Numbered from the stretch's first letter, positions 1 to 64,000 are shown. The stretch: DNA of 64,000 bases from an uncultured Spirochaetaceae bacterium (GCA_944392965.1 CALXYM010000001.1:248001-312000), one strand, 5' to 3'. Notes: a model not told the origin generated them from the letters alone. Program-made: numbers and translations.

Positions 1-48
1 AATAAGGGTGGAAAAATAAATAAAATCAATCCAGTTGAGGAGAATAGG

Positions 49-1353
49 ATGACTGTATGTAAATTTGGTGGATCAAGTGTTGCGGATGCGTCTCAGATAA
101 AGAAGGTGAAGGCGATTCTGGATAGTGACAGTAAGAGGAATGTCGTCATCGTCTCCGCCCCAGGTAAGAGGTGCAGGGATGATGAGAAGATCACGGATCT
201 CTTATATAAATGCAATGAGATGGTCCAGAATGGTGGCAGCTGTAAAAGTATGTTCTCCACGATCGAGAAGCGTTTCTTATCCATCGCAGATGAACTGAAT
301 GTCGATAGGAAAGCTCTTATTTCCCAGCTTGAGGAAATCAGATGTCTCATAGATGCGGGAAGTGGTGCCGACTATGCAGCAAGCCGGGGAGAGTATCTTT
401 CAGCATTCCTGATCAGTCAGTATCTTGATTTCGAGTTTGTTGATGCCTCTGACTGTATCGTCATCAATTCGGATGGTACTGTAAATCCATACAGTTATGA
501 TAAGATCAGAATGATCGTCGATAACTCGAAGAAGAAGGGGTTCGTATTTCCCGGCTTCTACGGTTCAACCGAGGATGGAGTTGTCAAGACGTTCTCCCGT
601 GGAGGATCAGATATCACGGGAAGTGTGGTCGCAAGGGCGGTAGGGGCAGCCCTGTACGAGAACTGGACCGACGTCTCAGGCTTTTTAAGTGCAGATCCCC
701 GTATCGTTGAGGATGCGAAAACAATAGATACGATAAGTTATAACGAGGTCAGGGAGCTTTCAGATTACGGAGCATCAGTATTCCATGAGGAAGCAATAGC
801 CCCTGTCATGAAATCGGGAATTCCAATAAATATTAAGAATACGAATTCTCCTGAGGATAAAGGCACTCTGATAACCCCGGAGGGAGGAGAGAGAAAGCTC
901 GCGGGAGTGTCTGCGAAAGCGGGGCTTTCAAGAATCAAAATAAGAAAGCTCATGCTTTTCAAAAAGCATGGAATGCGTCATGCTCTTCTGACAATGCTTC
1001 ATATTTTTGGCATTCGTCCTTCCTTCTCCCTTTACGGGATAGATTCCATCGTCTGGTTCTATGACAGCAGGATGGCTTCAGAGAGCGTGCTTGCAGCCAT
1101 GTGTGAGAGGCTGAAGAGTGAGTTTGAGCTTGATGAAGTATCTGTCGATCATGGTCATGCGATCCTGGGTGTCGTGGGGTCTTCAGTGCCTTCTGATGGT
1201 TCTTACATAAGGGCTGCGAAAGCGCTTGAGGATGCTTCAATTCCTGTCTCCTTCCTTAATTACGGCTCAAGTGACGTATCCTACTCATTTGGTATCGCTG
1301 AATGTGATAGGGAGAGGGCTGTCAAGGCCGTATATGATGCGCTTTTCAGATAA
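49..1353 (+). CDS. Aspartate kinase
   Basis: Phosphorylates L-aspartate to 4-phospho-L-aspartate, the first step towards lysine, threonine and methionine. The 434-aa protein opens with the family motif KFGGSSVAD (residues 5-13). It has the amino-acid kinase core up to about residue 280 (GFYGSTEDG, SRGGSDITGS) and ends with two ACT-like regulatory segments (about 300-434), so it is a monofunctional kinase of usual length. The ATG at 49 follows a GAGGAG ribosome site. Its TAA overlaps the ATG of the next gene by one base, which suggests translational coupling. Feedback control by lysine or threonine is usual for the family but cannot be read here. Confidence 0.93.
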   Translation: MTVCKFGGSSVADASQIKKVKAILDSDSKRNVVIVSAPGKRCRDDEKITDLLYKCNEMVQNGGSCKSMFSTIEKRFLSIADELNVDRKALISQLEEIRCLIDAGSGADYAASRGEYLSAFLISQYLDFEFVDASDCIVINSDGTVNPYSYDKIRMIVDNSKKKGFVFPGFYGSTEDGVVKTFSRGGSDITGSVVARAVGAALYENWTDVSGFLSADPRIVEDAKTIDTISYNEVRELSDYGASVFHEEAIAPVMKSGIPINIKNTNSPEDKGTLITPEGGERKLAGVSAKAGLSRIKIRKLMLFKKHGMRHALLTMLHIFGIRPSFSLYGIDSIVWFYDSRMASESVLAAMCERLKSEFELDEVSVDHGHAILGVVGSSVPSDGSYIRAAKALEDASIPVSFLNYGSSDVSYSFGIAECDRERAVKAVYDALFR

Positions 1354-2237
1354 TGCATGATATCTGGAATCCATGGCATGGCTGTAGGAAGATAAGTGAA
1401 GGCTGTGCCAACTGCTACATGTATTTTCTCGATAAGGTGAGAGACCAGGATGGCAGTAGAATCTATAAGACGAATAACTTCTATTACCCTCTTTCCAAGA
1501 CGAAGGAGGGTGCGTATCGGATAAAATCGGGGGAGATGATCCGGGTCTGCATGACAAGCGATTTCTTCCTTGAAGAGGCTGATTCATGGCGCCCTGAGGC
1601 ATGGAGCGTGATGAGGGAAAGGAGTGATGTCATATTCTTCCTTCTCACAAAGCGTCCTGAAAGAGTTTTAAGATGCCTTCCCTCGGATTGGAATGAAGGC
1701 TGGGAGAACATCTTCTTCAACGTCAGTGCGGAAAATCAGAGAAGGGCAGATGAGAGGATCCCGATTCTTTTAGAACTTCCATTCAAGCATAAGGGGATAA
1801 TGTGTGCTCCCCTCATCGGCTCTGTGAGTATTGAGAAGTATCTTGCATCTGGAAAGATTGAACAGGTGATTGCAGGAGGGGAGAACTATGAGGGAAGCCG
1901 TCCCTGCGATTTCAACTGGATAAAACGGCTGAGGAAAGAGTGTGAAAATCACGGTATCACGTTTGCCTTCATAGAGACTGGGACCATTTTCATTAAGGAT
2001 GGCAGGGAGTATAGACTGAAATCAAAGAGTCTGCAGAGCCTGATGGCTTACAAATCGGGAATGAGCTATAAAGGTAAGGAGATTAAATTCTCCCTTAGAG
2101 ACACCCTTGGATTCCCCTTAGGAGAGGATGAGCTTTATAAGAAGAGATTCAAAGAATATTGTAAGACCTGTGGAAGTCTTTTAATCTGTAATGGTTGTTC
2201 ATTCTGCTCTACGTGTCACATAAAAGAAAACGGATAG
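1353..2237 (+). CDS. DUF5131 family protein (phage Gp37/Gp68-like)
   Basis: 294-aa protein of the DUF5131 family, which is related to radical-SAM-like proteins. The N-terminus has the family hallmark W-x2-C-x6-C-x2-C-Y (W8, C11, C18, C21, Y22), a likely metal or Fe-S site. Motifs such as MTSDFF (about 68) and TKRPERV (about 100) follow. The C-terminus carries a second cysteine cluster (CKTCGSLLICNGCSFCSTC), probably a zinc ribbon. The biochemical role of the family is unknown to me. The ATG overlaps the aspartate kinase stop (TAATG), so the two are probably co-translated. A perfect hairpin terminator lies at its end. Confidence 0.85.
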   Translation: MHDIWNPWHGCRKISEGCANCYMYFLDKVRDQDGSRIYKTNNFYYPLSKTKEGAYRIKSGEMIRVCMTSDFFLEEADSWRPEAWSVMRERSDVIFFLLTKRPERVLRCLPSDWNEGWENIFFNVSAENQRRADERIPILLELPFKHKGIMCAPLIGSVSIEKYLASGKIEQVIAGGENYEGSRPCDFNWIKRLRKECENHGITFAFIETGTIFIKDGREYRLKSKSLQSLMAYKSGMSYKGKEIKFSLRDTLGFPLGEDELYKKRFKEYCKTCGSLLICNGCSFCSTCHIKENG

Positions 2238-2253
2238 GATTTCTCCTATCCGT
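2230..2253 (+). terminator. Rho-independent terminator after the DUF5131 gene
   Basis: A perfect 10-bp stem (ACGGATAGGA / TCCTATCCGT) with a TTTC loop sits at the end of the DUF5131 gene and is followed by T-rich sequence (TTTTATTGTTTTT). It lies between convergent genes and may serve both. Confidence 0.8.
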
Positions 2254-2274
2254 CCAATGGATGTTTTATTGTTT

Positions 2275-3369
2275 TTAGCGGATTCTCATCTCTGTCTCAA
2301 CGTCGAAGAATCTTGCCTTCTCCATTTCAACAACGAGAGATACCTTTTCACCGACTGTAGGTGTGATGGATGGGTCAATCTTACCTACGACGTTTGCCTT
2401 GCTTGTCGCTACGTGGACCTGTGTCTCTGATCCAAGTGGTTCTACGACGTTTACAGCACCGTCAATGGTCTTTCCATCTACAGGGGTGTGAGAGAATTCT
2501 ACATCTTCCGGTCTGATACCGAATGTGACATCTTTTCCCTCATACGGCTTGAGGAATGCTGCCTGTGCATCTGTGACCTTGAGGCGGAATGTTCCTTCCT
2601 CTACATATGTTCCGTCAGCTTCCTTCTTGACCGTCATGTTGAGGAAGTTCATGGGTGGTGATCCGATGAATCCTGCTACGAACTTGTTATCCGGCTCGTT
2701 ATAGAGATCAAGCGGTCCTCCGATCTGCTGGATGACACCGAGTTTCATAACGACGATCTTATCAGCCATCGTAAGAGCCTCGACCTGATCGTGTGTAACG
2801 TAGATCATTGTAGCCTTTAAGCGGTGGTGGAGTGCTGAGATCTCAGCTCTCATCTGAACACGGAGCTTAGCATCGAGGTTTGAAAGAGGCTCGTCGAAAA
2901 GGAATACCTTCGGCTGACGAACGATGGCTCTTCCTACAGCAACACGCTGTCTCTGTCCACCTGAGAGGGCTTTTGGCTTTCTGTCGAGAAGCATTTCGAT
3001 GTCGAGGATCTTTGCAGCTTCCCTAACGCGCTGATCAATCTCTTCCTTAGGGAATTTGCGAATCTTAAGACCGAATGCCATGTTATCATAGACGGTCATG
3101 TGTGGATAAAGGGCATAGTTCTGGAATACCATTGCGATATCCCTGTCCTTTGGGGGAACGTCGTTCATGAGCTTTCCATCAATGTAGAGCTCACCGGAGG
3201 AGATATCCTCAAGTCCTGCGACCATGCGGAGGGTAGTGGACTTTCCACAACCTGAAGGACCTACGAGAACGACGAATTCCTGATCTTCAATGTCGATATT
3301 AACGTTGTCTACAGCTTTAACACCGCCATCATAGATCTTGCAGATATTTTTCAATACAACTGCACTCAT
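2275..3369 (-). CDS. Sugar ABC transporter ATP-binding protein, MsmK/UgpC type
   Basis: 364-aa CUT1-type ATPase. It has Walker A GPSGCGKSTT (about 37-46), the signature LSGGQRQRVAVGRA, Walker B VFLFDEPLSNLD, the switch His in VTHDQVEAL, and a C-terminal TOBE/MalK-type regulatory domain (FGIRPEDVEF). The ATG follows AAGGAGA. No permease or binding protein lies beside it, the usual state of a shared ATPase that powers several sugar importers. The importer at 49334-52350 in this window lacks an ATPase and is a plausible client (inference). It is transcribed divergently from a TetR-family regulator. Confidence 0.9.
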   Translation of the reverse strand: MSAVVLKNICKIYDGGVKAVDNVNIDIEDQEFVVLVGPSGCGKSTTLRMVAGLEDISSGELYIDGKLMNDVPPKDRDIAMVFQNYALYPHMTVYDNMAFGLKIRKFPKEEIDQRVREAAKILDIEMLLDRKPKALSGGQRQRVAVGRAIVRQPKVFLFDEPLSNLDAKLRVQMRAEISALHHRLKATMIYVTHDQVEALTMADKIVVMKLGVIQQIGGPLDLYNEPDNKFVAGFIGSPPMNFLNMTVKKEADGTYVEEGTFRLKVTDAQAAFLKPYEGKDVTFGIRPEDVEFSHTPVDGKTIDGAVNVVEPLGSETQVHVATSKANVVGKIDPSITPTVGEKVSLVVEMEKARFFDVETEMRIR

Positions 3370-3488
3370 TTGTCTCTCCTTAAATTGCTTATGAATCTAG
3401 TCTAGGATCTGTATTTGCCTTCCGTCAAACAATTTTTCTTGGAAAAATGCGGAAAAATACCGGAAAAAACATTGAAAAACGTCTTTTG

Positions 3489-3514
3489 TTGACTATATAA
3501 TCAAATTTAGTCAA
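3489..3514. promoter_or_regulatory. Candidate operator for the adjacent TetR regulator
   Basis: Perfect inverted repeat TTGACTA-N12-TAGTCAA, 13 bases before the regulator's ATG and in the divergent region shared with the MsmK/UgpC gene. Its left arm can also act as a -35 box. Position and symmetry suit a TetR-family autoregulatory site. Confidence 0.55.
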
Positions 3515-3526
3515 AAAGAGGATAAA

Positions 3527-4111
3527 ATGCCAAAAACTTACACGGAGAGTGAAAGGGAGAACATAAGGAGAGAGCTGAGGGCAGCTGCGTCTCTCTGTCT
3601 GAAAAAATACGGAGTACGCCATACTACCGTTGATGAACTTGTAAGGATGGTCAATATCCCGAAAGGTACTTTCTACCTTTTCTATGACAACAAGGAGAGC
3701 CTTTTTCTTGATGCTCTCTCTGTTTTTGTGAAGGAGGAAGAGGAGAAGTATCTAGCAATGCTTGAAGAGCTTGATGAGAATCATATTGTTACAAGCCTTA
3801 CAACGGTGTTTTTTGAAATGGCTATCTCCTTTTATGAGAGCGGGCTTTACAGGTTCTTGGATGATAACCAGCTTAATATGATAATGCGTAACCTCAGCTC
3901 GGAGGATAGGGCCAGCCTGCTTCATTCCCGCGATGAGTATATAGACAAGATCTTATATTACTTTTCAATAGAGGATGAGGATGATATCACCTCATTCCGT
4001 GTGGCGTTCAATTCCATCTTTTTTCTCATGCTCCATGATGAGGAGATAAAGGATATGAAAAAAGCCCTCAGGACTCTTATCCGAGGGCTCATACTTCAAC
4101 TTGTAGAGTAG
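3527..4111 (+). CDS. TetR/AcrR family transcriptional regulator
   Basis: 194-aa one-component regulator. The N-terminal helix-turn-helix covers about residues 25-60 and contains the typical TTVDELVRMVNIPKGTFYLFY stretch. The rest is a helical ligand-binding domain I cannot assign to a ligand. The ATG follows an AGAGGAT ribosome site. It faces the MsmK/UgpC gene across 157 bases that hold a symmetric operator, so it may control itself and that ATPase. It ends one base before the convergent CorC-family gene. Confidence 0.88.
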   Translation: MPKTYTESERENIRRELRAAASLCLKKYGVRHTTVDELVRMVNIPKGTFYLFYDNKESLFLDALSVFVKEEEEKYLAMLEELDENHIVTSLTTVFFEMAISFYESGLYRFLDDNQLNMIMRNLSSEDRASLLHSRDEYIDKILYYFSIEDEDDITSFRVAFNSIFFLMLHDEEIKDMKKALRTLIRGLILQLVE

Positions 4112-4112
4112 A

Positions 4113-5489
4113 TCAACTCTCTTTTTTATCTTTCTCTTTCTCTTTCTCCTCTTCCTCAACCTCATTTTCCGGTTCGGCCTTGCTTATAAGAGCTTCAACG
4201 ATTCTCTTGTCCTCGATCTTTGTGACATGGACTTTGAGACCGAATACCTCGACATCAAACTGCGTGCCGTCCTGTGGAATCTCGTTAAGACATGAGAATA
4301 CCATACCTCCTACCGTGTCAAAATCGAGTTCCTCATTTGGCAGATCGATATCCAATGCCTCCTCGAGATCCTCGACAGGGAGTGTTCCTGATACCTTCCA
4401 GAGATTGTCTCCTAATTTTACAAGCTCCTCTTCCTCCTGCTCATCAAATTCGTCATAGATGTTGCCGACGATCTCTTCCAGGAGGTCTTCAAGAGATATA
4501 AGGCCGCTTGTCTGTCCGTATTCATCGACGCAGATTGCGATATGCTGCTTCTTCATCTGCATATCTGAAAACAGCTTGTCTGCCCTGATCGTATCAGGTA
4601 CGAAATATGCGGGACGCATGAGTTCCGTGACTTTCTTCATCTTGTCGTCATTGAGATTCAGAAGGAAATCACGGGCGTTCAAGATGCCTTTTATATCGTT
4701 CAGATCTTCATCATACACGGGGAAACGAGACCTGCCACTCTCCTTTATGAGTGCGAGTATCTCTGCATTATGCATGTTCTGCTGTACTCCCCAGATGTCG
4801 CTTACACGGGTCATGATCTCTGAGACGAGAGTGTCATTAAGTTCGAACACGTTCTGAATCCACTCCCTCTCATCCTCTTCAATGGAGCCAGAGTCTCCAC
4901 CGGCATCGACCATAAGCCTGATATCCTCCTCTGTAGCCGCCTCTTCCTCGGCATCTGCTTTGAACCTGAAGATTTTCAAGACCGTGTTCGTACAGAAGCT
5001 TAAAAGCCAGATCACCGGTCTCATTATCTTGGCAAGTACATTGAGTACCTTACAGCAAAAGCGTGCTACGGCATCTGACTTCTGCTGTGCAATCCTCTTT
5101 GGAACAAGCTCGCCGAAGATGAGTGTGAAGAACGATATTATGATCGTTATGACGAATACCGAGATCGTATTCAGTACGCTGTAGGGTAGAGTGGCTCCCC
5201 AGGAGATGAACACCCCTGTCAGCTCCTCTGCAAGGGTGTCCGCAGCAAGAGCTGAACCCAGAAATCCTGCGAGCGTGATTCCTATCTGGATGGTTGATAG
5301 GAAGTTTGAAGGTTTTTCGACCATCTTTAAAAGAATCTTTGCGGTCTTATCTCCTTCTTCAACCTGTTTTTTCAGCTTATTGTGATTTAATGATATCACG
5401 GCGATCTCTGCCGCCGCGAAAAACGCGTTAATTAATATAAGTATTGCTTGTATGAGTATCTGCCTAGGTATAGATACGACGCTTTCCAT
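4113..5489 (-). CDS. Hemolysin C / CorC-family membrane protein (DUF21-CBS-CorC_HlyC)
   Basis: 458-aa member of the CNNM/CorC family, implicated in Mg2+ or Co2+ efflux or homeostasis. Order: DUF21 membrane domain (about 1-195; hydrophobic helices starting QILIQAILILINAFFAAAEI), a CBS-pair (about 210-325; VSDIWGVQ, ARDFLLNL), a CorC_HlyC domain (about 345-430; LDFDTVGGMVF), then a charged Glu/Lys tail. The ATG follows AGAGGAGAAGAA, and that ribosome site lies inside a perfect 11-bp stem. This suggests translational control, possibly by a metal. Confidence 0.9.
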   Translation of the reverse strand: MESVVSIPRQILIQAILILINAFFAAAEIAVISLNHNKLKKQVEEGDKTAKILLKMVEKPSNFLSTIQIGITLAGFLGSALAADTLAEELTGVFISWGATLPYSVLNTISVFVITIIISFFTLIFGELVPKRIAQQKSDAVARFCCKVLNVLAKIMRPVIWLLSFCTNTVLKIFRFKADAEEEAATEEDIRLMVDAGGDSGSIEEDEREWIQNVFELNDTLVSEIMTRVSDIWGVQQNMHNAEILALIKESGRSRFPVYDEDLNDIKGILNARDFLLNLNDDKMKKVTELMRPAYFVPDTIRADKLFSDMQMKKQHIAICVDEYGQTSGLISLEDLLEEIVGNIYDEFDEQEEEELVKLGDNLWKVSGTLPVEDLEEALDIDLPNEELDFDTVGGMVFSCLNEIPQDGTQFDVEVFGLKVHVTKIEDKRIVEALISKAEPENEVEEEEKEKEKDKKES

Positions 5490-5494
5490 TTCTT

Positions 5495-5542
5495 CTCCTC
5501 TGATTATTAAGTTTCTTCCATCCTAGTCAGGAATCAGAGGAG
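5495..5542 (-). promoter_or_regulatory. Hairpin that sequesters the corC-like ribosome site
   Basis: On the minus strand CTCCTCTGATT pairs perfectly with AATCAGAGGAG, which contains the GAGGAG ribosome site 6-7 bases before the ATG of the CorC-family gene. The stem is 11 bp with a 26-base loop. When formed it should block initiation. Confidence 0.65.
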
Positions 5543-5690
5543 CATCTTTCTGTTTACGAACCGACGCAAATGGTAAGGTACGTCAGAATCGTCATGTAAT
5601 TTGGTATTACTACCAGGGCCTTCGTCCACTTTCTGTTAAATTCCTTGCACTGTTCTCTGTGCGGTAAAAAGATAATTAAAAATATATAAT
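5543..5690 (-). promoter_or_regulatory. Long structured 5' leader of the CorC-family gene (candidate riboswitch)
   Basis: About 150 bases with no gene precede the sequestering hairpin. Read on the minus strand they contain a GCAC-N8-GTGC hairpin, a GGTA-GTAA-TACC hairpin with a GNRA-type tetraloop, and GACG/CGTC pairing further on. I do not recognise the consensus of the yybP-ykoY (Mn) or M-box (Mg) riboswitches. A regulatory leader is inferred from the structure and the blocked ribosome site. Confidence 0.4.
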
Positions 5691-5802
5691 AACAGTTTAT
5701 AGTCGTCAAGAGACGGACAGGGAGGAGCTCATAACTTTTTCACATCTTAAATTATGTCTTTTTTGTATCCTGATGTTAAAACAAGAAAGGACCGATAAGA
5801 AG

Positions 5803-5831
5803 AAAAAATCCCAGCTCCTTTTTGAGCCGGG
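5803..5831 (-). terminator. Terminator downstream of tRNA-Gly
   Basis: On the minus strand CCCGGCTC pairs with GAGCTGGG (one G-T pair) and is followed by ATTTTTT, directly 3' of the tRNA gene. Confidence 0.8.
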
Positions 5832-5836
5832 AAAAG

Positions 5837-5908
5837 AGCAGCAGAGGGGAATCGAACCCCCATCACGAGCTTGGGAAGCTCGGATAATAACCACTATATG
5901 ACTGCTGC
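5837..5908 (-). tRNA. tRNA-Gly (anticodon CCC)
   Basis: 72-nt cloverleaf on the minus strand. The acceptor stem is GCAGCAG/CTGCTGC with a T discriminator. The anticodon stem CGAGC/GCTCG encloses loop TTCCCAA (anticodon CCC), and the T-loop is GTTCGATTC. The 3' CCA is not encoded. A terminator follows. Confidence 0.93.
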
Positions 5909-6069
5909 AAAATATTATTCTGTATCTTAAATGAAAAAATATGTTTTGCAAAGGGGGTAAAATGGACCATGGGTATTTATCGTATATTAAATACATGTAA
6001 ATTTTTCTTTGCGTAACTCAATTAGTAAGGGTAAAATGAAGGCAGAAACAAATAAAAGGAGAAGAATAA

Positions 6070-7080
6070 ATGAAAAAGCTATTAGTTCTCTTGATGGTGC
6101 TGCTTTCTGCCTCCATGATTTTCGCAGCATCTGGAAGTGTAAATGCATACACCACGCTCGAAGAGCCTCTTGCTGCAGCGCTCTTTGCACGTTTTGAAGA
6201 GGAGACTGGAATACACGTTAATTTCGTCCGTCTCTCAGGTGGTGAGTGTGTTGCCCGTCTTGAGGCCGAAAGTGCCAATCCTCAGGCATCGATCTGGGTC
6301 GGAGGTGTAGGACTTGACCATATCACGGCAAAGAGTAAGGGCCTTACGACTCCTTACATCTCACGTTACAGCAGGAACACCCCTGCAGAATTCAAGGACC
6401 CTGACAATTACTGGATCGGTCTATATGTTGGACCTCTTACATTCGTGACAAACCTCGACAGGGCTGCAGCTCTCGGTCTTGAGGTTCCTCATTCATGGGA
6501 GGATCTTACAAAGCCTGAGTATAAGGGATATATCAGAATGGCCAATCCTAACTCATCCGGTACGGCTTACAATGTGATCACGACAATCCGTTACATCTTC
6601 AATGAGGATGAGGATGCGATGATGGATTATCTAAAGAGACTGGATGCTAATATCGACCAGTACACCAGAAGTGGTTCCGCTCCTGGTAAGAGTGTTGCGA
6701 CAGGAGAGATCCCAATCGCGATCGGTTATGCCCACGACCAGGTTAAGCTTAAGGTTGAGGGTGCGAATGTTGAGATCACAGCTCCTAGTGAGGGAACGGG
6801 ATATGAACTTGCTTCCATGTCCCTTGTCAAGGGTGGCCCTGATGCCGTTAATGCAAGAAGGCTTTATGACTGGATCATCAGTGACCCGGATGCACAGCAG
6901 ATCTTCACACAGTGGTATGTTGTTCTCGTAGCAGAAGGAGCAGCAAAGCATCCAGATGCACTCTCCATCGATGAGATCAAGACCGTACAGCAGGATTTCG
7001 CATGGGATGGAGATGCCGCTAACAAGGAAAGACTTCTTGATATGTGGACAACCGAGATTGGAAACAAGCGCGGTAACTGA
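6070..7080 (+). CDS. Ferric iron ABC transporter, substrate-binding protein (FbpA/AfuA-like)
   Basis: 336-aa periplasmic binding protein for Fe3+ or a related ligand. A signal peptide covers residues 1-19 (MKKLLVLLMVLLSASMIFA). The mature part begins SGSVNAYTTLEEPLAAALFARF, the standard start of the family, and contains VGPLTFVTNLD and a late TQWYVVLVAEG segment. The ATG follows AGGAGAAGAATA. It is first in a three-gene set with a permease and an ATPase. A hairpin between it and the permease probably leaves the binding protein in excess, a common arrangement. I did not recognise a Fur box upstream. Confidence 0.88.
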   Translation: MKKLLVLLMVLLSASMIFAASGSVNAYTTLEEPLAAALFARFEEETGIHVNFVRLSGGECVARLEAESANPQASIWVGGVGLDHITAKSKGLTTPYISRYSRNTPAEFKDPDNYWIGLYVGPLTFVTNLDRAAALGLEVPHSWEDLTKPEYKGYIRMANPNSSGTAYNVITTIRYIFNEDEDAMMDYLKRLDANIDQYTRSGSAPGKSVATGEIPIAIGYAHDQVKLKVEGANVEITAPSEGTGYELASMSLVKGGPDAVNARRLYDWIISDPDAQQIFTQWYVVLVAEGAAKHPDALSIDEIKTVQQDFAWDGDAANKERLLDMWTTEIGNKRGN

Positions 7081-7099
7081 TTTTAAATTTTAATTCGTG

Positions 7100-7132
7100 A
7101 GGGCCTGTTCCTCTGGGGCAGGCCTTATTTTA
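7100..7132 (+). terminator. Hairpin between iron-binding protein and permease
   Basis: GGCCTG pairs with CAGGCC across an 11-base loop and is followed by TTATTTTA. Its place after the binding-protein gene suits partial termination or stabilisation of the upstream message. Confidence 0.6.
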
Positions 7133-7154
7133 GATTAAACCACAAGGAAAGTAG

Positions 7155-9395
7155 ATGTTCACAAAGAAAAGAATTATACAGTTCCTGGCCCTTGTAATCA
7201 TATTCCTTGCCGCCGATATCTGGATTTATAGTCAGCTTTCTACTAATTTCGAAAGTTATGTCGAGGAGAGGAATTTCAACGAGATTGAGCTTTTTGCCCA
7301 GACAAGTCCAGAAGAGGGTGCGGGCAGCGAGGAATTGAATGCTTGGCTGGAGAGCGTATCGGAAATGATACCGGGCGCGAGAAGCGCATATTTGGAATAT
7401 GATTTTGATACATTTACATTCAATGCCGCTTTAGGTAGTGAACCATTAATCAATCTTTATAATGCCAATCAGAATACGAATGATTTCATAAATGCAACAG
7501 ACAGCTGTTATTATCTTGTGCCGATGAGGCTTGATACGATGTATCCCGTGGATTACTCCATGGACTCGGATGAGACGGTTTCGACGGTAGAGAACAGCCT
7601 TCTATATTTTATCCCGATAGTCGCGGAATCCGGATATGAGGCTTCGGGGGCAGTGATGATTGCCGTTCCTGATATCGCAAGTACTGGTTTTGAGAGCCTT
7701 TTAAGAACGCTCCTTACTGGTCTTGGAATAGCCTTTGTCATCGTCTCCTTCATCATAATGTTCACACGCGATCCGATGACGGGCTTCCTGGTTCTTGGCT
7801 TGTTCGTAATCGTTGCCCTCTTTGTCGCCTATCCTCTCTTTGAGGCAGTGAGGCTTTCTTTCGTCGTCAATGGGCGACTGAGTCTCGATACTTGGAAGGC
7901 ATGTCTTTCCCCGACATATCTGCAGGCTCTATGGGGATCACTGAAACTTGGTGTGCTTACTGCCTCGTTCTCCACGATCGTCGGTTTTCTTTTTGCATTT
8001 CTCATTGAGAGGACAAGTTTCAGAAAGAAGAAGCTGATGACGACACTGGCTACTATGCCAGTCATCTCCCCGCCATTCTCCCTTTCCCTCTCAATAATCC
8101 TCCTTTTTGGAAACAACGGACTGATTACGAGACAGCTTTTTGATCTGGATGTATCAATTTATGGGCTTGGTGGACTTACTCTTGTTGAGACGATCGGAAT
8201 GTTCCCAATCGCATTCATGACGATAAGTGGAGTTTTAAAACAGATAGATTCCACTGTTGAGGAAGTTGCCCTTGACTTGAGTGCGACGAGATTTCAGACG
8301 TTCAGGACGATAACCCTTCCTCTTGCGATGCCGGGAATCCTCTCTGCATGGCTTCTTGTCTTTACAAATTCCCTTGCAGATTTTGCGAACCCGCTTCTCC
8401 TTTCAGGAGATTATCGTGTGCTATCAACAGAGGCCTATATGATCGTAACGGGAAGGAACAATCTTGGTGCGGGATCCGCACTCTCTTTCCTCCTCCTTCT
8501 GCCGACGCTCACTGCGTTCCTTGCACAGCGTTTCTGGGTTTCAAAGAAGAGTTTCGTTACAGTTACCGGCAAGCCGAATACGAACCTTACCGAACTTACG
8601 AACACCCCTGTCAGAAGAATTCTTGCGACGATCGCATGGGTTATCATGGGATTCATCCTCTGCTTATATCTCACGATATTCGCAGGCTGTTTCGTGCGTA
8701 ACTGGGGTATTGATTACTCATTCACCCTCGATAACTGGGGAGAGGCATTAAGCCGCGGTTGGACGAGTATCCGTGACACCGTGCTTCTTGCCGCGATTGC
8801 GACTCCGATTGCTGGAATCCTCGCGATGGTTGCCGCAATGCTCATCGTCAGGAAGAAGTTCCCTGGAAAGAGGCTTCTTGAGATGCTCATCATGACGCCG
8901 TATGCGATTCCTGGAACACTTATCGGTATCTCATATATCCTTGCGTTCAATAAGCCACCGATCCTCCTTGTTGGAACTGCTGCCATCATCATAATCAACT
9001 ATGTTATAAGAGAGCTTCCTGTGGGAGTTGAGAACGGTATTACCGCACTTCATCAGATAGATCCTGCGATAGAGGAGGCTGCTGCGGACCTCGGTGCTGA
9101 TGTCACCACGGTATTCCGCACGATAGTCCTTCCTCTCGTACGTCCTGCGTTCCTCTCTTCGATGAGTTATACGTTCGTACGTTCAATGACGGCAGTCAGT
9201 GCGATCATATTCCTCATCAGTGCACGCTGGAATCACCTTACGGTACTCATCTTCAATTTCAGTGAGAACCTGCGCTTTTCACTTGCAAGCGTGCTCTCGA
9301 CTGTCCTTATCGTGATAGTACTTGGTGTCTTCTTCCTGATGAACGTCCTTGTCAAGGATGACAAGTTAACCCAAAAGACGATATCTCCGAGGTAA
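7155..9395 (+). CDS. Ferric iron ABC transporter permease (FbpB-like, double length) with extra N-terminal extracytoplasmic domain
   Basis: 746-aa permease with two homologous six-helix halves, as in the FbpB/SfuB family. The EAA-type loops are visible twice (VEEVALDLSATRFQTFRTITLP at about 371 and IEEAAADLGADVTTVFRTIVLP at about 637). Unusually, residues 1-28 form one membrane helix followed by about 150 polar residues (30-180) before the next helix (about 185-205). This looks like a separate extracytoplasmic domain ahead of the permease core. Ordinary family members lack a segment of this size. The ATG follows AGGAAAGTAG. The ATPase gene starts four bases after the stop. Confidence 0.87.
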   Translation: MFTKKRIIQFLALVIIFLAADIWIYSQLSTNFESYVEERNFNEIELFAQTSPEEGAGSEELNAWLESVSEMIPGARSAYLEYDFDTFTFNAALGSEPLINLYNANQNTNDFINATDSCYYLVPMRLDTMYPVDYSMDSDETVSTVENSLLYFIPIVAESGYEASGAVMIAVPDIASTGFESLLRTLLTGLGIAFVIVSFIIMFTRDPMTGFLVLGLFVIVALFVAYPLFEAVRLSFVVNGRLSLDTWKACLSPTYLQALWGSLKLGVLTASFSTIVGFLFAFLIERTSFRKKKLMTTLATMPVISPPFSLSLSIILLFGNNGLITRQLFDLDVSIYGLGGLTLVETIGMFPIAFMTISGVLKQIDSTVEEVALDLSATRFQTFRTITLPLAMPGILSAWLLVFTNSLADFANPLLLSGDYRVLSTEAYMIVTGRNNLGAGSALSFLLLLPTLTAFLAQRFWVSKKSFVTVTGKPNTNLTELTNTPVRRILATIAWVIMGFILCLYLTIFAGCFVRNWGIDYSFTLDNWGEALSRGWTSIRDTVLLAAIATPIAGILAMVAAMLIVRKKFPGKRLLEMLIMTPYAIPGTLIGISYILAFNKPPILLVGTAAIIIINYVIRELPVGVENGITALHQIDPAIEEAAADLGADVTTVFRTIVLPLVRPAFLSSMSYTFVRSMTAVSAIIFLISARWNHLTVLIFNFSENLRFSLASVLSTVLIVIVLGVFFLMNVLVKDDKLTQKTISPR

Positions 9396-9398
9396 AGA

Positions 9399-10499
9399 AT
9401 GGAAAATAAAAGTGTAGCAGTAACGCTTGAACACGTTACGAAGAAATTTAAAAACGTAAAAGGTAAGGCTGATGTAATTGCGGTTAATGATTCCAACTTC
9501 GTCATCGAGCCGGGAGAGCTTGTAACACTTCTCGGTCCCTCTGGCTGTGGTAAGACAACCACGCTGAGGATGGTTGCAGGATTCGAGCTGCCGACGGAAG
9601 GAAAGATCTATATAGGAAACGAGGATGTCACCATGCTTCCTCCGAATAAGAGAAACACCGCAACGATGTTCCAGTCCTATGGACTCTTCCCACATATGAC
9701 GGTATTCGATAACGTCGCATATGGTCTGAGGCTTAGAAAGGTTGATGAGAAGGAGATCAAGGAGAGGGTGGAGGAGATGTTGAAGCTCCTAGGTCTTGAA
9801 GGCTATGGGGACAGAGCTCCAAGTAAGCTTTCAGGTGGACAGCAGCAGCGTGTCGCCTTGGCACGTACTCTTATCGTTGCCCCTCAGGTGCTTCTCTTTG
9901 ATGAACCCCTATCTAACCTCGATGCCCTTTTAAGGGAACAGATGAGGGTTGAGATCAAGAAGATCCAGAAGAGCCTTGGCATAACGGCCATCTACGTAAC
10001 CCATGATAGGACAGAGGCCATGAGTCTTTCAGATAGGGTCATCGTAATGAAGGATGGTTTCGTCCGCCAGATTGGAAAGCCTAGTGAGATTTATGAGGAA
10101 CCCAATTCCCGTTTCGTTGCAGGCTTTGTCGGTAAGGCCGCGTTCTTCCCTGTGAAGGTTACGAGTGAAGATAATGGAAAATTTAAGACAATCCTTGATG
10201 GGAAAGAGGTGGATGTACATAGTGCCGCTCCTGATGTGAAGGCAGGGGATGATGCCGTGATAATGGCACGCCCGGAGAGCCTCCGTCTTGTTGATAAGGG
10301 GGAGGGGAAGTTCGATGCGAAGGTCAAGCTCAATGTATACCTTGGAAACAGTATCGAGACATTCCTCGAAACCGATTTTGGAGAGGTCCTTGTTGAGATT
10401 GATGATCCCAGGGTTAAGAAGGTATATGAAGAAGGATCTGAGGTTTCTGTTGACTTCGATCCCGGACGGGTACGGCTTCTCGGTGTAAGCGAAGATTGA
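9399..10499 (+). CDS. Ferric iron ABC transporter ATP-binding protein (FbpC-like)
   Basis: 366-aa ATPase. Motifs: Walker A GPSGCGKTTT (about 46-55), signature KLSGGQQQRVALART, Walker B VLLFDEPLSNLD, switch VTHDRTEAMS, and a C-terminal TOBE-like domain (MARPESLRL onward). It completes the iron importer with the two preceding genes, starting three bases after the permease stop. A clean terminator follows. Confidence 0.9.
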   Translation: MENKSVAVTLEHVTKKFKNVKGKADVIAVNDSNFVIEPGELVTLLGPSGCGKTTTLRMVAGFELPTEGKIYIGNEDVTMLPPNKRNTATMFQSYGLFPHMTVFDNVAYGLRLRKVDEKEIKERVEEMLKLLGLEGYGDRAPSKLSGGQQQRVALARTLIVAPQVLLFDEPLSNLDALLREQMRVEIKKIQKSLGITAIYVTHDRTEAMSLSDRVIVMKDGFVRQIGKPSEIYEEPNSRFVAGFVGKAAFFPVKVTSEDNGKFKTILDGKEVDVHSAAPDVKAGDDAVIMARPESLRLVDKGEGKFDAKVKLNVYLGNSIETFLETDFGEVLVEIDDPRVKKVYEEGSEVSVDFDPGRVRLLGVSED

Positions 10500-10503
10500 A
10501 TTT

Positions 10504-10529
10504 GTTCCCCTCATTTTTATTGAGGGGAC
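10504..10529 (+). terminator. Terminator of the iron transporter operon
   Basis: TCCCCTCA pairs with TGAGGGGA and is followed by TTCTTTTTCTT, five bases after the ATPase stop codon. Confidence 0.85.
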
Positions 10530-10590
10530 TTCTTTTTCTTGGGCAAAATGTAATATATTTGTTGCATCTAAAGTACTTTGGAGGAAAAGA

Positions 10591-12141
10591 GTGGCGCTAG
10601 CAAATCACGATTCAGTAGTCGTTTTGGATTTCGGAGCACAGTACAGCCAGCTTATCGCACGAAGGGTCCGTGAGTGCGGGGTATATTCCCAGATCGTACC
10701 TTTCAATACCCCTGCAAGCGAGATAAGAAAGATGAACGTAAAGGGAATAATCTTCTCTGGGGGTCCTGCCTCCGTAAAGGATGAGGGCTCACCTCGTCCA
10801 GATGGTGAGATATTCTCCCTTGGTGTCCCTATTCTCGGGATTTGCTACGGCCTGCAGGTCATGTCCCTCATGCTCGGTGGTAAGGTTGACTGTCCAGAGA
10901 AGAAGGAGTACGGGCTTGCGAATATAAACATCATCAAGGGATCAGACCTATTGAAAGGTGTATCTCAGAACAGTCAGGTATGGATGAGCCATGGTGATTC
11001 GGTTTCTGAAATCGCACCTGGATTCACTCTCATTGCCGATACTCCTAACTGCCCATATACGGTAGTTGAGAACACGGAGAAGAAATTCTATGGAGTGCAG
11101 TTCCATCCCGAGGTTGTACACTCCCTCGAAGGAACCCAGATGATAAGGAATTTCGTCCTCGATATCTGTAAGGCAAAAGCGGATTGGAACATGGGATCTT
11201 TCATCAATGATGCAATTGAGGATATCAGGAAAACGGTAGGGGACAGAAGGGTTCTCTGTGGCCTCTCCGGTGGTGTGGATTCCTCTGTTGCTGCTGTTCT
11301 TATCCATAGAGCAATTGGTGATCAGCTTGTCTGTGTATTCGTTAACAATGGCATGCTCAGAAAGAATGAGGCTGAAAACGTACTCGATCTCTTTGGAAAG
11401 AACTTCAATATGAATCTGCATTATGCAGACGCTGAGAAGGAGTTCCTTGATGCCCTCAAGGGTGTCACAGAACCTGAGGCGAAGAGAAAGATCATCGGAA
11501 AACTCTTTGTCGATACTTTTTATAATGAAGCAAGAAAATGTGGAGATATCTCATTCCTCGCCCAAGGAACGCTTTATCCAGATGTAATAGAATCGCGGAG
11601 TGCTTTCGGTGGTCCATCAAGCACGATTAAGAGTCATCATAATGTTGGAGGACTTCCAAAAGATCTCAAATGGGAGCTTCTTGAACCATTAAAAGAACTC
11701 TTTAAGGATGAAGTCAGAGCACTTGGTAAAGAGCTTGGACTTCCTGATGAGCTTGTCTACCGCCATCCGTTCCCAGGTCCAGGCCTCGGAGTTAGATGTA
11801 TCGGAGAGGTTACAAAGGAAAGATTGGATACGCTAAGGGATGTCGATGCCATCTTCATCGAAGAGATAAGAAAAGCCGGACTCTATGATAAGATCTGGCA
11901 GGCACTTGCAGATCTTCTCCCTGTTAAGAGCGTCGGGGTACAGGGCGATGAGAGGACATACAGAGAGGTATGTACCCTCCGTGCTGTAACAAGCGAAGAT
12001 GCCATGACCGCAGACTGGTACAGGATGCCCTATGACGTAATGCAGAAGTGTGCTTCCCGTATCTGCAATGAGGTAAAAGGGGTAAATAGGGTACTCTATG
12101 ATATTACGAGTAAACCACCAGGAACGATAGAGTGGGAGTGA
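10591..12141 (+). CDS. guaA: GMP synthase (glutamine-hydrolysing)
   Basis: Converts XMP to GMP using glutamine and ATP. The 516-aa protein has the class I amidotransferase domain with nucleophile C85 (GICYGL) and the H172/E174 pair (FHPEV). The ATP pyrophosphatase domain carries the SGGVDSSV P-loop (about 229-236), and the dimerisation domain has HPFPGPGLGVR and ends TIEWE. The start is GTG at 10591, placed after GGAGGAAAAGA. It is full length and intact. The 3' end of guaA is a known integration site for genomic islands, and the AT-rich island in this window begins right after it. Confidence 0.97.
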   Translation: MALANHDSVVVLDFGAQYSQLIARRVRECGVYSQIVPFNTPASEIRKMNVKGIIFSGGPASVKDEGSPRPDGEIFSLGVPILGICYGLQVMSLMLGGKVDCPEKKEYGLANINIIKGSDLLKGVSQNSQVWMSHGDSVSEIAPGFTLIADTPNCPYTVVENTEKKFYGVQFHPEVVHSLEGTQMIRNFVLDICKAKADWNMGSFINDAIEDIRKTVGDRRVLCGLSGGVDSSVAAVLIHRAIGDQLVCVFVNNGMLRKNEAENVLDLFGKNFNMNLHYADAEKEFLDALKGVTEPEAKRKIIGKLFVDTFYNEARKCGDISFLAQGTLYPDVIESRSAFGGPSSTIKSHHNVGGLPKDLKWELLEPLKELFKDEVRALGKELGLPDELVYRHPFPGPGLGVRCIGEVTKERLDTLRDVDAIFIEEIRKAGLYDKIWQALADLLPVKSVGVQGDERTYREVCTLRAVTSEDAMTADWYRMPYDVMQKCASRICNEVKGVNRVLYDITSKPPGTIEWE

Positions 12142-12167
12142 CATATAGTAGTACTGCCATATTTGAT

Positions 12168-12196
12168 TTGAACCAAATAACTGTAAGGCTTATAAT
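12168..12196 (+). promoter_or_regulatory. Promoter of the helicase gene
   Basis: TTGAAC, a 17-base spacer and a perfect TATAAT lie 40 bases before the helicase ATG, just past guaA. It marks the left end of the AT-rich island. Confidence 0.75.
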
Positions 12197-12235
12197 TAAC
12201 TAGAGTAATAAATATGTTTTAATGTAGGGGATGAT

Positions 12236-15200
12236 ATGGCACAGCATTTGTCGATTAGGATACCATGGAAGGATAATGGCTATAATGGTTTGATATGTGA
12301 TAAACCATGTTATAATAATTCATGTTTAAGATTAAAAAATATTTCAAGTAATAGAGATGATACTCTAGAGGAAGAATTAAAAGGTAAATCTATTCAAGGA
12401 CATGAAGATAAAATACCTTGCCTAGCAGAAGGTGGCTGTTTTATGTCATCGTATACGCTTGAAAGGGTTACAGTCCATCCTTATAAAAAAACTTCTGAGG
12501 AACACAAGCACTTCTTGGATACAAAATTGACATATCCCCCATTTTCATTTCCTGCTCGACCATTTGGTTGGTTGATGCTTCAAAAAAGCGGTACAAATAA
12601 TATAGAATATTTAAAACAACAATTTGATATTGGGTTTGAAGAAAGAAAAGAGCCCAGATTATCTTTTAATACAAATTGGGTTCAAGCTGCAGAAAACCAG
12701 AGAGCAATTTTTAAATCTTTTTATGAGGATGTGAATATTGGTTCGTCTCTAATCGTACCATATGCAAAACAAGTTCCTTTCATTGATGACTCAAGACGCA
12801 TTATTATGGGAATTGGTCGGGTAACTTCTATAGTTGAACCTCCAGAACACAATCATTTGGATTCAGGTTCTTTAAGGTCAATTTTGTGGGAGACAATGGT
12901 TGGTCATTCTATAAGGAATGATAGAAAGGATGGTTTTTTAATTCCATACCAAGAAATGATCGAATATGCTACAGATCATCCAGACTTTGATATTCAAACG
13001 ATTTGTGTTTTTGCTGATGATGATTATTTTGAGGAGTTTTCGTATGCAACCGAGCATTTATCTTATGATGCAGTAATTAATGTATTATTACAAATTATAA
13101 AAGTTTTGAATATAGTAAAGAATTGTATAGAGGGAAACTGGGACGAATGTATTGAATGGTCTATTCAGCGTTTAAATGAAGTAATCAAAGATCGTGGTCC
13201 TTTTCCTGGACTTGGTGCAATGATTTCAGCATTAGGTGTTGATAGAGGGCATTTGCTTGCAAAAGAAATAAGAGCACATGTAGATGATAATTCAAACTAC
13301 GAATCAATAGTATGTGATGCTTTTAAAAATCCTGAAAATTACTTTTCGAAAAGAGTTTTAGATTCGATGAATTTCGTTGTCCTTGATACATTTAATAATC
13401 TACCCCCCAAAAGGAAAGAGCTTTTTTGGCTTTTATCCAGAATGTCTTTATCTGATGAGCAAGCAAACTGTATTTTTAATGTAGAAAATCGAGAAAGATT
13501 GGGTATATATTGTAAGGATGAGGCTATAATCAACAATCCTTATATTCTGTTTGAAAATACAGTAAATAACGCACCTGATTATGTCATACATTTAAAAAAG
13601 ATTGATATGGCAGTATTTCCTCCTAGCATAATTGAGTCAACAAATCCTTTAGAATTTCCTTCAAAATTACTAGCTGAAAATGACAAGAGAAGAGTCAGAG
13701 CATATTTTATCAGCTTGCTAGAAGCTCATTCTATTGATGGGCATACAGTATATCCATTGACTCATCTTATGAAAGAATTGAACGAGTTGCCGATATTGCC
13801 TACTTGTCGTGTTACAGGTGATATTATCAATAGTTTTTCAGAATATCTAGATGAAGCGTTACATACTGTTAAATATGACAATGGTAAGACTGCTTACCAA
13901 TTGCATAGATTGCATGAAATTGATGAAGTTATAAGGAAATCTGTTCAAAAGCGTATAAATGGGGCTAGATTTGATATAGATGAAGATTGGATCCAAATTA
14001 TAAATAATGAGTTTGATAATAATATAGCTTCTTTGGATGATAGAAATGCACGAAAAGAAAAAGCAGTAATACTAAAAGAACTAGCTAATTCTCGAATTTC
14101 TGTTCTAATTGGAGGTGCGGGAACAGGGAAAACGACACTTCTTTCGCTGCTATGTAAATCAAAGCAGATCAATGCAAAAGGTATCCTACTGCTTGCTCCT
14201 ACTGGTAAGGCAAGAGTTCGATTAAGTCAAGAGATGGAAAAACATAGAATTCCTAATACAGCTAAAACAGTAGCACAGTTTTTGGCAGAGAATGGTAGAT
14301 TCAACTGTACAACGATGAGATATCATTTATCCGAGGAAAAAGCAGATAATGTTCCGTGTACAGTAATCATTGACGAAAGTTCCATGTTGACTGAAGAAAT
14401 GTTTGGAGCCCTTCTGCAATCATTAAAAAAAGCTGAGAGAATTATTTTTTCTGGAGATCCTAACCAGTTACCTCCAATAGGCTCAGGGCGTCCTTTTGTT
14501 GATTTAGTACGGTATTTGAGTAAGAATATTACTGGTTATCCTAAAGTTTGCAGGAATTTTGGACAGCTTACCGTGACAATGCGTCAAACTACAGATGGTG
14601 TAGCACGCAAGGATATTGATTTGGCAAAATGCTTTTCTTCTGATTATGACAGTCCGAATGAAAACTTATTTTTTGAACTTGAGAACGGCGAGTTATCTAA
14701 ATATGTTTCTTTTAGAAAATGGGATACACCGGAGGAGCTTGAAAGATTAATTTATAAAACAATATCAGAAGAAACGATAATGGAAAATGAAGATGATGTA
14801 TTGAGATTCCACTTATCTACAGGAGGCTCTAAAAATAAAGATGGCTGGTTGTCGTTTAATGAGAATCATAGAAAAATTGAGGATTGGCAAATTATTTCTG
14901 CATCAAGAAATGATGCTGTACTCGGAACTAGTACAATTAACAGATATCTACATGAAAAATATGATATTAGAAAAATAGATAAGATAAAAGAATCAATTAA
15001 AATTCGTAAAATTAATCAAAAATGTGAAATCGTATTTGGAGATAAAATAATCAATGTTAGAAATCAGTTTGTGAAAAGGAAGGGGGCTGATGACGGATTT
15101 GTTGCTAATGGTGAAATAGGTATTGTCTGTTGGGAAGAAGGAAATAAATTAAATATTATTTTTTCTTCACAACCAGCTGAAAATATATATTGCTTTCCAT

Positions 15201-15868
15201 CAAGTATTTCAGATGAGAAAAATTCAGATTTGGAATTAGCTTATGCCTTGACTGTACATAAAGTACAAGGAAGTGAGTTTAATAAGGTAATACTTGTTTT
15301 GGGAGAACCCAGTAGGTTGTTGTCAAAAGAGTTATTATATACTGCAATAACTAGACATAAACAGAGACTTATCATTTTATATAACAAAAATGCTATTCGG
15401 TTACGTGATTATGCTTTAGATAGTTATTCTGTGATTGCAAAGCGATTTACATGTTTGTTTGATGGAATGAGAATCGTAGAATATAAAAATCAGTTTTATG
15501 AATCGTCTTTAATTCATACAACAATTAAAGGAGAGATGGTTCGTTCAAAATCAGAAGTGATTATTGCAAATATGCTTTATGCAAAAGATATAGATTATGA
15601 ATATGAACAAGAACTTTGTTTGGGGGAAGATGGAGTACGTTATCCTGATTTCACAATAAATGATGAAGAGAGTGGTATGCTATTCTATTGGGAACATTGT
15701 GGTATGCTAGAGGATGCTAATTACAAAAAGAAATGGGAAGAGAAAAAGAAAGTATATGAAAAGCATGGAATATTAGAAGGGAAAAATTTAATTGTTTCAA
15801 GAGATACAAGTAATGGTGCTATTGATTCCCGTGCGATAGAGAATTTAATAGAAAAATATTTATTATAG
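12236..15868 (+). CDS. RecD-like superfamily 1 helicase with Cys-rich N-terminus and nuclease-like C-terminus
   Basis: 1210-aa predicted DNA helicase. The N-terminus (HLSIRIPW) is followed by five cysteines (C21, C25, C30, C62, C68), a possible metal or Fe-S site. Residues about 80-580 are of unknown fold. The motor has Walker A GGAGTGKTT (about 625-633), Walker B VIIDESSM (about 709), motif III SGDPNQLPP (about 739), and the UvrD-C/RecD-C motifs ALTVHKVQGSEF (about 1003) and LLYTAITRHK (about 1032). Residues 1100-1210 start RSKSEVIIANMLY and contain YPDFTI and WEHCG, resembling a PD-(D/E)XK-type nuclease tail. It has its own promoter and AT-rich codons like the ssp-like operon downstream. 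A role in the same defence system is inferred. Confidence 0.8.
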   Translation: MAQHLSIRIPWKDNGYNGLICDKPCYNNSCLRLKNISSNRDDTLEEELKGKSIQGHEDKIPCLAEGGCFMSSYTLERVTVHPYKKTSEEHKHFLDTKLTYPPFSFPARPFGWLMLQKSGTNNIEYLKQQFDIGFEERKEPRLSFNTNWVQAAENQRAIFKSFYEDVNIGSSLIVPYAKQVPFIDDSRRIIMGIGRVTSIVEPPEHNHLDSGSLRSILWETMVGHSIRNDRKDGFLIPYQEMIEYATDHPDFDIQTICVFADDDYFEEFSYATEHLSYDAVINVLLQIIKVLNIVKNCIEGNWDECIEWSIQRLNEVIKDRGPFPGLGAMISALGVDRGHLLAKEIRAHVDDNSNYESIVCDAFKNPENYFSKRVLDSMNFVVLDTFNNLPPKRKELFWLLSRMSLSDEQANCIFNVENRERLGIYCKDEAIINNPYILFENTVNNAPDYVIHLKKIDMAVFPPSIIESTNPLEFPSKLLAENDKRRVRAYFISLLEAHSIDGHTVYPLTHLMKELNELPILPTCRVTGDIINSFSEYLDEALHTVKYDNGKTAYQLHRLHEIDEVIRKSVQKRINGARFDIDEDWIQIINNEFDNNIASLDDRNARKEKAVILKELANSRISVLIGGAGTGKTTLLSLLCKSKQINAKGILLLAPTGKARVRLSQEMEKHRIPNTAKTVAQFLAENGRFNCTTMRYHLSEEKADNVPCTVIIDESSMLTEEMFGALLQSLKKAERIIFSGDPNQLPPIGSGRPFVDLVRYLSKNITGYPKVCRNFGQLTVTMRQTTDGVARKDIDLAKCFSSDYDSPNENLFFELENGELSKYVSFRKWDTPEELERLIYKTISEETIMENEDDVLRFHLSTGGSKNKDGWLSFNENHRKIEDWQIISASRNDAVLGTSTINRYLHEKYDIRKIDKIKESIKIRKINQKCEIVFGDKIINVRNQFVKRKGADDGFVANGEIGIVCWEEGNKLNIIFSSQPAENIYCFPSSISDEKNSDLELAYALTVHKVQGSEFNKVILVLGEPSRLLSKELLYTAITRHKQRLIILYNKNAIRLRDYALDSYSVIAKRFTCLFDGMRIVEYKNQFYESSLIHTTIKGEMVRSKSEVIIANMLYAKDIDYEYEQELCLGEDGVRYPDFTINDEESGMLFYWEHCGMLEDANYKKKWEEKKKVYEKHGILEGKNLIVSRDTSNGAIDSRAIENLIEKYLL

Positions 15869-16069
15869 AAAATTTATAGAGCTTTTTTCAAAACTCGAAA
15901 TGGCTGAATGAAAATACGCCTGTAAGGACATGAATATGCAAAATGATAGGGTTCCATCCCTTCATAAAACCATTCTCATTTGACAATAAGGGGAGAAGGC
16001 TCAACCAGTTGCATATGAGGGCATGCAAAGGCAGCCCCGTCGCCGTGGCTTGAAAGGGAAAAAAGATCA
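15869..16069. other. Gene-free flank of the IS remnant
   Basis: No coding potential or clear repeat is seen. The base composition turns more GC-rich from about 15960, like the transposase remnant rather than the helicase gene, so it is probably residual insertion-sequence DNA. Confidence 0.4.
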
Positions 16070-16585
16070 TTAAGCGGTCTTTTGGGCTATGGATTCTGCT
16101 CTCAGTCTTGCCGAGATCTTCTTTATATCCAGCATCAGGATTGAAAGCTCTATCTGGAAGATGCCTTTCTTGCCGCGAGAGTAGAGCTTGCCAGGCAGGA
16201 AGCACTCCTTCAGCTCGCTGTTCGTCCTCTCGACTGTTGTCCTTGCCTTGTACCTCTCAGCTTTGCATGGTTCCATCTCTTTCTTATTCCCGTTCCTGTC
16301 AGCATGCCTGTCGATGATCGGCACCTTGCCGATGGAGGAGGCAAAGGCTTCTATTCTCTGGCTGGTATATCCACCATCCATCAGTGCATAAAGATAATTA
16401 CAGCGCCTGTCAGCCATCCTCATAAGGGGAATCGCAACCTGGCTGTCATGCACGCTTGCTCCTGTAACATGGTGGGCGACTATTATGCCATTGTCGTCTA
16501 CTGCAAGATGTGCCTTATAGCCTATGGACCATTCCATATTTCCCTTGCTGTTCTTCTTTCCGGTCACAGAGCACCTATGTTCAAG
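16070..16585 (-). pseudogene. Truncated DDE transposase (IS5/IS1182-like), C-terminal part
   Basis: About 165-170 aa of a DDE transposase. Visible parts are WSIGYKAHLAVD, the second catalytic Asp in ALMDGGYTS, and the catalytic Glu in TVERTNSELKE. The N-terminal DNA-binding region and first catalytic Asp are missing. The reading frame stays open a little upstream of the GTG at 16567 and meets a stop near 16644, so the element is truncated and inactive. Its composition is GC-richer than the genes on both sides. I could not find matching terminal inverted repeats. It separates the helicase gene from the operon downstream. Confidence 0.75.
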
Positions 16586-16627
16586 AGCGCCTGCGACGAT
16601 TGAATGGGAATAATGGCAAAATGAAGT

Positions 16628-16658
16628 AACTCCTTGTTATGCAAGGAGTTGATTTTTT
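16628..16658 (+). terminator. Orphan rho-independent terminator
   Basis: Perfect 9-bp stem AACTCCTTG/CAAGGAGTT with loop TTATG, followed by GATTTTTT. No intact plus-strand gene ends here. It probably belongs to a gene removed or displaced by the IS event, or ends read-through from the helicase. Confidence 0.75.
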
Positions 16659-16774
16659 AATTACCCTGATTTGACCCAATTAATGCTAAAACAGTTTTTA
16701 AGTATGACTGTATAAATAGAAAGCTTTGATATATCCAATACTGTAATGCTATAATTGTAACAGGAGGAGATAAG

Positions 16775-17032
16775 ATGCCAACCATCTCTATGTTTTTTGG
16801 AATATTGATAAGAATGTATTATGACGAACATAATCCACCGCATTTTCATGCCTTATATCAGGGTACTCAAGCAACTTTTGATATGGATGGCAATATCCTT
16901 CAGGGCGATTTTCCCGATCGGCAGAAGAAATTGGTTTCCGCATGGGCTGTATTGCATAAAGATGAACTATTAGCGAACTGGGAACTTGCGAAAGAAGATC
17001 AGTCTTTATTCAGGATTGATCCCCTTAGATAA
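16775..17032 (+). CDS. DUF4160 family protein
   Basis: 85-aa protein of the DUF4160 family. It has the typical IRMYYDEHNPPHFHA stretch (about 12-26) and the C-terminal KDELLANWELA. Such genes almost always sit next to a DUF2442 gene and are often proposed to form toxin-antitoxin-like pairs; which member would be toxic is not established to my knowledge. The ATG follows GGAGGAGATAAG. The partner starts 12 bases after its stop behind another strong ribosome site. Confidence 0.85.
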   Translation: MPTISMFFGILIRMYYDEHNPPHFHALYQGTQATFDMDGNILQGDFPDRQKKLVSAWAVLHKDELLANWELAKEDQSLFRIDPLR

Positions 17033-17044
17033 AGGAGGTTTGAT

Positions 17045-17293
17045 ATGGGAAATCCTGCTTGGGCTGTTAAAAAAGTCATTCCACGAAAGGATTATACTCT
17101 TCTTATTACTTTTGAAGATGGGAAGAGCGGTGTTTATGATTTCAGACCGGATTTGTCACGTTCAATATTTAAAAAGCAGCAGAACATAGATTTCTTCATG
17201 CAGGCAAAGGTTCTTTATGGTACGGTCGTTTGGCCTGATGATAGTGACATGGCACCAGAGCATCTTTATGAGAAAGCTATCCCTGTAAAATAG
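17045..17293 (+). CDS. DUF2442 family protein
   Basis: 82-aa partner of the DUF4160 protein. It shows the family pattern VKKVIPRKDYTLLITFEDGK, then VYDFRPDL, and ends with GTVVWPDDSDMAPEHLYE. The ribosome site AAAGGAGG lies seven bases before the ATG. It is co-transcribed with the DUF4160 gene. A decayed second copy of this pair lies immediately downstream. Confidence 0.85.
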   Translation: MGNPAWAVKKVIPRKDYTLLITFEDGKSGVYDFRPDLSRSIFKKQQNIDFFMQAKVLYGTVVWPDDSDMAPEHLYEKAIPVK

Positions 17294-17361
17294 ATGGGAA
17301 TATATTTTGTGCTAAACAAATGCTCTATAAATATTATAAGGAAATTTCTTTTTCTTGAGTC

Positions 17362-17442
17362 ATGAGAATGCATCGAGATGAGCTAGTGGCTAACCGGAAA
17401 ATGTTGTCACTCGGAGATGGCTATTACAAATTGAACCTTTAA
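17362..17442 (+). pseudogene. C-terminal remnant of a second DUF4160 gene
   Basis: A 26-codon frame ending MHRDELVANRKMLSLGDGYY... matches the C-terminus of the intact DUF4160 protein (LHKDELLANWELAKEDQSLF) position by position. The N-terminal two-thirds of the gene is gone or unrecognisable. It sits just before a decayed DUF2442 start, in the same order as the intact pair. Confidence 0.6.
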
Positions 17443-17458
17443 AATAAGGAGTTAATAT

Positions 17459-17548
17459 ATGTTGAGGTTAGTTTCTGTTAGTGTTGAAGCATTGGAAAAT
17501 CTCAAGAATTTAATTACCTTTAAACATGAGAAAAAAGAAAATCTTTGA
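17459..17548 (+). pseudogene. N-terminal remnant of a second DUF2442 gene
   Basis: A 29-codon frame behind a strong AAGGAG site encodes a start like MLRLVSVSVEALENLKNLIT, which resembles the first beta-strands of DUF2442 proteins, then hits a stop. With the fragment before it, this is a decayed copy of the DUF4160/DUF2442 pair. Confidence 0.5.
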
Positions 17549-17763
17549 TGTAACTCCATATTCTGATATATGAATTCTATTTAAAAGAGTAGATAATAAT
17601 TTTGGGTAGGCTTAAAGTTAGGTGTTATTATGCAGATTTTAATAAATTCTAGGAATTTGGGAGTTCTCTAAGGAATTCTGGTACCATTTTAAGATTTTTT
17701 AATATATATTAAATCCGTCGTAAAACAGCTTGGCATCGGAAAAAATACGAGGGGGGAGAAAGT
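17549..17763 (+). promoter_or_regulatory. Intergenic region before the ssp-like operon, with a 16-bp palindrome
   Basis: No gene is seen. A perfect 16-bp palindrome TTTAATATATATTAAA lies at 17698-17713, 50 bases before the sspD-like ATG. It is preceded by repeated AGGAATT words and followed by the GGGGGGAG ribosome site. The promoter must lie here, but I could not assign a confident -35/-10 pair. The palindrome may be a repressor site. Confidence 0.4.
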
Positions 17764-19518
17764 ATGCAGAGGTATATATGCCATCATTGTGATAACTTAG
17801 AGTGTACTTCAAGCATATGTCCTGTTTGTGGAGGGAAAACAGATTCCGTAAATACTCAAATTTATTGGTGTAAAACCTGTAATGTTCCATCGTATTCAAA
17901 GACTTGTGATTGTTGTCATAGTATTTGTGATTATATTTCAACAGATATAAGGCCCGTTTTTGCAGAAGAAAGACTATTAATTGAAATAATATTAGGAATG
18001 CCAATGCAATTCGTAGAATCCTCTGTTTGGGCTGCTGGCGGAGGGGTTTATTTTATAGATGGGCAGAAAGTAAAAATTAATTTAGTGAAAGCAATTCATG
18101 AAAATGAACCAGCTATTGTTGCATCAAAACTTAAAGAGTACGAAGAATTAAACAAGAAATATTCAAATTATTCTGATTCAAAATGGTTAAAAGGTGCTAT
18201 AGAAGTAAATAAGACACATATTCAGAGTATTGAATATGAAGCTATGTCATTTATTCGTAATGAAGCGGGTAATGTTAATCTTTCTTCTATGTTTGTATCG
18301 TTTAGTTGTGGAAAAGATTCAACCGTAACGAGTAACCTTGTTCGTGAAGCTTTAGGTACGGAGAAGATAATTCATATTTATGGCGATACTACATTAGAGT
18401 ATCCAGATTCATTTTCATATTTATCTAGATTTAAAAAAGAACATCCCAAAATGCCTTTAATTGTTTCTAAAACAAAAGATCAGGATTTTTTGGATTTATG
18501 TATGTATTTAGGACCTCCTAGCAGAGTATTAAGATGGTGTTGTACTGTTTTTAAAACAGGTTCAATTAATATCCTTTTAGAGACGTTATTCAAAGGAAAA
18601 TCTCAAGTCTTGGCATTCCATGGGATAAGAAGAGCAGAGTCCTCATCAAGAAGAAAATACGATAGAGTTTCTGTTAGTCCTAAAATTACTAAACAAGTTG
18701 TGTTGCAGCCTATTTTAGATTGGATGGATTTTGATGTATGGCTATACATACTTTCAAGAAATCTAGATTTCAATGATGCATATAAAAAAGGATTTTCACG
18801 TGTTGGGTGTTGGTGTTGCCCAAACAATAGTAACTGGGCTGAATACTTAGCTAAGATTTATATGCCAGAACAGTCAATGGCATTCACGAATCTTTTATAT
18901 GATTTTGCAAAAAAAGTAGGGAAAAAGGATTGGAAAGAGTATATAGATTCAGGAAACTGGAAAGCTCGACAAGGTGGAAACGGTTTAGAAAATAGCAAAA
19001 GTGCGATACTTCAAGTTACAGAGTGTGTAAATAATGAAAATGCTTATAACTTTGAGTTAACTAGGCCAATAACAGATGCACTATATGAGCTGTTTAAACC
19101 TTTTGGAATTATCGATAAAACAATGGGAAATCAGAGACTTGGAGAAGTTTATGTCCTTAATAGGTCTGATTCAATGCCTCTATTGAAGATTGCAGGAAAG
19201 CTTGGACAGAATCGACTTAGACTATCTATATTGAATTATAGAGGTCCTTTTAGGGCTAGAAATAATGTCGAATCGTATTTGAAAGCACAAATAACAAAAT
19301 ATCAGACTTGTATTGGGTGTTATTCTTGCCCAAGCATATGTAAGCATTCTGCAATACGAGTTGAAAATAAAAAGCCTGGAGGAGTAGATCCATCAACTAT
19401 AAATTATCAGATAGATGAAAAAAAATGTGTTGGATGTTTAGAATGTATTTTACATCATAATAATGGTTGTTACATAAAGAAAGTTGTAAGGGTAAGCAAT
19501 GATAAACTACAGATTTAA
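17764..19518 (+). CDS. sspD: PAPS-reductase-family protein of a DNA phosphorothioation system (SspD/DndC-like), with zinc ribbons and ferredoxin tail
   Basis: 584-aa member of the PAPS reductase/adenine nucleotide alpha-hydrolase family. DndC/SspD proteins of this family activate DNA for sulfur insertion into the backbone. The N-terminus has several CxxC knuckles (about 6-57), like zinc ribbons. The PP-loop SCGKDS is at 181-186. Cysteines C259, C260, C349, C351 and C352 (RWCC, GCWCC) fit the Fe-S ligands known in DndC. Residues about 516-575 carry two ferredoxin-type cysteine groups (CIGCYSCPSIC, CVGCLEC). ATG 17764 follows GGGGGGAGAAAGT. The stop overlaps the next gene by 20 bases. The symbol is by family and context. 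Confidence 0.8.
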   Translation: MQRYICHHCDNLECTSSICPVCGGKTDSVNTQIYWCKTCNVPSYSKTCDCCHSICDYISTDIRPVFAEERLLIEIILGMPMQFVESSVWAAGGGVYFIDGQKVKINLVKAIHENEPAIVASKLKEYEELNKKYSNYSDSKWLKGAIEVNKTHIQSIEYEAMSFIRNEAGNVNLSSMFVSFSCGKDSTVTSNLVREALGTEKIIHIYGDTTLEYPDSFSYLSRFKKEHPKMPLIVSKTKDQDFLDLCMYLGPPSRVLRWCCTVFKTGSINILLETLFKGKSQVLAFHGIRRAESSSRRKYDRVSVSPKITKQVVLQPILDWMDFDVWLYILSRNLDFNDAYKKGFSRVGCWCCPNNSNWAEYLAKIYMPEQSMAFTNLLYDFAKKVGKKDWKEYIDSGNWKARQGGNGLENSKSAILQVTECVNNENAYNFELTRPITDALYELFKPFGIIDKTMGNQRLGEVYVLNRSDSMPLLKIAGKLGQNRLRLSILNYRGPFRARNNVESYLKAQITKYQTCIGCYSCPSICKHSAIRVENKKPGGVDPSTINYQIDEKKCVGCLECILHHNNGCYIKKVVRVSNDKLQI

Positions 19519-20356
19519 GGGTAATGAAAGCTTTTATATAAGGACAGGGTGGTTTGAGAAAGCCCTCACTGTCATGAATGAAAACAAGGATGTTAATGTT
19601 TTTTCATCTGCAAACGGAGTTTCATATTTAGGTGTGGGTTCTAATATGGTATCTTCAATAAGGTATTGGATGATTGCGGCAGGATTACTAGAAAAACAAA
19701 AAAATATTGCGACTGATCTTTCTAAGCTAATTTATGAAATAGATCCTTATTTTGAAGATATCAATACATGGTGGATAATTCATTATAATCTTGCTACAAA
19801 TCTTATTGATTGTCCTGTGAATTATGCATTTTTCAATTTAGTTGACAGAAAAAAAGCAACTAGGGAAGAGTTTGCTAAGATAATATATTCTGCAATAAAA
19901 GATAAATGTGGAATTGAAGCAAAAGAGGATTATATTAAATCTGATTTGTCCGTTTGTATAAGATCTTATTCCCCTGATGAAATAATAGAAGAATGGAAAA
20001 CTCCAGAAGATAACTATACGTGTCCACTTTGGCAATTGGGACTTTTAAGAAAAATAGGGCAAAATGAGGTGGTAAAAACTGAGCCTAGTTTAGACGCAAT
20101 AAATTATAAAGTTGTGTATCTATCATTGTTGCGTGCATTCGAAGATGTTAATGGGTTTACAATTGATGATGCTTTAAGTAAAGAGAAAGGTCCTGGGGTA
20201 ATTTTTAACATATCACGCTCAACAATGATTTCTTTGATAGAGAAGATGCAGAAACAGGGACTTGTTTCTTTTAATAGAACAGCAGGTTTGAATACTGTAT
20301 ATTTTGAAAAGAAAAAGAAAGATAATGAAGTCGTAAAGGATATACTAAATGAATAA
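19499..20356 (+). CDS. sspB: DUF4007 protein, SspB-like
   Basis: 285-aa DUF4007 protein. SspB of the single-strand phosphorothioation system belongs to this type and is reported to nick DNA. The family opening is clear: FKGNESFYIRTGWFEKAL (about 5-22), then YLGVGSNMVSSIRYWM (about 41-56) and WWIIHYNLATN (about 87-97). The C-terminal segment looks like a winged helix (VVYLSLLRAF ... LIEKMQKQGLVSF). ATG 19499 overlaps the sspD-like gene by 20 bases, and the stop overlaps the ATPase gene by 8 bases, so the genes are translationally coupled. A second protein of the same layout lies at 33737. Confidence 0.8.
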   Translation: MINYRFKGNESFYIRTGWFEKALTVMNENKDVNVFSSANGVSYLGVGSNMVSSIRYWMIAAGLLEKQKNIATDLSKLIYEIDPYFEDINTWWIIHYNLATNLIDCPVNYAFFNLVDRKKATREEFAKIIYSAIKDKCGIEAKEDYIKSDLSVCIRSYSPDEIIEEWKTPEDNYTCPLWQLGLLRKIGQNEVVKTEPSLDAINYKVVYLSLLRAFEDVNGFTIDDALSKEKGPGVIFNISRSTMISLIEKMQKQGLVSFNRTAGLNTVYFEKKKKDNEVVKDILNE

Positions 20357-23300
20357 TTATAGTGAAATAATTGGGATTAATTCGATATTTCAAAATTCTA
20401 TAAATCTAGAAATTGATTTAAATGACGAGAATAAAATAAAACAATATATACCTACTCCAGAGGGTTGTTTAATTCTCAACTATTATTTGAATTCCATATT
20501 AGATAATACTTTCAGAAACCAATATTCCCATTCAACTACTTTAGTTGGCCCTTATGGAAAAGGAAAATCGTTCCTTCTTTTAGTACTTCTTTTTATCATA
20601 TCTCATGATATAAACAATAGGACATGGAAAAATCTCAGAAATAGGATAGCTGAAATAAACAAAGACACTGCTTTTATGATGGATGAGATCAGTAAGAGAA
20701 AAATCAAGCTTATGCCCGTTCTTCTTAATAATGATTATGAAGATTTGAAACAAGTTTTTCTTGTTGCTCTTTCTTCAGCTCTTAATGAATTTGGAATAAA
20801 AGAACTAATGCCAGAAACATCATTCGATGTTGCATTGAAAATTATCAATAAATGGGAGAGTAATTCATCTTTTATAAAAGATATAAACTTGATATTACAA
20901 GCAGAAAACATATCTTTGAAAGACTTAAAAAAAAGACTAAGAAATAAAGAAAAATATTTTTACAACCTATTTGTGAAGCTATACAACTCTGTAATTCCAG
21001 GCCAGGAATTTAATCCTTTCATAAGTGATTCAATAGTATCAATTCTAAAAAGTGTAGCAACTTCTTTAAAAACTCAGACAGATTTTAGCGGCATATATTT
21101 TGTATTTGATGAATTTAGTAAATTCCTTGATTCGGAGACTCCATATTTTTCAGAAGAATTAAAGACTCTTCAGGATATTTTTGAACTTTGTAATAGAACA
21201 GAAGAAAAATCCCAGATTCATATTTGTTGTGTAATTCATAAACCTCTTTCTTTCTATGCAAATAGTAAAGGCCAAGCAAAAAGAAATTCTTTTAAGACTA
21301 TCGAAGGTAGAGTGAAAGAAATACTTTTTGCTAGAAGCATAAATGAAAATTTTCAGCTGATTGAAAAAGCTATTATTAAGAAGAAAGCTTTTAATAATCT
21401 TTGGAAAGATATCTATGCTACACATAAAGAATATTATCAGAAACTGAAAGTAGAAAGTATCTGTACGGTTTTTGATTTAGATAAAATTATTAAAGGATGC
21501 TTTCCTTTGAACCCGTATTCCGTTTATTCTCTTATTCAGCTATCTGAAAAAGTTGCACAGAATGAAAGAACTCTTTTTTCTTTTATTTCAGATAAAGACA
21601 AAAACAGTCTAAATTCTTTTGTTGGTAGTCAAAAAGAAGGACTATTGAATGTTGATCGAATATATGATTATTTTTCTCCTATTCTTGCCTCAACAGATGA
21701 CGAACTGATAAAAAGGATTTATTACAAGACAGAAGCATGTTTATCTACAGTAAGTGAAGAAGAACAAAAGAAAACTATCAAGGCATTGGCTGTTTCCACT
21801 ATGATAGATGATCCTGTTATTGTTCCTCCAATAGCTAGAATTATTGCTCTTTCATTAGCAATGCCAGAAGGGAAAGTTGTAAAAGCGATAGAAGAATTAG
21901 AGAGAAATAGTTTTATTAGAAAAAGCTCTTTTAACGGCTTTCTATCTTTTTCAGGAGCGAATAGTGCTGCCATCAACGAAAAGATAAATAATCTTATTCA
22001 AGATTCAAATATGGATTTTAGACTTTCTGACATTTTAGAAACTGTAACGGAAGAAAGGTTTGCTCTTCCTAGAAAGTATAATGCAAAAATGAAAATGACG
22101 CGATTTTATAAAGTTATTTATATTTCTGCTGATACATTCTTGAAGCTTGGTAGCCTTTCTGCGTTAGATGCTAATAATGTTGCAGATGGACTTTTAATAA
22201 AAATGTTTTTTTGTGAGGAAAATGAGAATCTTGAACAAAAAGTAAGGGAAAAGTATTCGACATTTAATTCTAAAACTTCTATAGTTTTGCTTGCAAAGCA
22301 TTCGATATCGAGAAAAGGACAGCTTCTGCTGAAAGAGTTTCGTGCTTTAGAAGAAGTTGAAAGAATCTTTAAAGATGATCTTGTATCTAAAGAAATTAAG
22401 TTAATGCGAGCTGAGTTGAAAAATGATTTAGCAAAGATTTTTAAAGATTATTTTAATGATGTTATAAGGATACCAGAGAATACGGGTTCTCTTTCCGAAG
22501 AAATGTCTACTGAAATGTTTAATGTATTTACCAATACCCCAATTATTAATAATGAACTTCTTAATAAGAATAACCTTTCTGCTACTTACAGTAAAGCAAG
22601 AAAAAACGTGATTAAGGTATTGCTAAATAGAGAGTCCATTAATCAGCACTATAAATATAGTTCACCTGAGGTTACGATTTACAACTCAATCTTTAGGGGT
22701 AACAAAGGTGAATGTTTTGAATCCATTAAAGATTGCTTTGATGTGATAAATAATAAATTGCTTTCTACACATAGTGATCAGGCTACTACCGTAAAATCTT
22801 TAGTGGAGCCATTAAGGCAACAACCATATGGATTACGGAAAGGGGTAATTCCACTATTAGTCGCAAAAGTCCTAGGAGATATGCCTGAAAACTACTTCAT
22901 GCTATTACTTGATAGAAAAGAAATACCTTTAAATGAAAGTAATTTGGAAAAAGCAATAGAATCTCAAGATAATAAGTATAAGTTTAAGATTATTAGAAAC
23001 CTTGCAGAAAAAAGGGCATATATATCTGAGCTTATGACTATATTCGAACTTGTACCCTCCTCAAATTTTGGAGAGGATATTATAAAGCTTATTAATGCTA
23101 TTAAAAATTATTGTCTTAATCTTCCGGGGCTTGTTAAAGCCTCAAATGAGAAATCAAACATACTTAAATTGAATGAAATCTCTATAAATTTCGTGTCTAG
23201 TTTTTTAAAGATGGATATTAATCCATATGAGAAGATATTCGATCAGCTTCCATGCATTAATACAAAAAAGAAAATGTCTTATGCTGAAACAGTTGAAATA

Positions 23301-23744
23301 GTCCGTAAGATAAAAAATGAACTCGATAATGTTCTTATAAAATTTGAAAATAGCATTTTGGAAAAAATTCTTAATGTAGGATGTTTTTCTTATGCTTCAT
23401 TTGTTTCTCTTCTTATTGAGAAGGAGGAATTTGCTCATATCGGAAATGTAAGTAAAGAAGAGTTGATAGATATGTTATCTGTCAAATTACTTCATTTGCA
23501 TATTAGAGATTGGAATTATGATAGAACAGAAGACCTTATAGACAGTGTAAGCGATTTACTTTCTAGTTTTGATGATAGTTTCGTAACAGCTGATTCATTT
23601 ACTCCATTAAGTGAAGATGTAGAAAGCCCATTTGAAGAGAGCTTGATGAATATGCTAAGAGACAATCTAGACTCATTTGGAGATGCTTTATCTAAGGTAC
23701 AGAAACTAAATGTGTTATATAAACTAATTAAGGAGATACAGTGA
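20349..23744 (+). CDS. sspC: Large P-loop ATPase, SspC-like
   Basis: 1131-aa ATPase that always travels with the DUF4007 and PAPS-reductase genes in such clusters. Walker A GPYGKGKS is at 67-74 and Walker B YFVFDEFSKF has D254 and E255. After the motor comes a long helical region without motifs I recognise. SspC proteins are ATPases needed for phosphorothioation, and this assignment rests on context plus the P-loop. It is not the SMC-like DndD. The ATG overlaps the sspB-like stop, and its own TGA overlaps the GTG of the next gene. The motif spacing is nearly identical to that of the ATPase at 34556. Confidence 0.7.
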   Translation: MNNYSEIIGINSIFQNSINLEIDLNDENKIKQYIPTPEGCLILNYYLNSILDNTFRNQYSHSTTLVGPYGKGKSFLLLVLLFIISHDINNRTWKNLRNRIAEINKDTAFMMDEISKRKIKLMPVLLNNDYEDLKQVFLVALSSALNEFGIKELMPETSFDVALKIINKWESNSSFIKDINLILQAENISLKDLKKRLRNKEKYFYNLFVKLYNSVIPGQEFNPFISDSIVSILKSVATSLKTQTDFSGIYFVFDEFSKFLDSETPYFSEELKTLQDIFELCNRTEEKSQIHICCVIHKPLSFYANSKGQAKRNSFKTIEGRVKEILFARSINENFQLIEKAIIKKKAFNNLWKDIYATHKEYYQKLKVESICTVFDLDKIIKGCFPLNPYSVYSLIQLSEKVAQNERTLFSFISDKDKNSLNSFVGSQKEGLLNVDRIYDYFSPILASTDDELIKRIYYKTEACLSTVSEEEQKKTIKALAVSTMIDDPVIVPPIARIIALSLAMPEGKVVKAIEELERNSFIRKSSFNGFLSFSGANSAAINEKINNLIQDSNMDFRLSDILETVTEERFALPRKYNAKMKMTRFYKVIYISADTFLKLGSLSALDANNVADGLLIKMFFCEENENLEQKVREKYSTFNSKTSIVLLAKHSISRKGQLLLKEFRALEEVERIFKDDLVSKEIKLMRAELKNDLAKIFKDYFNDVIRIPENTGSLSEEMSTEMFNVFTNTPIINNELLNKNNLSATYSKARKNVIKVLLNRESINQHYKYSSPEVTIYNSIFRGNKGECFESIKDCFDVINNKLLSTHSDQATTVKSLVEPLRQQPYGLRKGVIPLLVAKVLGDMPENYFMLLLDRKEIPLNESNLEKAIESQDNKYKFKIIRNLAEKRAYISELMTIFELVPSSNFGEDIIKLINAIKNYCLNLPGLVKASNEKSNILKLNEISINFVSSFLKMDINPYEKIFDQLPCINTKKKMSYAETVEIVRKIKNELDNVLIKFENSILEKILNVGCFSYASFVSLLIEKEEFAHIGNVSKEELIDMLSVKLLHLHIRDWNYDRTEDLIDSVSDLLSSFDDSFVTADSFTPLSEDVESPFEESLMNMLRDNLDSFGDALSKVQKLNVLYKLIKEIQ

Positions 23745-24871
23745 TTTACTTAGACAATGCAGCTACAACATATCCAAAGTCTGAGGTCTTCTATTCTGCT
23801 ATAGATGATGCCAATAGAAATCATGCATTTAATATAGGGAGGAGTAGTTATAATTCTGCTCGAGAATGTTTTAGTATTATGGAGGAAACGCGTAGCCTAT
23901 TGGGAGCTATTGTTTCTGCAGATAAGTCAAATGTCTATTTTGCATCCTCTGCCACAGAAGCTTTGAATCAAATTATTTATGGTCTTGATTTGAATAAAGG
24001 TGACAATGTTTATGTTTCTCCTTTTGAACACAATGCGATAATGAGGCCTCTTCATCTGTTAGAAGAAAAAATTGGAATAAGCGTGAAAGTTATTCCCTTT
24101 AATGACGAAACATGGGCGGTAGATGAGATAAAATGTATCAATGCTTTTGCTCTTTACCCACCCAAAGCGGTCTTTCTTTCTCAAGTTAGCAATGTTACTG
24201 GTTATTGCCTTCCTTATCAGAGTATTTTTGAACTTTCTAAAACATTTGGGTCTGTTAATATTTTAGATGCATCTCAAGGTTTTGCTGTACTACCAATAAA
24301 GAAGACAACAAGCATAGACTTCATAGTATTTGCGGGGCATAAGTCACTTTATGCAGGATTTGGTATCGCAGGTTTTATTAAGACAGGAAATGTGGTGTTA
24401 AATATAGTAAAAGCCGGTGGAACGGGGGCAGATAGCCTTAATTTAAATATGCCTGATAACGGCTATTCTCGCTATGAAGCAGGTAGTCCTAATATTGTAG
24501 CTGTGTATGGACTAAAAGCTTCACTTGAATGGCATAAAAAGGTCGATATAGAAAAGAAGGAAAGAGAGCTTACAGGGATATTATTATCTGAATTAGAAGG
24601 CTTAAATAATATTATAGTATTTAAGCCGGAAAGTTCAGCTAGAATGCTAGGTATCGTATCTTTTGCCATCGAAGGGTATTTATCTGATGATGTTGGGATC
24701 ATACTTTCGGATGAATTTGATATCGCGGTAAGAACAGGATATCATTGTGCTCCATTAGTACATAATTTTATCAAAAGCATTGATTATGGTGGTACAATAA
24801 GAGTTAGTTTTGGTGCTTTTAACTCAGAAAAAGACATATCAGAACTGATTAAAGCTTTGAAAACGTTGTAG
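23741..24871 (+). CDS. sspA: Cysteine desulfurase, SspA/DndA-like
   Basis: 376-aa class V aminotransferase-fold, PLP-dependent enzyme that takes sulfur from cysteine as a protein persulfide. It starts with the family signature YLDNAATTYPK. The PLP lysine is K201 in FAGHKSLY, and the persulfide cysteine is C336 in RTGYHCAPLVH. These motifs are closer to the SufS-like desulfurase-family branch than to IscS. GTG at 23741 overlaps the previous TGA. Within the operon it should feed sulfur to the SspD-like protein. Full length, no damage seen. Confidence 0.88.
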   Translation: MIYLDNAATTYPKSEVFYSAIDDANRNHAFNIGRSSYNSARECFSIMEETRSLLGAIVSADKSNVYFASSATEALNQIIYGLDLNKGDNVYVSPFEHNAIMRPLHLLEEKIGISVKVIPFNDETWAVDEIKCINAFALYPPKAVFLSQVSNVTGYCLPYQSIFELSKTFGSVNILDASQGFAVLPIKKTTSIDFIVFAGHKSLYAGFGIAGFIKTGNVVLNIVKAGGTGADSLNLNMPDNGYSRYEAGSPNIVAVYGLKASLEWHKKVDIEKKERELTGILLSELEGLNNIIVFKPESSARMLGIVSFAIEGYLSDDVGIILSDEFDIAVRTGYHCAPLVHNFIKSIDYGGTIRVSFGAFNSEKDISELIKALKTL

Positions 24872-24881
24872 GGGCGCACAA

Positions 24882-26609
24882 GTGAGAGAGTTTGTAGAAT
24901 ATCTGAATACCCTTCATAGAATGGGCGGTAATAACAGTAATGCTACGGCTGAGGCCAATTATAATAGCAAAAATAAAGAGTATGCTGATAAAATCCGAGT
25001 TGACGATGATCAGATAGTACAAGAAGTAATAGAAGCTCTGAAGATAAACCATAAGGTTCTCCTAACAGGATTTGCAGGAGATGGAAAAACTACAATAGCA
25101 AATATCGTTGCAGGAAAAATTCTTACTGAAGTAAGAACTGTTCTTTCTATTCCAACCCTAAATAGGCCTCTTGTTGCTATCAAAGACTTAAGTGAAATCG
25201 GAGATGATGAAGACTTTTTATATGATGACTTGATTTCTGACAATCAGGATTTGATGATTGTATCTAACACTGGAACAATAAGAAAACGGCTTCTTGGACT
25301 TTATGAAAGACTAAATAAAAAATACCAACTAGGAAGTAAGCCTCAATTCGATGGTAAGATTTTAAGTGGTATTGAAGGGATGGAAAATTATAAAGGAAAA
25401 ATTAAAATAGGGGACGATTTATCTATTATAACATTTAACCTTGTAAAGAAAGATAACTTATCTTTAGCTGAAAAAATATTTAGAAAAATTCTCGATCATC
25501 CAGATTGGGATTCTGCCTCCGAAAAAGAAAGGAGGTCTGTTCCATATATAAATAGACAGTTATTGCGCTCTGATGATTATCATGCACTAAAGCAGATGAT
25601 GCAGATTTATAGAAGAATTTATGAATACGGACACAGGCTTACAGTTAGAAATTTATTAGAGCATTTCTCTTACACCATAACAAAGAATAAGAAAAGTAAT
25701 GAAGAGTGGAATGGAGATATAGATGACCTCTTTTTCAGTAATTTCTTTTCGAAAAATGCGGTATTAAATGGAATGACGGGAGCTATTGTTGTTAACGAAG
25801 CCCATTTCGGAATAGATATCGATGCCAACTGGAAAAGGAGAATTTGGCTTAAAACTAATGAAGAAAAATACAAAATCCGTTTTTCTAATTCTAAAATTAT
25901 GGAATTATATGAAAACAGCCGTGCAAATTTTCTGAGAAGGCGATCTCAAAATGAGAAAAGACTCATTATAATTAGGATGTTATATTTCCTTAATCTTGAG
26001 CTTGAAGATTCTGAGTGTGCTTGGCGGTTTTTGACTTCTTTTCTTAGCTCTCCTGCATTCTATTATTTTGATAAAATTCAGAAGAATGGAAAACTTAGTG
26101 GTAGGGATAGTCTTTATATTGCTTCAAAAATTATGCATGTTATAAGGGAATATTTTTTGGGAATGAAAATTCCGGAATCTTCTATAAGTCCTTCTTCTAA
26201 ACAGAATATTTACATAGCTATGTCAAGAAATACTTCAAAAATAAAACAAACTGCACAAGTCATACTTGATGAGTTTGAGTGGAAAGGGGATAAGGCATTA
26301 AATGTTTATACAGATTATAGGGGGATTCGGCAGTTTTGCTTGAAAATAGCTGAGTACGGAGAAGAGGAAATTGAGTTACCTTTACCGTTTTTGGACTATC
26401 TACTTTCTTGTCATTTAGGTGTTATGTCAGATCCTGCATTTGCTAGCTATAGGAAACGATTAGATAAGATAAAGGATGGTATTCTAAAAAATAGGCAAGA
26501 AAATGATCATACAAGAATAAAAATAGCATATTTAGGGAGTAAACATGATCCGCATGTCATAGAGTTTATCGAAGAAGAAGGCGAAATCTTTTGTGTGGAG
26601 GTTGATTGA
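24882..26609 (+). CDS. DptF-like P-loop protein of phosphorothioation-dependent restriction
   Basis: 575-aa ATPase resembling DptF (DndF), a component of the restriction half of DNA phosphorothioation systems. Walker A GFAGDGKTT is at 63-71, followed by an NTPase-like core (LMIVSNTGTIRKRLL at about 124-138). The C-terminal half is helical and unassigned. The start is GTG at 24882, ten bases after the desulfurase stop. Its TGA overlaps the ATG of the next gene. Length and the F-G-H gene order support the call. The published SspFGH module is the closest described setting for such genes next to sspBCD. Confidence 0.7.
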   Translation: MREFVEYLNTLHRMGGNNSNATAEANYNSKNKEYADKIRVDDDQIVQEVIEALKINHKVLLTGFAGDGKTTIANIVAGKILTEVRTVLSIPTLNRPLVAIKDLSEIGDDEDFLYDDLISDNQDLMIVSNTGTIRKRLLGLYERLNKKYQLGSKPQFDGKILSGIEGMENYKGKIKIGDDLSIITFNLVKKDNLSLAEKIFRKILDHPDWDSASEKERRSVPYINRQLLRSDDYHALKQMMQIYRRIYEYGHRLTVRNLLEHFSYTITKNKKSNEEWNGDIDDLFFSNFFSKNAVLNGMTGAIVVNEAHFGIDIDANWKRRIWLKTNEEKYKIRFSNSKIMELYENSRANFLRRRSQNEKRLIIIRMLYFLNLELEDSECAWRFLTSFLSSPAFYYFDKIQKNGKLSGRDSLYIASKIMHVIREYFLGMKIPESSISPSSKQNIYIAMSRNTSKIKQTAQVILDEFEWKGDKALNVYTDYRGIRQFCLKIAEYGEEEIELPLPFLDYLLSCHLGVMSDPAFASYRKRLDKIKDGILKNRQENDHTRIKIAYLGSKHDPHVIEFIEEEGEIFCVEVD

Positions 26610-28180
26610 TGGCAGATATATTCCCTTATAAGGTTGGTCTTGATGATAAAGAAACCAATGTTGCAAGCAAACTTTTTGGGCATAGATTTTTTGGAGATCA
26701 AGGAAAGGTTGAGCTTCTTTCGGAGTTTCTATTGATCTGCATTTCTAAGAAAGATATAAAAGAAGAAGATCATAGGCATCTTTGTGATATTCCTTTTCCT
26801 TCCATTGATAATCTGGAAGCTATAGAAGAAATCAAATATAAGCCGAAATATAATGTTTTATTGAAATTATTCGCTCTATATGATCACAAAACAGGCGGTA
26901 CTGAGGTTAGAGGATTTGAAGATGCATATAATTCTATAATTAATAGAGAAAAGAGCAAAATACAAAACATGAATGGAAATGCTGAAGATAAGGAAAAAAG
27001 AGCTAAGGTAAGCATTCTTCAATCTTTATATAAAGGCTTTCAAGAAGTTGGAAAGAATAGGGATTGGTGTGCTCAGAGCTTTCTTCCTATATCGGATGCT
27101 CTTTTAGCAGATGAGAGCATTTGGAAAAGGAAAAACAATGCTATTTCAGATAAAGAAGGTGCTATTCGTGCTTTAGATCATAATAGTCGTCTGTTTTATG
27201 CAAGAGGTGGGGAAGTTATTTATTTACAGCTTTTATCTGCTTTGAATCACACAAAAACCGATGTTGAAAAATGGTTAAAAGATGAAAGTAATCCTTTTAA
27301 GGATATGAATCTGTCTGACGATGAGAAAGATCCTGCAAAATTGAAAGACTGTTTAAATAATGCATTTAATAATATTTATAAAAATAAGAGTCCTGAATTT
27401 TTTAATACTTATGTAAAAGGTTTGAAATTAGATGGCTATAAAGATGAAGAAGGCGAAAAAAAAGTTGGATTTATTCCAAGCAGGACTTGGGGGTATGGTT
27501 ATGTTTTCGCTGTGGAACTTTCAAGATTCTTTAGATCTTCTTTTGACATCGTAGAAACTATGAACCATTTAGAGTCTGCTTGTGTTCTACAGGAAATAAG
27601 AACTATGCTAGGAGAAAGTGCTAATGATCAGAAAAAACGATATCCTTTACTTCCTGTCGTATCTCCAACTTGTAGAAATTTAATTCATAAAATGGTTTCT
27701 AATGATGCCTTTAAATATTGTCAGCAAATTATAAAAGATGCTCTAGATAATGAAGCTGAAGAAGAAAGAAAAAAAGATCTCAAGGATCATAAGTTCAAAT
27801 CTACAGATTATGTTAGATACGGGCATAAGCTATTTCAAAAAATAGCAAAATCTATAGAGTTTGTTCTTCCTCCAAAAGGTAATTTGGAACACTTTGTGCT
27901 TACAAAAGATCTTATTACTTACATAGTTTCAACAACACTAGTTCCAGACGGTCTAGTGTTACCTTTTGATACTTTCTTAAACGATATAAAGATACGTTAT
28001 GGTATTGTGTTAGATAGTGATGGATTTACAGAAGCAAATATGATGATGGGAAAAAAACAGGATATTAATGAAGCTGGTATCTCCGATTGGTTTATTCAGA
28101 TGTTGGAAGAATGTGATTACTACGTGCGTTTATCTGACTCACTTTCTCTTGTGAAAAACACAAATGTAAAAGGAATGTAA
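26609..28180 (+). CDS. DptG-like protein of phosphorothioation-dependent restriction
   Basis: 523-aa protein in the DptG (DndG) position between the F-like and H-like genes. I see no P-loop or nuclease motif; it is rich in charged helices. The start MADIFPYKVGLDD at 26609 uses the ATG that overlaps the F-like stop (TGATG); a TTG one codon earlier is less likely. The assignment rests mostly on gene order, length and the partners on both sides. Confidence 0.6.
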   Translation: MADIFPYKVGLDDKETNVASKLFGHRFFGDQGKVELLSEFLLICISKKDIKEEDHRHLCDIPFPSIDNLEAIEEIKYKPKYNVLLKLFALYDHKTGGTEVRGFEDAYNSIINREKSKIQNMNGNAEDKEKRAKVSILQSLYKGFQEVGKNRDWCAQSFLPISDALLADESIWKRKNNAISDKEGAIRALDHNSRLFYARGGEVIYLQLLSALNHTKTDVEKWLKDESNPFKDMNLSDDEKDPAKLKDCLNNAFNNIYKNKSPEFFNTYVKGLKLDGYKDEEGEKKVGFIPSRTWGYGYVFAVELSRFFRSSFDIVETMNHLESACVLQEIRTMLGESANDQKKRYPLLPVVSPTCRNLIHKMVSNDAFKYCQQIIKDALDNEAEEERKKDLKDHKFKSTDYVRYGHKLFQKIAKSIEFVLPPKGNLEHFVLTKDLITYIVSTTLVPDGLVLPFDTFLNDIKIRYGIVLDSDGFTEANMMMGKKQDINEAGISDWFIQMLEECDYYVRLSDSLSLVKNTNVKGM

Positions 28181-28181
28181 T

Positions 28182-31100
28182 ATGAAAAGTCTTATTGTTT
28201 CATCTCTTTGTAGTTATATAGAAGAAAAAGTAAAAGATGCTTATTCTGAAAATATCATACAGTTTAGGATTCCAGCAAAAACATATTCCATAAGTGTTGT
28301 ATTTGATTTACTGGATGAGATAGATAAGTTATGTTCTTCTGTAATTAATTGCAAAGGGGAAATAAAGATAGCAAAGCAGGCTATTATATATTATCGAAAG
28401 AATGCAAATGATAAAGATTTAGAAAAAGTGGAGGCTGCGCTTAAAAACCATCCATCATGGGAGGATAAGCATGGTAATCTTACTGCATACCGTAATAAAA
28501 TAAATAGTACACAAAGTGGTTATAAAATTCTCTTAATATTAGTAGGTGATGATCTGATTGATGATCAGGCAAGTCTTTCGCACTTCTTAGATTGTGGTAT
28601 TCAAACATTATGGGAGAATGTTTTAGATAGAAGTTTTAAGGCATGGGTGAATTTAGTTATATCTCAATATAAGTATGATGAAGATGATAAGAACGATATT
28701 GACAATTCTGTAAAACTTCTTCAGACAGCTTTACGATATTCAGATTTGCCTAGGATTGATGATTTCTTAAGGGGGTTAACCGATTCTAGCAATAAGCTTT
28801 CTAGAAATATCGGAAATAATTTTGATAAGCTTGGGTTACAGATAATAGATGTTTCCTCTCAAACAAATGTTGATAAGAGTTTAACAATAACAAGTAAGGC
28901 TAGGTCTTATTACAACAGGAATGCTTCTCTTGAAACAATCAGTACAGCTATTAAGAAAATAGAGAGGCTTATTGAGAAAGTCGAAAAAGATATAAATTTA
29001 GATGATAAGAAAATTAAATTTCTTCAAGATAAGGATAAATATCCAGAATTTGATTCTCCTTCAGAGTATCTGAACACATGTAAGAGCATTGTAAGTGGAT
29101 CAGCGAGTGATGAAGAAAGGAAAAAGTTTATCAAATCTGATGCTGCAACTTTTGTATTAAAAGTTTTAGGATTTAAGCCAGAGAAAGAAGACAAATCAAC
29201 CATAAAGGTTATTTCGGGAATGCCTTTTACTGCCGTTTTACATGCTGTATGGATTTCCTTGCATGATTTTTTAGTCGAAAACTCGAAGGAAATAAAATCA
29301 AGAGAAGTTGGAATTGAAGAAATAGAAATTGTTTCGAAGGAATTTACGCATAATTATGCTTCTTCAGATCCAAAAGATAAACAAAATAATGAGGCTGTGA
29401 TTCAAGAGCTTATTCGGCCATACTTAGGTGGAGTTGATCAGCTGATTAAAAATACTTTTGCTTCTTTAAAAAATGATATCGGAGGCCTATTTTCTAACGT
29501 AACGATTAACTCTCATATTTGCCCAGCAGATAATGATCACTTGAGTACTCCTTTTAAAGCAACAGCTACACCGTCTTTGCTTTTTTCTGTAACAGTAAGG
29601 GCTCTAGAATTAGGCAGGACATATTCATTTAAGATACCATTTAAGAAAAGTTCCCCAATTAATTATTCTAGGGAATTGATTTTAAAAGAAAAGGATAGAA
29701 TATCCACATCGCACTTTTCTACAACTCATTTTATACCAGTATTTTCTTTTTCAAAATTCAATGAGTTCTTTGATAAAACGGATTCTGAATCTGATGATTT
29801 TTTTGAAGGCCTTATATGGGACTCCGAGTATGGTATTAATGCCTCTAATATCTTAGATTTAAACGCAGATGATAATATAAAAAATAAATTTTACTCTTTA
29901 AGAGCATGCTATGAGAACTTTATAAATTGTGCTGCGACAAATGGTATTTATTTTGCTATTGTCAATGAAAAGTCTATAGGGTTTTGTAAAGAATATCAAA
30001 ATATTTTAAAAGAGCTTTCTTCTGAAGAGAGATTAAATCAGCAATCGTTAAGAATAAGAATGCTAAAAGCATACTGGATTATGGATAAGAAAGACACAGA
30101 AGAAGAACAGCTTTCTAATAAAAATTTTAAGGCAGGATGTTTATCTATTCTACATCCTGCAATGATTGAAATGCTTTATGCACAGATTTGCTATATAAGA
30201 GATAATGTTGCTGCATTACTTCGAATTGGGAAAGATGAAGGAGACCCAGAAAAGCGGATTACGGAAGATCAATGGCAAAGGATTGAAGACTTGTCCACAA
30301 TTCAAGCTCCTATTCCATGTGTTCTTGACGATGATAAGTTAAAAACTCAAACTAAAGGTTCTGATCTTCTTTTCAAGATTGGATCTATAAAAGATGCAAA
30401 ATCAGATGATATGCCTTTATCTGTAACATTTGAAGATGAAATGGATTTAGATGCAGATGAGATTTCTGATTCAGATTTAACTAGAATGACAGACGAATCA
30501 AAACTCATATGCAATTTGTTAAGTGATTATATAGACTCTTATGGTTTTGCTTCTGATAGTCTGAAAATTGCTATCTTTATGCCAGTAAACATCCAAGCAA
30601 TAATGGCAGCTATCATTTCTCTCATTAAGACATCGATTTATCCTCCAGTATCTAAAAATGAAAGTAAGAGGTATCCTTATTATCCATTTAAGTTGAATAT
30701 TTCATTTTATTCAGATCCGGAAGACGAAGGAAGAATTGGTCTTTGGATCTCTAAATTCAATAACTATTTCAATGAAAAGACCCTTAATGATAACGATTTT
30801 GCCAATGTGGATTTAACAATTGGATATCGCATGATTAAGACAGGTAGCGATAATATCATTACAAAGGGAATAGAAATGGATTTTCAAGCAGATATTTCTA
30901 TTCTTTATGAATCTCATGATGCTTCAATTTGGGAGTTTAATAGGGGTTTGCAGACATCACTTATTAAGATACCTCAAATTGATGAACGTAAAGTTGTGAT
31001 GAAATTCCCTATGCTTGAAAAACTTTATCCCAAACGTCCTATAAGTGCAAATATAGGAAATTCTGCCTACCGGTCTAAGTTGATTTCTAACAGGCAATTC

Positions 31101-33737
31101 AAGACATATGATTCTTATTTGAAACTTTTATATTCAGTTGATCATGATGTTGAAGTTGGTGCTAATGAATCTATTGTTGTTGCAGAACAGTATGACTTTT
31201 CAAAGTGGTTAACCCTATTGAATTGGTGCTTGGATAGATCTGAAAGAGTAATTGCAATTGGTGGAGAAATTGATAAAGATCTTATTCTTAATGCAAACAA
31301 CTTTAACAAAAATGAGAGTAAAAACAATTCTGTTGATATCGTAGGATTTGGTTCTGGCGTTGGTGCTAATGCAAGCCTAAATTATATAGTAGCGTCAAGG
31401 CTTTATGAAAATAATTTTGCAGAAGAAAATATACGTAGGGTATTTCAAGATACATTCTTGAGTATTTCAGCATCTGAGAGTAAAGCTATAGTTTCGCAGT
31501 TGTTAGCCGATAGTAAAGAAATGGCGGATTTATCATTGGTAAGGACGTTGAGCTGTTATAACTATTACTCTAATAATTATCTTGGTTATGCGATGATAAG
31601 GCATGTCCTAAAGCCTGAAGATGGAGAGACCCCATTTTGTGATGTTGTCATTTCCTTAGATTCTTATAGGCATTGGTTTTCCTCTAATGATATCCGTGCT
31701 GATTTATTGTGGGTTGTTGCATATAAACAGACAGAAAAATTATTAGATGGTAGCATAAAACATACATTAAAACTGAAACTTACCGTAATAGAGTCGAAAT
31801 TAGGGTATGATGCAGATGAAAAATATCTAGATAAAGCATATAAACAAATACAATCTACGATAAAAATACTTCAAAGATATTTTATGCCCGCAACCCAAAT
31901 AGATGATAAATACGATTCTAGATATTGGTGGATGCAGCTTCATCGCATAGTCTCATCAAATACATATATTAAGAAAGATGAAGAAGCTACGGATACATTA
32001 GAAGCCCTCGAATACTTAGCAGAAGGAGATTTCTCTATTGATTGGGAGTCTTATATTTTTTCTTTCAATCAGACTTCTTCTTCAAAAACAATAGAAAAGA
32101 TAGAGGTCTCAGATGACGAAGGCTCTGCCGTTACAGCAGTTATCATGCATCCTTGTGGAATTAAAGACTTAATGAGTCATAATGTTACAGAGTCTTTCAA
32201 AGAATTTATGGAAGGAATCAATCAAAATAATATTCCATATAAGGTTAGTATGGGAGAGAAGGAGTTTAAAAAGGCAAAAGAAGAAGAACAAAGACAGAAG
32301 AGGATGGAATTATCAGGTGAGCCGTTACAAGCCTTTGGTTTTAAAGTAGTAGAGAAGAAAACTGAAGATTCTGGGGTGGATGATTCTTTATATTTTGCTG
32401 AAAATGATGAGAGTTTTGGTAATGTTGAAGAGTATTCTTTTGCTGGACCAGAGTTAGCTAATGTTCCAGAAGAAACAATATCATTTGAGTTTAGTGAGCA
32501 CACAGGAGAAGAATTCCAAGAAAAAATGAAGATGGTGGAAAAAAATTGGGGAAAAGAAGAAAGTGCAAGTAATACTAATCAAATAAAAGCGGTAGCATCT
32601 GAAATTGACGATAATTTAATTCTTATAGGAAAAACATTAAGAGGAGAAGAACCTGTTTATTGGAATATTGCTAGTAGGTCTAATTTGCCTAATAGACATA
32701 TGTTTATTTTGGGAACATCCGGAACCGGAAAGAGCTATGCTATTAAGGCCATCATGGGAGAATTATCAAAAAAACTTCAATCTTCTTTAATAGTCGATTA
32801 TACCGATGGTTTCATAGATGATGGACTAAGTGGGATAGAGAGATTTGTAAGTTCTCAATATTATGTAAAAAAAGGAGATCGTCTTCCTATTAATCCATTT
32901 AAGTTGCAGGAAGAGAATTATGATGACCCATATGATGTTGGTAAAAGAGTTTCTGATGTTTTCAGTAGAATATATCAAATAGGTGATAACCAAAAAAGTA
33001 TACTTGCAGATACAATTGAAAGGGGACTATTTGATAATGATGTTTATACTATGGATATGCTCCTGAATGACTTGGAGAAAGGTTCACAGGAAAAAGGTCC
33101 GAAAAAAACGTCATTTATTACATTACTTACAAAAATAAAACCATTCTGCAAATCTAATCCTTTTATTATTCCTGAGGAAGGACGAGATCCATGGAAAGAT
33201 ATTTTCTTCAATTATGAAAATAATAAGCAAATAACTATTTTCCAGTTAAGGAATTTAACAGGAGATATTAAAATTGCAGTAGCAGAATTTGTATTATGGG
33301 ATTTATGGTATTATATTGTGGCTCTAGGTGCAAAGCAAGAAAGATTACATACTATCATTTTAGATGAGATACAAAATTTAAACATCAATAATGATGATGC
33401 ACCTGTGGTTAAATATCTCACGGAAGGCAGAAAATTTGGATTTGGTGTTATTGCAGCATCTCAAGGTATAACTGGTCTTGGTGGACTAAAATCAAAAGGG
33501 CTAGATGCATTACTTAATGCAGGAACTATGTTAATATTCCAGCCCAAATCGAACGACCAGTCAGACTTTGCAAAAATGCTTAATCAAATAGATAGTTCGA
33601 AGACAAAAGACGAGTGGAACATTCAGCTTGGACGATTGAAAAAAGGTGAATGCATATATGTATCTAGTGATGAGAACAGCGGTAAAAGAAAGGCGAGAGT
33701 AATAAAAATCACTAGTATGGAAGAGAGAGGATTCTAA
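28182..33737 (+). CDS. DptH-like HerA/FtsK-type ATPase of phosphorothioation-dependent restriction
   Basis: 1851-aa protein. The C-terminal 350 residues form a HerA/FtsK-like translocase: Walker A GTSGTGKS (1511-1518), VDYTDGF (about 1540), Walker B IILDEIQNL (D1728, E1729), and the sensor-like GFGVIAASQG (about 1752). The long N-terminal region (1-1480) has no motif I know, with an acidic Glu-rich linker around 1370-1480. Size and architecture match DptH (DndH), which acts with DptF and DptG on DNA lacking phosphorothioate. ATG 28182 is one base after the G-like stop. Its TAA overlaps the next ATG (TAATG), so the gene that follows is coupled to it. Confidence 0.72.
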   Translation: MKSLIVSSLCSYIEEKVKDAYSENIIQFRIPAKTYSISVVFDLLDEIDKLCSSVINCKGEIKIAKQAIIYYRKNANDKDLEKVEAALKNHPSWEDKHGNLTAYRNKINSTQSGYKILLILVGDDLIDDQASLSHFLDCGIQTLWENVLDRSFKAWVNLVISQYKYDEDDKNDIDNSVKLLQTALRYSDLPRIDDFLRGLTDSSNKLSRNIGNNFDKLGLQIIDVSSQTNVDKSLTITSKARSYYNRNASLETISTAIKKIERLIEKVEKDINLDDKKIKFLQDKDKYPEFDSPSEYLNTCKSIVSGSASDEERKKFIKSDAATFVLKVLGFKPEKEDKSTIKVISGMPFTAVLHAVWISLHDFLVENSKEIKSREVGIEEIEIVSKEFTHNYASSDPKDKQNNEAVIQELIRPYLGGVDQLIKNTFASLKNDIGGLFSNVTINSHICPADNDHLSTPFKATATPSLLFSVTVRALELGRTYSFKIPFKKSSPINYSRELILKEKDRISTSHFSTTHFIPVFSFSKFNEFFDKTDSESDDFFEGLIWDSEYGINASNILDLNADDNIKNKFYSLRACYENFINCAATNGIYFAIVNEKSIGFCKEYQNILKELSSEERLNQQSLRIRMLKAYWIMDKKDTEEEQLSNKNFKAGCLSILHPAMIEMLYAQICYIRDNVAALLRIGKDEGDPEKRITEDQWQRIEDLSTIQAPIPCVLDDDKLKTQTKGSDLLFKIGSIKDAKSDDMPLSVTFEDEMDLDADEISDSDLTRMTDESKLICNLLSDYIDSYGFASDSLKIAIFMPVNIQAIMAAIISLIKTSIYPPVSKNESKRYPYYPFKLNISFYSDPEDEGRIGLWISKFNNYFNEKTLNDNDFANVDLTIGYRMIKTGSDNIITKGIEMDFQADISILYESHDASIWEFNRGLQTSLIKIPQIDERKVVMKFPMLEKLYPKRPISANIGNSAYRSKLISNRQFKTYDSYLKLLYSVDHDVEVGANESIVVAEQYDFSKWLTLLNWCLDRSERVIAIGGEIDKDLILNANNFNKNESKNNSVDIVGFGSGVGANASLNYIVASRLYENNFAEENIRRVFQDTFLSISASESKAIVSQLLADSKEMADLSLVRTLSCYNYYSNNYLGYAMIRHVLKPEDGETPFCDVVISLDSYRHWFSSNDIRADLLWVVAYKQTEKLLDGSIKHTLKLKLTVIESKLGYDADEKYLDKAYKQIQSTIKILQRYFMPATQIDDKYDSRYWWMQLHRIVSSNTYIKKDEEATDTLEALEYLAEGDFSIDWESYIFSFNQTSSSKTIEKIEVSDDEGSAVTAVIMHPCGIKDLMSHNVTESFKEFMEGINQNNIPYKVSMGEKEFKKAKEEEQRQKRMELSGEPLQAFGFKVVEKKTEDSGVDDSLYFAENDESFGNVEEYSFAGPELANVPEETISFEFSEHTGEEFQEKMKMVEKNWGKEESASNTNQIKAVASEIDDNLILIGKTLRGEEPVYWNIASRSNLPNRHMFILGTSGTGKSYAIKAIMGELSKKLQSSLIVDYTDGFIDDGLSGIERFVSSQYYVKKGDRLPINPFKLQEENYDDPYDVGKRVSDVFSRIYQIGDNQKSILADTIERGLFDNDVYTMDMLLNDLEKGSQEKGPKKTSFITLLTKIKPFCKSNPFIIPEEGRDPWKDIFFNYENNKQITIFQLRNLTGDIKIAVAEFVLWDLWYYIVALGAKQERLHTIILDEIQNLNINNDDAPVVKYLTEGRKFGFGVIAASQGITGLGGLKSKGLDALLNAGTMLIFQPKSNDQSDFAKMLNQIDSSKTKDEWNIQLGRLKKGECIYVSSDENSGKRKARVIKITSMEERGF

Positions 33738-34540
33738 TGGCTTCACTGGCTTTATCATTTGCAAATTCATTTGCTCCAGAGCGTATATATTTAGCACAAA
33801 TGCTTCAGTTCTTGTCAAAGATGCCGCAAAAGATGACACAAGGAGATATTTCAAAACTTACAGGTATCCCTATAGGTGCTTCTTCTGGTAAAGTTGCTCC
33901 TACATTAAATTATTTGAAAGGTATGTGGGCAATTGAAAGCACCCCAGATGATAATTGGTATAAGCTCACACCCTTTGGGAAAATTGTATTAAATACAGAT
34001 ATCCTATTTTCTCAAATTGCTACTCAGATAGTTTGCCATGCAAATATGTGTGACAAAACAGATGGTGCAATTTTGTACAACAAATTATTTACTCAGATTT
34101 CTGTCAATAAAAAATATCAAAGGGAAGCGCTTGTTAAAAGTTTTGCAAACAATGTAGATTCTCATTTCACTGCGCTTTGTGGGATGTATACATCGGCAGA
34201 ATCCTTTAAGAAAAGCAGAATTTTAGATACGGACAAAAAAGAAATATGGTTTTATGGTTGCCCTAAATATCCAGAATACACAGTAGTGTATGGCGCATTA
34301 ATCTCGCATCTTGTAAATAAGTATTTTGCAGATAAAGGTCAAATTAGTGTTGATGATTTCATTCAAAAAACAGAAATATGTAAAATATTAGGATGGAAAG
34401 AAGATGAGTTTGCTTCTTTGATGGAATCTCTTTCCGCCAAGGGATATATTAAATTAGATAAACATATTTTACCTGTAGTATTTAGTATGCTAAAAGATGA
34501 AGGGCAGTGTTGGGAAGAAATTTATATTGATCAAATTTAA
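33737..34540 (+). CDS. Second DUF4007-like protein (SspB paralogue candidate)
   Basis: 267-aa protein with the same plan as the SspB-like protein at 19499. An N-terminal segment FANSFAPERIYLAQML aligns with the FxGxESF opening. IPIGASSGKVAPTLNYLKGM aligns with LGVGSNMVSSIRYWM, and LTPFGKIVL follows. The end VVYGALISHLV...VDDF...LMESLSAKGYIKL aligns with VVYLSLLRAF...IDDA...LIEKMQKQGLVSF. It is distant, so DUF4007-like is an inference by eye. Its ATG overlaps the DptH-like stop and it precedes another large ATPase, mirroring the SspB-SspC pair. Role unknown; a second DNA-recognition or nicking unit is one option. Confidence 0.6.
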   Translation: MASLALSFANSFAPERIYLAQMLQFLSKMPQKMTQGDISKLTGIPIGASSGKVAPTLNYLKGMWAIESTPDDNWYKLTPFGKIVLNTDILFSQIATQIVCHANMCDKTDGAILYNKLFTQISVNKKYQREALVKSFANNVDSHFTALCGMYTSAESFKKSRILDTDKKEIWFYGCPKYPEYTVVYGALISHLVNKYFADKGQISVDDFIQKTEICKILGWKEDEFASLMESLSAKGYIKLDKHILPVVFSMLKDEGQCWEEIYIDQI

Positions 34541-34555
34541 AGATAAGGAAACGTC

Positions 34556-37500
34556 ATGAAATACGGGGTAGATGTAAAATTTGAAGGTGGAAGATATTTC
34601 GCTGGAGCAATCGATATCGATTGGTATTTGTGCGATCTAGATAATGCTAGAAATGTCTCTGAAGCATATATGTTTCATGGCAAGCAGTATCATTCGGTAA
34701 ATAATGTCAGCCAAAGTGGTGGGTATAAGGTGACAGATTCTATTACTATGACTGAGATTTTGCTTGAAAATCTTTGTAAGCAGGATAATCGTTTAATATT
34801 GTCTATTGCTGGATATGGAGCAGGAAAAACACATTTGGCTGTTGCTCTTTCTATGCTTTTTTCTGGTATAGGAGGAAATCAGCAAGAAATTTTAAATAAG
34901 ATAAAAAACATAGATAGTAATGCTGGAATTAGAATAGGAAATGAGATATTCCGAGATGAACGGCCATATCTAGTTATTCCTATTAATGGTATGAGAAATA
35001 GTGGCCTTGCTGATTTATTTTTTGATTCTGCGGAAAAAGTATTGGAGTTGCATCAGGTAAGTAAGATAGCTTTAACTAGATTTCGTCCCCAATTTAATGC
35101 TTTAAAGCAGCAGGTAATGTATTATAATGGACCAGAAGTTGATAAAGCCTTAAGAATTGCTGGTATTTCTAGTAGAAATGATTTTGCAAAAGAAATGGAT
35201 GTATATAACTATGATGTTTATGACAGGATAGTTGCTGCATTGGAAATAGTGGGGGTACAATACTATGTACCAGCTGTAACAGGGCAATTAAAGGATCTTA
35301 TTATTGCTTTGGCAGAAGAATTATGTGGTAAAGGAAAGCCCTTTAGAGGACTATTAATAGTTTTTGATGAGCTAGGAAAATATATGAGTTTTTCTGCTGC
35401 AAATGAAGGAATTGCAGGCTCCGGCATTATGCAACAACTTTACGAAGGTGTGCAAGGAGTAAGGAAAGATGTACCTGTTCTTTTTTGGGGGCTTAGTCAA
35501 CTTGATTTAAAAGAGTATCAGCAGGGGTTGGCTAATAATGTTGCTGCGAATAACAATATGAATAGGTATGTAACACGATTTAGTAATGCAAAAAAATACT
35601 ACCTTGGAACATGTTTTGAATCTTTAATTGCCAACTTAATAGTTAAAAATAGCGAACCAGAAGGGTTAGAAGATCCAAAAGAAGTGGGAAAAGCTATAAA
35701 AATGCTTTCTAAAGTTTTTTCTGCGGCTAAGAATTATCCTGTTTGGACTGACGAAGATAAGTTTGCAAAGATTGTTAGAAAAGGTTGTTGGCCTCTTTCA
35801 TCTGCAGCTGTCTGGACGCTTACTTATATTACATCAGTAAACAATATTTTACAGCAACGCTCTGGCTTTAATATTATTTCTACTTTATTTGATTCGTTAA
35901 ATGGAATCGATATTGGTAATAATAAGTTTCCAATTAAAGCTGTAGATTTATATGACTGTGGATTAGGTGAGGAATTCTTGATTGCAGAACAATCTTCTAG
36001 AAGTTCTAGTTCAATTGCCAATGAATGTAATGCGGTTATAAATAAATACGGTCAAAAGTTGAGTGCAAATGATATAAAGGTTTTACATGCGATTGTTTTA
36101 GCTGAAAAGCTTAAAGCTGAATGTAATTCAGAGCAAGAATCCAAGCAATTACTTGCCTTTTTATCTGGCCTAAGTAATGCTATAATAGAGAAAAGTTTGA
36201 ATGAGTTATTCAATATATATAATTGTATTTCTTTTAATACGGCATCATTCCTTTATGAGATACATTCTAATGCTGCTACATTAATGCAGTTTGCACAGTT
36301 CATAAAAGAAGAGATTAATGCATTTCAACAAAAAATTAATAACAAAATTCGATATGCTACATTGGAAAAGCAAATTAGAGATTCTAATGATTTTGGAAGC
36401 TGGAGAGAAAGGTTTTTTGAAGATATCGAGTGTCGGTTTTCTTTTGATCATAATATTTTATCCTGGGAATGGGGTTATGAACATCGAATTATAATAAACA
36501 GTTATATCAGTTCTATAAGATATGTACTCAATGAATTGAAAGAAGAGCCTCCTATTCATTTTGCCGAACAAAAAGGAAGAATGATTTATCTTGTGCTCCC
36601 TTCTTTTGAGGATTTAGGTAGAGCAAAGACGGAAATAAAAGCATTATTTGATGATTATGAAAAAAGTGTAGGAAATATTGTTCCTGCAATGGTTTTGATT
36701 TTATACGATAAGGACGACAAACTTCTTAATGTTGCTATTGAATTGGATATTTTAGACTCTCTGAATGCTTCAGAGACTAAAAAGTATGGTAATCTGATTA
36801 ATAATCGTTATGATGAACTCTATAATGCAGCTTTTGATATCCTAAATGAACTAAAAGCACAAAGAAATCTTGTATATCCGATCGGTAGTTCGAAAGCCCG
36901 TTTTATTACAGGCTCTCAGATATTTAGCAAGATTTATACATCTGCTATATCTTTCTATATTGATGGATTCAAACAAGTTAATGCTAATGGGCCTAATACT
37001 GTAAATGAATTTGTAAATATATTATCTAGGAGTGGCGTAACGCATAATGATTTTATAACACTAACTTCTAGTGAAAAAAATAGGGCACAGACTCTTTTAA
37101 CAGACGGATGGAAGATATTTGATAATAATGGAAATGTCCAAAAGTATCCAGGGGATAAAATAATAGCAGAATTATTTAAGAGTTTTGATGAAGTTCTTAG
37201 AGGAAGAAAAATTATAAATGTCTATGCTGATTTATATGCTCCTCTTTTGGCACCGCCGTATGGATGTAATTCTACACAAGCTACAGCGCTCGTATTTGTG
37301 TATTATGCGGGGCGACAGAGCACTTTGGAATTTTCCCAAAATAATACACAGGTCCCTATAAGCAATTTACTTCAACAAAAAGGCTGTTTCTCTACAAAAG
37401 AAAAAGCCATGAAAAAAGCTTTTTGGCATAATGTTTTTGTTAAAGAATCTACTAGGGATGATGCAAAATGGTTTAAGTTAAAAGAAGATTGGACAAATGC

Positions 37501-38851
37501 TCAATTACTTCCTGATTATATTGTATGTCTAAATACTTATAATCAGCTTATAGAGAGTAGTATTTCTATTCCAAATATAATCTTAGATGATATCATTCTA
37601 TTACGCACAAAAACAGGTTCTCTTTGTTCTCTCAATAAAAAATGGAAAGCAGAAGGAAGTATTATTCATGCTAATATTAATCAGCTTTGTAACCAGCGTA
37701 AGCCTATTGATGAGGTTATAAATGTATTCTTTACTTATATAAAACTTTATAATCAAACAATAGGGCAATCAAAAGCTGCACGTTATGAGAACGATATTGA
37801 TGATTATAAGGACGTGATAGATAATACAAAAATTTATATCAAAAATAATATTGACGGTTGGATTAATTCTAATGATCCGGTAGTTAATTTTTCTGAATAC
37901 AGACAGAAATTTTCAGCTTATGTTTCTCTTATAAAACAGTTAGAAAGTCTTTCTCTCAAAGATGAAGCAGATAAAGTACGAAAAGCCTACGATGGCGCAA
38001 GTATTACAGTAAAGGCTATCAATGAGTTTAATAAGAATAAGCAGTTGTATGAGAATCAGTATTCTAGTATAGAGAAGAATGTTAAATACGGACTTGTAGC
38101 TTATAATCTTGCTGTCGGCTGTAAGCAGGATATCGATATTTTGATGGGGCGGTTAGAAAGTTTTTCAGATTCATATGTTGGCCTCCCTCAATACTTGAAT
38201 TTTAATGGTATAAAAGCGCGTCTTATTGGTCTAAAAAACATAACAGAAACAAAATTGCAAGAGATGAAAGAAAAAGCCGATTCGATTCCTTCTTTAAAAT
38301 GTGATCGAATTTGTGAAATTCAGGATTCGGAAAGTGTTGTGAATTCTGTTTTGCAGTTCTACCAGAATGAAGAAGGGAAGCCTGAGTATCAAGAATATAC
38401 TTTAGCAAAGCATGCAAAAGCAGAGATTGAACTATTAAAGAGAGCTTTCCTAGTGTTATCGCAAAAAGTTTCTTCTGATGCTATGATTGAATCAACAATT
38501 AATGCATATAATGATAAGTTCGAGGAATTAGATTTTATTCCGATTCCTTATAAATCCGTTTTAAATAGTTTCAAGGGGATGGCTTATTATGATCTTCAAC
38601 AGAAGAGTACAGAATGGAAAGATGAACAGATTAGGAGATATAATTGTGCTAATACTATGGATGATTTAATTACATTTCAGGCTATGTTAAATAATCAACC
38701 CGATTATCTTTCTGAATCCGATAAACGAGAAATTGAAGAGCTTAGAATGGTTGTTTCATCAAAAATATCGAAAAGGAAAGTAGAATTTTTGGTTTCTCAA
38801 TATAGGCAGCTAAACGAAGATGAGCAAAAAGATTTTTTATCGAGAATTTGA
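34556..38851 (+). CDS. Second very large P-loop ATPase (SspC-like architecture)
   Basis: 1431-aa ATPase at the end of the operon. Walker A GYGAGKT is at 86-92 and Walker B LLIVFDELGKYM has D271 and E272. The lysine-to-aspartate distance is 180 residues, against 181 in the SspC-like protein at 20349, and both share VFDE(F/L)(S/G)K. The rest is long and helical with coiled-coil-like stretches (about 1180-1431). BrxC/PglY-type ATPases share this general plan, so BrxC-like is an alternative name. It starts 15 bases after the second DUF4007-like gene behind AAGGAAA. No PAPS reductase or desulfurase accompanies this second pair. Confidence 0.65.
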   Translation: MKYGVDVKFEGGRYFAGAIDIDWYLCDLDNARNVSEAYMFHGKQYHSVNNVSQSGGYKVTDSITMTEILLENLCKQDNRLILSIAGYGAGKTHLAVALSMLFSGIGGNQQEILNKIKNIDSNAGIRIGNEIFRDERPYLVIPINGMRNSGLADLFFDSAEKVLELHQVSKIALTRFRPQFNALKQQVMYYNGPEVDKALRIAGISSRNDFAKEMDVYNYDVYDRIVAALEIVGVQYYVPAVTGQLKDLIIALAEELCGKGKPFRGLLIVFDELGKYMSFSAANEGIAGSGIMQQLYEGVQGVRKDVPVLFWGLSQLDLKEYQQGLANNVAANNNMNRYVTRFSNAKKYYLGTCFESLIANLIVKNSEPEGLEDPKEVGKAIKMLSKVFSAAKNYPVWTDEDKFAKIVRKGCWPLSSAAVWTLTYITSVNNILQQRSGFNIISTLFDSLNGIDIGNNKFPIKAVDLYDCGLGEEFLIAEQSSRSSSSIANECNAVINKYGQKLSANDIKVLHAIVLAEKLKAECNSEQESKQLLAFLSGLSNAIIEKSLNELFNIYNCISFNTASFLYEIHSNAATLMQFAQFIKEEINAFQQKINNKIRYATLEKQIRDSNDFGSWRERFFEDIECRFSFDHNILSWEWGYEHRIIINSYISSIRYVLNELKEEPPIHFAEQKGRMIYLVLPSFEDLGRAKTEIKALFDDYEKSVGNIVPAMVLILYDKDDKLLNVAIELDILDSLNASETKKYGNLINNRYDELYNAAFDILNELKAQRNLVYPIGSSKARFITGSQIFSKIYTSAISFYIDGFKQVNANGPNTVNEFVNILSRSGVTHNDFITLTSSEKNRAQTLLTDGWKIFDNNGNVQKYPGDKIIAELFKSFDEVLRGRKIINVYADLYAPLLAPPYGCNSTQATALVFVYYAGRQSTLEFSQNNTQVPISNLLQQKGCFSTKEKAMKKAFWHNVFVKESTRDDAKWFKLKEDWTNAQLLPDYIVCLNTYNQLIESSISIPNIILDDIILLRTKTGSLCSLNKKWKAEGSIIHANINQLCNQRKPIDEVINVFFTYIKLYNQTIGQSKAARYENDIDDYKDVIDNTKIYIKNNIDGWINSNDPVVNFSEYRQKFSAYVSLIKQLESLSLKDEADKVRKAYDGASITVKAINEFNKNKQLYENQYSSIEKNVKYGLVAYNLAVGCKQDIDILMGRLESFSDSYVGLPQYLNFNGIKARLIGLKNITETKLQEMKEKADSIPSLKCDRICEIQDSESVVNSVLQFYQNEEGKPEYQEYTLAKHAKAEIELLKRAFLVLSQKVSSDAMIESTINAYNDKFEELDFIPIPYKSVLNSFKGMAYYDLQQKSTEWKDEQIRRYNCANTMDDLITFQAMLNNQPDYLSESDKREIEELRMVVSSKISKRKVEFLVSQYRQLNEDEQKDFLSRI

Positions 38852-39036
38852 TGCTGAATTATAAGTAATCTAAACTTTGACTTTAGGTTAAATATCTAAT
38901 TAATGATAAGAGGCTTGCAAGAATAGATTTTAGGTCCATACTATTGATTTCATATGCCCCCTATGATTAGTCGCTTTCTGCTTCTTATTTTCGGCTTTTT
39001 CCTATGTGATACCTGTATTCTAGCCATATATATTTC
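38852..39036. other. Right boundary of the ssp-like operon
   Basis: 185 AT-rich bases between convergent genes. No gene, no clear hairpin terminator and no repeat of the guaA end were seen. Confidence 0.4.
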
Positions 39037-40251
39037 CTAAATGATATCAGGAACAGCTCCGAATCTACCAGAAAGATATGCTTTACGGACATCTTCATTT
39101 AAACGAACTGGAAAATCATCTAGAGAATATAGTTCTGATTCTCCCGTATCGTTATCTTTATCCACAAAATAAATCTGTTTTCTTCGCAGGAGCTTTAAAG
39201 ACATTGCTTCTGTCGTATGTAAGGTGACAATCAGTTGCGCCCCATTAGGATTCATTTCCTCCGAGTTGAAAAGACGGATAAGATAACAAAGTAAATCTGG
39301 ATGCATACTAGAATCGAGTTCATCAACACAGAATACATAACCGTTATCTAATGCTCTTTTAATTTGGGGGCTGAGAAAGAAAAGATTCTGTGTTCCCTTC
39401 GATTCGTTTGCCATTGGTAGGTTATATGTAGTGTTTTTTCCTTCTTTAGACTTAATAAAATGCTCTGATAAAACTTTATATTCTTTTGTTGGTATTCGAC
39501 TCCCTAATTGTGAAATAGCATTGTCTACTATTCTGGTTTCAATAGTATAGTCATTTATATTTAAATCTGATTCTTTCAATAGCTTTGTTGTAAATTCTTT
39601 TAGTTCTCCATTTTTATCTGCTTCATATAATTCTAAAGATTGAAGTATGGTTTGTTCTGAATCAAAGACATCGATAAACTTATTCAGCCAAAGAAAAGGT
39701 GTTTTCGTTATCTCTGCATTCCAGTTCGTAGCCGTGGCAAGAAAAAGTTTGTTAGGTGTATTTCTTTCCGTTAACGGTTTTAGAACCCTTGATGTTTCCA
39801 TGCTGAAAAAAACATATTCTTCGTTTTTACGTAAGAATACTTTTGTCGGCCTTTGAGATGTGTATATGGTTAAATACTCTTCATTGATTTTTTCATTGGA
39901 GCAGGAGAAGCCATAAATATAACGCTTCTTTTCAGCTATGAATTCGAATTCAAAGGAACAGTATGGATTCATGATTCCTCTGAAGGCAAATGGTTCAATA
40001 AATGGAATAGTGGCATCAATTTGTCTTGATGTAGAAGTCCTTACAATCATGATTGCTGCGACAAGGGCTTTAATCAGATTTGATTTTCCTGCAGCATTAG
40101 CTCCATAGATTACGGCTGACTTAAGGAGTCTTGTTCCCCACACTGTTTCTATAAGGTTTTCTGGATGTTCTTTTGATATGGATGCTTTCATTAATAATTC
40201 TGCTGTATCCTTGAATGACCGGAAATTATTCACTTTGAATGAAACAAGCAT
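39037..40251 (-). CDS. AAA family ATPase, RloA/AbiLi-like, defence-type
   Basis: 404-aa ABC/SMC-like ATPase of the AAA_15/AAA_21 group. It starts LVSFKVNNFRSFKD, the typical opening of these proteins. Walker A GANAAGKS is at 50-57, a signature-like ESKGTQNLFFLSP at about 287, Walker B and D-loop YVFCVDELDSSMHPDL at about 312, and a switch-like VTLHTTEAM at about 343. The ATG at 40251 follows TAGGAGAGC; an upstream extension to 40302 lacks a ribosome site. RloA and AbiLi relatives are found in phage-defence loci, usually with a small RloB-type partner, which is not seen here. AT-rich like the island beside it. Confidence 0.75.
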   Translation of the reverse strand: MLVSFKVNNFRSFKDTAELLMKASISKEHPENLIETVWGTRLLKSAVIYGANAAGKSNLIKALVAAIMIVRTSTSRQIDATIPFIEPFAFRGIMNPYCSFEFEFIAEKKRYIYGFSCSNEKINEEYLTIYTSQRPTKVFLRKNEEYVFFSMETSRVLKPLTERNTPNKLFLATATNWNAEITKTPFLWLNKFIDVFDSEQTILQSLELYEADKNGELKEFTTKLLKESDLNINDYTIETRIVDNAISQLGSRIPTKEYKVLSEHFIKSKEGKNTTYNLPMANESKGTQNLFFLSPQIKRALDNGYVFCVDELDSSMHPDLLCYLIRLFNSEEMNPNGAQLIVTLHTTEAMSLKLLRRKQIYFVDKDNDTGESELYSLDDFPVRLNEDVRKAYLSGRFGAVPDII

Positions 40252-40378
40252 GTATGGCTCTCCTACACACTTGAGGACAATGGATATAATCCTGAAAAAC
40301 AAGTTTATATTTGTAATTTTCGTAAAAATATTACAAAATATTAAAATATAATCTAACGGGGCAAGTCTATATCGTGAT

Positions 40379-40735
40379 TTACCAGCTTATATCCCATATC
40401 CCTCCTGGACATTGGGCAGCAAGCAAGGCAAGTCCTTGCAGTGCGAGTTTCGCATTTCCTTCTGTTGCTTCCCAATAATTATCTGAATAATCATCTTTCA
40501 GCTTCGGTATAGCTTCACGAATAATGTTCAAAGTATCATCAACAGATTTTCCATTGAAGAATTTTATACCGCCTTCCGGTAAAACTTTTTCGAAAATTCT
40601 ACAATAATTGAAGGTGATGCTGAACCAAGCCTCTGTCGGAACAGGCGGGTTTACCATATATGTTCCACCTATCGGATTCATTGCTACTTTATATTCCGAT
40701 CCATCTTTATGTCTTATGCTACAGGAATATCCCAT
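40379..40735 (-). CDS. Hypothetical protein, 118 aa
   Basis: Small soluble protein of unknown family, start MGYSCSIRHKDGSEYKV, with NPIGGTYMVNPPVPTEAWF in the middle and LALLAAQCPGGIWDISW at the end. The AGGAGG site before the ATG is strong and the frame is intact. It lies 127 bases upstream of the AAA ATPase on the same strand and may be transcribed with it. I see no catalytic or DNA-binding motif. Confidence 0.7.
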   Translation of the reverse strand: MGYSCSIRHKDGSEYKVAMNPIGGTYMVNPPVPTEAWFSITFNYCRIFEKVLPEGGIKFFNGKSVDDTLNIIREAIPKLKDDYSDNYWEATEGNAKLALQGLALLAAQCPGGIWDISW

Positions 40736-40980
40736 AGTGCCTCCTAATTTGCTATGATTTTATCATATAATTTATTGTAATGTAAAGAATAACATAAAAT
40801 AGGTTATACTTATCAATAATACTAGTATATTGATATATATAACTATTCAGTAGAAAAAAATTTTTATTGCCAAGTATAGGGGAAGTTCTAACTGTTGATA
40901 AACTAAAATGTAGATAATAAATAATATTTTTCCTTTCCTTCTACATTCACGTGAATTAATATTTAAAGTAGGAGGGTATT
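40736..40980. promoter_or_regulatory. Divergent promoter region with a 12-bp palindrome
   Basis: Very AT-rich 245 bases between divergent genes. A perfect palindrome ATTCACGTGAAT lies at 40945-40956, 25 bases before the ATG of the gene at 40981, a good place for a repressor. No gene is seen. Confidence 0.45.
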
Positions 40981-41475
40981 ATGACGAATGATGAAATTTA
41001 TGATTTCATTGGAGAACTGGCAATAGCTCTTTATTCAAAGAAGATCCAGATTTCTCTCGGTTCTTTAAGGGCTATCATGCTCGATAAGGGAAAAGATTAC
41101 GTTAATAACCGTGGTATGGCTTCTGCCGTATCCGCCGCTTACCGGAGATGGAAGGTAAAGGATCCTGTCATCTACTATGCGATTGCTTATACTTACACGG
41201 ATAGGGAAGGAAATCTTGCATGGGATGAGCCAAATAAGAATTCTACCATTGTTGAAAAGCAGGCAGATCCAGTAGAGGAAGTAAAAGAAGAAAAGCTGGA
41301 AGAGGTTGCGGCTTCTGATGCTCCCGAAGTAGAAGATGTTGAAACATCTGTAATTGAAGAAGAGCCTCCAAAAGAGAATGTAGAACCTGAAGTTGTAGAA
41401 GAAAAAGTAGAGGCTAAGAAAACTCCTTCAAAAAAGAGTGGGGGAAGTGCAAAGAAAACCTCAAAGAAAAAGTAA
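40981..41475 (+). CDS. Hypothetical protein with acidic linker and lysine-rich tail
   Basis: 164-aa protein. Residues 1-85 look globular (EIYDFIGELAIALYSKK, GMASAVSAAYRRWKVKDP). Residues about 90-145 are an acidic Glu/Val/Pro linker, and the last 20 residues are Lys/Ser-rich (KKTPSKK...KKTSKKK), like histone-H1-type tails that contact DNA. ATG at 40981 follows AGGAGGG. Function unknown; a nucleoid-associated role is only a guess from the tail. A terminator follows directly. Confidence 0.7.
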   Translation: MTNDEIYDFIGELAIALYSKKIQISLGSLRAIMLDKGKDYVNNRGMASAVSAAYRRWKVKDPVIYYAIAYTYTDREGNLAWDEPNKNSTIVEKQADPVEEVKEEKLEEVAASDAPEVEDVETSVIEEEPPKENVEPEVVEEKVEAKKTPSKKSGGSAKKTSKKK

Positions 41476-41488
41476 ATTATAGAAAAGT

Positions 41489-41515
41489 AAGCCTTATCCG
41501 AGAAAGATAGGGCTT
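41489..41515 (+). terminator. Terminator after the lysine-tailed protein gene
   Basis: AAGCCTTATC pairs with GATAGGGCTT (one G-T pair) across a 7-base loop, 14 bases after the stop, followed by ATCTATTTCC. The T-run is weak. Confidence 0.65.
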
Positions 41516-41713
41516 ATCTATTTCCCCATATTTTTCAAAGTTTATACTTCTGAAAAATATAAACTTAGAATTTTTCTTATTTTATTTATTCTAAAACTAT
41601 AAATTCAAAAACAGTAGAGACTATATATTTCTATGAAAATTATGCGAGGTTTTTCTCTGAAATAAGACAAATTCCGGCAATTAAATGAACGGGGAAATAT
41701 TAAGATAGGGGAT

Positions 41714-42574
41714 ATGTATAATATAGGTTTCAGAGCCCATGATTTCGGCTCCTATCAGTCTGTTGAGGCGCTTTCGGAGAAGGTGAATTCCATAATCAAT
41801 AATGCTCCGTTGCAGCTTGCTCCTTTAAAATCTTTCCCCTCAAAGAAAGATGATGTGTTCTTAGAAGATTTCGCTTCTCTCTGCTCTTCTCTTCTGAATG
41901 TACGGATACTCGGATCCTACATCAATCCTGTTCATCCTGATGAGGATGAGAGAAGGCATGGTATAGATGTTTTTAACAGGTTCCTCTCTGTTGCTAATGC
42001 TTATGGTGCATATGCTGTTGCGACGGAAACAGGAAGTATTGATCCAGATTGCGGCTATCATCCGGATACTGGAAAGGAGGAGACACTCTCCCTTTTCTAT
42101 CGTAGTTTAGAGTGCATGATGAACTCTGCTCAGAAGTATAATGCAAGGGTTGCAATCGAGCCTGTAAGCACGAATCATACGATATCCACTCTAAAGAGGA
42201 TGGAGGATATGATACGGCGTTTTGATTCAGATAATCTTGCAATAATCCTTGATGTTGCAAATATCACGCCCCTCTCGGGAATCATGGAGAGAGACGGGGT
42301 AAGCCTTCCAAAGCCGAGTGATAATGCACTCTGCGCGTTCCTTTCCGATTTTATCTCCATTGCAGGACCTCATCTAGCTGCCGTCCATGTTAAGAACTAC
42401 GCTCTGGATGGAAAGGGTGCGAAGATATCGGATCTTAAAGCAGATGAAGGTGCGATCAACTGGAATCTCGCATGCTCATTTATTAATGAAAGATATCCGG
42501 ATATTCCTTTCCTCATAGAAGGCAGTCTTAATGACAGGGAACTTTTTCTTTCCTCTCTGGAAAAGGAGGTTTAA
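41714..42574 (+). CDS. Sugar phosphate isomerase/epimerase family protein (TIM barrel)
   Basis: 286-aa xylose-isomerase-like TIM-barrel protein of the AP-endonuclease-2 superfamily. Visible strands and metal ligands include AVATETGS (about 96-103), RVAIEPVSTNH (about 142-152), LAIILDVANI (about 177-186), AAVHVKNYALDG (about 222-233) and IPFLIEGS near the end. The Glu/Asp/His/Glu set matches the usual divalent-metal site. The exact sugar is unknown. ATG follows AGGGGAT. It starts the pectin locus and is followed after one base by a GTG-start gene, so the two are coupled. Confidence 0.8.
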   Translation: MYNIGFRAHDFGSYQSVEALSEKVNSIINNAPLQLAPLKSFPSKKDDVFLEDFASLCSSLLNVRILGSYINPVHPDEDERRHGIDVFNRFLSVANAYGAYAVATETGSIDPDCGYHPDTGKEETLSLFYRSLECMMNSAQKYNARVAIEPVSTNHTISTLKRMEDMIRRFDSDNLAIILDVANITPLSGIMERDGVSLPKPSDNALCAFLSDFISIAGPHLAAVHVKNYALDGKGAKISDLKADEGAINWNLACSFINERYPDIPFLIEGSLNDRELFLSSLEKEV

Positions 42575-42575
42575 A

Positions 42576-44306
42576 GTGGAAAATAGGTACTATAAGCAGG
42601 CTTTGAAGGCCTCCATTCTCGGATATGAGTGGACGAGAGTCTATCAGGACCTGGATAGGGATTCTGATACATATGGTGGTTACAAGGGTGGCTATCTTAA
42701 TGGAGATACCGGGCTTGTCGAATCTGCAGCTTGGGGATCTGGAATAGCATTTGCAAATGCCATTGCTCTCTATTTGTGCGTGGACAGTCCCTATCATGGT
42801 GATCCTGAAATGCTTACTCATGCTCTTTTAAACTTTGAAGACATGGAAAGAAATCAGAATGAGGATGGCACATGGGATCTCAGAAATTCCAATTACCATG
42901 ACGCGACGGCAGCAGCCTTCACTATAGAGCAGCTCTATCCGACATATTGTCTGTTGAAGAAGTATGAGAGTTCCAATCCTGAATTATCAAGTCTCAAGAC
43001 AAGACTTGAAGTAATTTTCAAAAAAGGAGGAGAGGGGATACTCTCTGGTGGATTCCATACTCCAAACCATAGATGGGCCATCGCCGCAGCACTCTCTTAT
43101 CTTTATGCGGAATTCAAGGATGAGAGATATTTAGAGGAAGCAAGGCGTTATCTTGCAGAGGGTATCGACATCCATGAGGATGGTTCCTTTTCTGAGAAAA
43201 GCATTGGAAATTATGATGCGGTCGTGGATATGGCACTTCTTGCCCTGGCTGAGAATTTCAATATGAGGGAGCTTATCGGGTATGTAGAACGTAATCTGCG
43301 TCTTGTTTCTAGGATGATACAGCCGGATGGAACCCTATATTCATTCTCTTCTTTCAGACAGGACAGCAGGATGAGTATCAACTTTAATAAGTACTGGAGA
43401 GTATTCAAGAAGATGGCTGTTCTCACAGGGGATTCAAGATGGATCTATACGTTCTCTTATCTCGGTGGGGATGATATCGATAATATAAACAGGAATGGAA
43501 TAGAATTCGAATACCTTTCAGATGAGATGCTTCATCCTATCAATGAAATCAAGGAAGAGACGCTTATTGACCGTGCCGAAGGCTGCTTCCTCATGTCCCA
43601 TTTAGGTTTGGGAAGGGTTCTTGGTAATGGGTATACCGTAACAGTCTCGTCCTCCAATCCCGGTATTATCCATCTGAAGAAAGGGGAGATTGATATGTTC
43701 CTCTCCATCTACAGCTCGTTCTTCTCCCGTGGTCAGTTCAAAGCTGATGACATAAGGTATGAAGACGGATCATTCATACTCCATAAGAGCGTTGAATACG
43801 GGTATATCAGACCGTTTGATAAGAAGCCGGATACCAACGTCTGGGAAGACATGGATCATGGCACCTGGGCGAATGTCCGTCTTTTCAATACCCCTGGTCT
43901 TTATCCTGATTGGAAGGATATAGATTTTGGAAGCAGGGGACATGTGAAGGAGCAGAGGCTGGAGTATTCCCTTACTTTGACGCCGGAAGAGAATGCACTT
44001 GAGATAAAGTTTTGTATCAAGGGGCCTTCCAGACTTCCCTACAAACTGGATTTCTCATTTATCGCCGGTGGTAGGATTTTCTCTTCCGATATCGATATGA
44101 AAGCGCTTCCTGAGGCTGTTCTTTTTGCAAAGAGGGGAGAGTTTACTTATAGAAAGGCAACCGACGAGATCCATATCTGGCCATGTTTTTCATCACATCA
44201 TGCAGATGAGATGAGAGGGGAGGAGATAATAGATAGGAAGAGGTTCCACCTTTGTCTTTCTGGAATCGGATGTGATGAGAGAAAGATAAGACTTTCATGG
44301 AATTAA
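42576..44306 (+). CDS. Putative polysaccharide-degrading enzyme, alpha/alpha-toroid plus beta-sandwich (lyase-like)
   Basis: 576-aa cytoplasmic protein without signal peptide. The first 350 residues are helical with repeats typical of an (alpha/alpha) toroid (ESAAWGSGIAFANAIAL, DATAAAFTIEQLYP, TPNHRWAIAAALSYLYAEF). The rest is beta-rich. This plan is shared by heparinase II/III-type and other polysaccharide lyases, and NHRW could be active-site residues. I cannot name the family with certainty. GTG at 42576 follows GGAGGTTTAAA, so the upstream in-frame ATG at 42531 is not used. Its pectin-locus neighbours suggest a uronate-containing oligosaccharide as substrate. Confidence 0.6.
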   Translation: MENRYYKQALKASILGYEWTRVYQDLDRDSDTYGGYKGGYLNGDTGLVESAAWGSGIAFANAIALYLCVDSPYHGDPEMLTHALLNFEDMERNQNEDGTWDLRNSNYHDATAAAFTIEQLYPTYCLLKKYESSNPELSSLKTRLEVIFKKGGEGILSGGFHTPNHRWAIAAALSYLYAEFKDERYLEEARRYLAEGIDIHEDGSFSEKSIGNYDAVVDMALLALAENFNMRELIGYVERNLRLVSRMIQPDGTLYSFSSFRQDSRMSINFNKYWRVFKKMAVLTGDSRWIYTFSYLGGDDIDNINRNGIEFEYLSDEMLHPINEIKEETLIDRAEGCFLMSHLGLGRVLGNGYTVTVSSSNPGIIHLKKGEIDMFLSIYSSFFSRGQFKADDIRYEDGSFILHKSVEYGYIRPFDKKPDTNVWEDMDHGTWANVRLFNTPGLYPDWKDIDFGSRGHVKEQRLEYSLTLTPEENALEIKFCIKGPSRLPYKLDFSFIAGGRIFSSDIDMKALPEAVLFAKRGEFTYRKATDEIHIWPCFSSHHADEMRGEEIIDRKRFHLCLSGIGCDERKIRLSWN

Positions 44307-44311
44307 AAGAA

Positions 44312-44330
44312 TGGGGGCAGCTAGCCCCCA
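44312..44330. terminator. Bidirectional terminator between convergent genes
   Basis: Perfect stem TGGGGGC/GCCCCCA with a 5-base loop, between the convergent genes ending at 44306 and 44347. Confidence 0.75.
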
Positions 44331-44346
44331 AGTCTTTCTCGATATA

Positions 44347-46791
44347 TCAATAATCCTCTTTTATGAGCTCATCTTCCCAGATATCTGGTCGTAACGTGCC
44401 GTTTACCCTCGTCTCGTTTTCAGAAATCTCAATTTTGCCATATTTGAAATCTCGGAGTGCAGCCTTGTGCTTTTCCAGATCGTATTCCATCTCTGTCGCC
44501 ATGATCTTTTTGATGAAATCATCGAAAGAACTTGCTTCCCTTCGATCTGATACCCTGACAAATACGAAATGTCTAAGCCCCTGGCTTATGATCTCCTTGA
44601 AAGCGTTGATCCCCTTAGTTGTTAATGTGAAATCCTGGGAGAAATAGGCAGCGACATAACTTTCATCTATTCGGAAGAATGCGAATTTCCCATCGAACCT
44701 GTATTCATCATAATCTGCGACAGGGCTCCATGTATGGATATAGTGGACCATCTCCTCCTCATCTATATCATAGAACATCATACTAAGGCCTTTGTACTGT
44801 ACAACCATCGGACATGTCCCGTTTCCTGCCCAGTAGGAAGGCCTGTTCTCTCCGCTGAAGGCCCTTTCTCCAGGATGGTTGATGAAGAACTGCCTGTTCT
44901 TCTTTCCAAATGAAAGGTCGAATACATGCTGCTGATGTCCATGCTTGAAGCATTTGAACCTGATCGTCGATCCCATTGAATAACCGTTTGTCTTATAAAG
45001 GTACGTATATACGGGATTAAGTCCCTGTTTTGCTTTTACCATCAGAGCCTTACCTTCTTCGATATCCATGGTTCCAGCAGCCTCAGGGGCATAGGAGGAG
45101 AGGCACATGAGTGCTGTCGCCCTGTTAGAGCTCGTTAGGCGACCCTTCCCGAACGCGACCCAGGAGAGGAAGTTCGTTTCGATCTCCGTTCTCGATTTCA
45201 GTGTTTTTTCATAACATCTGCCATAGGATGAGGCCATTATACCCCTGTACGTATTGTTCTCAATGATGTGGAAAGTATAATCAAGTGCTTCTTTTGCCAG
45301 ACTCCTGATATCCTCATCCGGAGCAACCTCATAGAGGGTAAAGAGTCCGATAAGATCTATTGGAAGATAGGTTGCACTATTCCACTCGGCATAGTGGTAT
45401 TTATTGAAATTACCAAACCACTCGATAAGTCTTGCATAGCCTATTCCCTTCTGCTCGGCACCTGTTCTTCCAGACTGGGTGAATATATCATTTTCAAAAT
45501 GATATCCTGCAAGGTACTCTGCCGCATGGAAAAGGAATGCATGGTTCTCGCTGAAGTACCACATCACGTCATTTCCCGGCTCATCTATCCAGTAGCGGAA
45601 ATCAAGGATGGCTTTCTTTATCTCGCCATAGAGAGCATCATCATACAGCCTTCCATCCTGCATGATGCTCCATAGCATCGGAACAAGGACGAAATCCGCG
45701 CAGTCTGCCTTATCCTTTATCTTTTTAAGACTTATATTGATGAAACGCCTCGCCTCATCTGAGATGAAGCCGGCCTTTCTCATCATGACCATTGCCCTCA
45801 TGATGTGTTCATCGCCCATGCCATAAATGAAGTCTCGGGCCTCTGCTTTTCTTTCTTCAATCGTATCGGGGGCAACCTTCTCTGTCAGTGTAGATGGTGT
45901 TATGGAGAAGAATGTCTTTCTGGAGACTGTGTATCTTCCGATATCCACATGGAAGGAGAACGTGCATCCTCCCGAGGGACAGTCAGAGACTTTTGCTATG
46001 ACTGTCGAACTCTTATCTTTGTATGCTGTGAATGAGTCTTTTCCTGCCCATTTCCCTCCGACCGCGAGATCGGATGTTCCCGTTATCTTGACTTCTGTAT
46101 CTTCCTCTAAAAGTGAGCCGTCATAAAAGATTTCGAGATCCCCATCCTCATATGTGCCATGAAGGAGATAGAGGCTTTTCAGGAAGGCCTCCATTCTTTT
46201 TATGTATGCAGGATCCTCTTCAACTTCCACAAGTCCCTGAATCGGGCTCTCTCCAAGGTATCTTAGTTCAAAGAAGAAGAATACATCTCTTTCCGCAAGA
46301 TCGTCCGCATAGACTTCAAGCTTATGCATTCCCTTTGACAGGTGGACTTTGAAAACCTTCTTCTCTGCGATGTTCCTGTTATATGGAGCGAATTCAAGTA
46401 CGCTCTCCTCATCGATCCAGAGTTTGACAGCACCGCAGGTTATCATGGCGAATTCGTAATAGTCATCATCTGGAGTGGAGATGAATGTGCGTGCGTTCAC
46501 ACTGAGAATATGCGGGGTATGTATGAATGTGGAGAAATCGACACGCGTGTTCTCGAACGGGAAGTATACGTTATTATATTTCCCCTCATATCTCGTGATG
46601 GATCTTATATCCCTCGTTTTCAGGAATGCCTTTCTCACAGGATAGACGATCTGGACATAGCCCTCTCCCATGTTCACAGGAGCATAGAAGGTCTCCTTCG
46701 GGGATTCAAAATACTCTTTTCTGACATCTGTCACAATCCAGCGTGTGACGCTCTCACATCTTCTGATCGTATAGTCGAGATACTGCTGCAT
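44347..46791 (-). CDS. Large uncharacterised protein, probable carbohydrate-active enzyme
   Basis: 814-aa protein without signal peptide. Residues 1-190 are beta-rich and resemble a carbohydrate-binding or sensor-like sandwich (TFISTPDDDYYEF, LSKGMHKLEVYADDL). Residues about 310-640 are helical and toroid-like, with WYFSENHAFLFHAAEYLAGY and the repeated-looking YAEWNSATYLPIDLIGLFTLYEVA, and the end is beta-rich. HxxE-type motifs (SENHAFLFHAAEY) suggest an active site, but I do not recognise a named glycoside hydrolase or lyase family. ATG at 46791 follows GAGGAG. It is transcribed away from the AraC regulator, which may control it. Confidence 0.6.
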   Translation of the reverse strand: MQQYLDYTIRRCESVTRWIVTDVRKEYFESPKETFYAPVNMGEGYVQIVYPVRKAFLKTRDIRSITRYEGKYNNVYFPFENTRVDFSTFIHTPHILSVNARTFISTPDDDYYEFAMITCGAVKLWIDEESVLEFAPYNRNIAEKKVFKVHLSKGMHKLEVYADDLAERDVFFFFELRYLGESPIQGLVEVEEDPAYIKRMEAFLKSLYLLHGTYEDGDLEIFYDGSLLEEDTEVKITGTSDLAVGGKWAGKDSFTAYKDKSSTVIAKVSDCPSGGCTFSFHVDIGRYTVSRKTFFSITPSTLTEKVAPDTIEERKAEARDFIYGMGDEHIMRAMVMMRKAGFISDEARRFINISLKKIKDKADCADFVLVPMLWSIMQDGRLYDDALYGEIKKAILDFRYWIDEPGNDVMWYFSENHAFLFHAAEYLAGYHFENDIFTQSGRTGAEQKGIGYARLIEWFGNFNKYHYAEWNSATYLPIDLIGLFTLYEVAPDEDIRSLAKEALDYTFHIIENNTYRGIMASSYGRCYEKTLKSRTEIETNFLSWVAFGKGRLTSSNRATALMCLSSYAPEAAGTMDIEEGKALMVKAKQGLNPVYTYLYKTNGYSMGSTIRFKCFKHGHQQHVFDLSFGKKNRQFFINHPGERAFSGENRPSYWAGNGTCPMVVQYKGLSMMFYDIDEEEMVHYIHTWSPVADYDEYRFDGKFAFFRIDESYVAAYFSQDFTLTTKGINAFKEIISQGLRHFVFVRVSDRREASSFDDFIKKIMATEMEYDLEKHKAALRDFKYGKIEISENETRVNGTLRPDIWEDELIKEDY

Positions 46792-46943
46792 ATTCACTCC
46801 TCAATAGATATTGATTTTAATTACTGTAGGGCTAAATACCATCTCTTATTTGTCCCCGTTCCTGAAATAGTTCGCATTTTTTTCCTTTTTTCATGAATAA
46901 TGTGATGACTAATGGGTGATTATCAGTATGTTTTTCTCCCCAA

Positions 46944-46951
46944 TGCGTTAT
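46944..46951 (+). promoter_or_regulatory. Candidate AraC-regulator half-site, copy 1
   Basis: TGCGTTAT, 41 bases before the AraC-family gene's ATG, matches the TGCGNTAT words found before the GH28 gene. Possible autoregulatory site. Confidence 0.35.
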
Positions 46952-46991
46952 TATATTGTGTTTTTTTACCTTGAGACATAAAATCTTCTGT

Positions 46992-47897
46992 ATGGAAAAC
47001 ATACCGATAAACTCGAAGGAAGGTCTTCATCTTTATGTCAACAGAGATACAGATCCTCTCTTCCTGTTCTTTGATTACGATGTCAGATCAAAAAGCGAGA
47101 ATATGGAGTTCCAGCATTTCCACACATATTATGAGATGATGATCCTTGTCGATGAGAGCGCAGGGCATATCATCGAGGGGCAGTATTATAATCTCCTGAG
47201 AGGAGATATAGTCCTTTTAAAGCCAGGTATTCTCCATAAGACCGTGTATATCGGCAAGGAGCCAACGAAGAGGTTTATTATATCGTTTTCCCTTAAGGCG
47301 ATAGAATCCGTTCTCAGGAGCGTGAGACAGACGCTTTCCATATTCAATCTCGATGTGCCGATAATCCGCCTTCCCGTCGATGATAGTGAAGGCATGCTCT
47401 CCATCCTGTTTGAGATGTATGAGCATTGCAAGAGAAGTACGAGTTACCAGGATCTGGAAGAAATAGCGTTGCTGATGAGGTTCTTATGCAGGCTGACTGA
47501 GCTTGCACCGAGAAACCAGTATACGAATCAGACGTTTGATCATATCTCTCATAAGATATTCTCTATTTCCAGCTTCATACATAAGAATTACATGGAAGAT
47601 CTCACTCTTGATTCAATTGCAGAAAGGTTTTTCATCTCCTCCTGTTATCTGTCAAGGAAGTTTAAGGAAGTCCTGGGATTTACTCTTGTCCAGTATATTC
47701 AAATGACCCGGATAAGGAATGCACAGAAGATGCTTATCGAGTCAAATGAGAGCATACAGCTTATTGCAGAAAGATGCGGGTTTTCTTCTTTTTCCCAGTT
47801 CAACAGGGTATTTGATAAATATTGCTCCATGCCTGCCAGCGTTTTCAGGAAGAAAAGCAGGAAAGGAGAGGCCGATCTTCTCCGTCTTGATCTTTAA
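46992..47897 (+). CDS. AraC family transcriptional regulator
   Basis: 301-aa regulator. The N-terminal cupin-like sensor has FQHFHTYYEMMIL (about 38-50), a usual sugar-binding entry in the family. The C-terminal double helix-turn-helix covers about 205-300: LTLDSIAERFFISSCYLSRKF, then SIQLIAERCGFSSFSQFNRVF. The start at 46992 (MENIPINS) is chosen because the sensor begins there; a TTG at 46956 would add 12 residues. The ribosome site is weak. It sits between the 814-aa gene and the GH28 gene and probably activates the pectin genes in response to an oligosaccharide. Confidence 0.85.
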   Translation: MENIPINSKEGLHLYVNRDTDPLFLFFDYDVRSKSENMEFQHFHTYYEMMILVDESAGHIIEGQYYNLLRGDIVLLKPGILHKTVYIGKEPTKRFIISFSLKAIESVLRSVRQTLSIFNLDVPIIRLPVDDSEGMLSILFEMYEHCKRSTSYQDLEEIALLMRFLCRLTELAPRNQYTNQTFDHISHKIFSISSFIHKNYMEDLTLDSIAERFFISSCYLSRKFKEVLGFTLVQYIQMTRIRNAQKMLIESNESIQLIAERCGFSSFSQFNRVFDKYCSMPASVFRKKSRKGEADLLRLDL

Positions 47898-47935
47898 GTT
47901 ATTCCTGATTTAATTTTTTACACGAAGTAAAGAAA

Positions 47936-47954
47936 TGCGATATTTTTGCGGTAT
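47936..47954 (+). promoter_or_regulatory. Direct repeat, candidate AraC-regulator operator of the GH28 operon
   Basis: TGCGATAT and TGCGGTAT lie 11 bases apart in direct orientation, one helical turn, 67-85 bases before the GH28 ATG. AraC-type proteins bind such spaced direct half-sites near promoters. Confidence 0.5.
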
Positions 47955-48020
47955 TGAAGAAAAATTCCGCATATCTTACTACAGTTTTGTGTCATAGGAT
48001 TTAATGCAACGAGGCGTTAT

Positions 48021-49301
48021 ATGACACAGATTCTCAATGCAGTTGGTGATGGAAAGGCTGATGATACGAAGGTTGTACAGGAGGCTCTTGATAAAAGAGG
48101 GCTTGTGGTTTTTGAAAGTGGAAAGACGTATCTCTGTTCATCCCTTATCATCCATTCGGATACGACACTCTATTTTGAACCCGGTGCGATTTTAAAAGCA
48201 AGCGGGGATATCAAATCGTATATCCATCCTGCTGAGATTGACAATGATGAGAACAGGAGGGTCGGTACACCTGTCACAAGAAAACCGGCTTTCGTCTTTC
48301 TTTACGCTCTAGGGGAGAGGAACATCTCATTTGAGGGATCTGGCACCATCTCTGGTAACTGTGATGCTTTTCTTACCAGAGTGACAAGGTACCATAGAGA
48401 TTCTGAAGTGTATCCACGTCCGACAACCGTATATTTCGAGAATTGTAAGAATCTGAAGTTCACAGGGCTCACGTTCAAGGATGCGCCTTTCTGGACGATC
48501 CACACTGCAGGTTGCGACAATGTTCTTATAGATGGAATAACAATTGATAATCCTCTGGATGCCGCGAACAGTGATGGCATTGATCCTGATCATTCAAGGA
48601 ATGTGCGTATTGTGAATTCATCCATATCCTCGGCCGATGACTGTATCTGCCTTAAAAACAGTAGTGGAAACAATGAATATCATAATACCCGGGATGTCAT
48701 CATTTCCAACTGCCATCTGATGAGTACCAGCGCAGCGCTGAAAATAGGAACAGAAGGTGTTGCAGACTTTGAGAATGTCCTTGTTGAGAACTGTATCATC
48801 GAGTCCTCAAATCGCGGTATCTCCATACAGATCAGGGATTCCGGATGTGTTCGAAACGTGCATTTCAAAAATATCCTGATAGAGACAAGACGTTTCAGTC
48901 ACGAGTGGTGGGGTACAGCGGAACCCATAGCCATCACATGTTATGACAGGGATGAGGGGTCGGATGTCGGAAGTGTAGAGAACGTCAGTTTTGAGAATAT
49001 CCGCGCCAGGGGAGAGAACGGAGTCCTCCTTGCAGGTAAGGCAGGCAAGATCCGCGATATTACATTCCGGAATGTTGATATATCACTTGTGAAACACAGT
49101 AAATGGGAAACCGAGGGACATGATATCCGTCCAAAGTACGATGAACCCTCGTTTCTTGGTGGCAAGGTAGGGGTACTGGATGCCGAGAATGTTGAGAATC
49201 TGATTCTCGATGGATTTACCCATACCGTTTCCGATTATGGAAATTTTGACCGCGAGAATCCCGTCCGGTTCAAGAATGTGACAGTTCATAAGGGTAACTG
49301 A
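48021..49301 (+). CDS. Glycoside hydrolase family 28-like enzyme (polygalacturonase type)
   Basis: 426-aa right-handed beta-helix protein of the polygalacturonase/GH28 kind, without signal peptide, so probably acting on imported oligogalacturonides. Catalytic-type motifs are NSDGIDPDHS (about 178-187) and SADDCICLKNSSG (about 200-212). SAALKIGTEG and RGISIQIRDSG stand where classic members have GHG-like and RIK-like motifs. Parallel-helix repeats (VLVENCII, VHFKNILI, VSFENIRA, ITFRNVDI) run through the C-terminal half. ATG at 48021 follows GAGGCGTTAT. It begins the run that continues with the ABC importer, GH105 and epimerase. Confidence 0.82.
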   Translation: MTQILNAVGDGKADDTKVVQEALDKRGLVVFESGKTYLCSSLIIHSDTTLYFEPGAILKASGDIKSYIHPAEIDNDENRRVGTPVTRKPAFVFLYALGERNISFEGSGTISGNCDAFLTRVTRYHRDSEVYPRPTTVYFENCKNLKFTGLTFKDAPFWTIHTAGCDNVLIDGITIDNPLDAANSDGIDPDHSRNVRIVNSSISSADDCICLKNSSGNNEYHNTRDVIISNCHLMSTSAALKIGTEGVADFENVLVENCIIESSNRGISIQIRDSGCVRNVHFKNILIETRRFSHEWWGTAEPIAITCYDRDEGSDVGSVENVSFENIRARGENGVLLAGKAGKIRDITFRNVDISLVKHSKWETEGHDIRPKYDEPSFLGGKVGVLDAENVENLILDGFTHTVSDYGNFDRENPVRFKNVTVHKGN

Positions 49302-49333
49302 AAAAAATAGATTCAAAAGGAGTTCCTGTTTGT

Positions 49334-50227
49334 ATGACAAAGGTAAGGAGAAATTCTCTGGATAAAAACCAGAAGTGGGCGCTTCTGTTCTGCGCTCCGA
49401 ACATTCTTTTTTTCATTGTGTTCTTCCTTGGCCCTGCGATAATTGGAATCTACTATTCTTTCACCAATTATAACGGGCTTTTCAGGATGGATTTCATTGG
49501 CCTGCAGAATTATAAGGATCTGTTTCATGATAATGAATTCATCCTGGTGTTCCTTAATACTGTGAAGTATGTGATTGTAAGCGTTCCGATAGGATATTTT
49601 GCCGCGATTCTCCTTGCTCTTCTTCTTGTTGATGACAATATCAAATGCAATTCTCTTACCCGTGTACTCGTGTACTGGCCAACCCTTCTTTCGACAATCA
49701 TGGTAGGTATTACATGGAAGTGGATATTCGGTGAATCCTTCGGAGTCGTCAACTACCTGCTTGGTGAGTTGAACCTGACGCCCGTAAAGTGGTTCAGTGA
49801 GGCTACGAGCGCGTTCTGGACGACTGTCGTTGCCTCAACCTGGGCCGGCTGTGGTGTCAACATGCTGATATTCATCGGAGGACTTAAGCAGATTCCTGTG
49901 GATCTTTATGAAGCTGCGAGGATAGATGGTGCGAACCGGGTTCAGAGTTTCCTGCATATCACCCTTCCTGCGCTTAAACCAGTATCCTTCATGGTGATAA
50001 TGCTTTCGATAATCAATTCGTTCAAGGTGTTCGCAATGGTACAGACACTCACGAACGGAGGACCGGGAACAAGTACGACCTATGTTATCCAGTACATCTA
50101 CAAGACCGGTTTTGACAAGATGAAGGTCGGGTATGCGAGTGCCGCATCAATGATCATGTTCATCATACTGATGGTGATCTCGTTCATTCAGACAAGAATC
50201 AACGCAAGATCTGAAAAGGAGATGTGA
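49334..50227 (+). CDS. Sugar ABC transporter permease, MalF/UgpA type
   Basis: 297-aa CUT1 permease with six predicted membrane helices. The first is ALLFCAPNILFFIVFFLGPAI (about 17-37), and the EAA loop is LYEAARIDGANRVQSFLHITLP (about 195-216). It pairs with the MalG-type permease that follows after three bases. A GGAG site lies 12 bases before the ATG. Together with the binding protein at 51118 it should import pectin-derived oligosaccharides. No ATPase is encoded in this locus. Confidence 0.9.
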   Translation: MTKVRRNSLDKNQKWALLFCAPNILFFIVFFLGPAIIGIYYSFTNYNGLFRMDFIGLQNYKDLFHDNEFILVFLNTVKYVIVSVPIGYFAAILLALLLVDDNIKCNSLTRVLVYWPTLLSTIMVGITWKWIFGESFGVVNYLLGELNLTPVKWFSEATSAFWTTVVASTWAGCGVNMLIFIGGLKQIPVDLYEAARIDGANRVQSFLHITLPALKPVSFMVIMLSIINSFKVFAMVQTLTNGGPGTSTTYVIQYIYKTGFDKMKVGYASAASMIMFIILMVISFIQTRINARSEKEM

Positions 50228-50229
50228 GT

Positions 50230-51087
50230 ATGAAAAGCATTGCAGTTAACGCCAATACATTGGATAAGCGTGTAAAGCCGTCAGTTGTAGTGAAGACAGT
50301 CCTTGCGATACTCTTCGGACTGATCTGGGTCTTTCCTGTAGTATGGCTCATCATCTCCTCATTTAAGCCTGAGCGGGAGCTGTTCAGCTATCCTCTGACA
50401 TTTTTGCCGAAGGATTTCACGATAGACAATTATGTTCAGGCTTTTGAGCGGTTTGATTTCATACGATATACGTTTAATACGACGTTCATAACGATAATGG
50501 CCACGATAATCACGCTTCTGATGAGTTCGATGTGCGGTTTCGCATTGGCAAAATACCGTTATAAATGGTTGAACTTCTTCTTCATGTGTCTTCTTGCGAC
50601 TACGATGCTGCCGACGGAGATCATGATGAGCCCAAGTTTCACCGTTATTCTGAAACTCGGACTGTATAACTCCCTCTGGGGCTGTATCCTGCCGACAGTG
50701 GGAACGATGACAGGTGTGTTCCTCATGAGGCAGTTCTTCGTCTCGATTCCGAATGAGCTTCTGGAGGCTGCAAGGATAGACGGTTCAAATGAGGGAGGCA
50801 TCTTCATGCGTATCATGCTGCCTCTCTGCAGAAGCCAGCTTGCCATTCTTGCGATATTCTCGTTCCGCTGGAGATGGAATGATTACATCTGGCCGCTGCT
50901 TGCACTCGGTAATCCTGAGAAGTACACTCTTCAGCTTGCGCTGAGGACCCTCAGTGGGGCGGAAGCCGTTGACTGGAGTCTGCTGCTCTCAACATCTGTT
51001 CTCACTATGATTCCCGTTCTGATCGTTTTCATCATCTTTAATAAGCAGATCATGAATTCGAACGTTTCAAGCGGTGTGAAAGGTTAA
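50230..51087 (+). CDS. Sugar ABC transporter permease, MalG/UgpE type
   Basis: 285-aa CUT1 permease. The first helix is about residues 25-48 (LAILFGLIWVFPVVWLIIS). The EAA loop is LLEAARIDGSNEGGIFMRIMLP (about 177-198), and the end is IMNSNVSSGVKG, typical for UgpE-like members. The ATG at 50230 lies eight bases after AAGGAG; the GTG at 50224 in the same frame overlaps the previous stop and is possible. Partner of the MalF-type permease before it. Confidence 0.9.
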   Translation: MKSIAVNANTLDKRVKPSVVVKTVLAILFGLIWVFPVVWLIISSFKPERELFSYPLTFLPKDFTIDNYVQAFERFDFIRYTFNTTFITIMATIITLLMSSMCGFALAKYRYKWLNFFFMCLLATTMLPTEIMMSPSFTVILKLGLYNSLWGCILPTVGTMTGVFLMRQFFVSIPNELLEAARIDGSNEGGIFMRIMLPLCRSQLAILAIFSFRWRWNDYIWPLLALGNPEKYTLQLALRTLSGAEAVDWSLLLSTSVLTMIPVLIVFIIFNKQIMNSNVSSGVKG

Positions 51088-51117
51088 AAACTTTATCCGA
51101 AAAGGAGATAGAATATT

Positions 51118-52350
51118 ATGAAAAAGATATTGCCGTTCGTTCTGATGTTTTTTGCAGTATTCTCAGTATTTGCAAATGGTTCATCAGAAGAGAGTGATGT
51201 GGTGGAGCTTGAACTCCTGATATCTGATGATACCCTTGAGGGATCTCCTATGGCAAAAGCCATTGCTAGATTCAATGAGGAATATAAGGATAAGGGAATC
51301 CAGGTCAAGATGAACGAGATTGCCTATGCCGACCAGAAAACACAGGTTCTCAACAGGGCTAAGGCACAGGATCTTCCCGATCTTATCAAGACTTCGGATG
51401 ATAACAGCTTCTCCGATTTCGTCCTTCCTCTTGATGGTCTTGTCGATGATTCCAACTTCGCAAGAAGCGGTATAAGGCAGGGGGAACTCAAGGTCACTCC
51501 TGTGAATGTCACCGCTGTCGGCCTCATCATCAATAAGACCGCTTTCGATCAGGCTGGAGTAAGCTATCCGACAACGGAGGAGGAGAGGTGGACTTGGGAT
51601 GAGTTCCTTGCCGCTCTTGACCAGGTAGTCGCGAACTCTGACTGTGATTATGGCCTTGTCATCGATCATTCCCAGCAGAGGATCAACACGATTCTCTATC
51701 AGTTCGGATATCAGGGGATCAGCCAGGATGAGGAGAATGTTGCAACCATCTCCACAGCAAAGAAGGGACTTGATTTTATCAAGAGTCTTTATGATAGGGG
51801 ATACTCTCCTGTCTCCGCAGGACTCGGTACGGATAATGCTCAGTCGATGTTCAAGACAGGTAAGGTCGCTGCCCATATCGCAGGAAACTGGGTATATTCC
51901 GACTATACGGAGAATATAACTGACTTTGAGTGGATTCCAGTACTCATGCCTTATCAGGATGCGAAAGCAACCTGTCTTGGTGGAAACTATCTGTTCGCTT
52001 TCCAGGGAACAGGGCATGAAGAGGAGGCTGTGGAGTTCATCAACTGGTTCTACAAGCCCGAGAACTATGCTCAGTACTGTAAGGATGGAAATTACCTGCC
52101 AGGTCTGACCGGTATCGAGGTCGATTATGATGTAGAAGGAATGGAGATTTTCAACATGGAGATCAATGCGACATCAAATGCCCCTGAGCATGATGCGGAT
52201 TTCGCACGTGCAAATTCCGGAGTCACCGTCGGTAACTGTATCCGTGATGCGCACGACCAGCTTATTGCCGGAGAGATCACATCCGATGAGGCAGTTGCAT
52301 ACATCCAGAAGGTTTATAAGGATACATTCCCGTTCCTGAGCGTGGAGTAA
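51118..52350 (+). CDS. Sugar ABC transporter substrate-binding protein
   Basis: 410-aa family 1 solute-binding protein. The signal peptide ends near residue 21 (FAVFSVFANGSSEES), the form common in spirochaete binding proteins. The mature part shows AIARFNEEYKDKGIQVK, PDLIKTSDDNSFSDFVLPLD, GKVAAHIAGNWVYSDY and EEAVEFINWFYKPENY. The ligand is probably a pectin or rhamnogalacturonan oligosaccharide, inferred from the GH28 and GH105 neighbours. ATG follows AAAGGAGATAGA. A hairpin follows the gene, so it may be expressed in excess over the GH105 gene. Confidence 0.9.
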   Translation: MKKILPFVLMFFAVFSVFANGSSEESDVVELELLISDDTLEGSPMAKAIARFNEEYKDKGIQVKMNEIAYADQKTQVLNRAKAQDLPDLIKTSDDNSFSDFVLPLDGLVDDSNFARSGIRQGELKVTPVNVTAVGLIINKTAFDQAGVSYPTTEEERWTWDEFLAALDQVVANSDCDYGLVIDHSQQRINTILYQFGYQGISQDEENVATISTAKKGLDFIKSLYDRGYSPVSAGLGTDNAQSMFKTGKVAAHIAGNWVYSDYTENITDFEWIPVLMPYQDAKATCLGGNYLFAFQGTGHEEEAVEFINWFYKPENYAQYCKDGNYLPGLTGIEVDYDVEGMEIFNMEINATSNAPEHDADFARANSGVTVGNCIRDAHDQLIAGEITSDEAVAYIQKVYKDTFPFLSVE

Positions 52351-52373
52351 GTCTGAAAGCTTGATAAGCCATC

Positions 52374-52407
52374 AGGTTCCACCTGCAAAGGTGGAGCCTT
52401 AATTTTG
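52374..52407 (+). terminator. Hairpin after the sugar-binding protein gene
   Basis: AGGTTCCACC pairs with GGTGGAGCCT (one G-T pair) across loop TGCAAA, followed by TAATTTTG. Probably a partial terminator or mRNA stabiliser inside the operon. Confidence 0.65.
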
Positions 52408-52421
52408 ACAAGGTACAGGAT

Positions 52422-53531
52422 ATGAAAACTATAGAGAGTATTATTGATAGGAAAATAGATGAATTGAGTAAGGGCTTTAAGTCCGTGTTGTATGATGTTG
52501 ATGAGAATTTTCTCTCTGACATGAAGACCAGGAACATCGCAGGAGATGATGCGAGGCATTACATGTTCTGGGAATGGACCCAAGGGGTCGGGCTCTATGG
52601 TTTTTATATGTTGTATGATCTGACAGGCAAGAAGGAATATCTTGATCTGCTCGAAGATTATTATCAGAGATGTTTCGAGATCGGGCTGCCTGCGAAGAAT
52701 GTGAATACATGTGCTCCTATGCTCACCCTCGCATTGCTTGCAGATAAGAGTGGGAACAAGGAACAGCTTGAATTATGCAGAGAGTGGGCTGACTGGATCC
52801 TTACCAAGATGCCAAGAACGGAGGACGGCGGATATCAGCATCTTACCTCCGATACTTTGAATAACGGAGAACTATGGGATGACACGCTTTTCATGTGTGT
52901 TCTTTTCCTTGCCGTCATGGGGCGCATTACGGGAGAGGAGAAGTACACCGAGGAGGCGATTTTCCAGGTCCTGATCCATCAGAAGTATCTTTCTGATAAC
53001 AAGACCGGTCTCTGGTATCATGGTTGGACATATAACGGAAGAAATAATTTCGTAGACGCGTTCTGGGGGCGTGGAAATTGCTGGATAACAGCATTCATTC
53101 CTCTTTTCCAGGAATATGTGGAGGTCTCACCGTCATTGAAGAAGTATCTGAATGTGCTTCTGAAAAACCAGTGTGACTCCCTTCTCACTTTCCAGGATGA
53201 GAATACCGGGCTCTGGCATACTCTTGTCGATGATGAGTCATCCTACCTTGAGGTGAGCGCCTCCTGCGGTTTTGGTTTCGGTATGCTTCGTGCATGGCAT
53301 AACGGACTTCTCGGAGAGGAATATAGGGATTCCGCGATGAAAGCACTTGACAGCATCCTCGACAATATCCGGGATGATGGCGTCGTCACAATGGTCTCTT
53401 ATGGTACCCCCATGGGAAGAGAGAGCAAGAACTTCTATAAGGAGATTCCGTACAGGAACATGCCTTACGGGTCGGCTCTTGCACTTCTTTATCTTTTCGA
53501 GGTGAAGAAGGAACTTTCATTGAGAGGTTGA
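52422..53531 (+). CDS. GH105 unsaturated rhamnogalacturonyl/uronyl hydrolase (YteR/YesR-like)
   Basis: 369-aa (alpha/alpha)6-barrel hydrolase that removes the unsaturated uronic acid left by pectin lyases. Typical parts are MFWEWTQGVGLYGFYMLYDLTG (about 47-68), the WDDTLFMCVLFLAVMGRITG stretch (about 151-170) containing a catalytic-type Asp, WYHGWTYNGRNNFVDAFWGRGNCW (about 198-221), and LEVSASCGFGFGMLRA. No signal peptide, so cytoplasmic. It works after the importer in this operon. ATG 52422; the ribosome site is not strong. Confidence 0.88.
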   Translation: MKTIESIIDRKIDELSKGFKSVLYDVDENFLSDMKTRNIAGDDARHYMFWEWTQGVGLYGFYMLYDLTGKKEYLDLLEDYYQRCFEIGLPAKNVNTCAPMLTLALLADKSGNKEQLELCREWADWILTKMPRTEDGGYQHLTSDTLNNGELWDDTLFMCVLFLAVMGRITGEEKYTEEAIFQVLIHQKYLSDNKTGLWYHGWTYNGRNNFVDAFWGRGNCWITAFIPLFQEYVEVSPSLKKYLNVLLKNQCDSLLTFQDENTGLWHTLVDDESSYLEVSASCGFGFGMLRAWHNGLLGEEYRDSAMKALDSILDNIRDDGVVTMVSYGTPMGRESKNFYKEIPYRNMPYGSALALLYLFEVKKELSLRG

Positions 53532-53532
53532 T

Positions 53533-54360
53533 ATGTATACGGTTTCCTCCGATAAGCTGAGCATTCATATATTGGATCCTGTCACTGATCGTGATCGGTT
53601 CGGCCTGAGGTTCTGCACCGGGGGCTATATCTTTCAGGTAGAGAACACGCATGGGGATGAACTTCTCTCTGGTCCCACGTACCCGTATGATTTCGTTCCC
53701 GTGCATGGACAGGGTGCTCCCGACACGTTCAATCATATCCCACTGCGCATACAAGGTTCGGATGATGTCATGATTCTGGGTATTGGACGATGTAATATGG
53801 AGAGTGATAGCATTGTAGAACCTTGTCTTTGGAAGATAGAAAAGATATCGGATTCTCGGATATCCTTTTCAACCAGACATGCATTCGACTCTTATGACAT
53901 ATATCTCAAGAGAACTGTTTCCCTCTCCAGCTTCAAGGTAATCGTAGAGACGGAGATTAAGAATTCTGGTTCTGTATACCTGCCTATATCCTGGTATCCT
54001 CATCCGTTTTTTCCTCCTGCTAAGGATAACGTGCTCTTTTCTCTCCCTGAGACTTCAATGATGGACGTTCCCACCGGTTTTTTCAAACAGGAGGGAAGGT
54101 TGTTCAAGCGCGTCCAGGGCATCTCTCAAGATGTTTCTTTCCAACCTCTGAGGACCCATTCGGATTGCCTTGATGCTTATATTTTTACCTCGAAGGGATA
54201 CAGGTGCCATATGAAGAGTGATTACTATTCTGATTTCACTCCTATATGGGCTAATGACAATACCTGTTCTGTTGAGCCATATTATGATACGACTGTGTTC
54301 CCCTCAAGGAAACTTTCCTGGTGTGTCAGTTATGAGTTCGAATTTGATGAGATGCCTTAA
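53533..54360 (+). CDS. Aldose 1-epimerase (galactose mutarotase) family protein
   Basis: 275-aa beta-sandwich protein of the aldose epimerase superfamily. It interconverts anomers of a hexose or uronate. Recognisable are RFGLRFCTGGYIFQV near the N-terminus, LPISWYPHPFFP (about 150-161) with the expected His, and a late TCSVEPYYDTTVFPSRKLSW containing the catalytic-type Glu. ATG at 53533 is one base after the GH105 stop, so the two are coupled. Last gene of the pectin operon; a terminator follows. Confidence 0.82.
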   Translation: MYTVSSDKLSIHILDPVTDRDRFGLRFCTGGYIFQVENTHGDELLSGPTYPYDFVPVHGQGAPDTFNHIPLRIQGSDDVMILGIGRCNMESDSIVEPCLWKIEKISDSRISFSTRHAFDSYDIYLKRTVSLSSFKVIVETEIKNSGSVYLPISWYPHPFFPPAKDNVLFSLPETSMMDVPTGFFKQEGRLFKRVQGISQDVSFQPLRTHSDCLDAYIFTSKGYRCHMKSDYYSDFTPIWANDNTCSVEPYYDTTVFPSRKLSWCVSYEFEFDEMP

Positions 54361-54374
54361 TTTGTAAACTGATG

Positions 54375-54400
54375 AGGGGCTGTTTTCCCCCAGCCCTTTA
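54375..54400 (+). terminator. Terminator of the pectin operon
   Basis: GGGCTG pairs with CAGCCC across an 8-base loop, followed by TTTAAAAATA, 17 bases after the epimerase stop. Confidence 0.65.
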
Positions 54401-54784
54401 AAAATATGTGAGATGATTTTTCATTATCGGTTTTATCTTCATCTTGTGTTTCATCGATTACTTAAATATCTATACATGATAAAAAGTACAGAGGATGGTA
54501 AGACACTCTCTGATTATGAATGTTCATTAGATTATCCATGAATTTTCTACTTCTTTGACATATCTTCCAATGAACCTGCGACGGGCAGGATGAATACGAC
54601 CTGACATCAAGTATACCAGAAAGGATTCTATTTTCTCTTCAATTGTCTTGAATACACCTTGGAAGGCAATACAGGAGGCTAAGGAGACGATGGAGTGATC
54701 GAATCCCTGATACCGACAGCGGCGACGATTATCATCTGCTGAATCTTGCCGTAAAGAGCATTAGACATGAGGAAATAAAATTTA

Positions 54785-54839
54785 TTGACTTTGGATGGAT
54801 TTGTAGTACTATGGACTTATATTAACGTTAATGTTAACG
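54785..54839 (+). promoter_or_regulatory. Orphan promoter with palindromic operator
   Basis: TTGACT, a 16-base spacer and TACTAT are followed by overlapping palindromes: TTAACGTTAA (54822-54831) and CGTTAA-TG-TTAACG (54826-54839). The symmetric site just downstream of the promoter fits a repressor of LacI or a similar family. Confidence 0.5.
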
Positions 54840-55103
54840 ATAATGTTAGGCTTTAGGAGGTTTTAATCAGTAATTTTTGTTTATGCGACATGGATCGTTA
54901 GTATGCAGGTAAGTCAATTTCAGAAGATGGGTAATAAGAAGTTTTGCATATGTCCTTCTCATATTGAATGAACCTGATCGTGCATAAAGAGAAATTGCTT
55001 CGCCGTTTAACGGTTAAGGATAACCTTACAGGTTTAGTTTTCTAGACTTTTAAACTGGCTAAGGAGGATAGGATAATTTAGGATCAGATCGGCTTAGGGT
55101 AAG

Positions 55104-55124
55104 AAGGAACGCTGTGTTCCTTTT
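55104..55124 (+). terminator. Terminator-like hairpin in the gene-free region
   Basis: AAGGAAC pairs with GTTCCTT across loop GCTGT, followed by TTGCTT. Confidence 0.45.
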
Positions 55125-55380
55125 GCTTATCGGTGGGTATTGATGCCTCATGCTCAATCTATGATGATGCCTTGGAAGATAACGACAGCTGATTATCTCA
55201 TGACCCTGTCATACGTGCTTCCTGATCAGAGTTGTTCTCCCTCTTTTGGGAATAGATATTCCTTGGTTTCTCTTCGCATGGGACACCTGAGAAGCTGAGA
55301 GTACGCAATGGAATTCATCGTCTCATGTAGTATTTATATCCGTATGTTTCGGCCATCTGAATCCTTATTTCTGAAAAGCT

Positions 55381-56232
55381 ATGGAATATGGAACGATTTT
55401 CGACATAAAACAGTTTGCGGTTTTTGATGGCCCTGGTATGCGGCAGACCGTGTTCTTGAAGGGCTGTCCGCTTCACTGTTCATGGTGCCATAACCCGGAG
55501 GGACAGAGTTCTAGACCGCAGTTGATGGTATCCTATGCTTCCTGTACTCATTGTGATGCCTGTAAAAAGGTCTGTCCTTCTCCTGATAGATGTATCGCAT
55601 GTGGCACCTGCATCTACGTCTGTCCTCTGAATCTCCGTCACATCGTAGGAGAGTATCTATCATCAGAAGAACTTGAGAGGAGGATACGCAAGGACGCGGA
55701 TTTTTATAAACGTAACGGGGGAGGTGTCACCTTCAGTGGTGGGGAGCCTCTTTTTCAGAGCACCTTCCTTATTGAGACCCTTAAGCGATTGAGGGATATG
55801 AACAGGGCCATAGAGACTTCGGGATACACGGAGCCGGAGATATATAAAGAGGTTTATGAAAACCTTGATTTCGTGATCCAGGATATCAAGATATTCAATT
55901 CTGAGGAGCATAAGAGGCATATTGGTGTTGATAACAGGAACATATTAGAAAACGCCCGTTATCTGAGGGATGGTGATAAACCCTTTGTAATCCGGATTCC
56001 TCTTATTCCCGGAGTTACGGACACGAAGGAGAATTATGAGGAGATATCATCATTTCTCTCCGGTTCAAAGAACCTTGTGAGGGTTGAACTCCTGCCGTAT
56101 CTGAAAGTCGCAGGAGCTAAATATGGGATGATTGGACGGGACTATGATCCCAGGGACTTCAACCCGGATGATGTTCCCATCGTCAATCATAAGGTTTTTG
56201 AAGAAAAGAATATAAGGAGCATAAAACTATGA
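55381..56232 (+). CDS. Glycyl radical enzyme activating enzyme (radical SAM with ferredoxin insert)
   Basis: 283-aa radical SAM protein that installs the glycyl radical in its partner enzyme. The SAM-cluster motif is C29-x3-C33-x2-C36 (KGCPLHCSWCHNP). It is followed by two extra [4Fe-4S] groups (CTHCDACKKVC, CIACGTCIYVC, about 57-86), as in activases of glycerol-dehydratase- and choline-lyase-type enzymes rather than of classic pyruvate formate-lyase. GGGVTFSGGEPLFQ (about 116-129) is the SAM-binding stretch. ATG 55381 has a poor ribosome site. Its stop overlaps the start of the partner gene. Confidence 0.9.
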   Translation: MEYGTIFDIKQFAVFDGPGMRQTVFLKGCPLHCSWCHNPEGQSSRPQLMVSYASCTHCDACKKVCPSPDRCIACGTCIYVCPLNLRHIVGEYLSSEELERRIRKDADFYKRNGGGVTFSGGEPLFQSTFLIETLKRLRDMNRAIETSGYTEPEIYKEVYENLDFVIQDIKIFNSEEHKRHIGVDNRNILENARYLRDGDKPFVIRIPLIPGVTDTKENYEEISSFLSGSKNLVRVELLPYLKVAGAKYGMIGRDYDPRDFNPDDVPIVNHKVFEEKNIRSIKL

Positions 56233-58298
56233 TGAGTGAAAGAATAAAGGATATGAAGAGGTTCTTCGTAGAGGAGAAGAAGCAGAAGGGGACGAGAAAG
56301 AAGGCCAGAGATCCCTATGAGCTTGCAAGAGCCTTCGAAAAAGCCCGCACCCCCGATGTGGACAGGGCGGCAGAACGTCTCTGTACGGTCCTGGATCGTG
56401 AGACTCCCGTAGTCTATCCATTCGAGAAGATCGCATTCACGAGGACGGAGGTGACGATTCCTGAAATCTTTACAGAATCAGAGATGGAGACTCTTTCAAA
56501 GAAGTATCATATCCATGAGAAAGGAGATGTTTCCAATATAAGTGTTGATTACTCGATGCTCCTTAGCACCTCTTTCAAGGATAAGATTGTTGAGCTTGAA
56601 GGCTATATCGCTGGATGCGGGGATGAAGGAAAGAAGCATTACTGGACTTTACAAATAAGGATTCTCAATTCCGTACTTTCTCTCATGTCCCGATATGTTG
56701 AGAAGGCCAGGGAAGTTGGAAATGAGGTTGTTGAAAAGACTGTCGCCCATCTGCTTTCTTCAAAGCCGGAGACGCTGCTTGAAGCAATGCAGATGATGAG
56801 GATTATCCATTTCACGATGTGGGCAGGAAGAAACTACCATAATACGCTGGGACATCTGGACAGGTACCTTTATCCATTCTATGCACATGACATCTCGAAA
56901 GGCATTCTCTCAAGGGATTCCGCACTTGATCTTCTAGAGGAATTCTTTCTCTCCTTTAACAGGGATAGTGACCTGTATCCCGGAATGCAGCAGGGGGATA
57001 ACGGTCAGAGCCTCGTACTAGGAGGCTATGATGAGGATGGCAATGACACATATTCCGATTTCTCCGAACTCTGCCTTCTTGCCAGTCTGGATCTCAGGCT
57101 CATAGATCCAAAGATCAATCTGCGTGTTTCAAAAAGGACTCCGCTTGAGAGATATGTACTTGGTACGCACATGACAAAGCAGGGGCTGGGATTTCCACAG
57201 TATTCAAATGATGACGTGGTGATTCCTGGACTTGAAAACCTTGGATATGACAAGGAGGATGCCGCTTCTTATGTCGTGGCTGCATGCTGGGAGTTCATCA
57301 TTCCCGGAAAGGCCATGGATATCCCGAACCTGGAAGCTCTTTCCTTCGCAGGTGCCGTGCGCAGGGCGACTGTCGAGAACCTTTCTTCCTCAAGGACATA
57401 TGATGAGTTTCTTGCCGCGGTTGATAAGACGATAGAAGAGGATGTTGAGAAAATCATATCATCCCTGAAGCCTGTATATATCTTCCCTTCCCCGTTCCTC
57501 TCTTTGATGATGGAAGGCTCCACGGAGAACGCCAAGGACATCTCACTGGGGGCGAAATACAATAACTACGGCATCCATGGATCTGGAATCGCTACCGCAG
57601 TTGACTCCGTCATGGCTGTTAAGAAATTCGTGTTCGAGAATGGCGAGGTTACAGGGGATGAGATGATAAAGGCGATCGAGAGTGATTTCGAGAACGATAA
57701 GATACTCGGTAACAGGCTTCGCTATGATAAGGATAAGTTCGGAAACGACACTCCGGAGACTAATGAGATCGCGGATCATCTTCTTTCCGTATTCCACTCT
57801 GCACTGCAGGGCAGAAGGAATGATCGGGGAGGAATATTCCGTGCCGGTACGGGATCGGCGATGTATTACATCTGGCACTCTGCTGATATGGGTGCAACGC
57901 CGGATGGCAGACACAAGGGTGAGGTCATCCCCGCAAACTACTCGCCATCGCTCTTTACAAAGGTCAACGGTCCTGTGTCCATCATAAAATCCTTTGCTTA
58001 TCCGGATCTCAAGAAGGTCATCAACGGAGGTCCTCTTACTATCGAAATGCATGATTCAATATTCCGCAACGATGAGAGTATCGAGAAGGTTGCCCGTCTG
58101 ATAAAAGAATACATCGATCTCGGAGGTCATCAGCTTCAAATAAACACGGTCAATAAAGATACCCTTCTTGATGCACAGATCCATCCCGAGAAGTACAGGA
58201 ACCTTATTGTGAGGGTATGGGGATGGAGCGGTTATTTCGTTGAACTTGATAAATGCTATCAAGATCATATCATCAAACGGATTGAGCTGACAGTATGA
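56229..58298 (+). CDS. Glycyl radical enzyme of unknown substrate
   Basis: 689-aa member of the pyruvate formate-lyase/glycyl radical superfamily. The thiyl cysteine is C353 with a nearby E355 (AACWEF), the C-x-E arrangement seen in dehydratases and lyases such as glycerol dehydratase or choline TMA-lyase. The radical glycine is G665 in RVWGWSGYF, which departs from the usual RVAGYS. At 689 residues it is shorter than most family members (about 750-850). The substrate cannot be read. The DUF4867 partner and pectin neighbourhood hint at a sugar-derived compound. ATG at 56229 overlaps the activase stop. Confidence 0.88.
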   Translation: MMSERIKDMKRFFVEEKKQKGTRKKARDPYELARAFEKARTPDVDRAAERLCTVLDRETPVVYPFEKIAFTRTEVTIPEIFTESEMETLSKKYHIHEKGDVSNISVDYSMLLSTSFKDKIVELEGYIAGCGDEGKKHYWTLQIRILNSVLSLMSRYVEKAREVGNEVVEKTVAHLLSSKPETLLEAMQMMRIIHFTMWAGRNYHNTLGHLDRYLYPFYAHDISKGILSRDSALDLLEEFFLSFNRDSDLYPGMQQGDNGQSLVLGGYDEDGNDTYSDFSELCLLASLDLRLIDPKINLRVSKRTPLERYVLGTHMTKQGLGFPQYSNDDVVIPGLENLGYDKEDAASYVVAACWEFIIPGKAMDIPNLEALSFAGAVRRATVENLSSSRTYDEFLAAVDKTIEEDVEKIISSLKPVYIFPSPFLSLMMEGSTENAKDISLGAKYNNYGIHGSGIATAVDSVMAVKKFVFENGEVTGDEMIKAIESDFENDKILGNRLRYDKDKFGNDTPETNEIADHLLSVFHSALQGRRNDRGGIFRAGTGSAMYYIWHSADMGATPDGRHKGEVIPANYSPSLFTKVNGPVSIIKSFAYPDLKKVINGGPLTIEMHDSIFRNDESIEKVARLIKEYIDLGGHQLQINTVNKDTLLDAQIHPEKYRNLIVRVWGWSGYFVELDKCYQDHIIKRIELTV

Positions 58299-58308
58299 GG
58301 AGGATGTT

Positions 58309-58950
58309 ATGAGAATCTACAGCGTTAGGGATGAGATGTTCCTGCCTTATGGGCACGTTATTGAAAACCTTGATATCGATGAGCTTTTAGATACTCTTGA
58401 GTCCATTTCTCCGTGTCCGGAGGATGGAACGGTCTATGTCCCTGATGCAAGGGAGTTTTCTTCTCTGGATGTATATACTGTTTTGAAGAATAACGTGTAT
58501 GGTGGTATGGATATCCAGATAGGATACTGTTCGGGAGAGAACAGCAGGCTTAACTGTCTTGAGTACCATCGGGGGAGTGAGATGAATGTGGCATCAATGC
58601 CGTTTGTCCTTCTTCTTGCGAAGGTGGATGAGATCAGGGACGGAAAGATTGATTCTGGCAATGTTAAGGCTTTCCTTGTTCCGCCCCGTACTCCGGTTCT
58701 TATCTATGAGACGAGTCTGCATTATGCCCCGTGCGGACGCTTTAAAACCATCGTCACCCTTATGAAGGGGACGAATACGGATATTCCGGATATCAGCATT
58801 GTGTCTTTTGAGGACAGGCTTTTATGGGCACGCAATAAGTGGCTTCTTGCGCATGAGGAGACGAGGGAGGCGAAAGAGGGTGCTTATGTCGGTATCAAGG
58901 GGGAGAACATCGATATAAGGAATGAATTGAAAGAAGCTGGATTATTATAG
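58309..58950 (+). CDS. DUF4867 family protein
   Basis: 213-aa protein of DUF4867, predicted to have a cupin-like beta-barrel. Motifs: SVRDEMFLPYGHVI (about 4-17), GGMDIQIGYCSGENSRLNCLEYHRGSE (about 65-91) with the His and Glu residues of a possible metal site, and LHYAPC (about 136-141). ATG follows AGGAGGATGTT, ten bases after the glycyl radical enzyme stop, so it is in the same operon. Function unknown. Such cupin-like proteins next to sugar catabolic genes often act as isomerases, which would fit processing of the enzyme's substrate or product (inference). Confidence 0.8.
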   Translation: MRIYSVRDEMFLPYGHVIENLDIDELLDTLESISPCPEDGTVYVPDAREFSSLDVYTVLKNNVYGGMDIQIGYCSGENSRLNCLEYHRGSEMNVASMPFVLLLAKVDEIRDGKIDSGNVKAFLVPPRTPVLIYETSLHYAPCGRFKTIVTLMKGTNTDIPDISIVSFEDRLLWARNKWLLAHEETREAKEGAYVGIKGENIDIRNELKEAGLL

Positions 58951-59052
58951 TCTAGGCTTTCTCTGTTCTATCTTTTAAGGGGATAAATTCTATATTGCTA
59001 TTATCCATCGATGTCCTCATAATATCATCAATAAATATTTTTGAGGTATTCT

Positions 59053-59655
59053 ATGGATTTTACGCTTACATTGGTTCGTCATGGAGAGAGTGAGGCGAAT
59101 GTGAAGCATATGCTCTCAGGGTGGATGGATGTACCTCTCACGGTCAATGGCAGAAGAGCACTTGAAGAGCTGAGGATGAGCGTGGATTATCCCGAGAGCG
59201 AGGAGTGTTTCTCATCTTCTCTTACAAGGTGCATAGATACTTTTCATATACTCTTTCCCTCCAAAAAACCTGTTATTAGTGACGATTTCAAGGAGATAAA
59301 CTTCCACTCTCTTGAAGGGCATATACTGGCCACAAGGGATGAGATGATGTCCTATTTCTCTTCCTGGATTAAAGATGAAACGTACAGGGATGAGGAGACG
59401 ATGACTCATCTCATGGAAAGGAGTAGGAGAGTAATTCTAAATACGATTGCAAACGTTGAGGGGACTGGAAAACATTCTGCACTTATCGTAACGCATTCAG
59501 GGTTCATGCGTGCCCTGATAATAAGTCTATTCAATCTTGAAAGAAGCTGCTTTTTAAAAATGTTCGTTCCCAATGGCCTTGGCTATGTGGTGACGTTTAG
59601 AGGTCTTGAACCTGTTTCATATAGAAAACTGGAAAGGGGTTCTTTGCCGATTTAA
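59053..59655 (+). CDS. Histidine phosphatase (phosphoglycerate mutase-like) family protein
   Basis: 200-aa branch-1 histidine phosphatase. LVRHGESEAN has the phospho-accepting H10. The second His lies in IVTHSGFMRALI (about 145-156), and the proton-donor Glu region is KEINFHSLEGH (about 78-88). ATG 59053 follows TTGAGG; an in-frame TTG at 59041 is less likely. The substrate is undefined; relatives include alpha-ribazole phosphatase and broad phosphatases. It stands alone, convergent with the lipoprotein gene. Confidence 0.82.
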   Translation: MDFTLTLVRHGESEANVKHMLSGWMDVPLTVNGRRALEELRMSVDYPESEECFSSSLTRCIDTFHILFPSKKPVISDDFKEINFHSLEGHILATRDEMMSYFSSWIKDETYRDEETMTHLMERSRRVILNTIANVEGTGKHSALIVTHSGFMRALIISLFNLERSCFLKMFVPNGLGYVVTFRGLEPVSYRKLERGSLPI

Positions 59656-59674
59656 ATCTTATCTTTTAAGAAAG

Positions 59675-61168
59675 CTAAAGCGGATAGATTGGATAGACCT
59701 TCATCTCATCATATGAAATGAGTTTCTCTTCATTTGTTTCAGCATTCCAAAGATAAGTTCCGACCGTGTTTCCTGTTCCTTCTATGAATCTATGATAGAT
59801 GATTTCTCCATTATTCGTTATTGAAATATCTGAGCTTACAAGATTATAGGGCGGAGATAATACATCTATTTTTCTTGTACTGAAATCTGCCTTATATATT
59901 TTAGAGAAATCATCATCGACCCAGTACAGGCTGTTATTTACAAATTCAGTATTGGATGAAATCGGATATGGAAATTTCTCTCCTTCCTGGAGAAATAGGG
60001 GTATTGGATCAAGAAGTGTTCCATCCTCATTTGCCGTTACTGCGATAAGCAATGGATTTTTATAGACATTCTCCGCTCTTATCAGGAGAGTTTCCGAATC
60101 ATTTTGATAGATGCTCATTGAGGAATTCTTGACATTATTGTTTCCATCTATCTCACCCGTATCTGCAAGGGAATATTCTATTCCTTCTCCTGCTCTTATT
60201 TTTAATTCTTCAGATATGTAAAGGGGATAAATGGTAAAATAATATTTATGCTTTGTATCATCTCTTCTCAGTTCTCTTGAAAATATATTATTTCCAACCC
60301 TGAAATACGCCCCGGAAAGAGGACTATCACTGGAAAACTCTGTCTTGTTTCTTGACACTTTGATATTAGAATCAAATATAGTCACCTTGCCCGATACTTT
60401 CCCTTCCTCTTCAATGTCTTCTGCATAGATTACATAATCATCTGTATATAGGGTCGCATTCTCTTTCAGAGGATCGTAGTGTGTATTATTTACGCAGAAT
60501 AACCCATCAGGATTATCTTTTTTAAAGGTATATAATCCATCATCATCTGCAAGTAGGTATACTCTATTGGGAGAATACCCGTAAGAATCCTCCTTGCCAT
60601 CAGAAAGTAAAAAATTCAATGCATGTCTATCTCCGGAGAAAACAGGAGGATTCAATAAATATGCCTTGTTTGTCTCCATGTTCAAGAATGCGATATTTTT
60701 ATTCTCATCAACAGCTCTGCTCTCTATAGATAGTGAAATTGATATTATTTTTCCATCTGGATCCCTGTTTATGGTTATATTAGGATCGGATGCTATGGAG
60801 ATGAGGCGGTCGAAAACACATAAGAAACAGTTATCTCCAACGGGGTATAGATTTATTTTTCCCAGAACATTAGAGGCTCCAATCAGTATTTTTCCCCAGT
60901 CGGAAGATGTGTTGAACAATAACGGAGCATAACCTTCCTCATTTGCATAGGATAAATATTCAGCAACCCCTGTCGCATCTATTGCCCTAGTCGTAGAATC
61001 AAAAGCAAATGATGTGAGATATGAGATTTCATTATTCTCAATGTTTAAATCTCTGGAGATGGAGATATCTTCCCCTGGATCCGTACCATCTGAAAAGTCA
61101 TTTTCAGGCCCTGCCGTACAGGATATTAAAAGAGAAAAGATAATCAATAGAGGAATTATGTGTTTCAT
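59675..61168 (-). CDS. Putative lipoprotein of unknown function, beta-propeller-like
   Basis: 497-aa predicted lipoprotein. The signal MKHIIPLLIIFSLLISC ends in a lipobox cysteine (C17), so the start is set at 61168; an in-frame extension to 61204 would bury the signal. The mature part is rich in short beta repeats with Asp/Tyr/Trp (LLADDDGLYTFKKD, LYWVDDDFSKIYKADFSTRK, TYLWNAETNEEKLIS), like a surface beta-propeller of the TolB/LpqB kind. Codons are more AT-rich than in the pectin genes. No named family recognised. Confidence 0.65.
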   Translation of the reverse strand: MKHIIPLLIIFSLLISCTAGPENDFSDGTDPGEDISISRDLNIENNEISYLTSFAFDSTTRAIDATGVAEYLSYANEEGYAPLLFNTSSDWGKILIGASNVLGKINLYPVGDNCFLCVFDRLISIASDPNITINRDPDGKIISISLSIESRAVDENKNIAFLNMETNKAYLLNPPVFSGDRHALNFLLSDGKEDSYGYSPNRVYLLADDDGLYTFKKDNPDGLFCVNNTHYDPLKENATLYTDDYVIYAEDIEEEGKVSGKVTIFDSNIKVSRNKTEFSSDSPLSGAYFRVGNNIFSRELRRDDTKHKYYFTIYPLYISEELKIRAGEGIEYSLADTGEIDGNNNVKNSSMSIYQNDSETLLIRAENVYKNPLLIAVTANEDGTLLDPIPLFLQEGEKFPYPISSNTEFVNNSLYWVDDDFSKIYKADFSTRKIDVLSPPYNLVSSDISITNNGEIIYHRFIEGTGNTVGTYLWNAETNEEKLISYDEMKVYPIYPL

Positions 61169-61204
61169 CGGTTTCAGTATTGGCTCTCTGTAAGAGTTTG
61201 TCAA

Positions 61205-61432
61205 ATGGCTGTAAGATGAATCAGAGAAAATGGGTCCTCTAGGTAAAAGATGAAAGGTTTTGCATTCGGTTTATCTAAATATCGGTAAGAAGATTCCACT
61301 AAGCGGTAGCGAATAATGGTGTCATTCACTTGTCACATCGTATATTGAGACATGAATGCATCGTAACTTGATTTCACATTCTTCCCTATATAAGGCATAA
61401 TCTTTAATATCATCTATATAGGAGTTTTCATT
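61205..61432. other. Intergenic region between divergent genes
   Basis: 228 bases with no gene and no clear hairpin. It must hold the promoters of the lipoprotein and the dehydrogenase, but I could not fix them. Confidence 0.3.
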
Positions 61433-62389
61433 ATGAACATAAGTTTACTAGAACCACTTGGAGTTCCTGCTTCAATGATAGATGAACTTGCTGAACCTAT
61501 ACGAAAAGCAGGACATAACTTTACTTATTATGACAACAAGACTACTGATGCCGAAGAATTAAAAAGAAGGAGTGCGGGGCAGGATATTATAATGATTGCA
61601 AACAACAAATATCCTTCTGATGTTGTTGATTCTGCTCATGATTTAAAAATGCTAGCTGTTGCATTCACTGGAATTGATCATGTCGGTCTTGATGCATGTA
61701 AGAAAAACAATGTCACAGTCTGTAATTGTGCTGGTTATTCAAATGTTTGTGTCGCAGAACAGGTTGTAGGGATGGCAATTTCCTTATATCGGTATTTTAC
61801 AGAGTGTGATAAAACAATAAGGGAGAATGGAACAAGCAGTGGTCTTGTTGGACAGGAGATTGCAGGAAAAAGGGTTGGAATAATTGGTTGTGGACAAATC
61901 GGGACGATGACTGCGAAACTTTTTCTTGCATTCGGTGCGGAAGTTGTGGCCTACGCAAGACATGAAAGGGAAGAGGTCAAATCATTAGGAGTTAAATATG
62001 TATCTTTTGACGAACTTTTAAGTACTTCAGATATTGTTTCTCTCCATGTCCCTAATAATGCTTCAACAAAAGGCATGATTGGAAAAGATGCTATTATGAA
62101 GATGAAGAAGAATGCGATATTCATTAACTGTGCACGTGGCCCGATTGTAGATAATGAAGAACTCGCTAAAGCTTTAAATGAGGATAGAATTGCAGGAGCA
62201 GCTATTGATGTATTTGATATGGAACCACCTCTTCCTGAGAATTATCCTCTTTTGCATGCAAAAAATACTCTTTTGACCCCTCATGTTGCGTTCCTCACAA
62301 AGGAAGCCATGGTAAGAAGAGCAAAAATAGAATTTGACAATGTAATTTCCTTTATCGAAGGAAATCCTAAGAATGTTTGTGTTTTGTAA
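61433..62389 (+). CDS. D-isomer-specific 2-hydroxyacid dehydrogenase
   Basis: 318-aa NAD-dependent dehydrogenase that interconverts a 2-oxoacid and its D-2-hydroxyacid. The Rossmann motif GIIGCGQIGTMTAKLF starts at about residue 149. The catalytic triad is R235 (NCARGP), E264 (DMEPP) and H284 (TPHVAF). The substrate is not determined (lactate, glycerate or a sugar acid are options). ATG 61433 follows TAGGAGTTTTC. A long hairpin follows, then what looks like a remnant of lactate racemase, which would suit a lost D/L-lactate pathway. Confidence 0.88.
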   Translation: MNISLLEPLGVPASMIDELAEPIRKAGHNFTYYDNKTTDAEELKRRSAGQDIIMIANNKYPSDVVDSAHDLKMLAVAFTGIDHVGLDACKKNNVTVCNCAGYSNVCVAEQVVGMAISLYRYFTECDKTIRENGTSSGLVGQEIAGKRVGIIGCGQIGTMTAKLFLAFGAEVVAYARHEREEVKSLGVKYVSFDELLSTSDIVSLHVPNNASTKGMIGKDAIMKMKKNAIFINCARGPIVDNEELAKALNEDRIAGAAIDVFDMEPPLPENYPLLHAKNTLLTPHVAFLTKEAMVRRAKIEFDNVISFIEGNPKNVCVL

Positions 62390-62405
62390 CCTCTAATGCC
62401 ATATA

Positions 62406-62437
62406 CCAGCTATCTCTCTATAGATTGGGATAGCTGG
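62406..62437 (+). terminator. Hairpin after the dehydrogenase gene
   Basis: Perfect 9-bp stem CCAGCTATC/GATAGCTGG with a 14-base loop, 17 bases after the stop. There is no T-run, so a terminator is likely but not certain. Confidence 0.45.
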
Positions 62438-62458
62438 CATATTATTGAGAATTATTCA

Positions 62459-62690
62459 ATGGATATAGTACTTCCTTTTGGAAAAGATAAGCTTATATGT
62501 AATATACCTGAGGACAGGGTAGACCAGATACTTAATAATGATGCTTATCTTCCTGTTGAAGATGAAGAACCCTAAGGTAAAAGTTGTTTTTAATGCGAAT
62601 AGTGGATATTCTCAGGATGAATCTTTTGCGTAAAGGGTGAATAGCAATAATCCCTGATAGTGTTTCAACTATCCTTGTCATTATGTGATC
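62459..62690 (+). pseudogene. Remnant of a LarA-like lactate racemase gene
   Basis: A 38-codon frame at 62459-62575 reads MDIVLPFGKDKLICNIPED, the beta-strand opening of LarA proteins (LPYGK...IPD), then stops. About 70 bases later a short run encoding AIIPDSVSTILVIM resembles the LarA C-terminus (VIPDG-V). The roughly 370 residues between are missing, as after an internal deletion. LarA interconverts D- and L-lactate. The match is by eye and short. Confidence 0.45.
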
Positions 62691-62711
62691 TAAGGTTGAT
62701 TGTGAATTTTG

Positions 62712-62740
62712 TTGACAGATTGATAAGGCTGACATAATAT
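62712..62740 (+). promoter_or_regulatory. Promoter of the NADAR gene
   Basis: Consensus TTGACA, 17-base spacer, TAATAT, 45 bases before the ATG. Confidence 0.65.
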
Positions 62741-62784
62741 AATACATATTTGTTATATCCTCATGTTATAATAATGGAGGTTCT

Positions 62785-63222
62785 ATGCAGGAAATCAGAT
62801 TCTACCATGAATATGATGATTACGGTTATTTCTCCAACTACTGGGTTGCTCCGATAACTGTGGAGGAGAAGGTCTGGCCTTCTTCCGAGCATTATTACCA
62901 GTCATGCAAGTCTCTTGATCCCGATTTCAGGGAGCGGATACGTACTGCGGCAACTCCCGATGACGCAAAAAACCTTGGTAACAGTGAGGAGTGCGTTTAC
63001 CGTACTGACTGGGATACCTATAAGGATACTGCTATGAGGATTGCGATAAAAGCGAAATTCTCCCAGCATGAGGATTTGAAAGCTCTTCTTCTTGCAAGTG
63101 ATGACGCTGTTCTCATAGAGGCTTCGGACCGTGATTATTACTGGGGTTGCGGAGCAGATGGATCAGGTAAGAGCATGCTTGGAAAGCTCTTGATGGAACT
63201 GCGTTCAGAATTCCGCGATTAA
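62785..63222 (+). CDS. NADAR family protein (YbiA-like)
   Basis: 145-aa protein of the NADAR/DUF1768 family. Characterised members hydrolyse the N-glycosidic bond of riboflavin intermediates (YbiA) or remove ADP-ribose from guanine bases. Family motifs are FYHEYDDYGYFSNYW (about 5-19), VWPSSEHYYQS (about 31-41), IRTAATPDDAKNLG (about 52-65) and YYWGCGADGSGKSMLG (about 118-133). Full length. ATG follows TGGAGGTTCT. The next gene begins 18 bases after the stop and may be in the same operon. Confidence 0.88.
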   Translation: MQEIRFYHEYDDYGYFSNYWVAPITVEEKVWPSSEHYYQSCKSLDPDFRERIRTAATPDDAKNLGNSEECVYRTDWDTYKDTAMRIAIKAKFSQHEDLKALLLASDDAVLIEASDRDYYWGCGADGSGKSMLGKLLMELRSEFRD

Positions 63223-63240
63223 CCAGAAGCAGGAGGGGAT

Positions 63241-64000
63241 ATGAAGATAGGCAATAAAGCCATAGACAGGTTCATAAAACTTGCTTATATGACACTTAGA
63301 AGTACAGTTAAGTTTCCTCTATCCCGTCTGGAACAATCATATAAGGCCATGAGGCCGTTCATGCATGCCAAAGCAGAATCGGCTGAATTTGATAGCGATG
63401 CATTCCTGTATGCCTCTGCCCGTCTGCCCTCATGCATATTTAAAGCCCAACATGTGATTTTGGGGCAGAGTATCACGTATTTTGAGGAAGTCGGAATCTC
63501 CGTCTCAAAATGGGAGGAGGTATATGCGAAAGCAAGACGCAGACGATATCTTTATGATGGGAAGGATACGGTTGCAGCGTTCATCTCAAGCAAATCCGAT
63601 ATCGATGATGTCATCCCCACGCTGCTCTGTTTTCAGATAGAGTGGAATAAGCTTGCAAAGAACATACGGCTTTTATCTGCAGAGGGATTATCTTCAGATT
63701 ATGAAGGGCTTCTTGTAAAGGCCACAGGTACAAATTCTTCCTATGTCAATTCAGTCTTCTCCGATTTGGAAGGTACGGTTAAATCCTTATATTCCTTTGA
63801 TTGTAATTTCAGCATTCAGAACTTTGAGGCAAGCTATTCCAGATACATGAAGGAGACCTCTTCCTGGTGGGATCAGATTTGTTCTGCATTTCCTGATATA
63901 GAGGGAAGAGAGGTCTATTTCGTCTCCTCCAATACCCACAGTCTCATAAATATAATCTCGGGATTCGCAGAGAGAACTGAGGCAGAAATCCTTAAAACAG
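63241..64000 (+). CDS. Uncharacterised protein, partial (runs off the window)
   Basis: Open frame of at least 253 codons with no stop up to the window edge, start MKIGNKAIDRFIKLAYMTLR behind AGGAGGGG. Helical N-terminal part, with DVIPTLLCFQIEWNKLAKNI (about 122-141) and REVYFVSSNTHSLINIISGF (about 222-241), which looks like a Rossmann-type strand with a substrate loop. I do not recognise the family with confidence. 18 bases after the NADAR stop, so probably co-transcribed. Confidence 0.75.
   Translation, partial: MKIGNKAIDRFIKLAYMTLRSTVKFPLSRLEQSYKAMRPFMHAKAESAEFDSDAFLYASARLPSCIFKAQHVILGQSITYFEEVGISVSKWEEVYAKARRRRYLYDGKDTVAAFISSKSDIDDVIPTLLCFQIEWNKLAKNIRLLSAEGLSSDYEGLLVKATGTNSSYVNSVFSDLEGTVKSLYSFDCNFSIQNFEASYSRYMKETSSWWDQICSAFPDIEGREVYFVSSNTHSLINIISGFAERTEAEILKT

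Follow-up and report, generated by a model that had tools for sequence, protein, structure and literature searches.

SspABCD makes phosphorothioate (PT) marks (PMC8092258), with SspB working as a nickase during PT formation (PMC7188994). In the SspABCD-SspFGH system of Vibrio anguillarum FF-93 the restriction cassette consists of three genes; this three-gene SspFGH damages DNA lacking PT, is harmful to a host without PT, and restricts phage without any companion pair of the kind described below (PMC8092258). How PT restriction discriminates self from foreign DNA is unsettled (discussed in PMC8092258), because few of the possible sites are PT-marked even in restriction-active cells. In type-1 BREX, a single BrxC coordinates modification and restriction, functions that mutations can uncouple (PMC13326643).

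The locus compared here with these systems lies in a 64,000-nucleotide stretch of DNA from an uncultured Spirochaetaceae bacterium (the whole stretch is called the window). ORF calling places nine genes at positions 17764–38851, all on the plus strand, in one tightly packed array with the order D-B-C-A-F-G-H-B2-C2 (Table 1). It resembles the Vibrio system in combining SspBCD with an F-G-H cassette, in the Walker A motif of F and in the FtsK/HerA-like end of H, but the published cassette works without B2 and C2, the second SspB-like and SspC-like genes that follow H here. DndFGH/DptFGH share the nuclease motif and DndH-like HerA end of H; however, DndCDE are missing from this locus (DndD and DndE are absent among the nine genes, and D matches BrxP far better than DndC in PADLOC), and no SspB/SspC-like second pair was found described for DndFGH. 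MADS mad6-7-8 is related in that the G- and H-like proteins of two loci recovered in the reverse search described below (L112 and L122) match mad7 and mad8, whereas methylation genes adjoin in L112 and B2-C2 are not nearby. The HerA/FtsK-centred BREX-related capture system (PMC12839542) likewise combines DUF4007, a BrxC-like DUF6079 ATPase and a DndH-like HerA protein, but it contains PglZ and STAND and, as described, neither SspBCD nor F-G. In the open-licence literature searched, SspFGH occurs only as three genes and the B2-C2 pair is unmentioned; thus no description was found of the nine-gene form, of which a preliminary description had known no account either, although such absence is weak evidence.

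Layout and composition of the nine-gene array

Genes overlap at five of the eight junctions (D/B by 20 nt, B/C by 8, C/A and F/G by 4 each, H/B2 by 1) and are separated by short gaps at the others (A/F 10 nt, G/H 1 nt, B2/C2 15 nt). The preliminary description, made from the sequence alone, had proposed nine genes on one strand in this order with mostly overlapping junctions and a second B-like ATG overlapping the H stop; both claims held, the latter by a single shared base.

Table 1. Genes of the array, with window coordinates and supporting matches
Gene	Coordinates	Strand	Assignment	Evidence
D	17764..19518	+	PAPS-reductase-family sulfurtransferase, C-terminal 4Fe-4S stretch (BrxP-like SspD)	Pfam PF01507 (PAPS_reduct) 1e-30
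B	19499..20356	+	SspB (DUF4007), putative modification-side DNA binder/nickase	PF13182 4e-64; SspB 8e-50
C	20349..23744	+	SspC ATPase of modification module	PADLOC SspC 3e-83; Walker A and B present
A	23741..24871	+	Class-V aminotransferase, cysteine desulfurase (SspA role)	PF00266 8e-63; SspA 2e-28
F	24882..26609	+	SspF, P-loop NTPase of restriction module	PADLOC SspF 6e-10; Walker A GFAGDGKT
G	26606..28180	+	SspG, predicted DNA-binding subunit of restriction module	PADLOC SspG 4e-10
H	28182..33737	+	SspH/DndH-type nuclease-translocase	DndH 8e-47 (C-terminal part); DUF87/HerA 6e-10
B2	33737..34540	+	Second, diverged DUF4007/SspB-like protein, putative DNA reader	DUF4007 1e-5; SspB 4e-5
C2	34556..38851	+	Second, diverged SspC/BrxC-like AAA+ ATPase, long C-terminal part	PADLOC SspC 2e-12 (N-terminal part)

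SspB, SspC, SspD and a cysteine desulfurase are found together in one operon, as is required of an SspABCD module, and D-B-C-A is therefore inferred from sequence to be an SspABCD-type phosphorothioation module; the presence of PT in the host DNA was not measured. B matches the solved SspB structure 6juf by sequence (2e-11) and keeps the invariant DPYFED motif. The best PADLOC match of D is BrxP (1e-80, compared with 2e-10 for SspD), so that the earlier label of Ssp-type phosphorothioation held with the refinement that D is the Fe-S BrxP-like form and not the short SspD. The module differs from that of the other nine-gene operons described below: the active site of A is SufS-like (RTGYHCAP) instead of IscS-like (SACN, where A is present), and C is just 18% identical to their C proteins.

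The families matched by F, G and H are, in that order, SspF, SspG and SspH/DndH, and relatives of H match SspH too. The D...ExK nuclease motif of H (residues 1172–1210) and its HerA Walker A and B motifs are kept in the nine-gene relatives. The three genes thus fall in the SspFGH/DndFGH/MADS-6-7-8 restriction family. Profile searches could have refuted the preliminary description by placing them outside the Dpt/Ssp families, and this did not happen; its label 'Dpt-type' held only in part, since SspFGH-type, with the HerA end resembling that of DndH, describes the module better. In some Desulfobacterota nine-gene operons F carries a NERD nuclease domain at its N terminus as well as two stretches of kinase domain (L094:2769-7334, L115:13811-18322 and L117:13321-17427).

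The operon forms a low-GC island (32% versus 43% outside). Values of 30–36% GC per gene and 21–26% GC3 are common to all nine genes, and the flanks on both sides have 43% GC. C2 was present in none of the 138 other genomes of the window's own family, and simple vertical inheritance in the genus is therefore unlikely. Because of this absence and the uniformly low GC and GC3, the nine-gene block seems, by inference, to have been gained as one unit. No operon promoter could be called, promoter-like sites being fewer than in shuffled sequence.

As to the surroundings, a DDE transposase remnant lies upstream of the operon at 16070–16567, near the drop in GC. Just past the operon, the minus strand (39037–40735) carries an AAA_21 (AbiEii-like) ATPase gene (39037–40302) and a small ORF, possibly another defence gene. 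PglZ and BrxL, which characterize type-4 BREX, were absent among the nine genes (Pfam, PADLOC) and among the flanking ORFs (Pfam).

Distribution of the F-G-H-B2-C2 tail

C2 was first found again, at full length and behind an H-like gene, in a genome of the same class, Spirochaeta sp. UBA2779. A two-sequence C2 alignment then served to scan 84,980 species, one genome per species. Only two peptide patterns were looked for and relatives without both were missed; the counts are thus lower bounds. Seventeen C2 loci were found, and the order F-G-H-B2-C2 occurs in every intact one with enough sequence. Where the contig extends, SspB, SspC and a D-sized gene lie upstream of F in every complete case, with or without A; at a few loci (e.g. 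L095 and L093) D was inferred from position and size, as no more than four sequences went into the D profile. L052 and L055 retain only fragments and are decayed. Together with the reverse search with SspF, the scan yielded at least 13 further F-G-H-B2-C2 operons with SspBCD upstream, in hosts from at least six phyla (Spirochaetota, Cloacimonadota, Desulfobacterota, Acidobacteriota, Kiritimatiellae and Chlorobi). The five-gene tail behind SspBCD is therefore fixed across phyla, and we take the recurrence of this gene order in unrelated phyla as more than chance.

The reverse search covered 297 genomes of the phylum of Desulfopila, another host of the operon, and found ten SspF loci. Five of these have close relatives of F, G and H, and all five (5/5) have SspBCD before and B2-C2 after them. 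In the other five, resemblance to F, G and H is weak and B2-C2 are lacking: L111 is a three-gene SspBCD-FGH system, L112 and L122 are of MADS type, and L119 and L121 are other F loci. This indicates that F-G-H with B2-C2 is a distinct subtype and does not represent all SspFGH. The F, G and H proteins of the window are just 15–17% identical to those of L111, a system whose Desulforhabdus genome also has a nine-gene operon. Within the nine-gene clade the restriction module is not complete as three genes: B2-C2 come after F-G-H without exception. On plasmids, tblastn of C2 gave only distant type-4 BREX ATPases and tblastn of SspG gave nothing; tblastn of C2 against phages and a search of viral contigs for C2 and B2 gave nothing either.

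The survey of C2 loci and the reverse search support the earlier inference that this system includes the extra pair as a constant component. It would have been refuted had the pair belonged to an unrelated system found alone; this is not the case, since all intact C2 loci with enough sequence have F-G-H directly upstream and, where the contig extends that far, SspBCD before them.

Several individual loci deserve mention. A near-identical operon is present in a Syntrophaceae MAG and a Bacteroidota MAG (L041 and L042), reflecting either recent transfer or a binning error; these records were counted once. In the nine-gene operon L114, an rve-type integrase gene lying on the other strand interrupts SspC (L114:2996-3808). 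The Desulforhabdus genome holds three F-G-H-type modules in all: the nine-gene Ssp operon (L093/L047), the three-gene Ssp system (L111) and the MADS-type locus (L122).

Identity and affiliation of B2 and C2

No Pfam or PADLOC model is specific to B2 or C2. The DUF4007 match of the window's B2 lies just below the Pfam cut-off, but PF13182 was matched by all 15 B2 proteins scanned. Sequence searches of solved structures gave nothing useful for either protein, and fold comparison was therefore used. The AlphaFold model of B2 (pLDDT 89, pTM 0.89) has SspB 6juf as its best solved match (Z 19.8, rmsd 3.6, 260 residues), FokI scoring far lower (8.7). The glutamate of the DP[YF]xE[DEN] motif is found in 20/20 modification SspB proteins (one of them, from G439, reads DRYIEE) versus 0/22 B2-type proteins, and B2 also lacks the arginine of HxTFxxR, invariant in modification SspB. 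B2 thus keeps the SspB/DUF4007 fold, as predicted by the model, without residues that are invariant in modification SspB. It may be inferred that B2 is nicking-dead; however, the loss of the glutamate is suggestive only, as the nicking residues of SspB are not known.

Walker A and B motifs of C2 are intact in all relatives. When modelled (pLDDT 78.5, pTM 0.61), its N-terminal 700 residues have BrxC as their closest match (9zll, Z 17.3 over 425 residues; 9zdx, 17.0), followed by ORC/Cdc6 (13.5), and this part is therefore predicted to adopt a BrxC/ORC-like AAA+ fold. Profile searches revealed no nuclease or other effector domain in B2 or C2, although structure prediction did not extend to the C-terminal half of C2. 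Trees separate all B2 and all C2 proteins from B and C, in clades of their own (supports 100/100 and 100), the window proteins being long branches.

To which module the pair belongs was assessed from pairwise distances over 11 systems, the window being left out; the systems are few and related, and the correlations are descriptive. C2 correlates with F, G and H at r = 0.91–0.92 and with B and C at 0.67; for B2 the corresponding values are 0.86–0.89 and 0.57–0.58, and B2 and C2 correlate with each other at 0.96. The partial correlation is 0.85 for C2 and H given C, and −0.32 for C2 and C given H. Descriptive as these values are, B2-C2 diverge along with F-G-H and not with the modification proteins B and C. 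The window itself has a different modification module (Fe-S BrxP-like D, SufS-like A and the C of 18% identity) in front of the same F-G-H-B2-C2 tail. In genome G791, B and C have their sister proteins on the Pseudanabaena type-4 BREX plasmid and the tail belongs to the nine-gene group; there, the nearest relative of B2-C2 is a different system than that of F-G-H, and the pair itself is therefore also exchangeable.

A parallel exists in type-4 BREX (brxPCZL), which shares SspB, SspC, SspD and a cysteine desulfurase with this locus but has PglZ and BrxL as effectors instead of F-G-H. Plasmids of Thermomicrobium roseum and Pseudanabaena galeata carry these six genes plus a second DUF4007 gene and a C2-like ATPase gene, with, unlike here, a small protein encoded between the two. 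The second ATPases of these plasmids are sister to C2 (tree support 100), and the SspB glutamate is missing from their second DUF4007 proteins as well. The DUF4007 tree, which has long branches, does not support grouping them with B2, so that the link rests on the ATPase tree, the shared gene order and the shared loss of the glutamate. In the section consulted of a recent type-4 BREX survey (PMC12839542), a second pair is unmentioned. The second DUF4007, small protein and C2-like ATPase (L002:13547-19047 and L038:16720-23415) bear no family name.

Possible roles of the B2-C2 pair

The reading we favour, with a probability of roughly 0.6, is that B2-C2 serve the restriction module as a DNA reader and ATPase switch of its own and license F-G-H; this action is inferred. 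D, B, C and A would put PT marks on host DNA, and F, G and H would damage DNA without such marks. B2 would bind DNA, reading the site, the mark state or both, without nicking it. C2, as an ATP-driven ORC/BrxC-like assembly, would act on this reading, loading or licensing F-G-H where DNA is unmarked and restraining them where it is marked. Most simply read, the subtype would have given modification and restriction one B-C pair each. Both the contact of B2-C2 with F-G-H and the licensing step are inferred, there being no interaction data. Since three-gene SspFGH restricts without B2-C2, dependence on such a pair is not a general property of FGH; for this clade it is inferred from linkage.

Several alternatives have to be weighed against this reading. 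B2-C2 could be a second modification target selector that borrows D and A to place PT at another sequence, as had been guessed earlier. The SspB fold of B2, the active-looking SspC-like ATPase C2 and the presence of D and A in the same operon speak for it. It is nevertheless unlikely, since the pair diverges with F-G-H rather than with B-C, stays put where a very different set takes the place of D, B, C and A, and includes a B2 without residues invariant in modification SspB; a restriction-side role fits the pair best. We also regard as improbable that FGH alone is an active cutter on which B2-C2 act as a safety brake at the host chromosome. Unrestrained SspFGH does damage host DNA without PT (PMC8092258) and BrxA inhibits the association of BrxC with DNA (PMC13326643), but three-gene SspFGH copes with PT alone, and sequence gives no way to tell a brake from a licence.

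That the pair is an independent second effector merely travelling with F-G-H is very unlikely: type-4 BREX-like operons, in which FGH is absent, do have a comparable DUF4007/ATPase pair next to PglZ-BrxL, but no effector domain was seen in B2 or C2 (the C-terminal half of the latter being left out of structure prediction), and no intact pair lacking a restriction module turned up among the loci surveyed. Recent tandem copying of B-C that left a pair without a fixed role, suggested by the same order of a B-like and then a C-like gene, can be all but excluded, as the B2 and C2 clades stand apart from B and C with 100% support across phyla; recent duplication was rejected on the basis of the trees and the recurrent linkage.

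A bolder extension of the licensing reading, to which we give slightly less than even credence, is that PT systems have split a shared B-C coordinator into a nicking and marking pair and a reading and licensing pair (B2-C2). If true, the split would apply equally to the Ssp systems that use F-G-H and to type-4 BREX, which uses PglZ-BrxL, and a whole component of two known system classes would therefore have been overlooked; type-4 BREX would gain a component that has no name so far. For the self versus foreign decision, an SspB-like reader and a BrxC-like ATPase belonging to the restriction module itself would be a concrete candidate. Because neither protein has a PADLOC or Pfam model of its own, a B2/C2 profile would be useful, letting annotation tools divide SspFGH systems into two kinds. 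The operon is also present in the complete chromosome of Desulfopila sp. IMCC35008, and the source strain is therefore perhaps obtainable.
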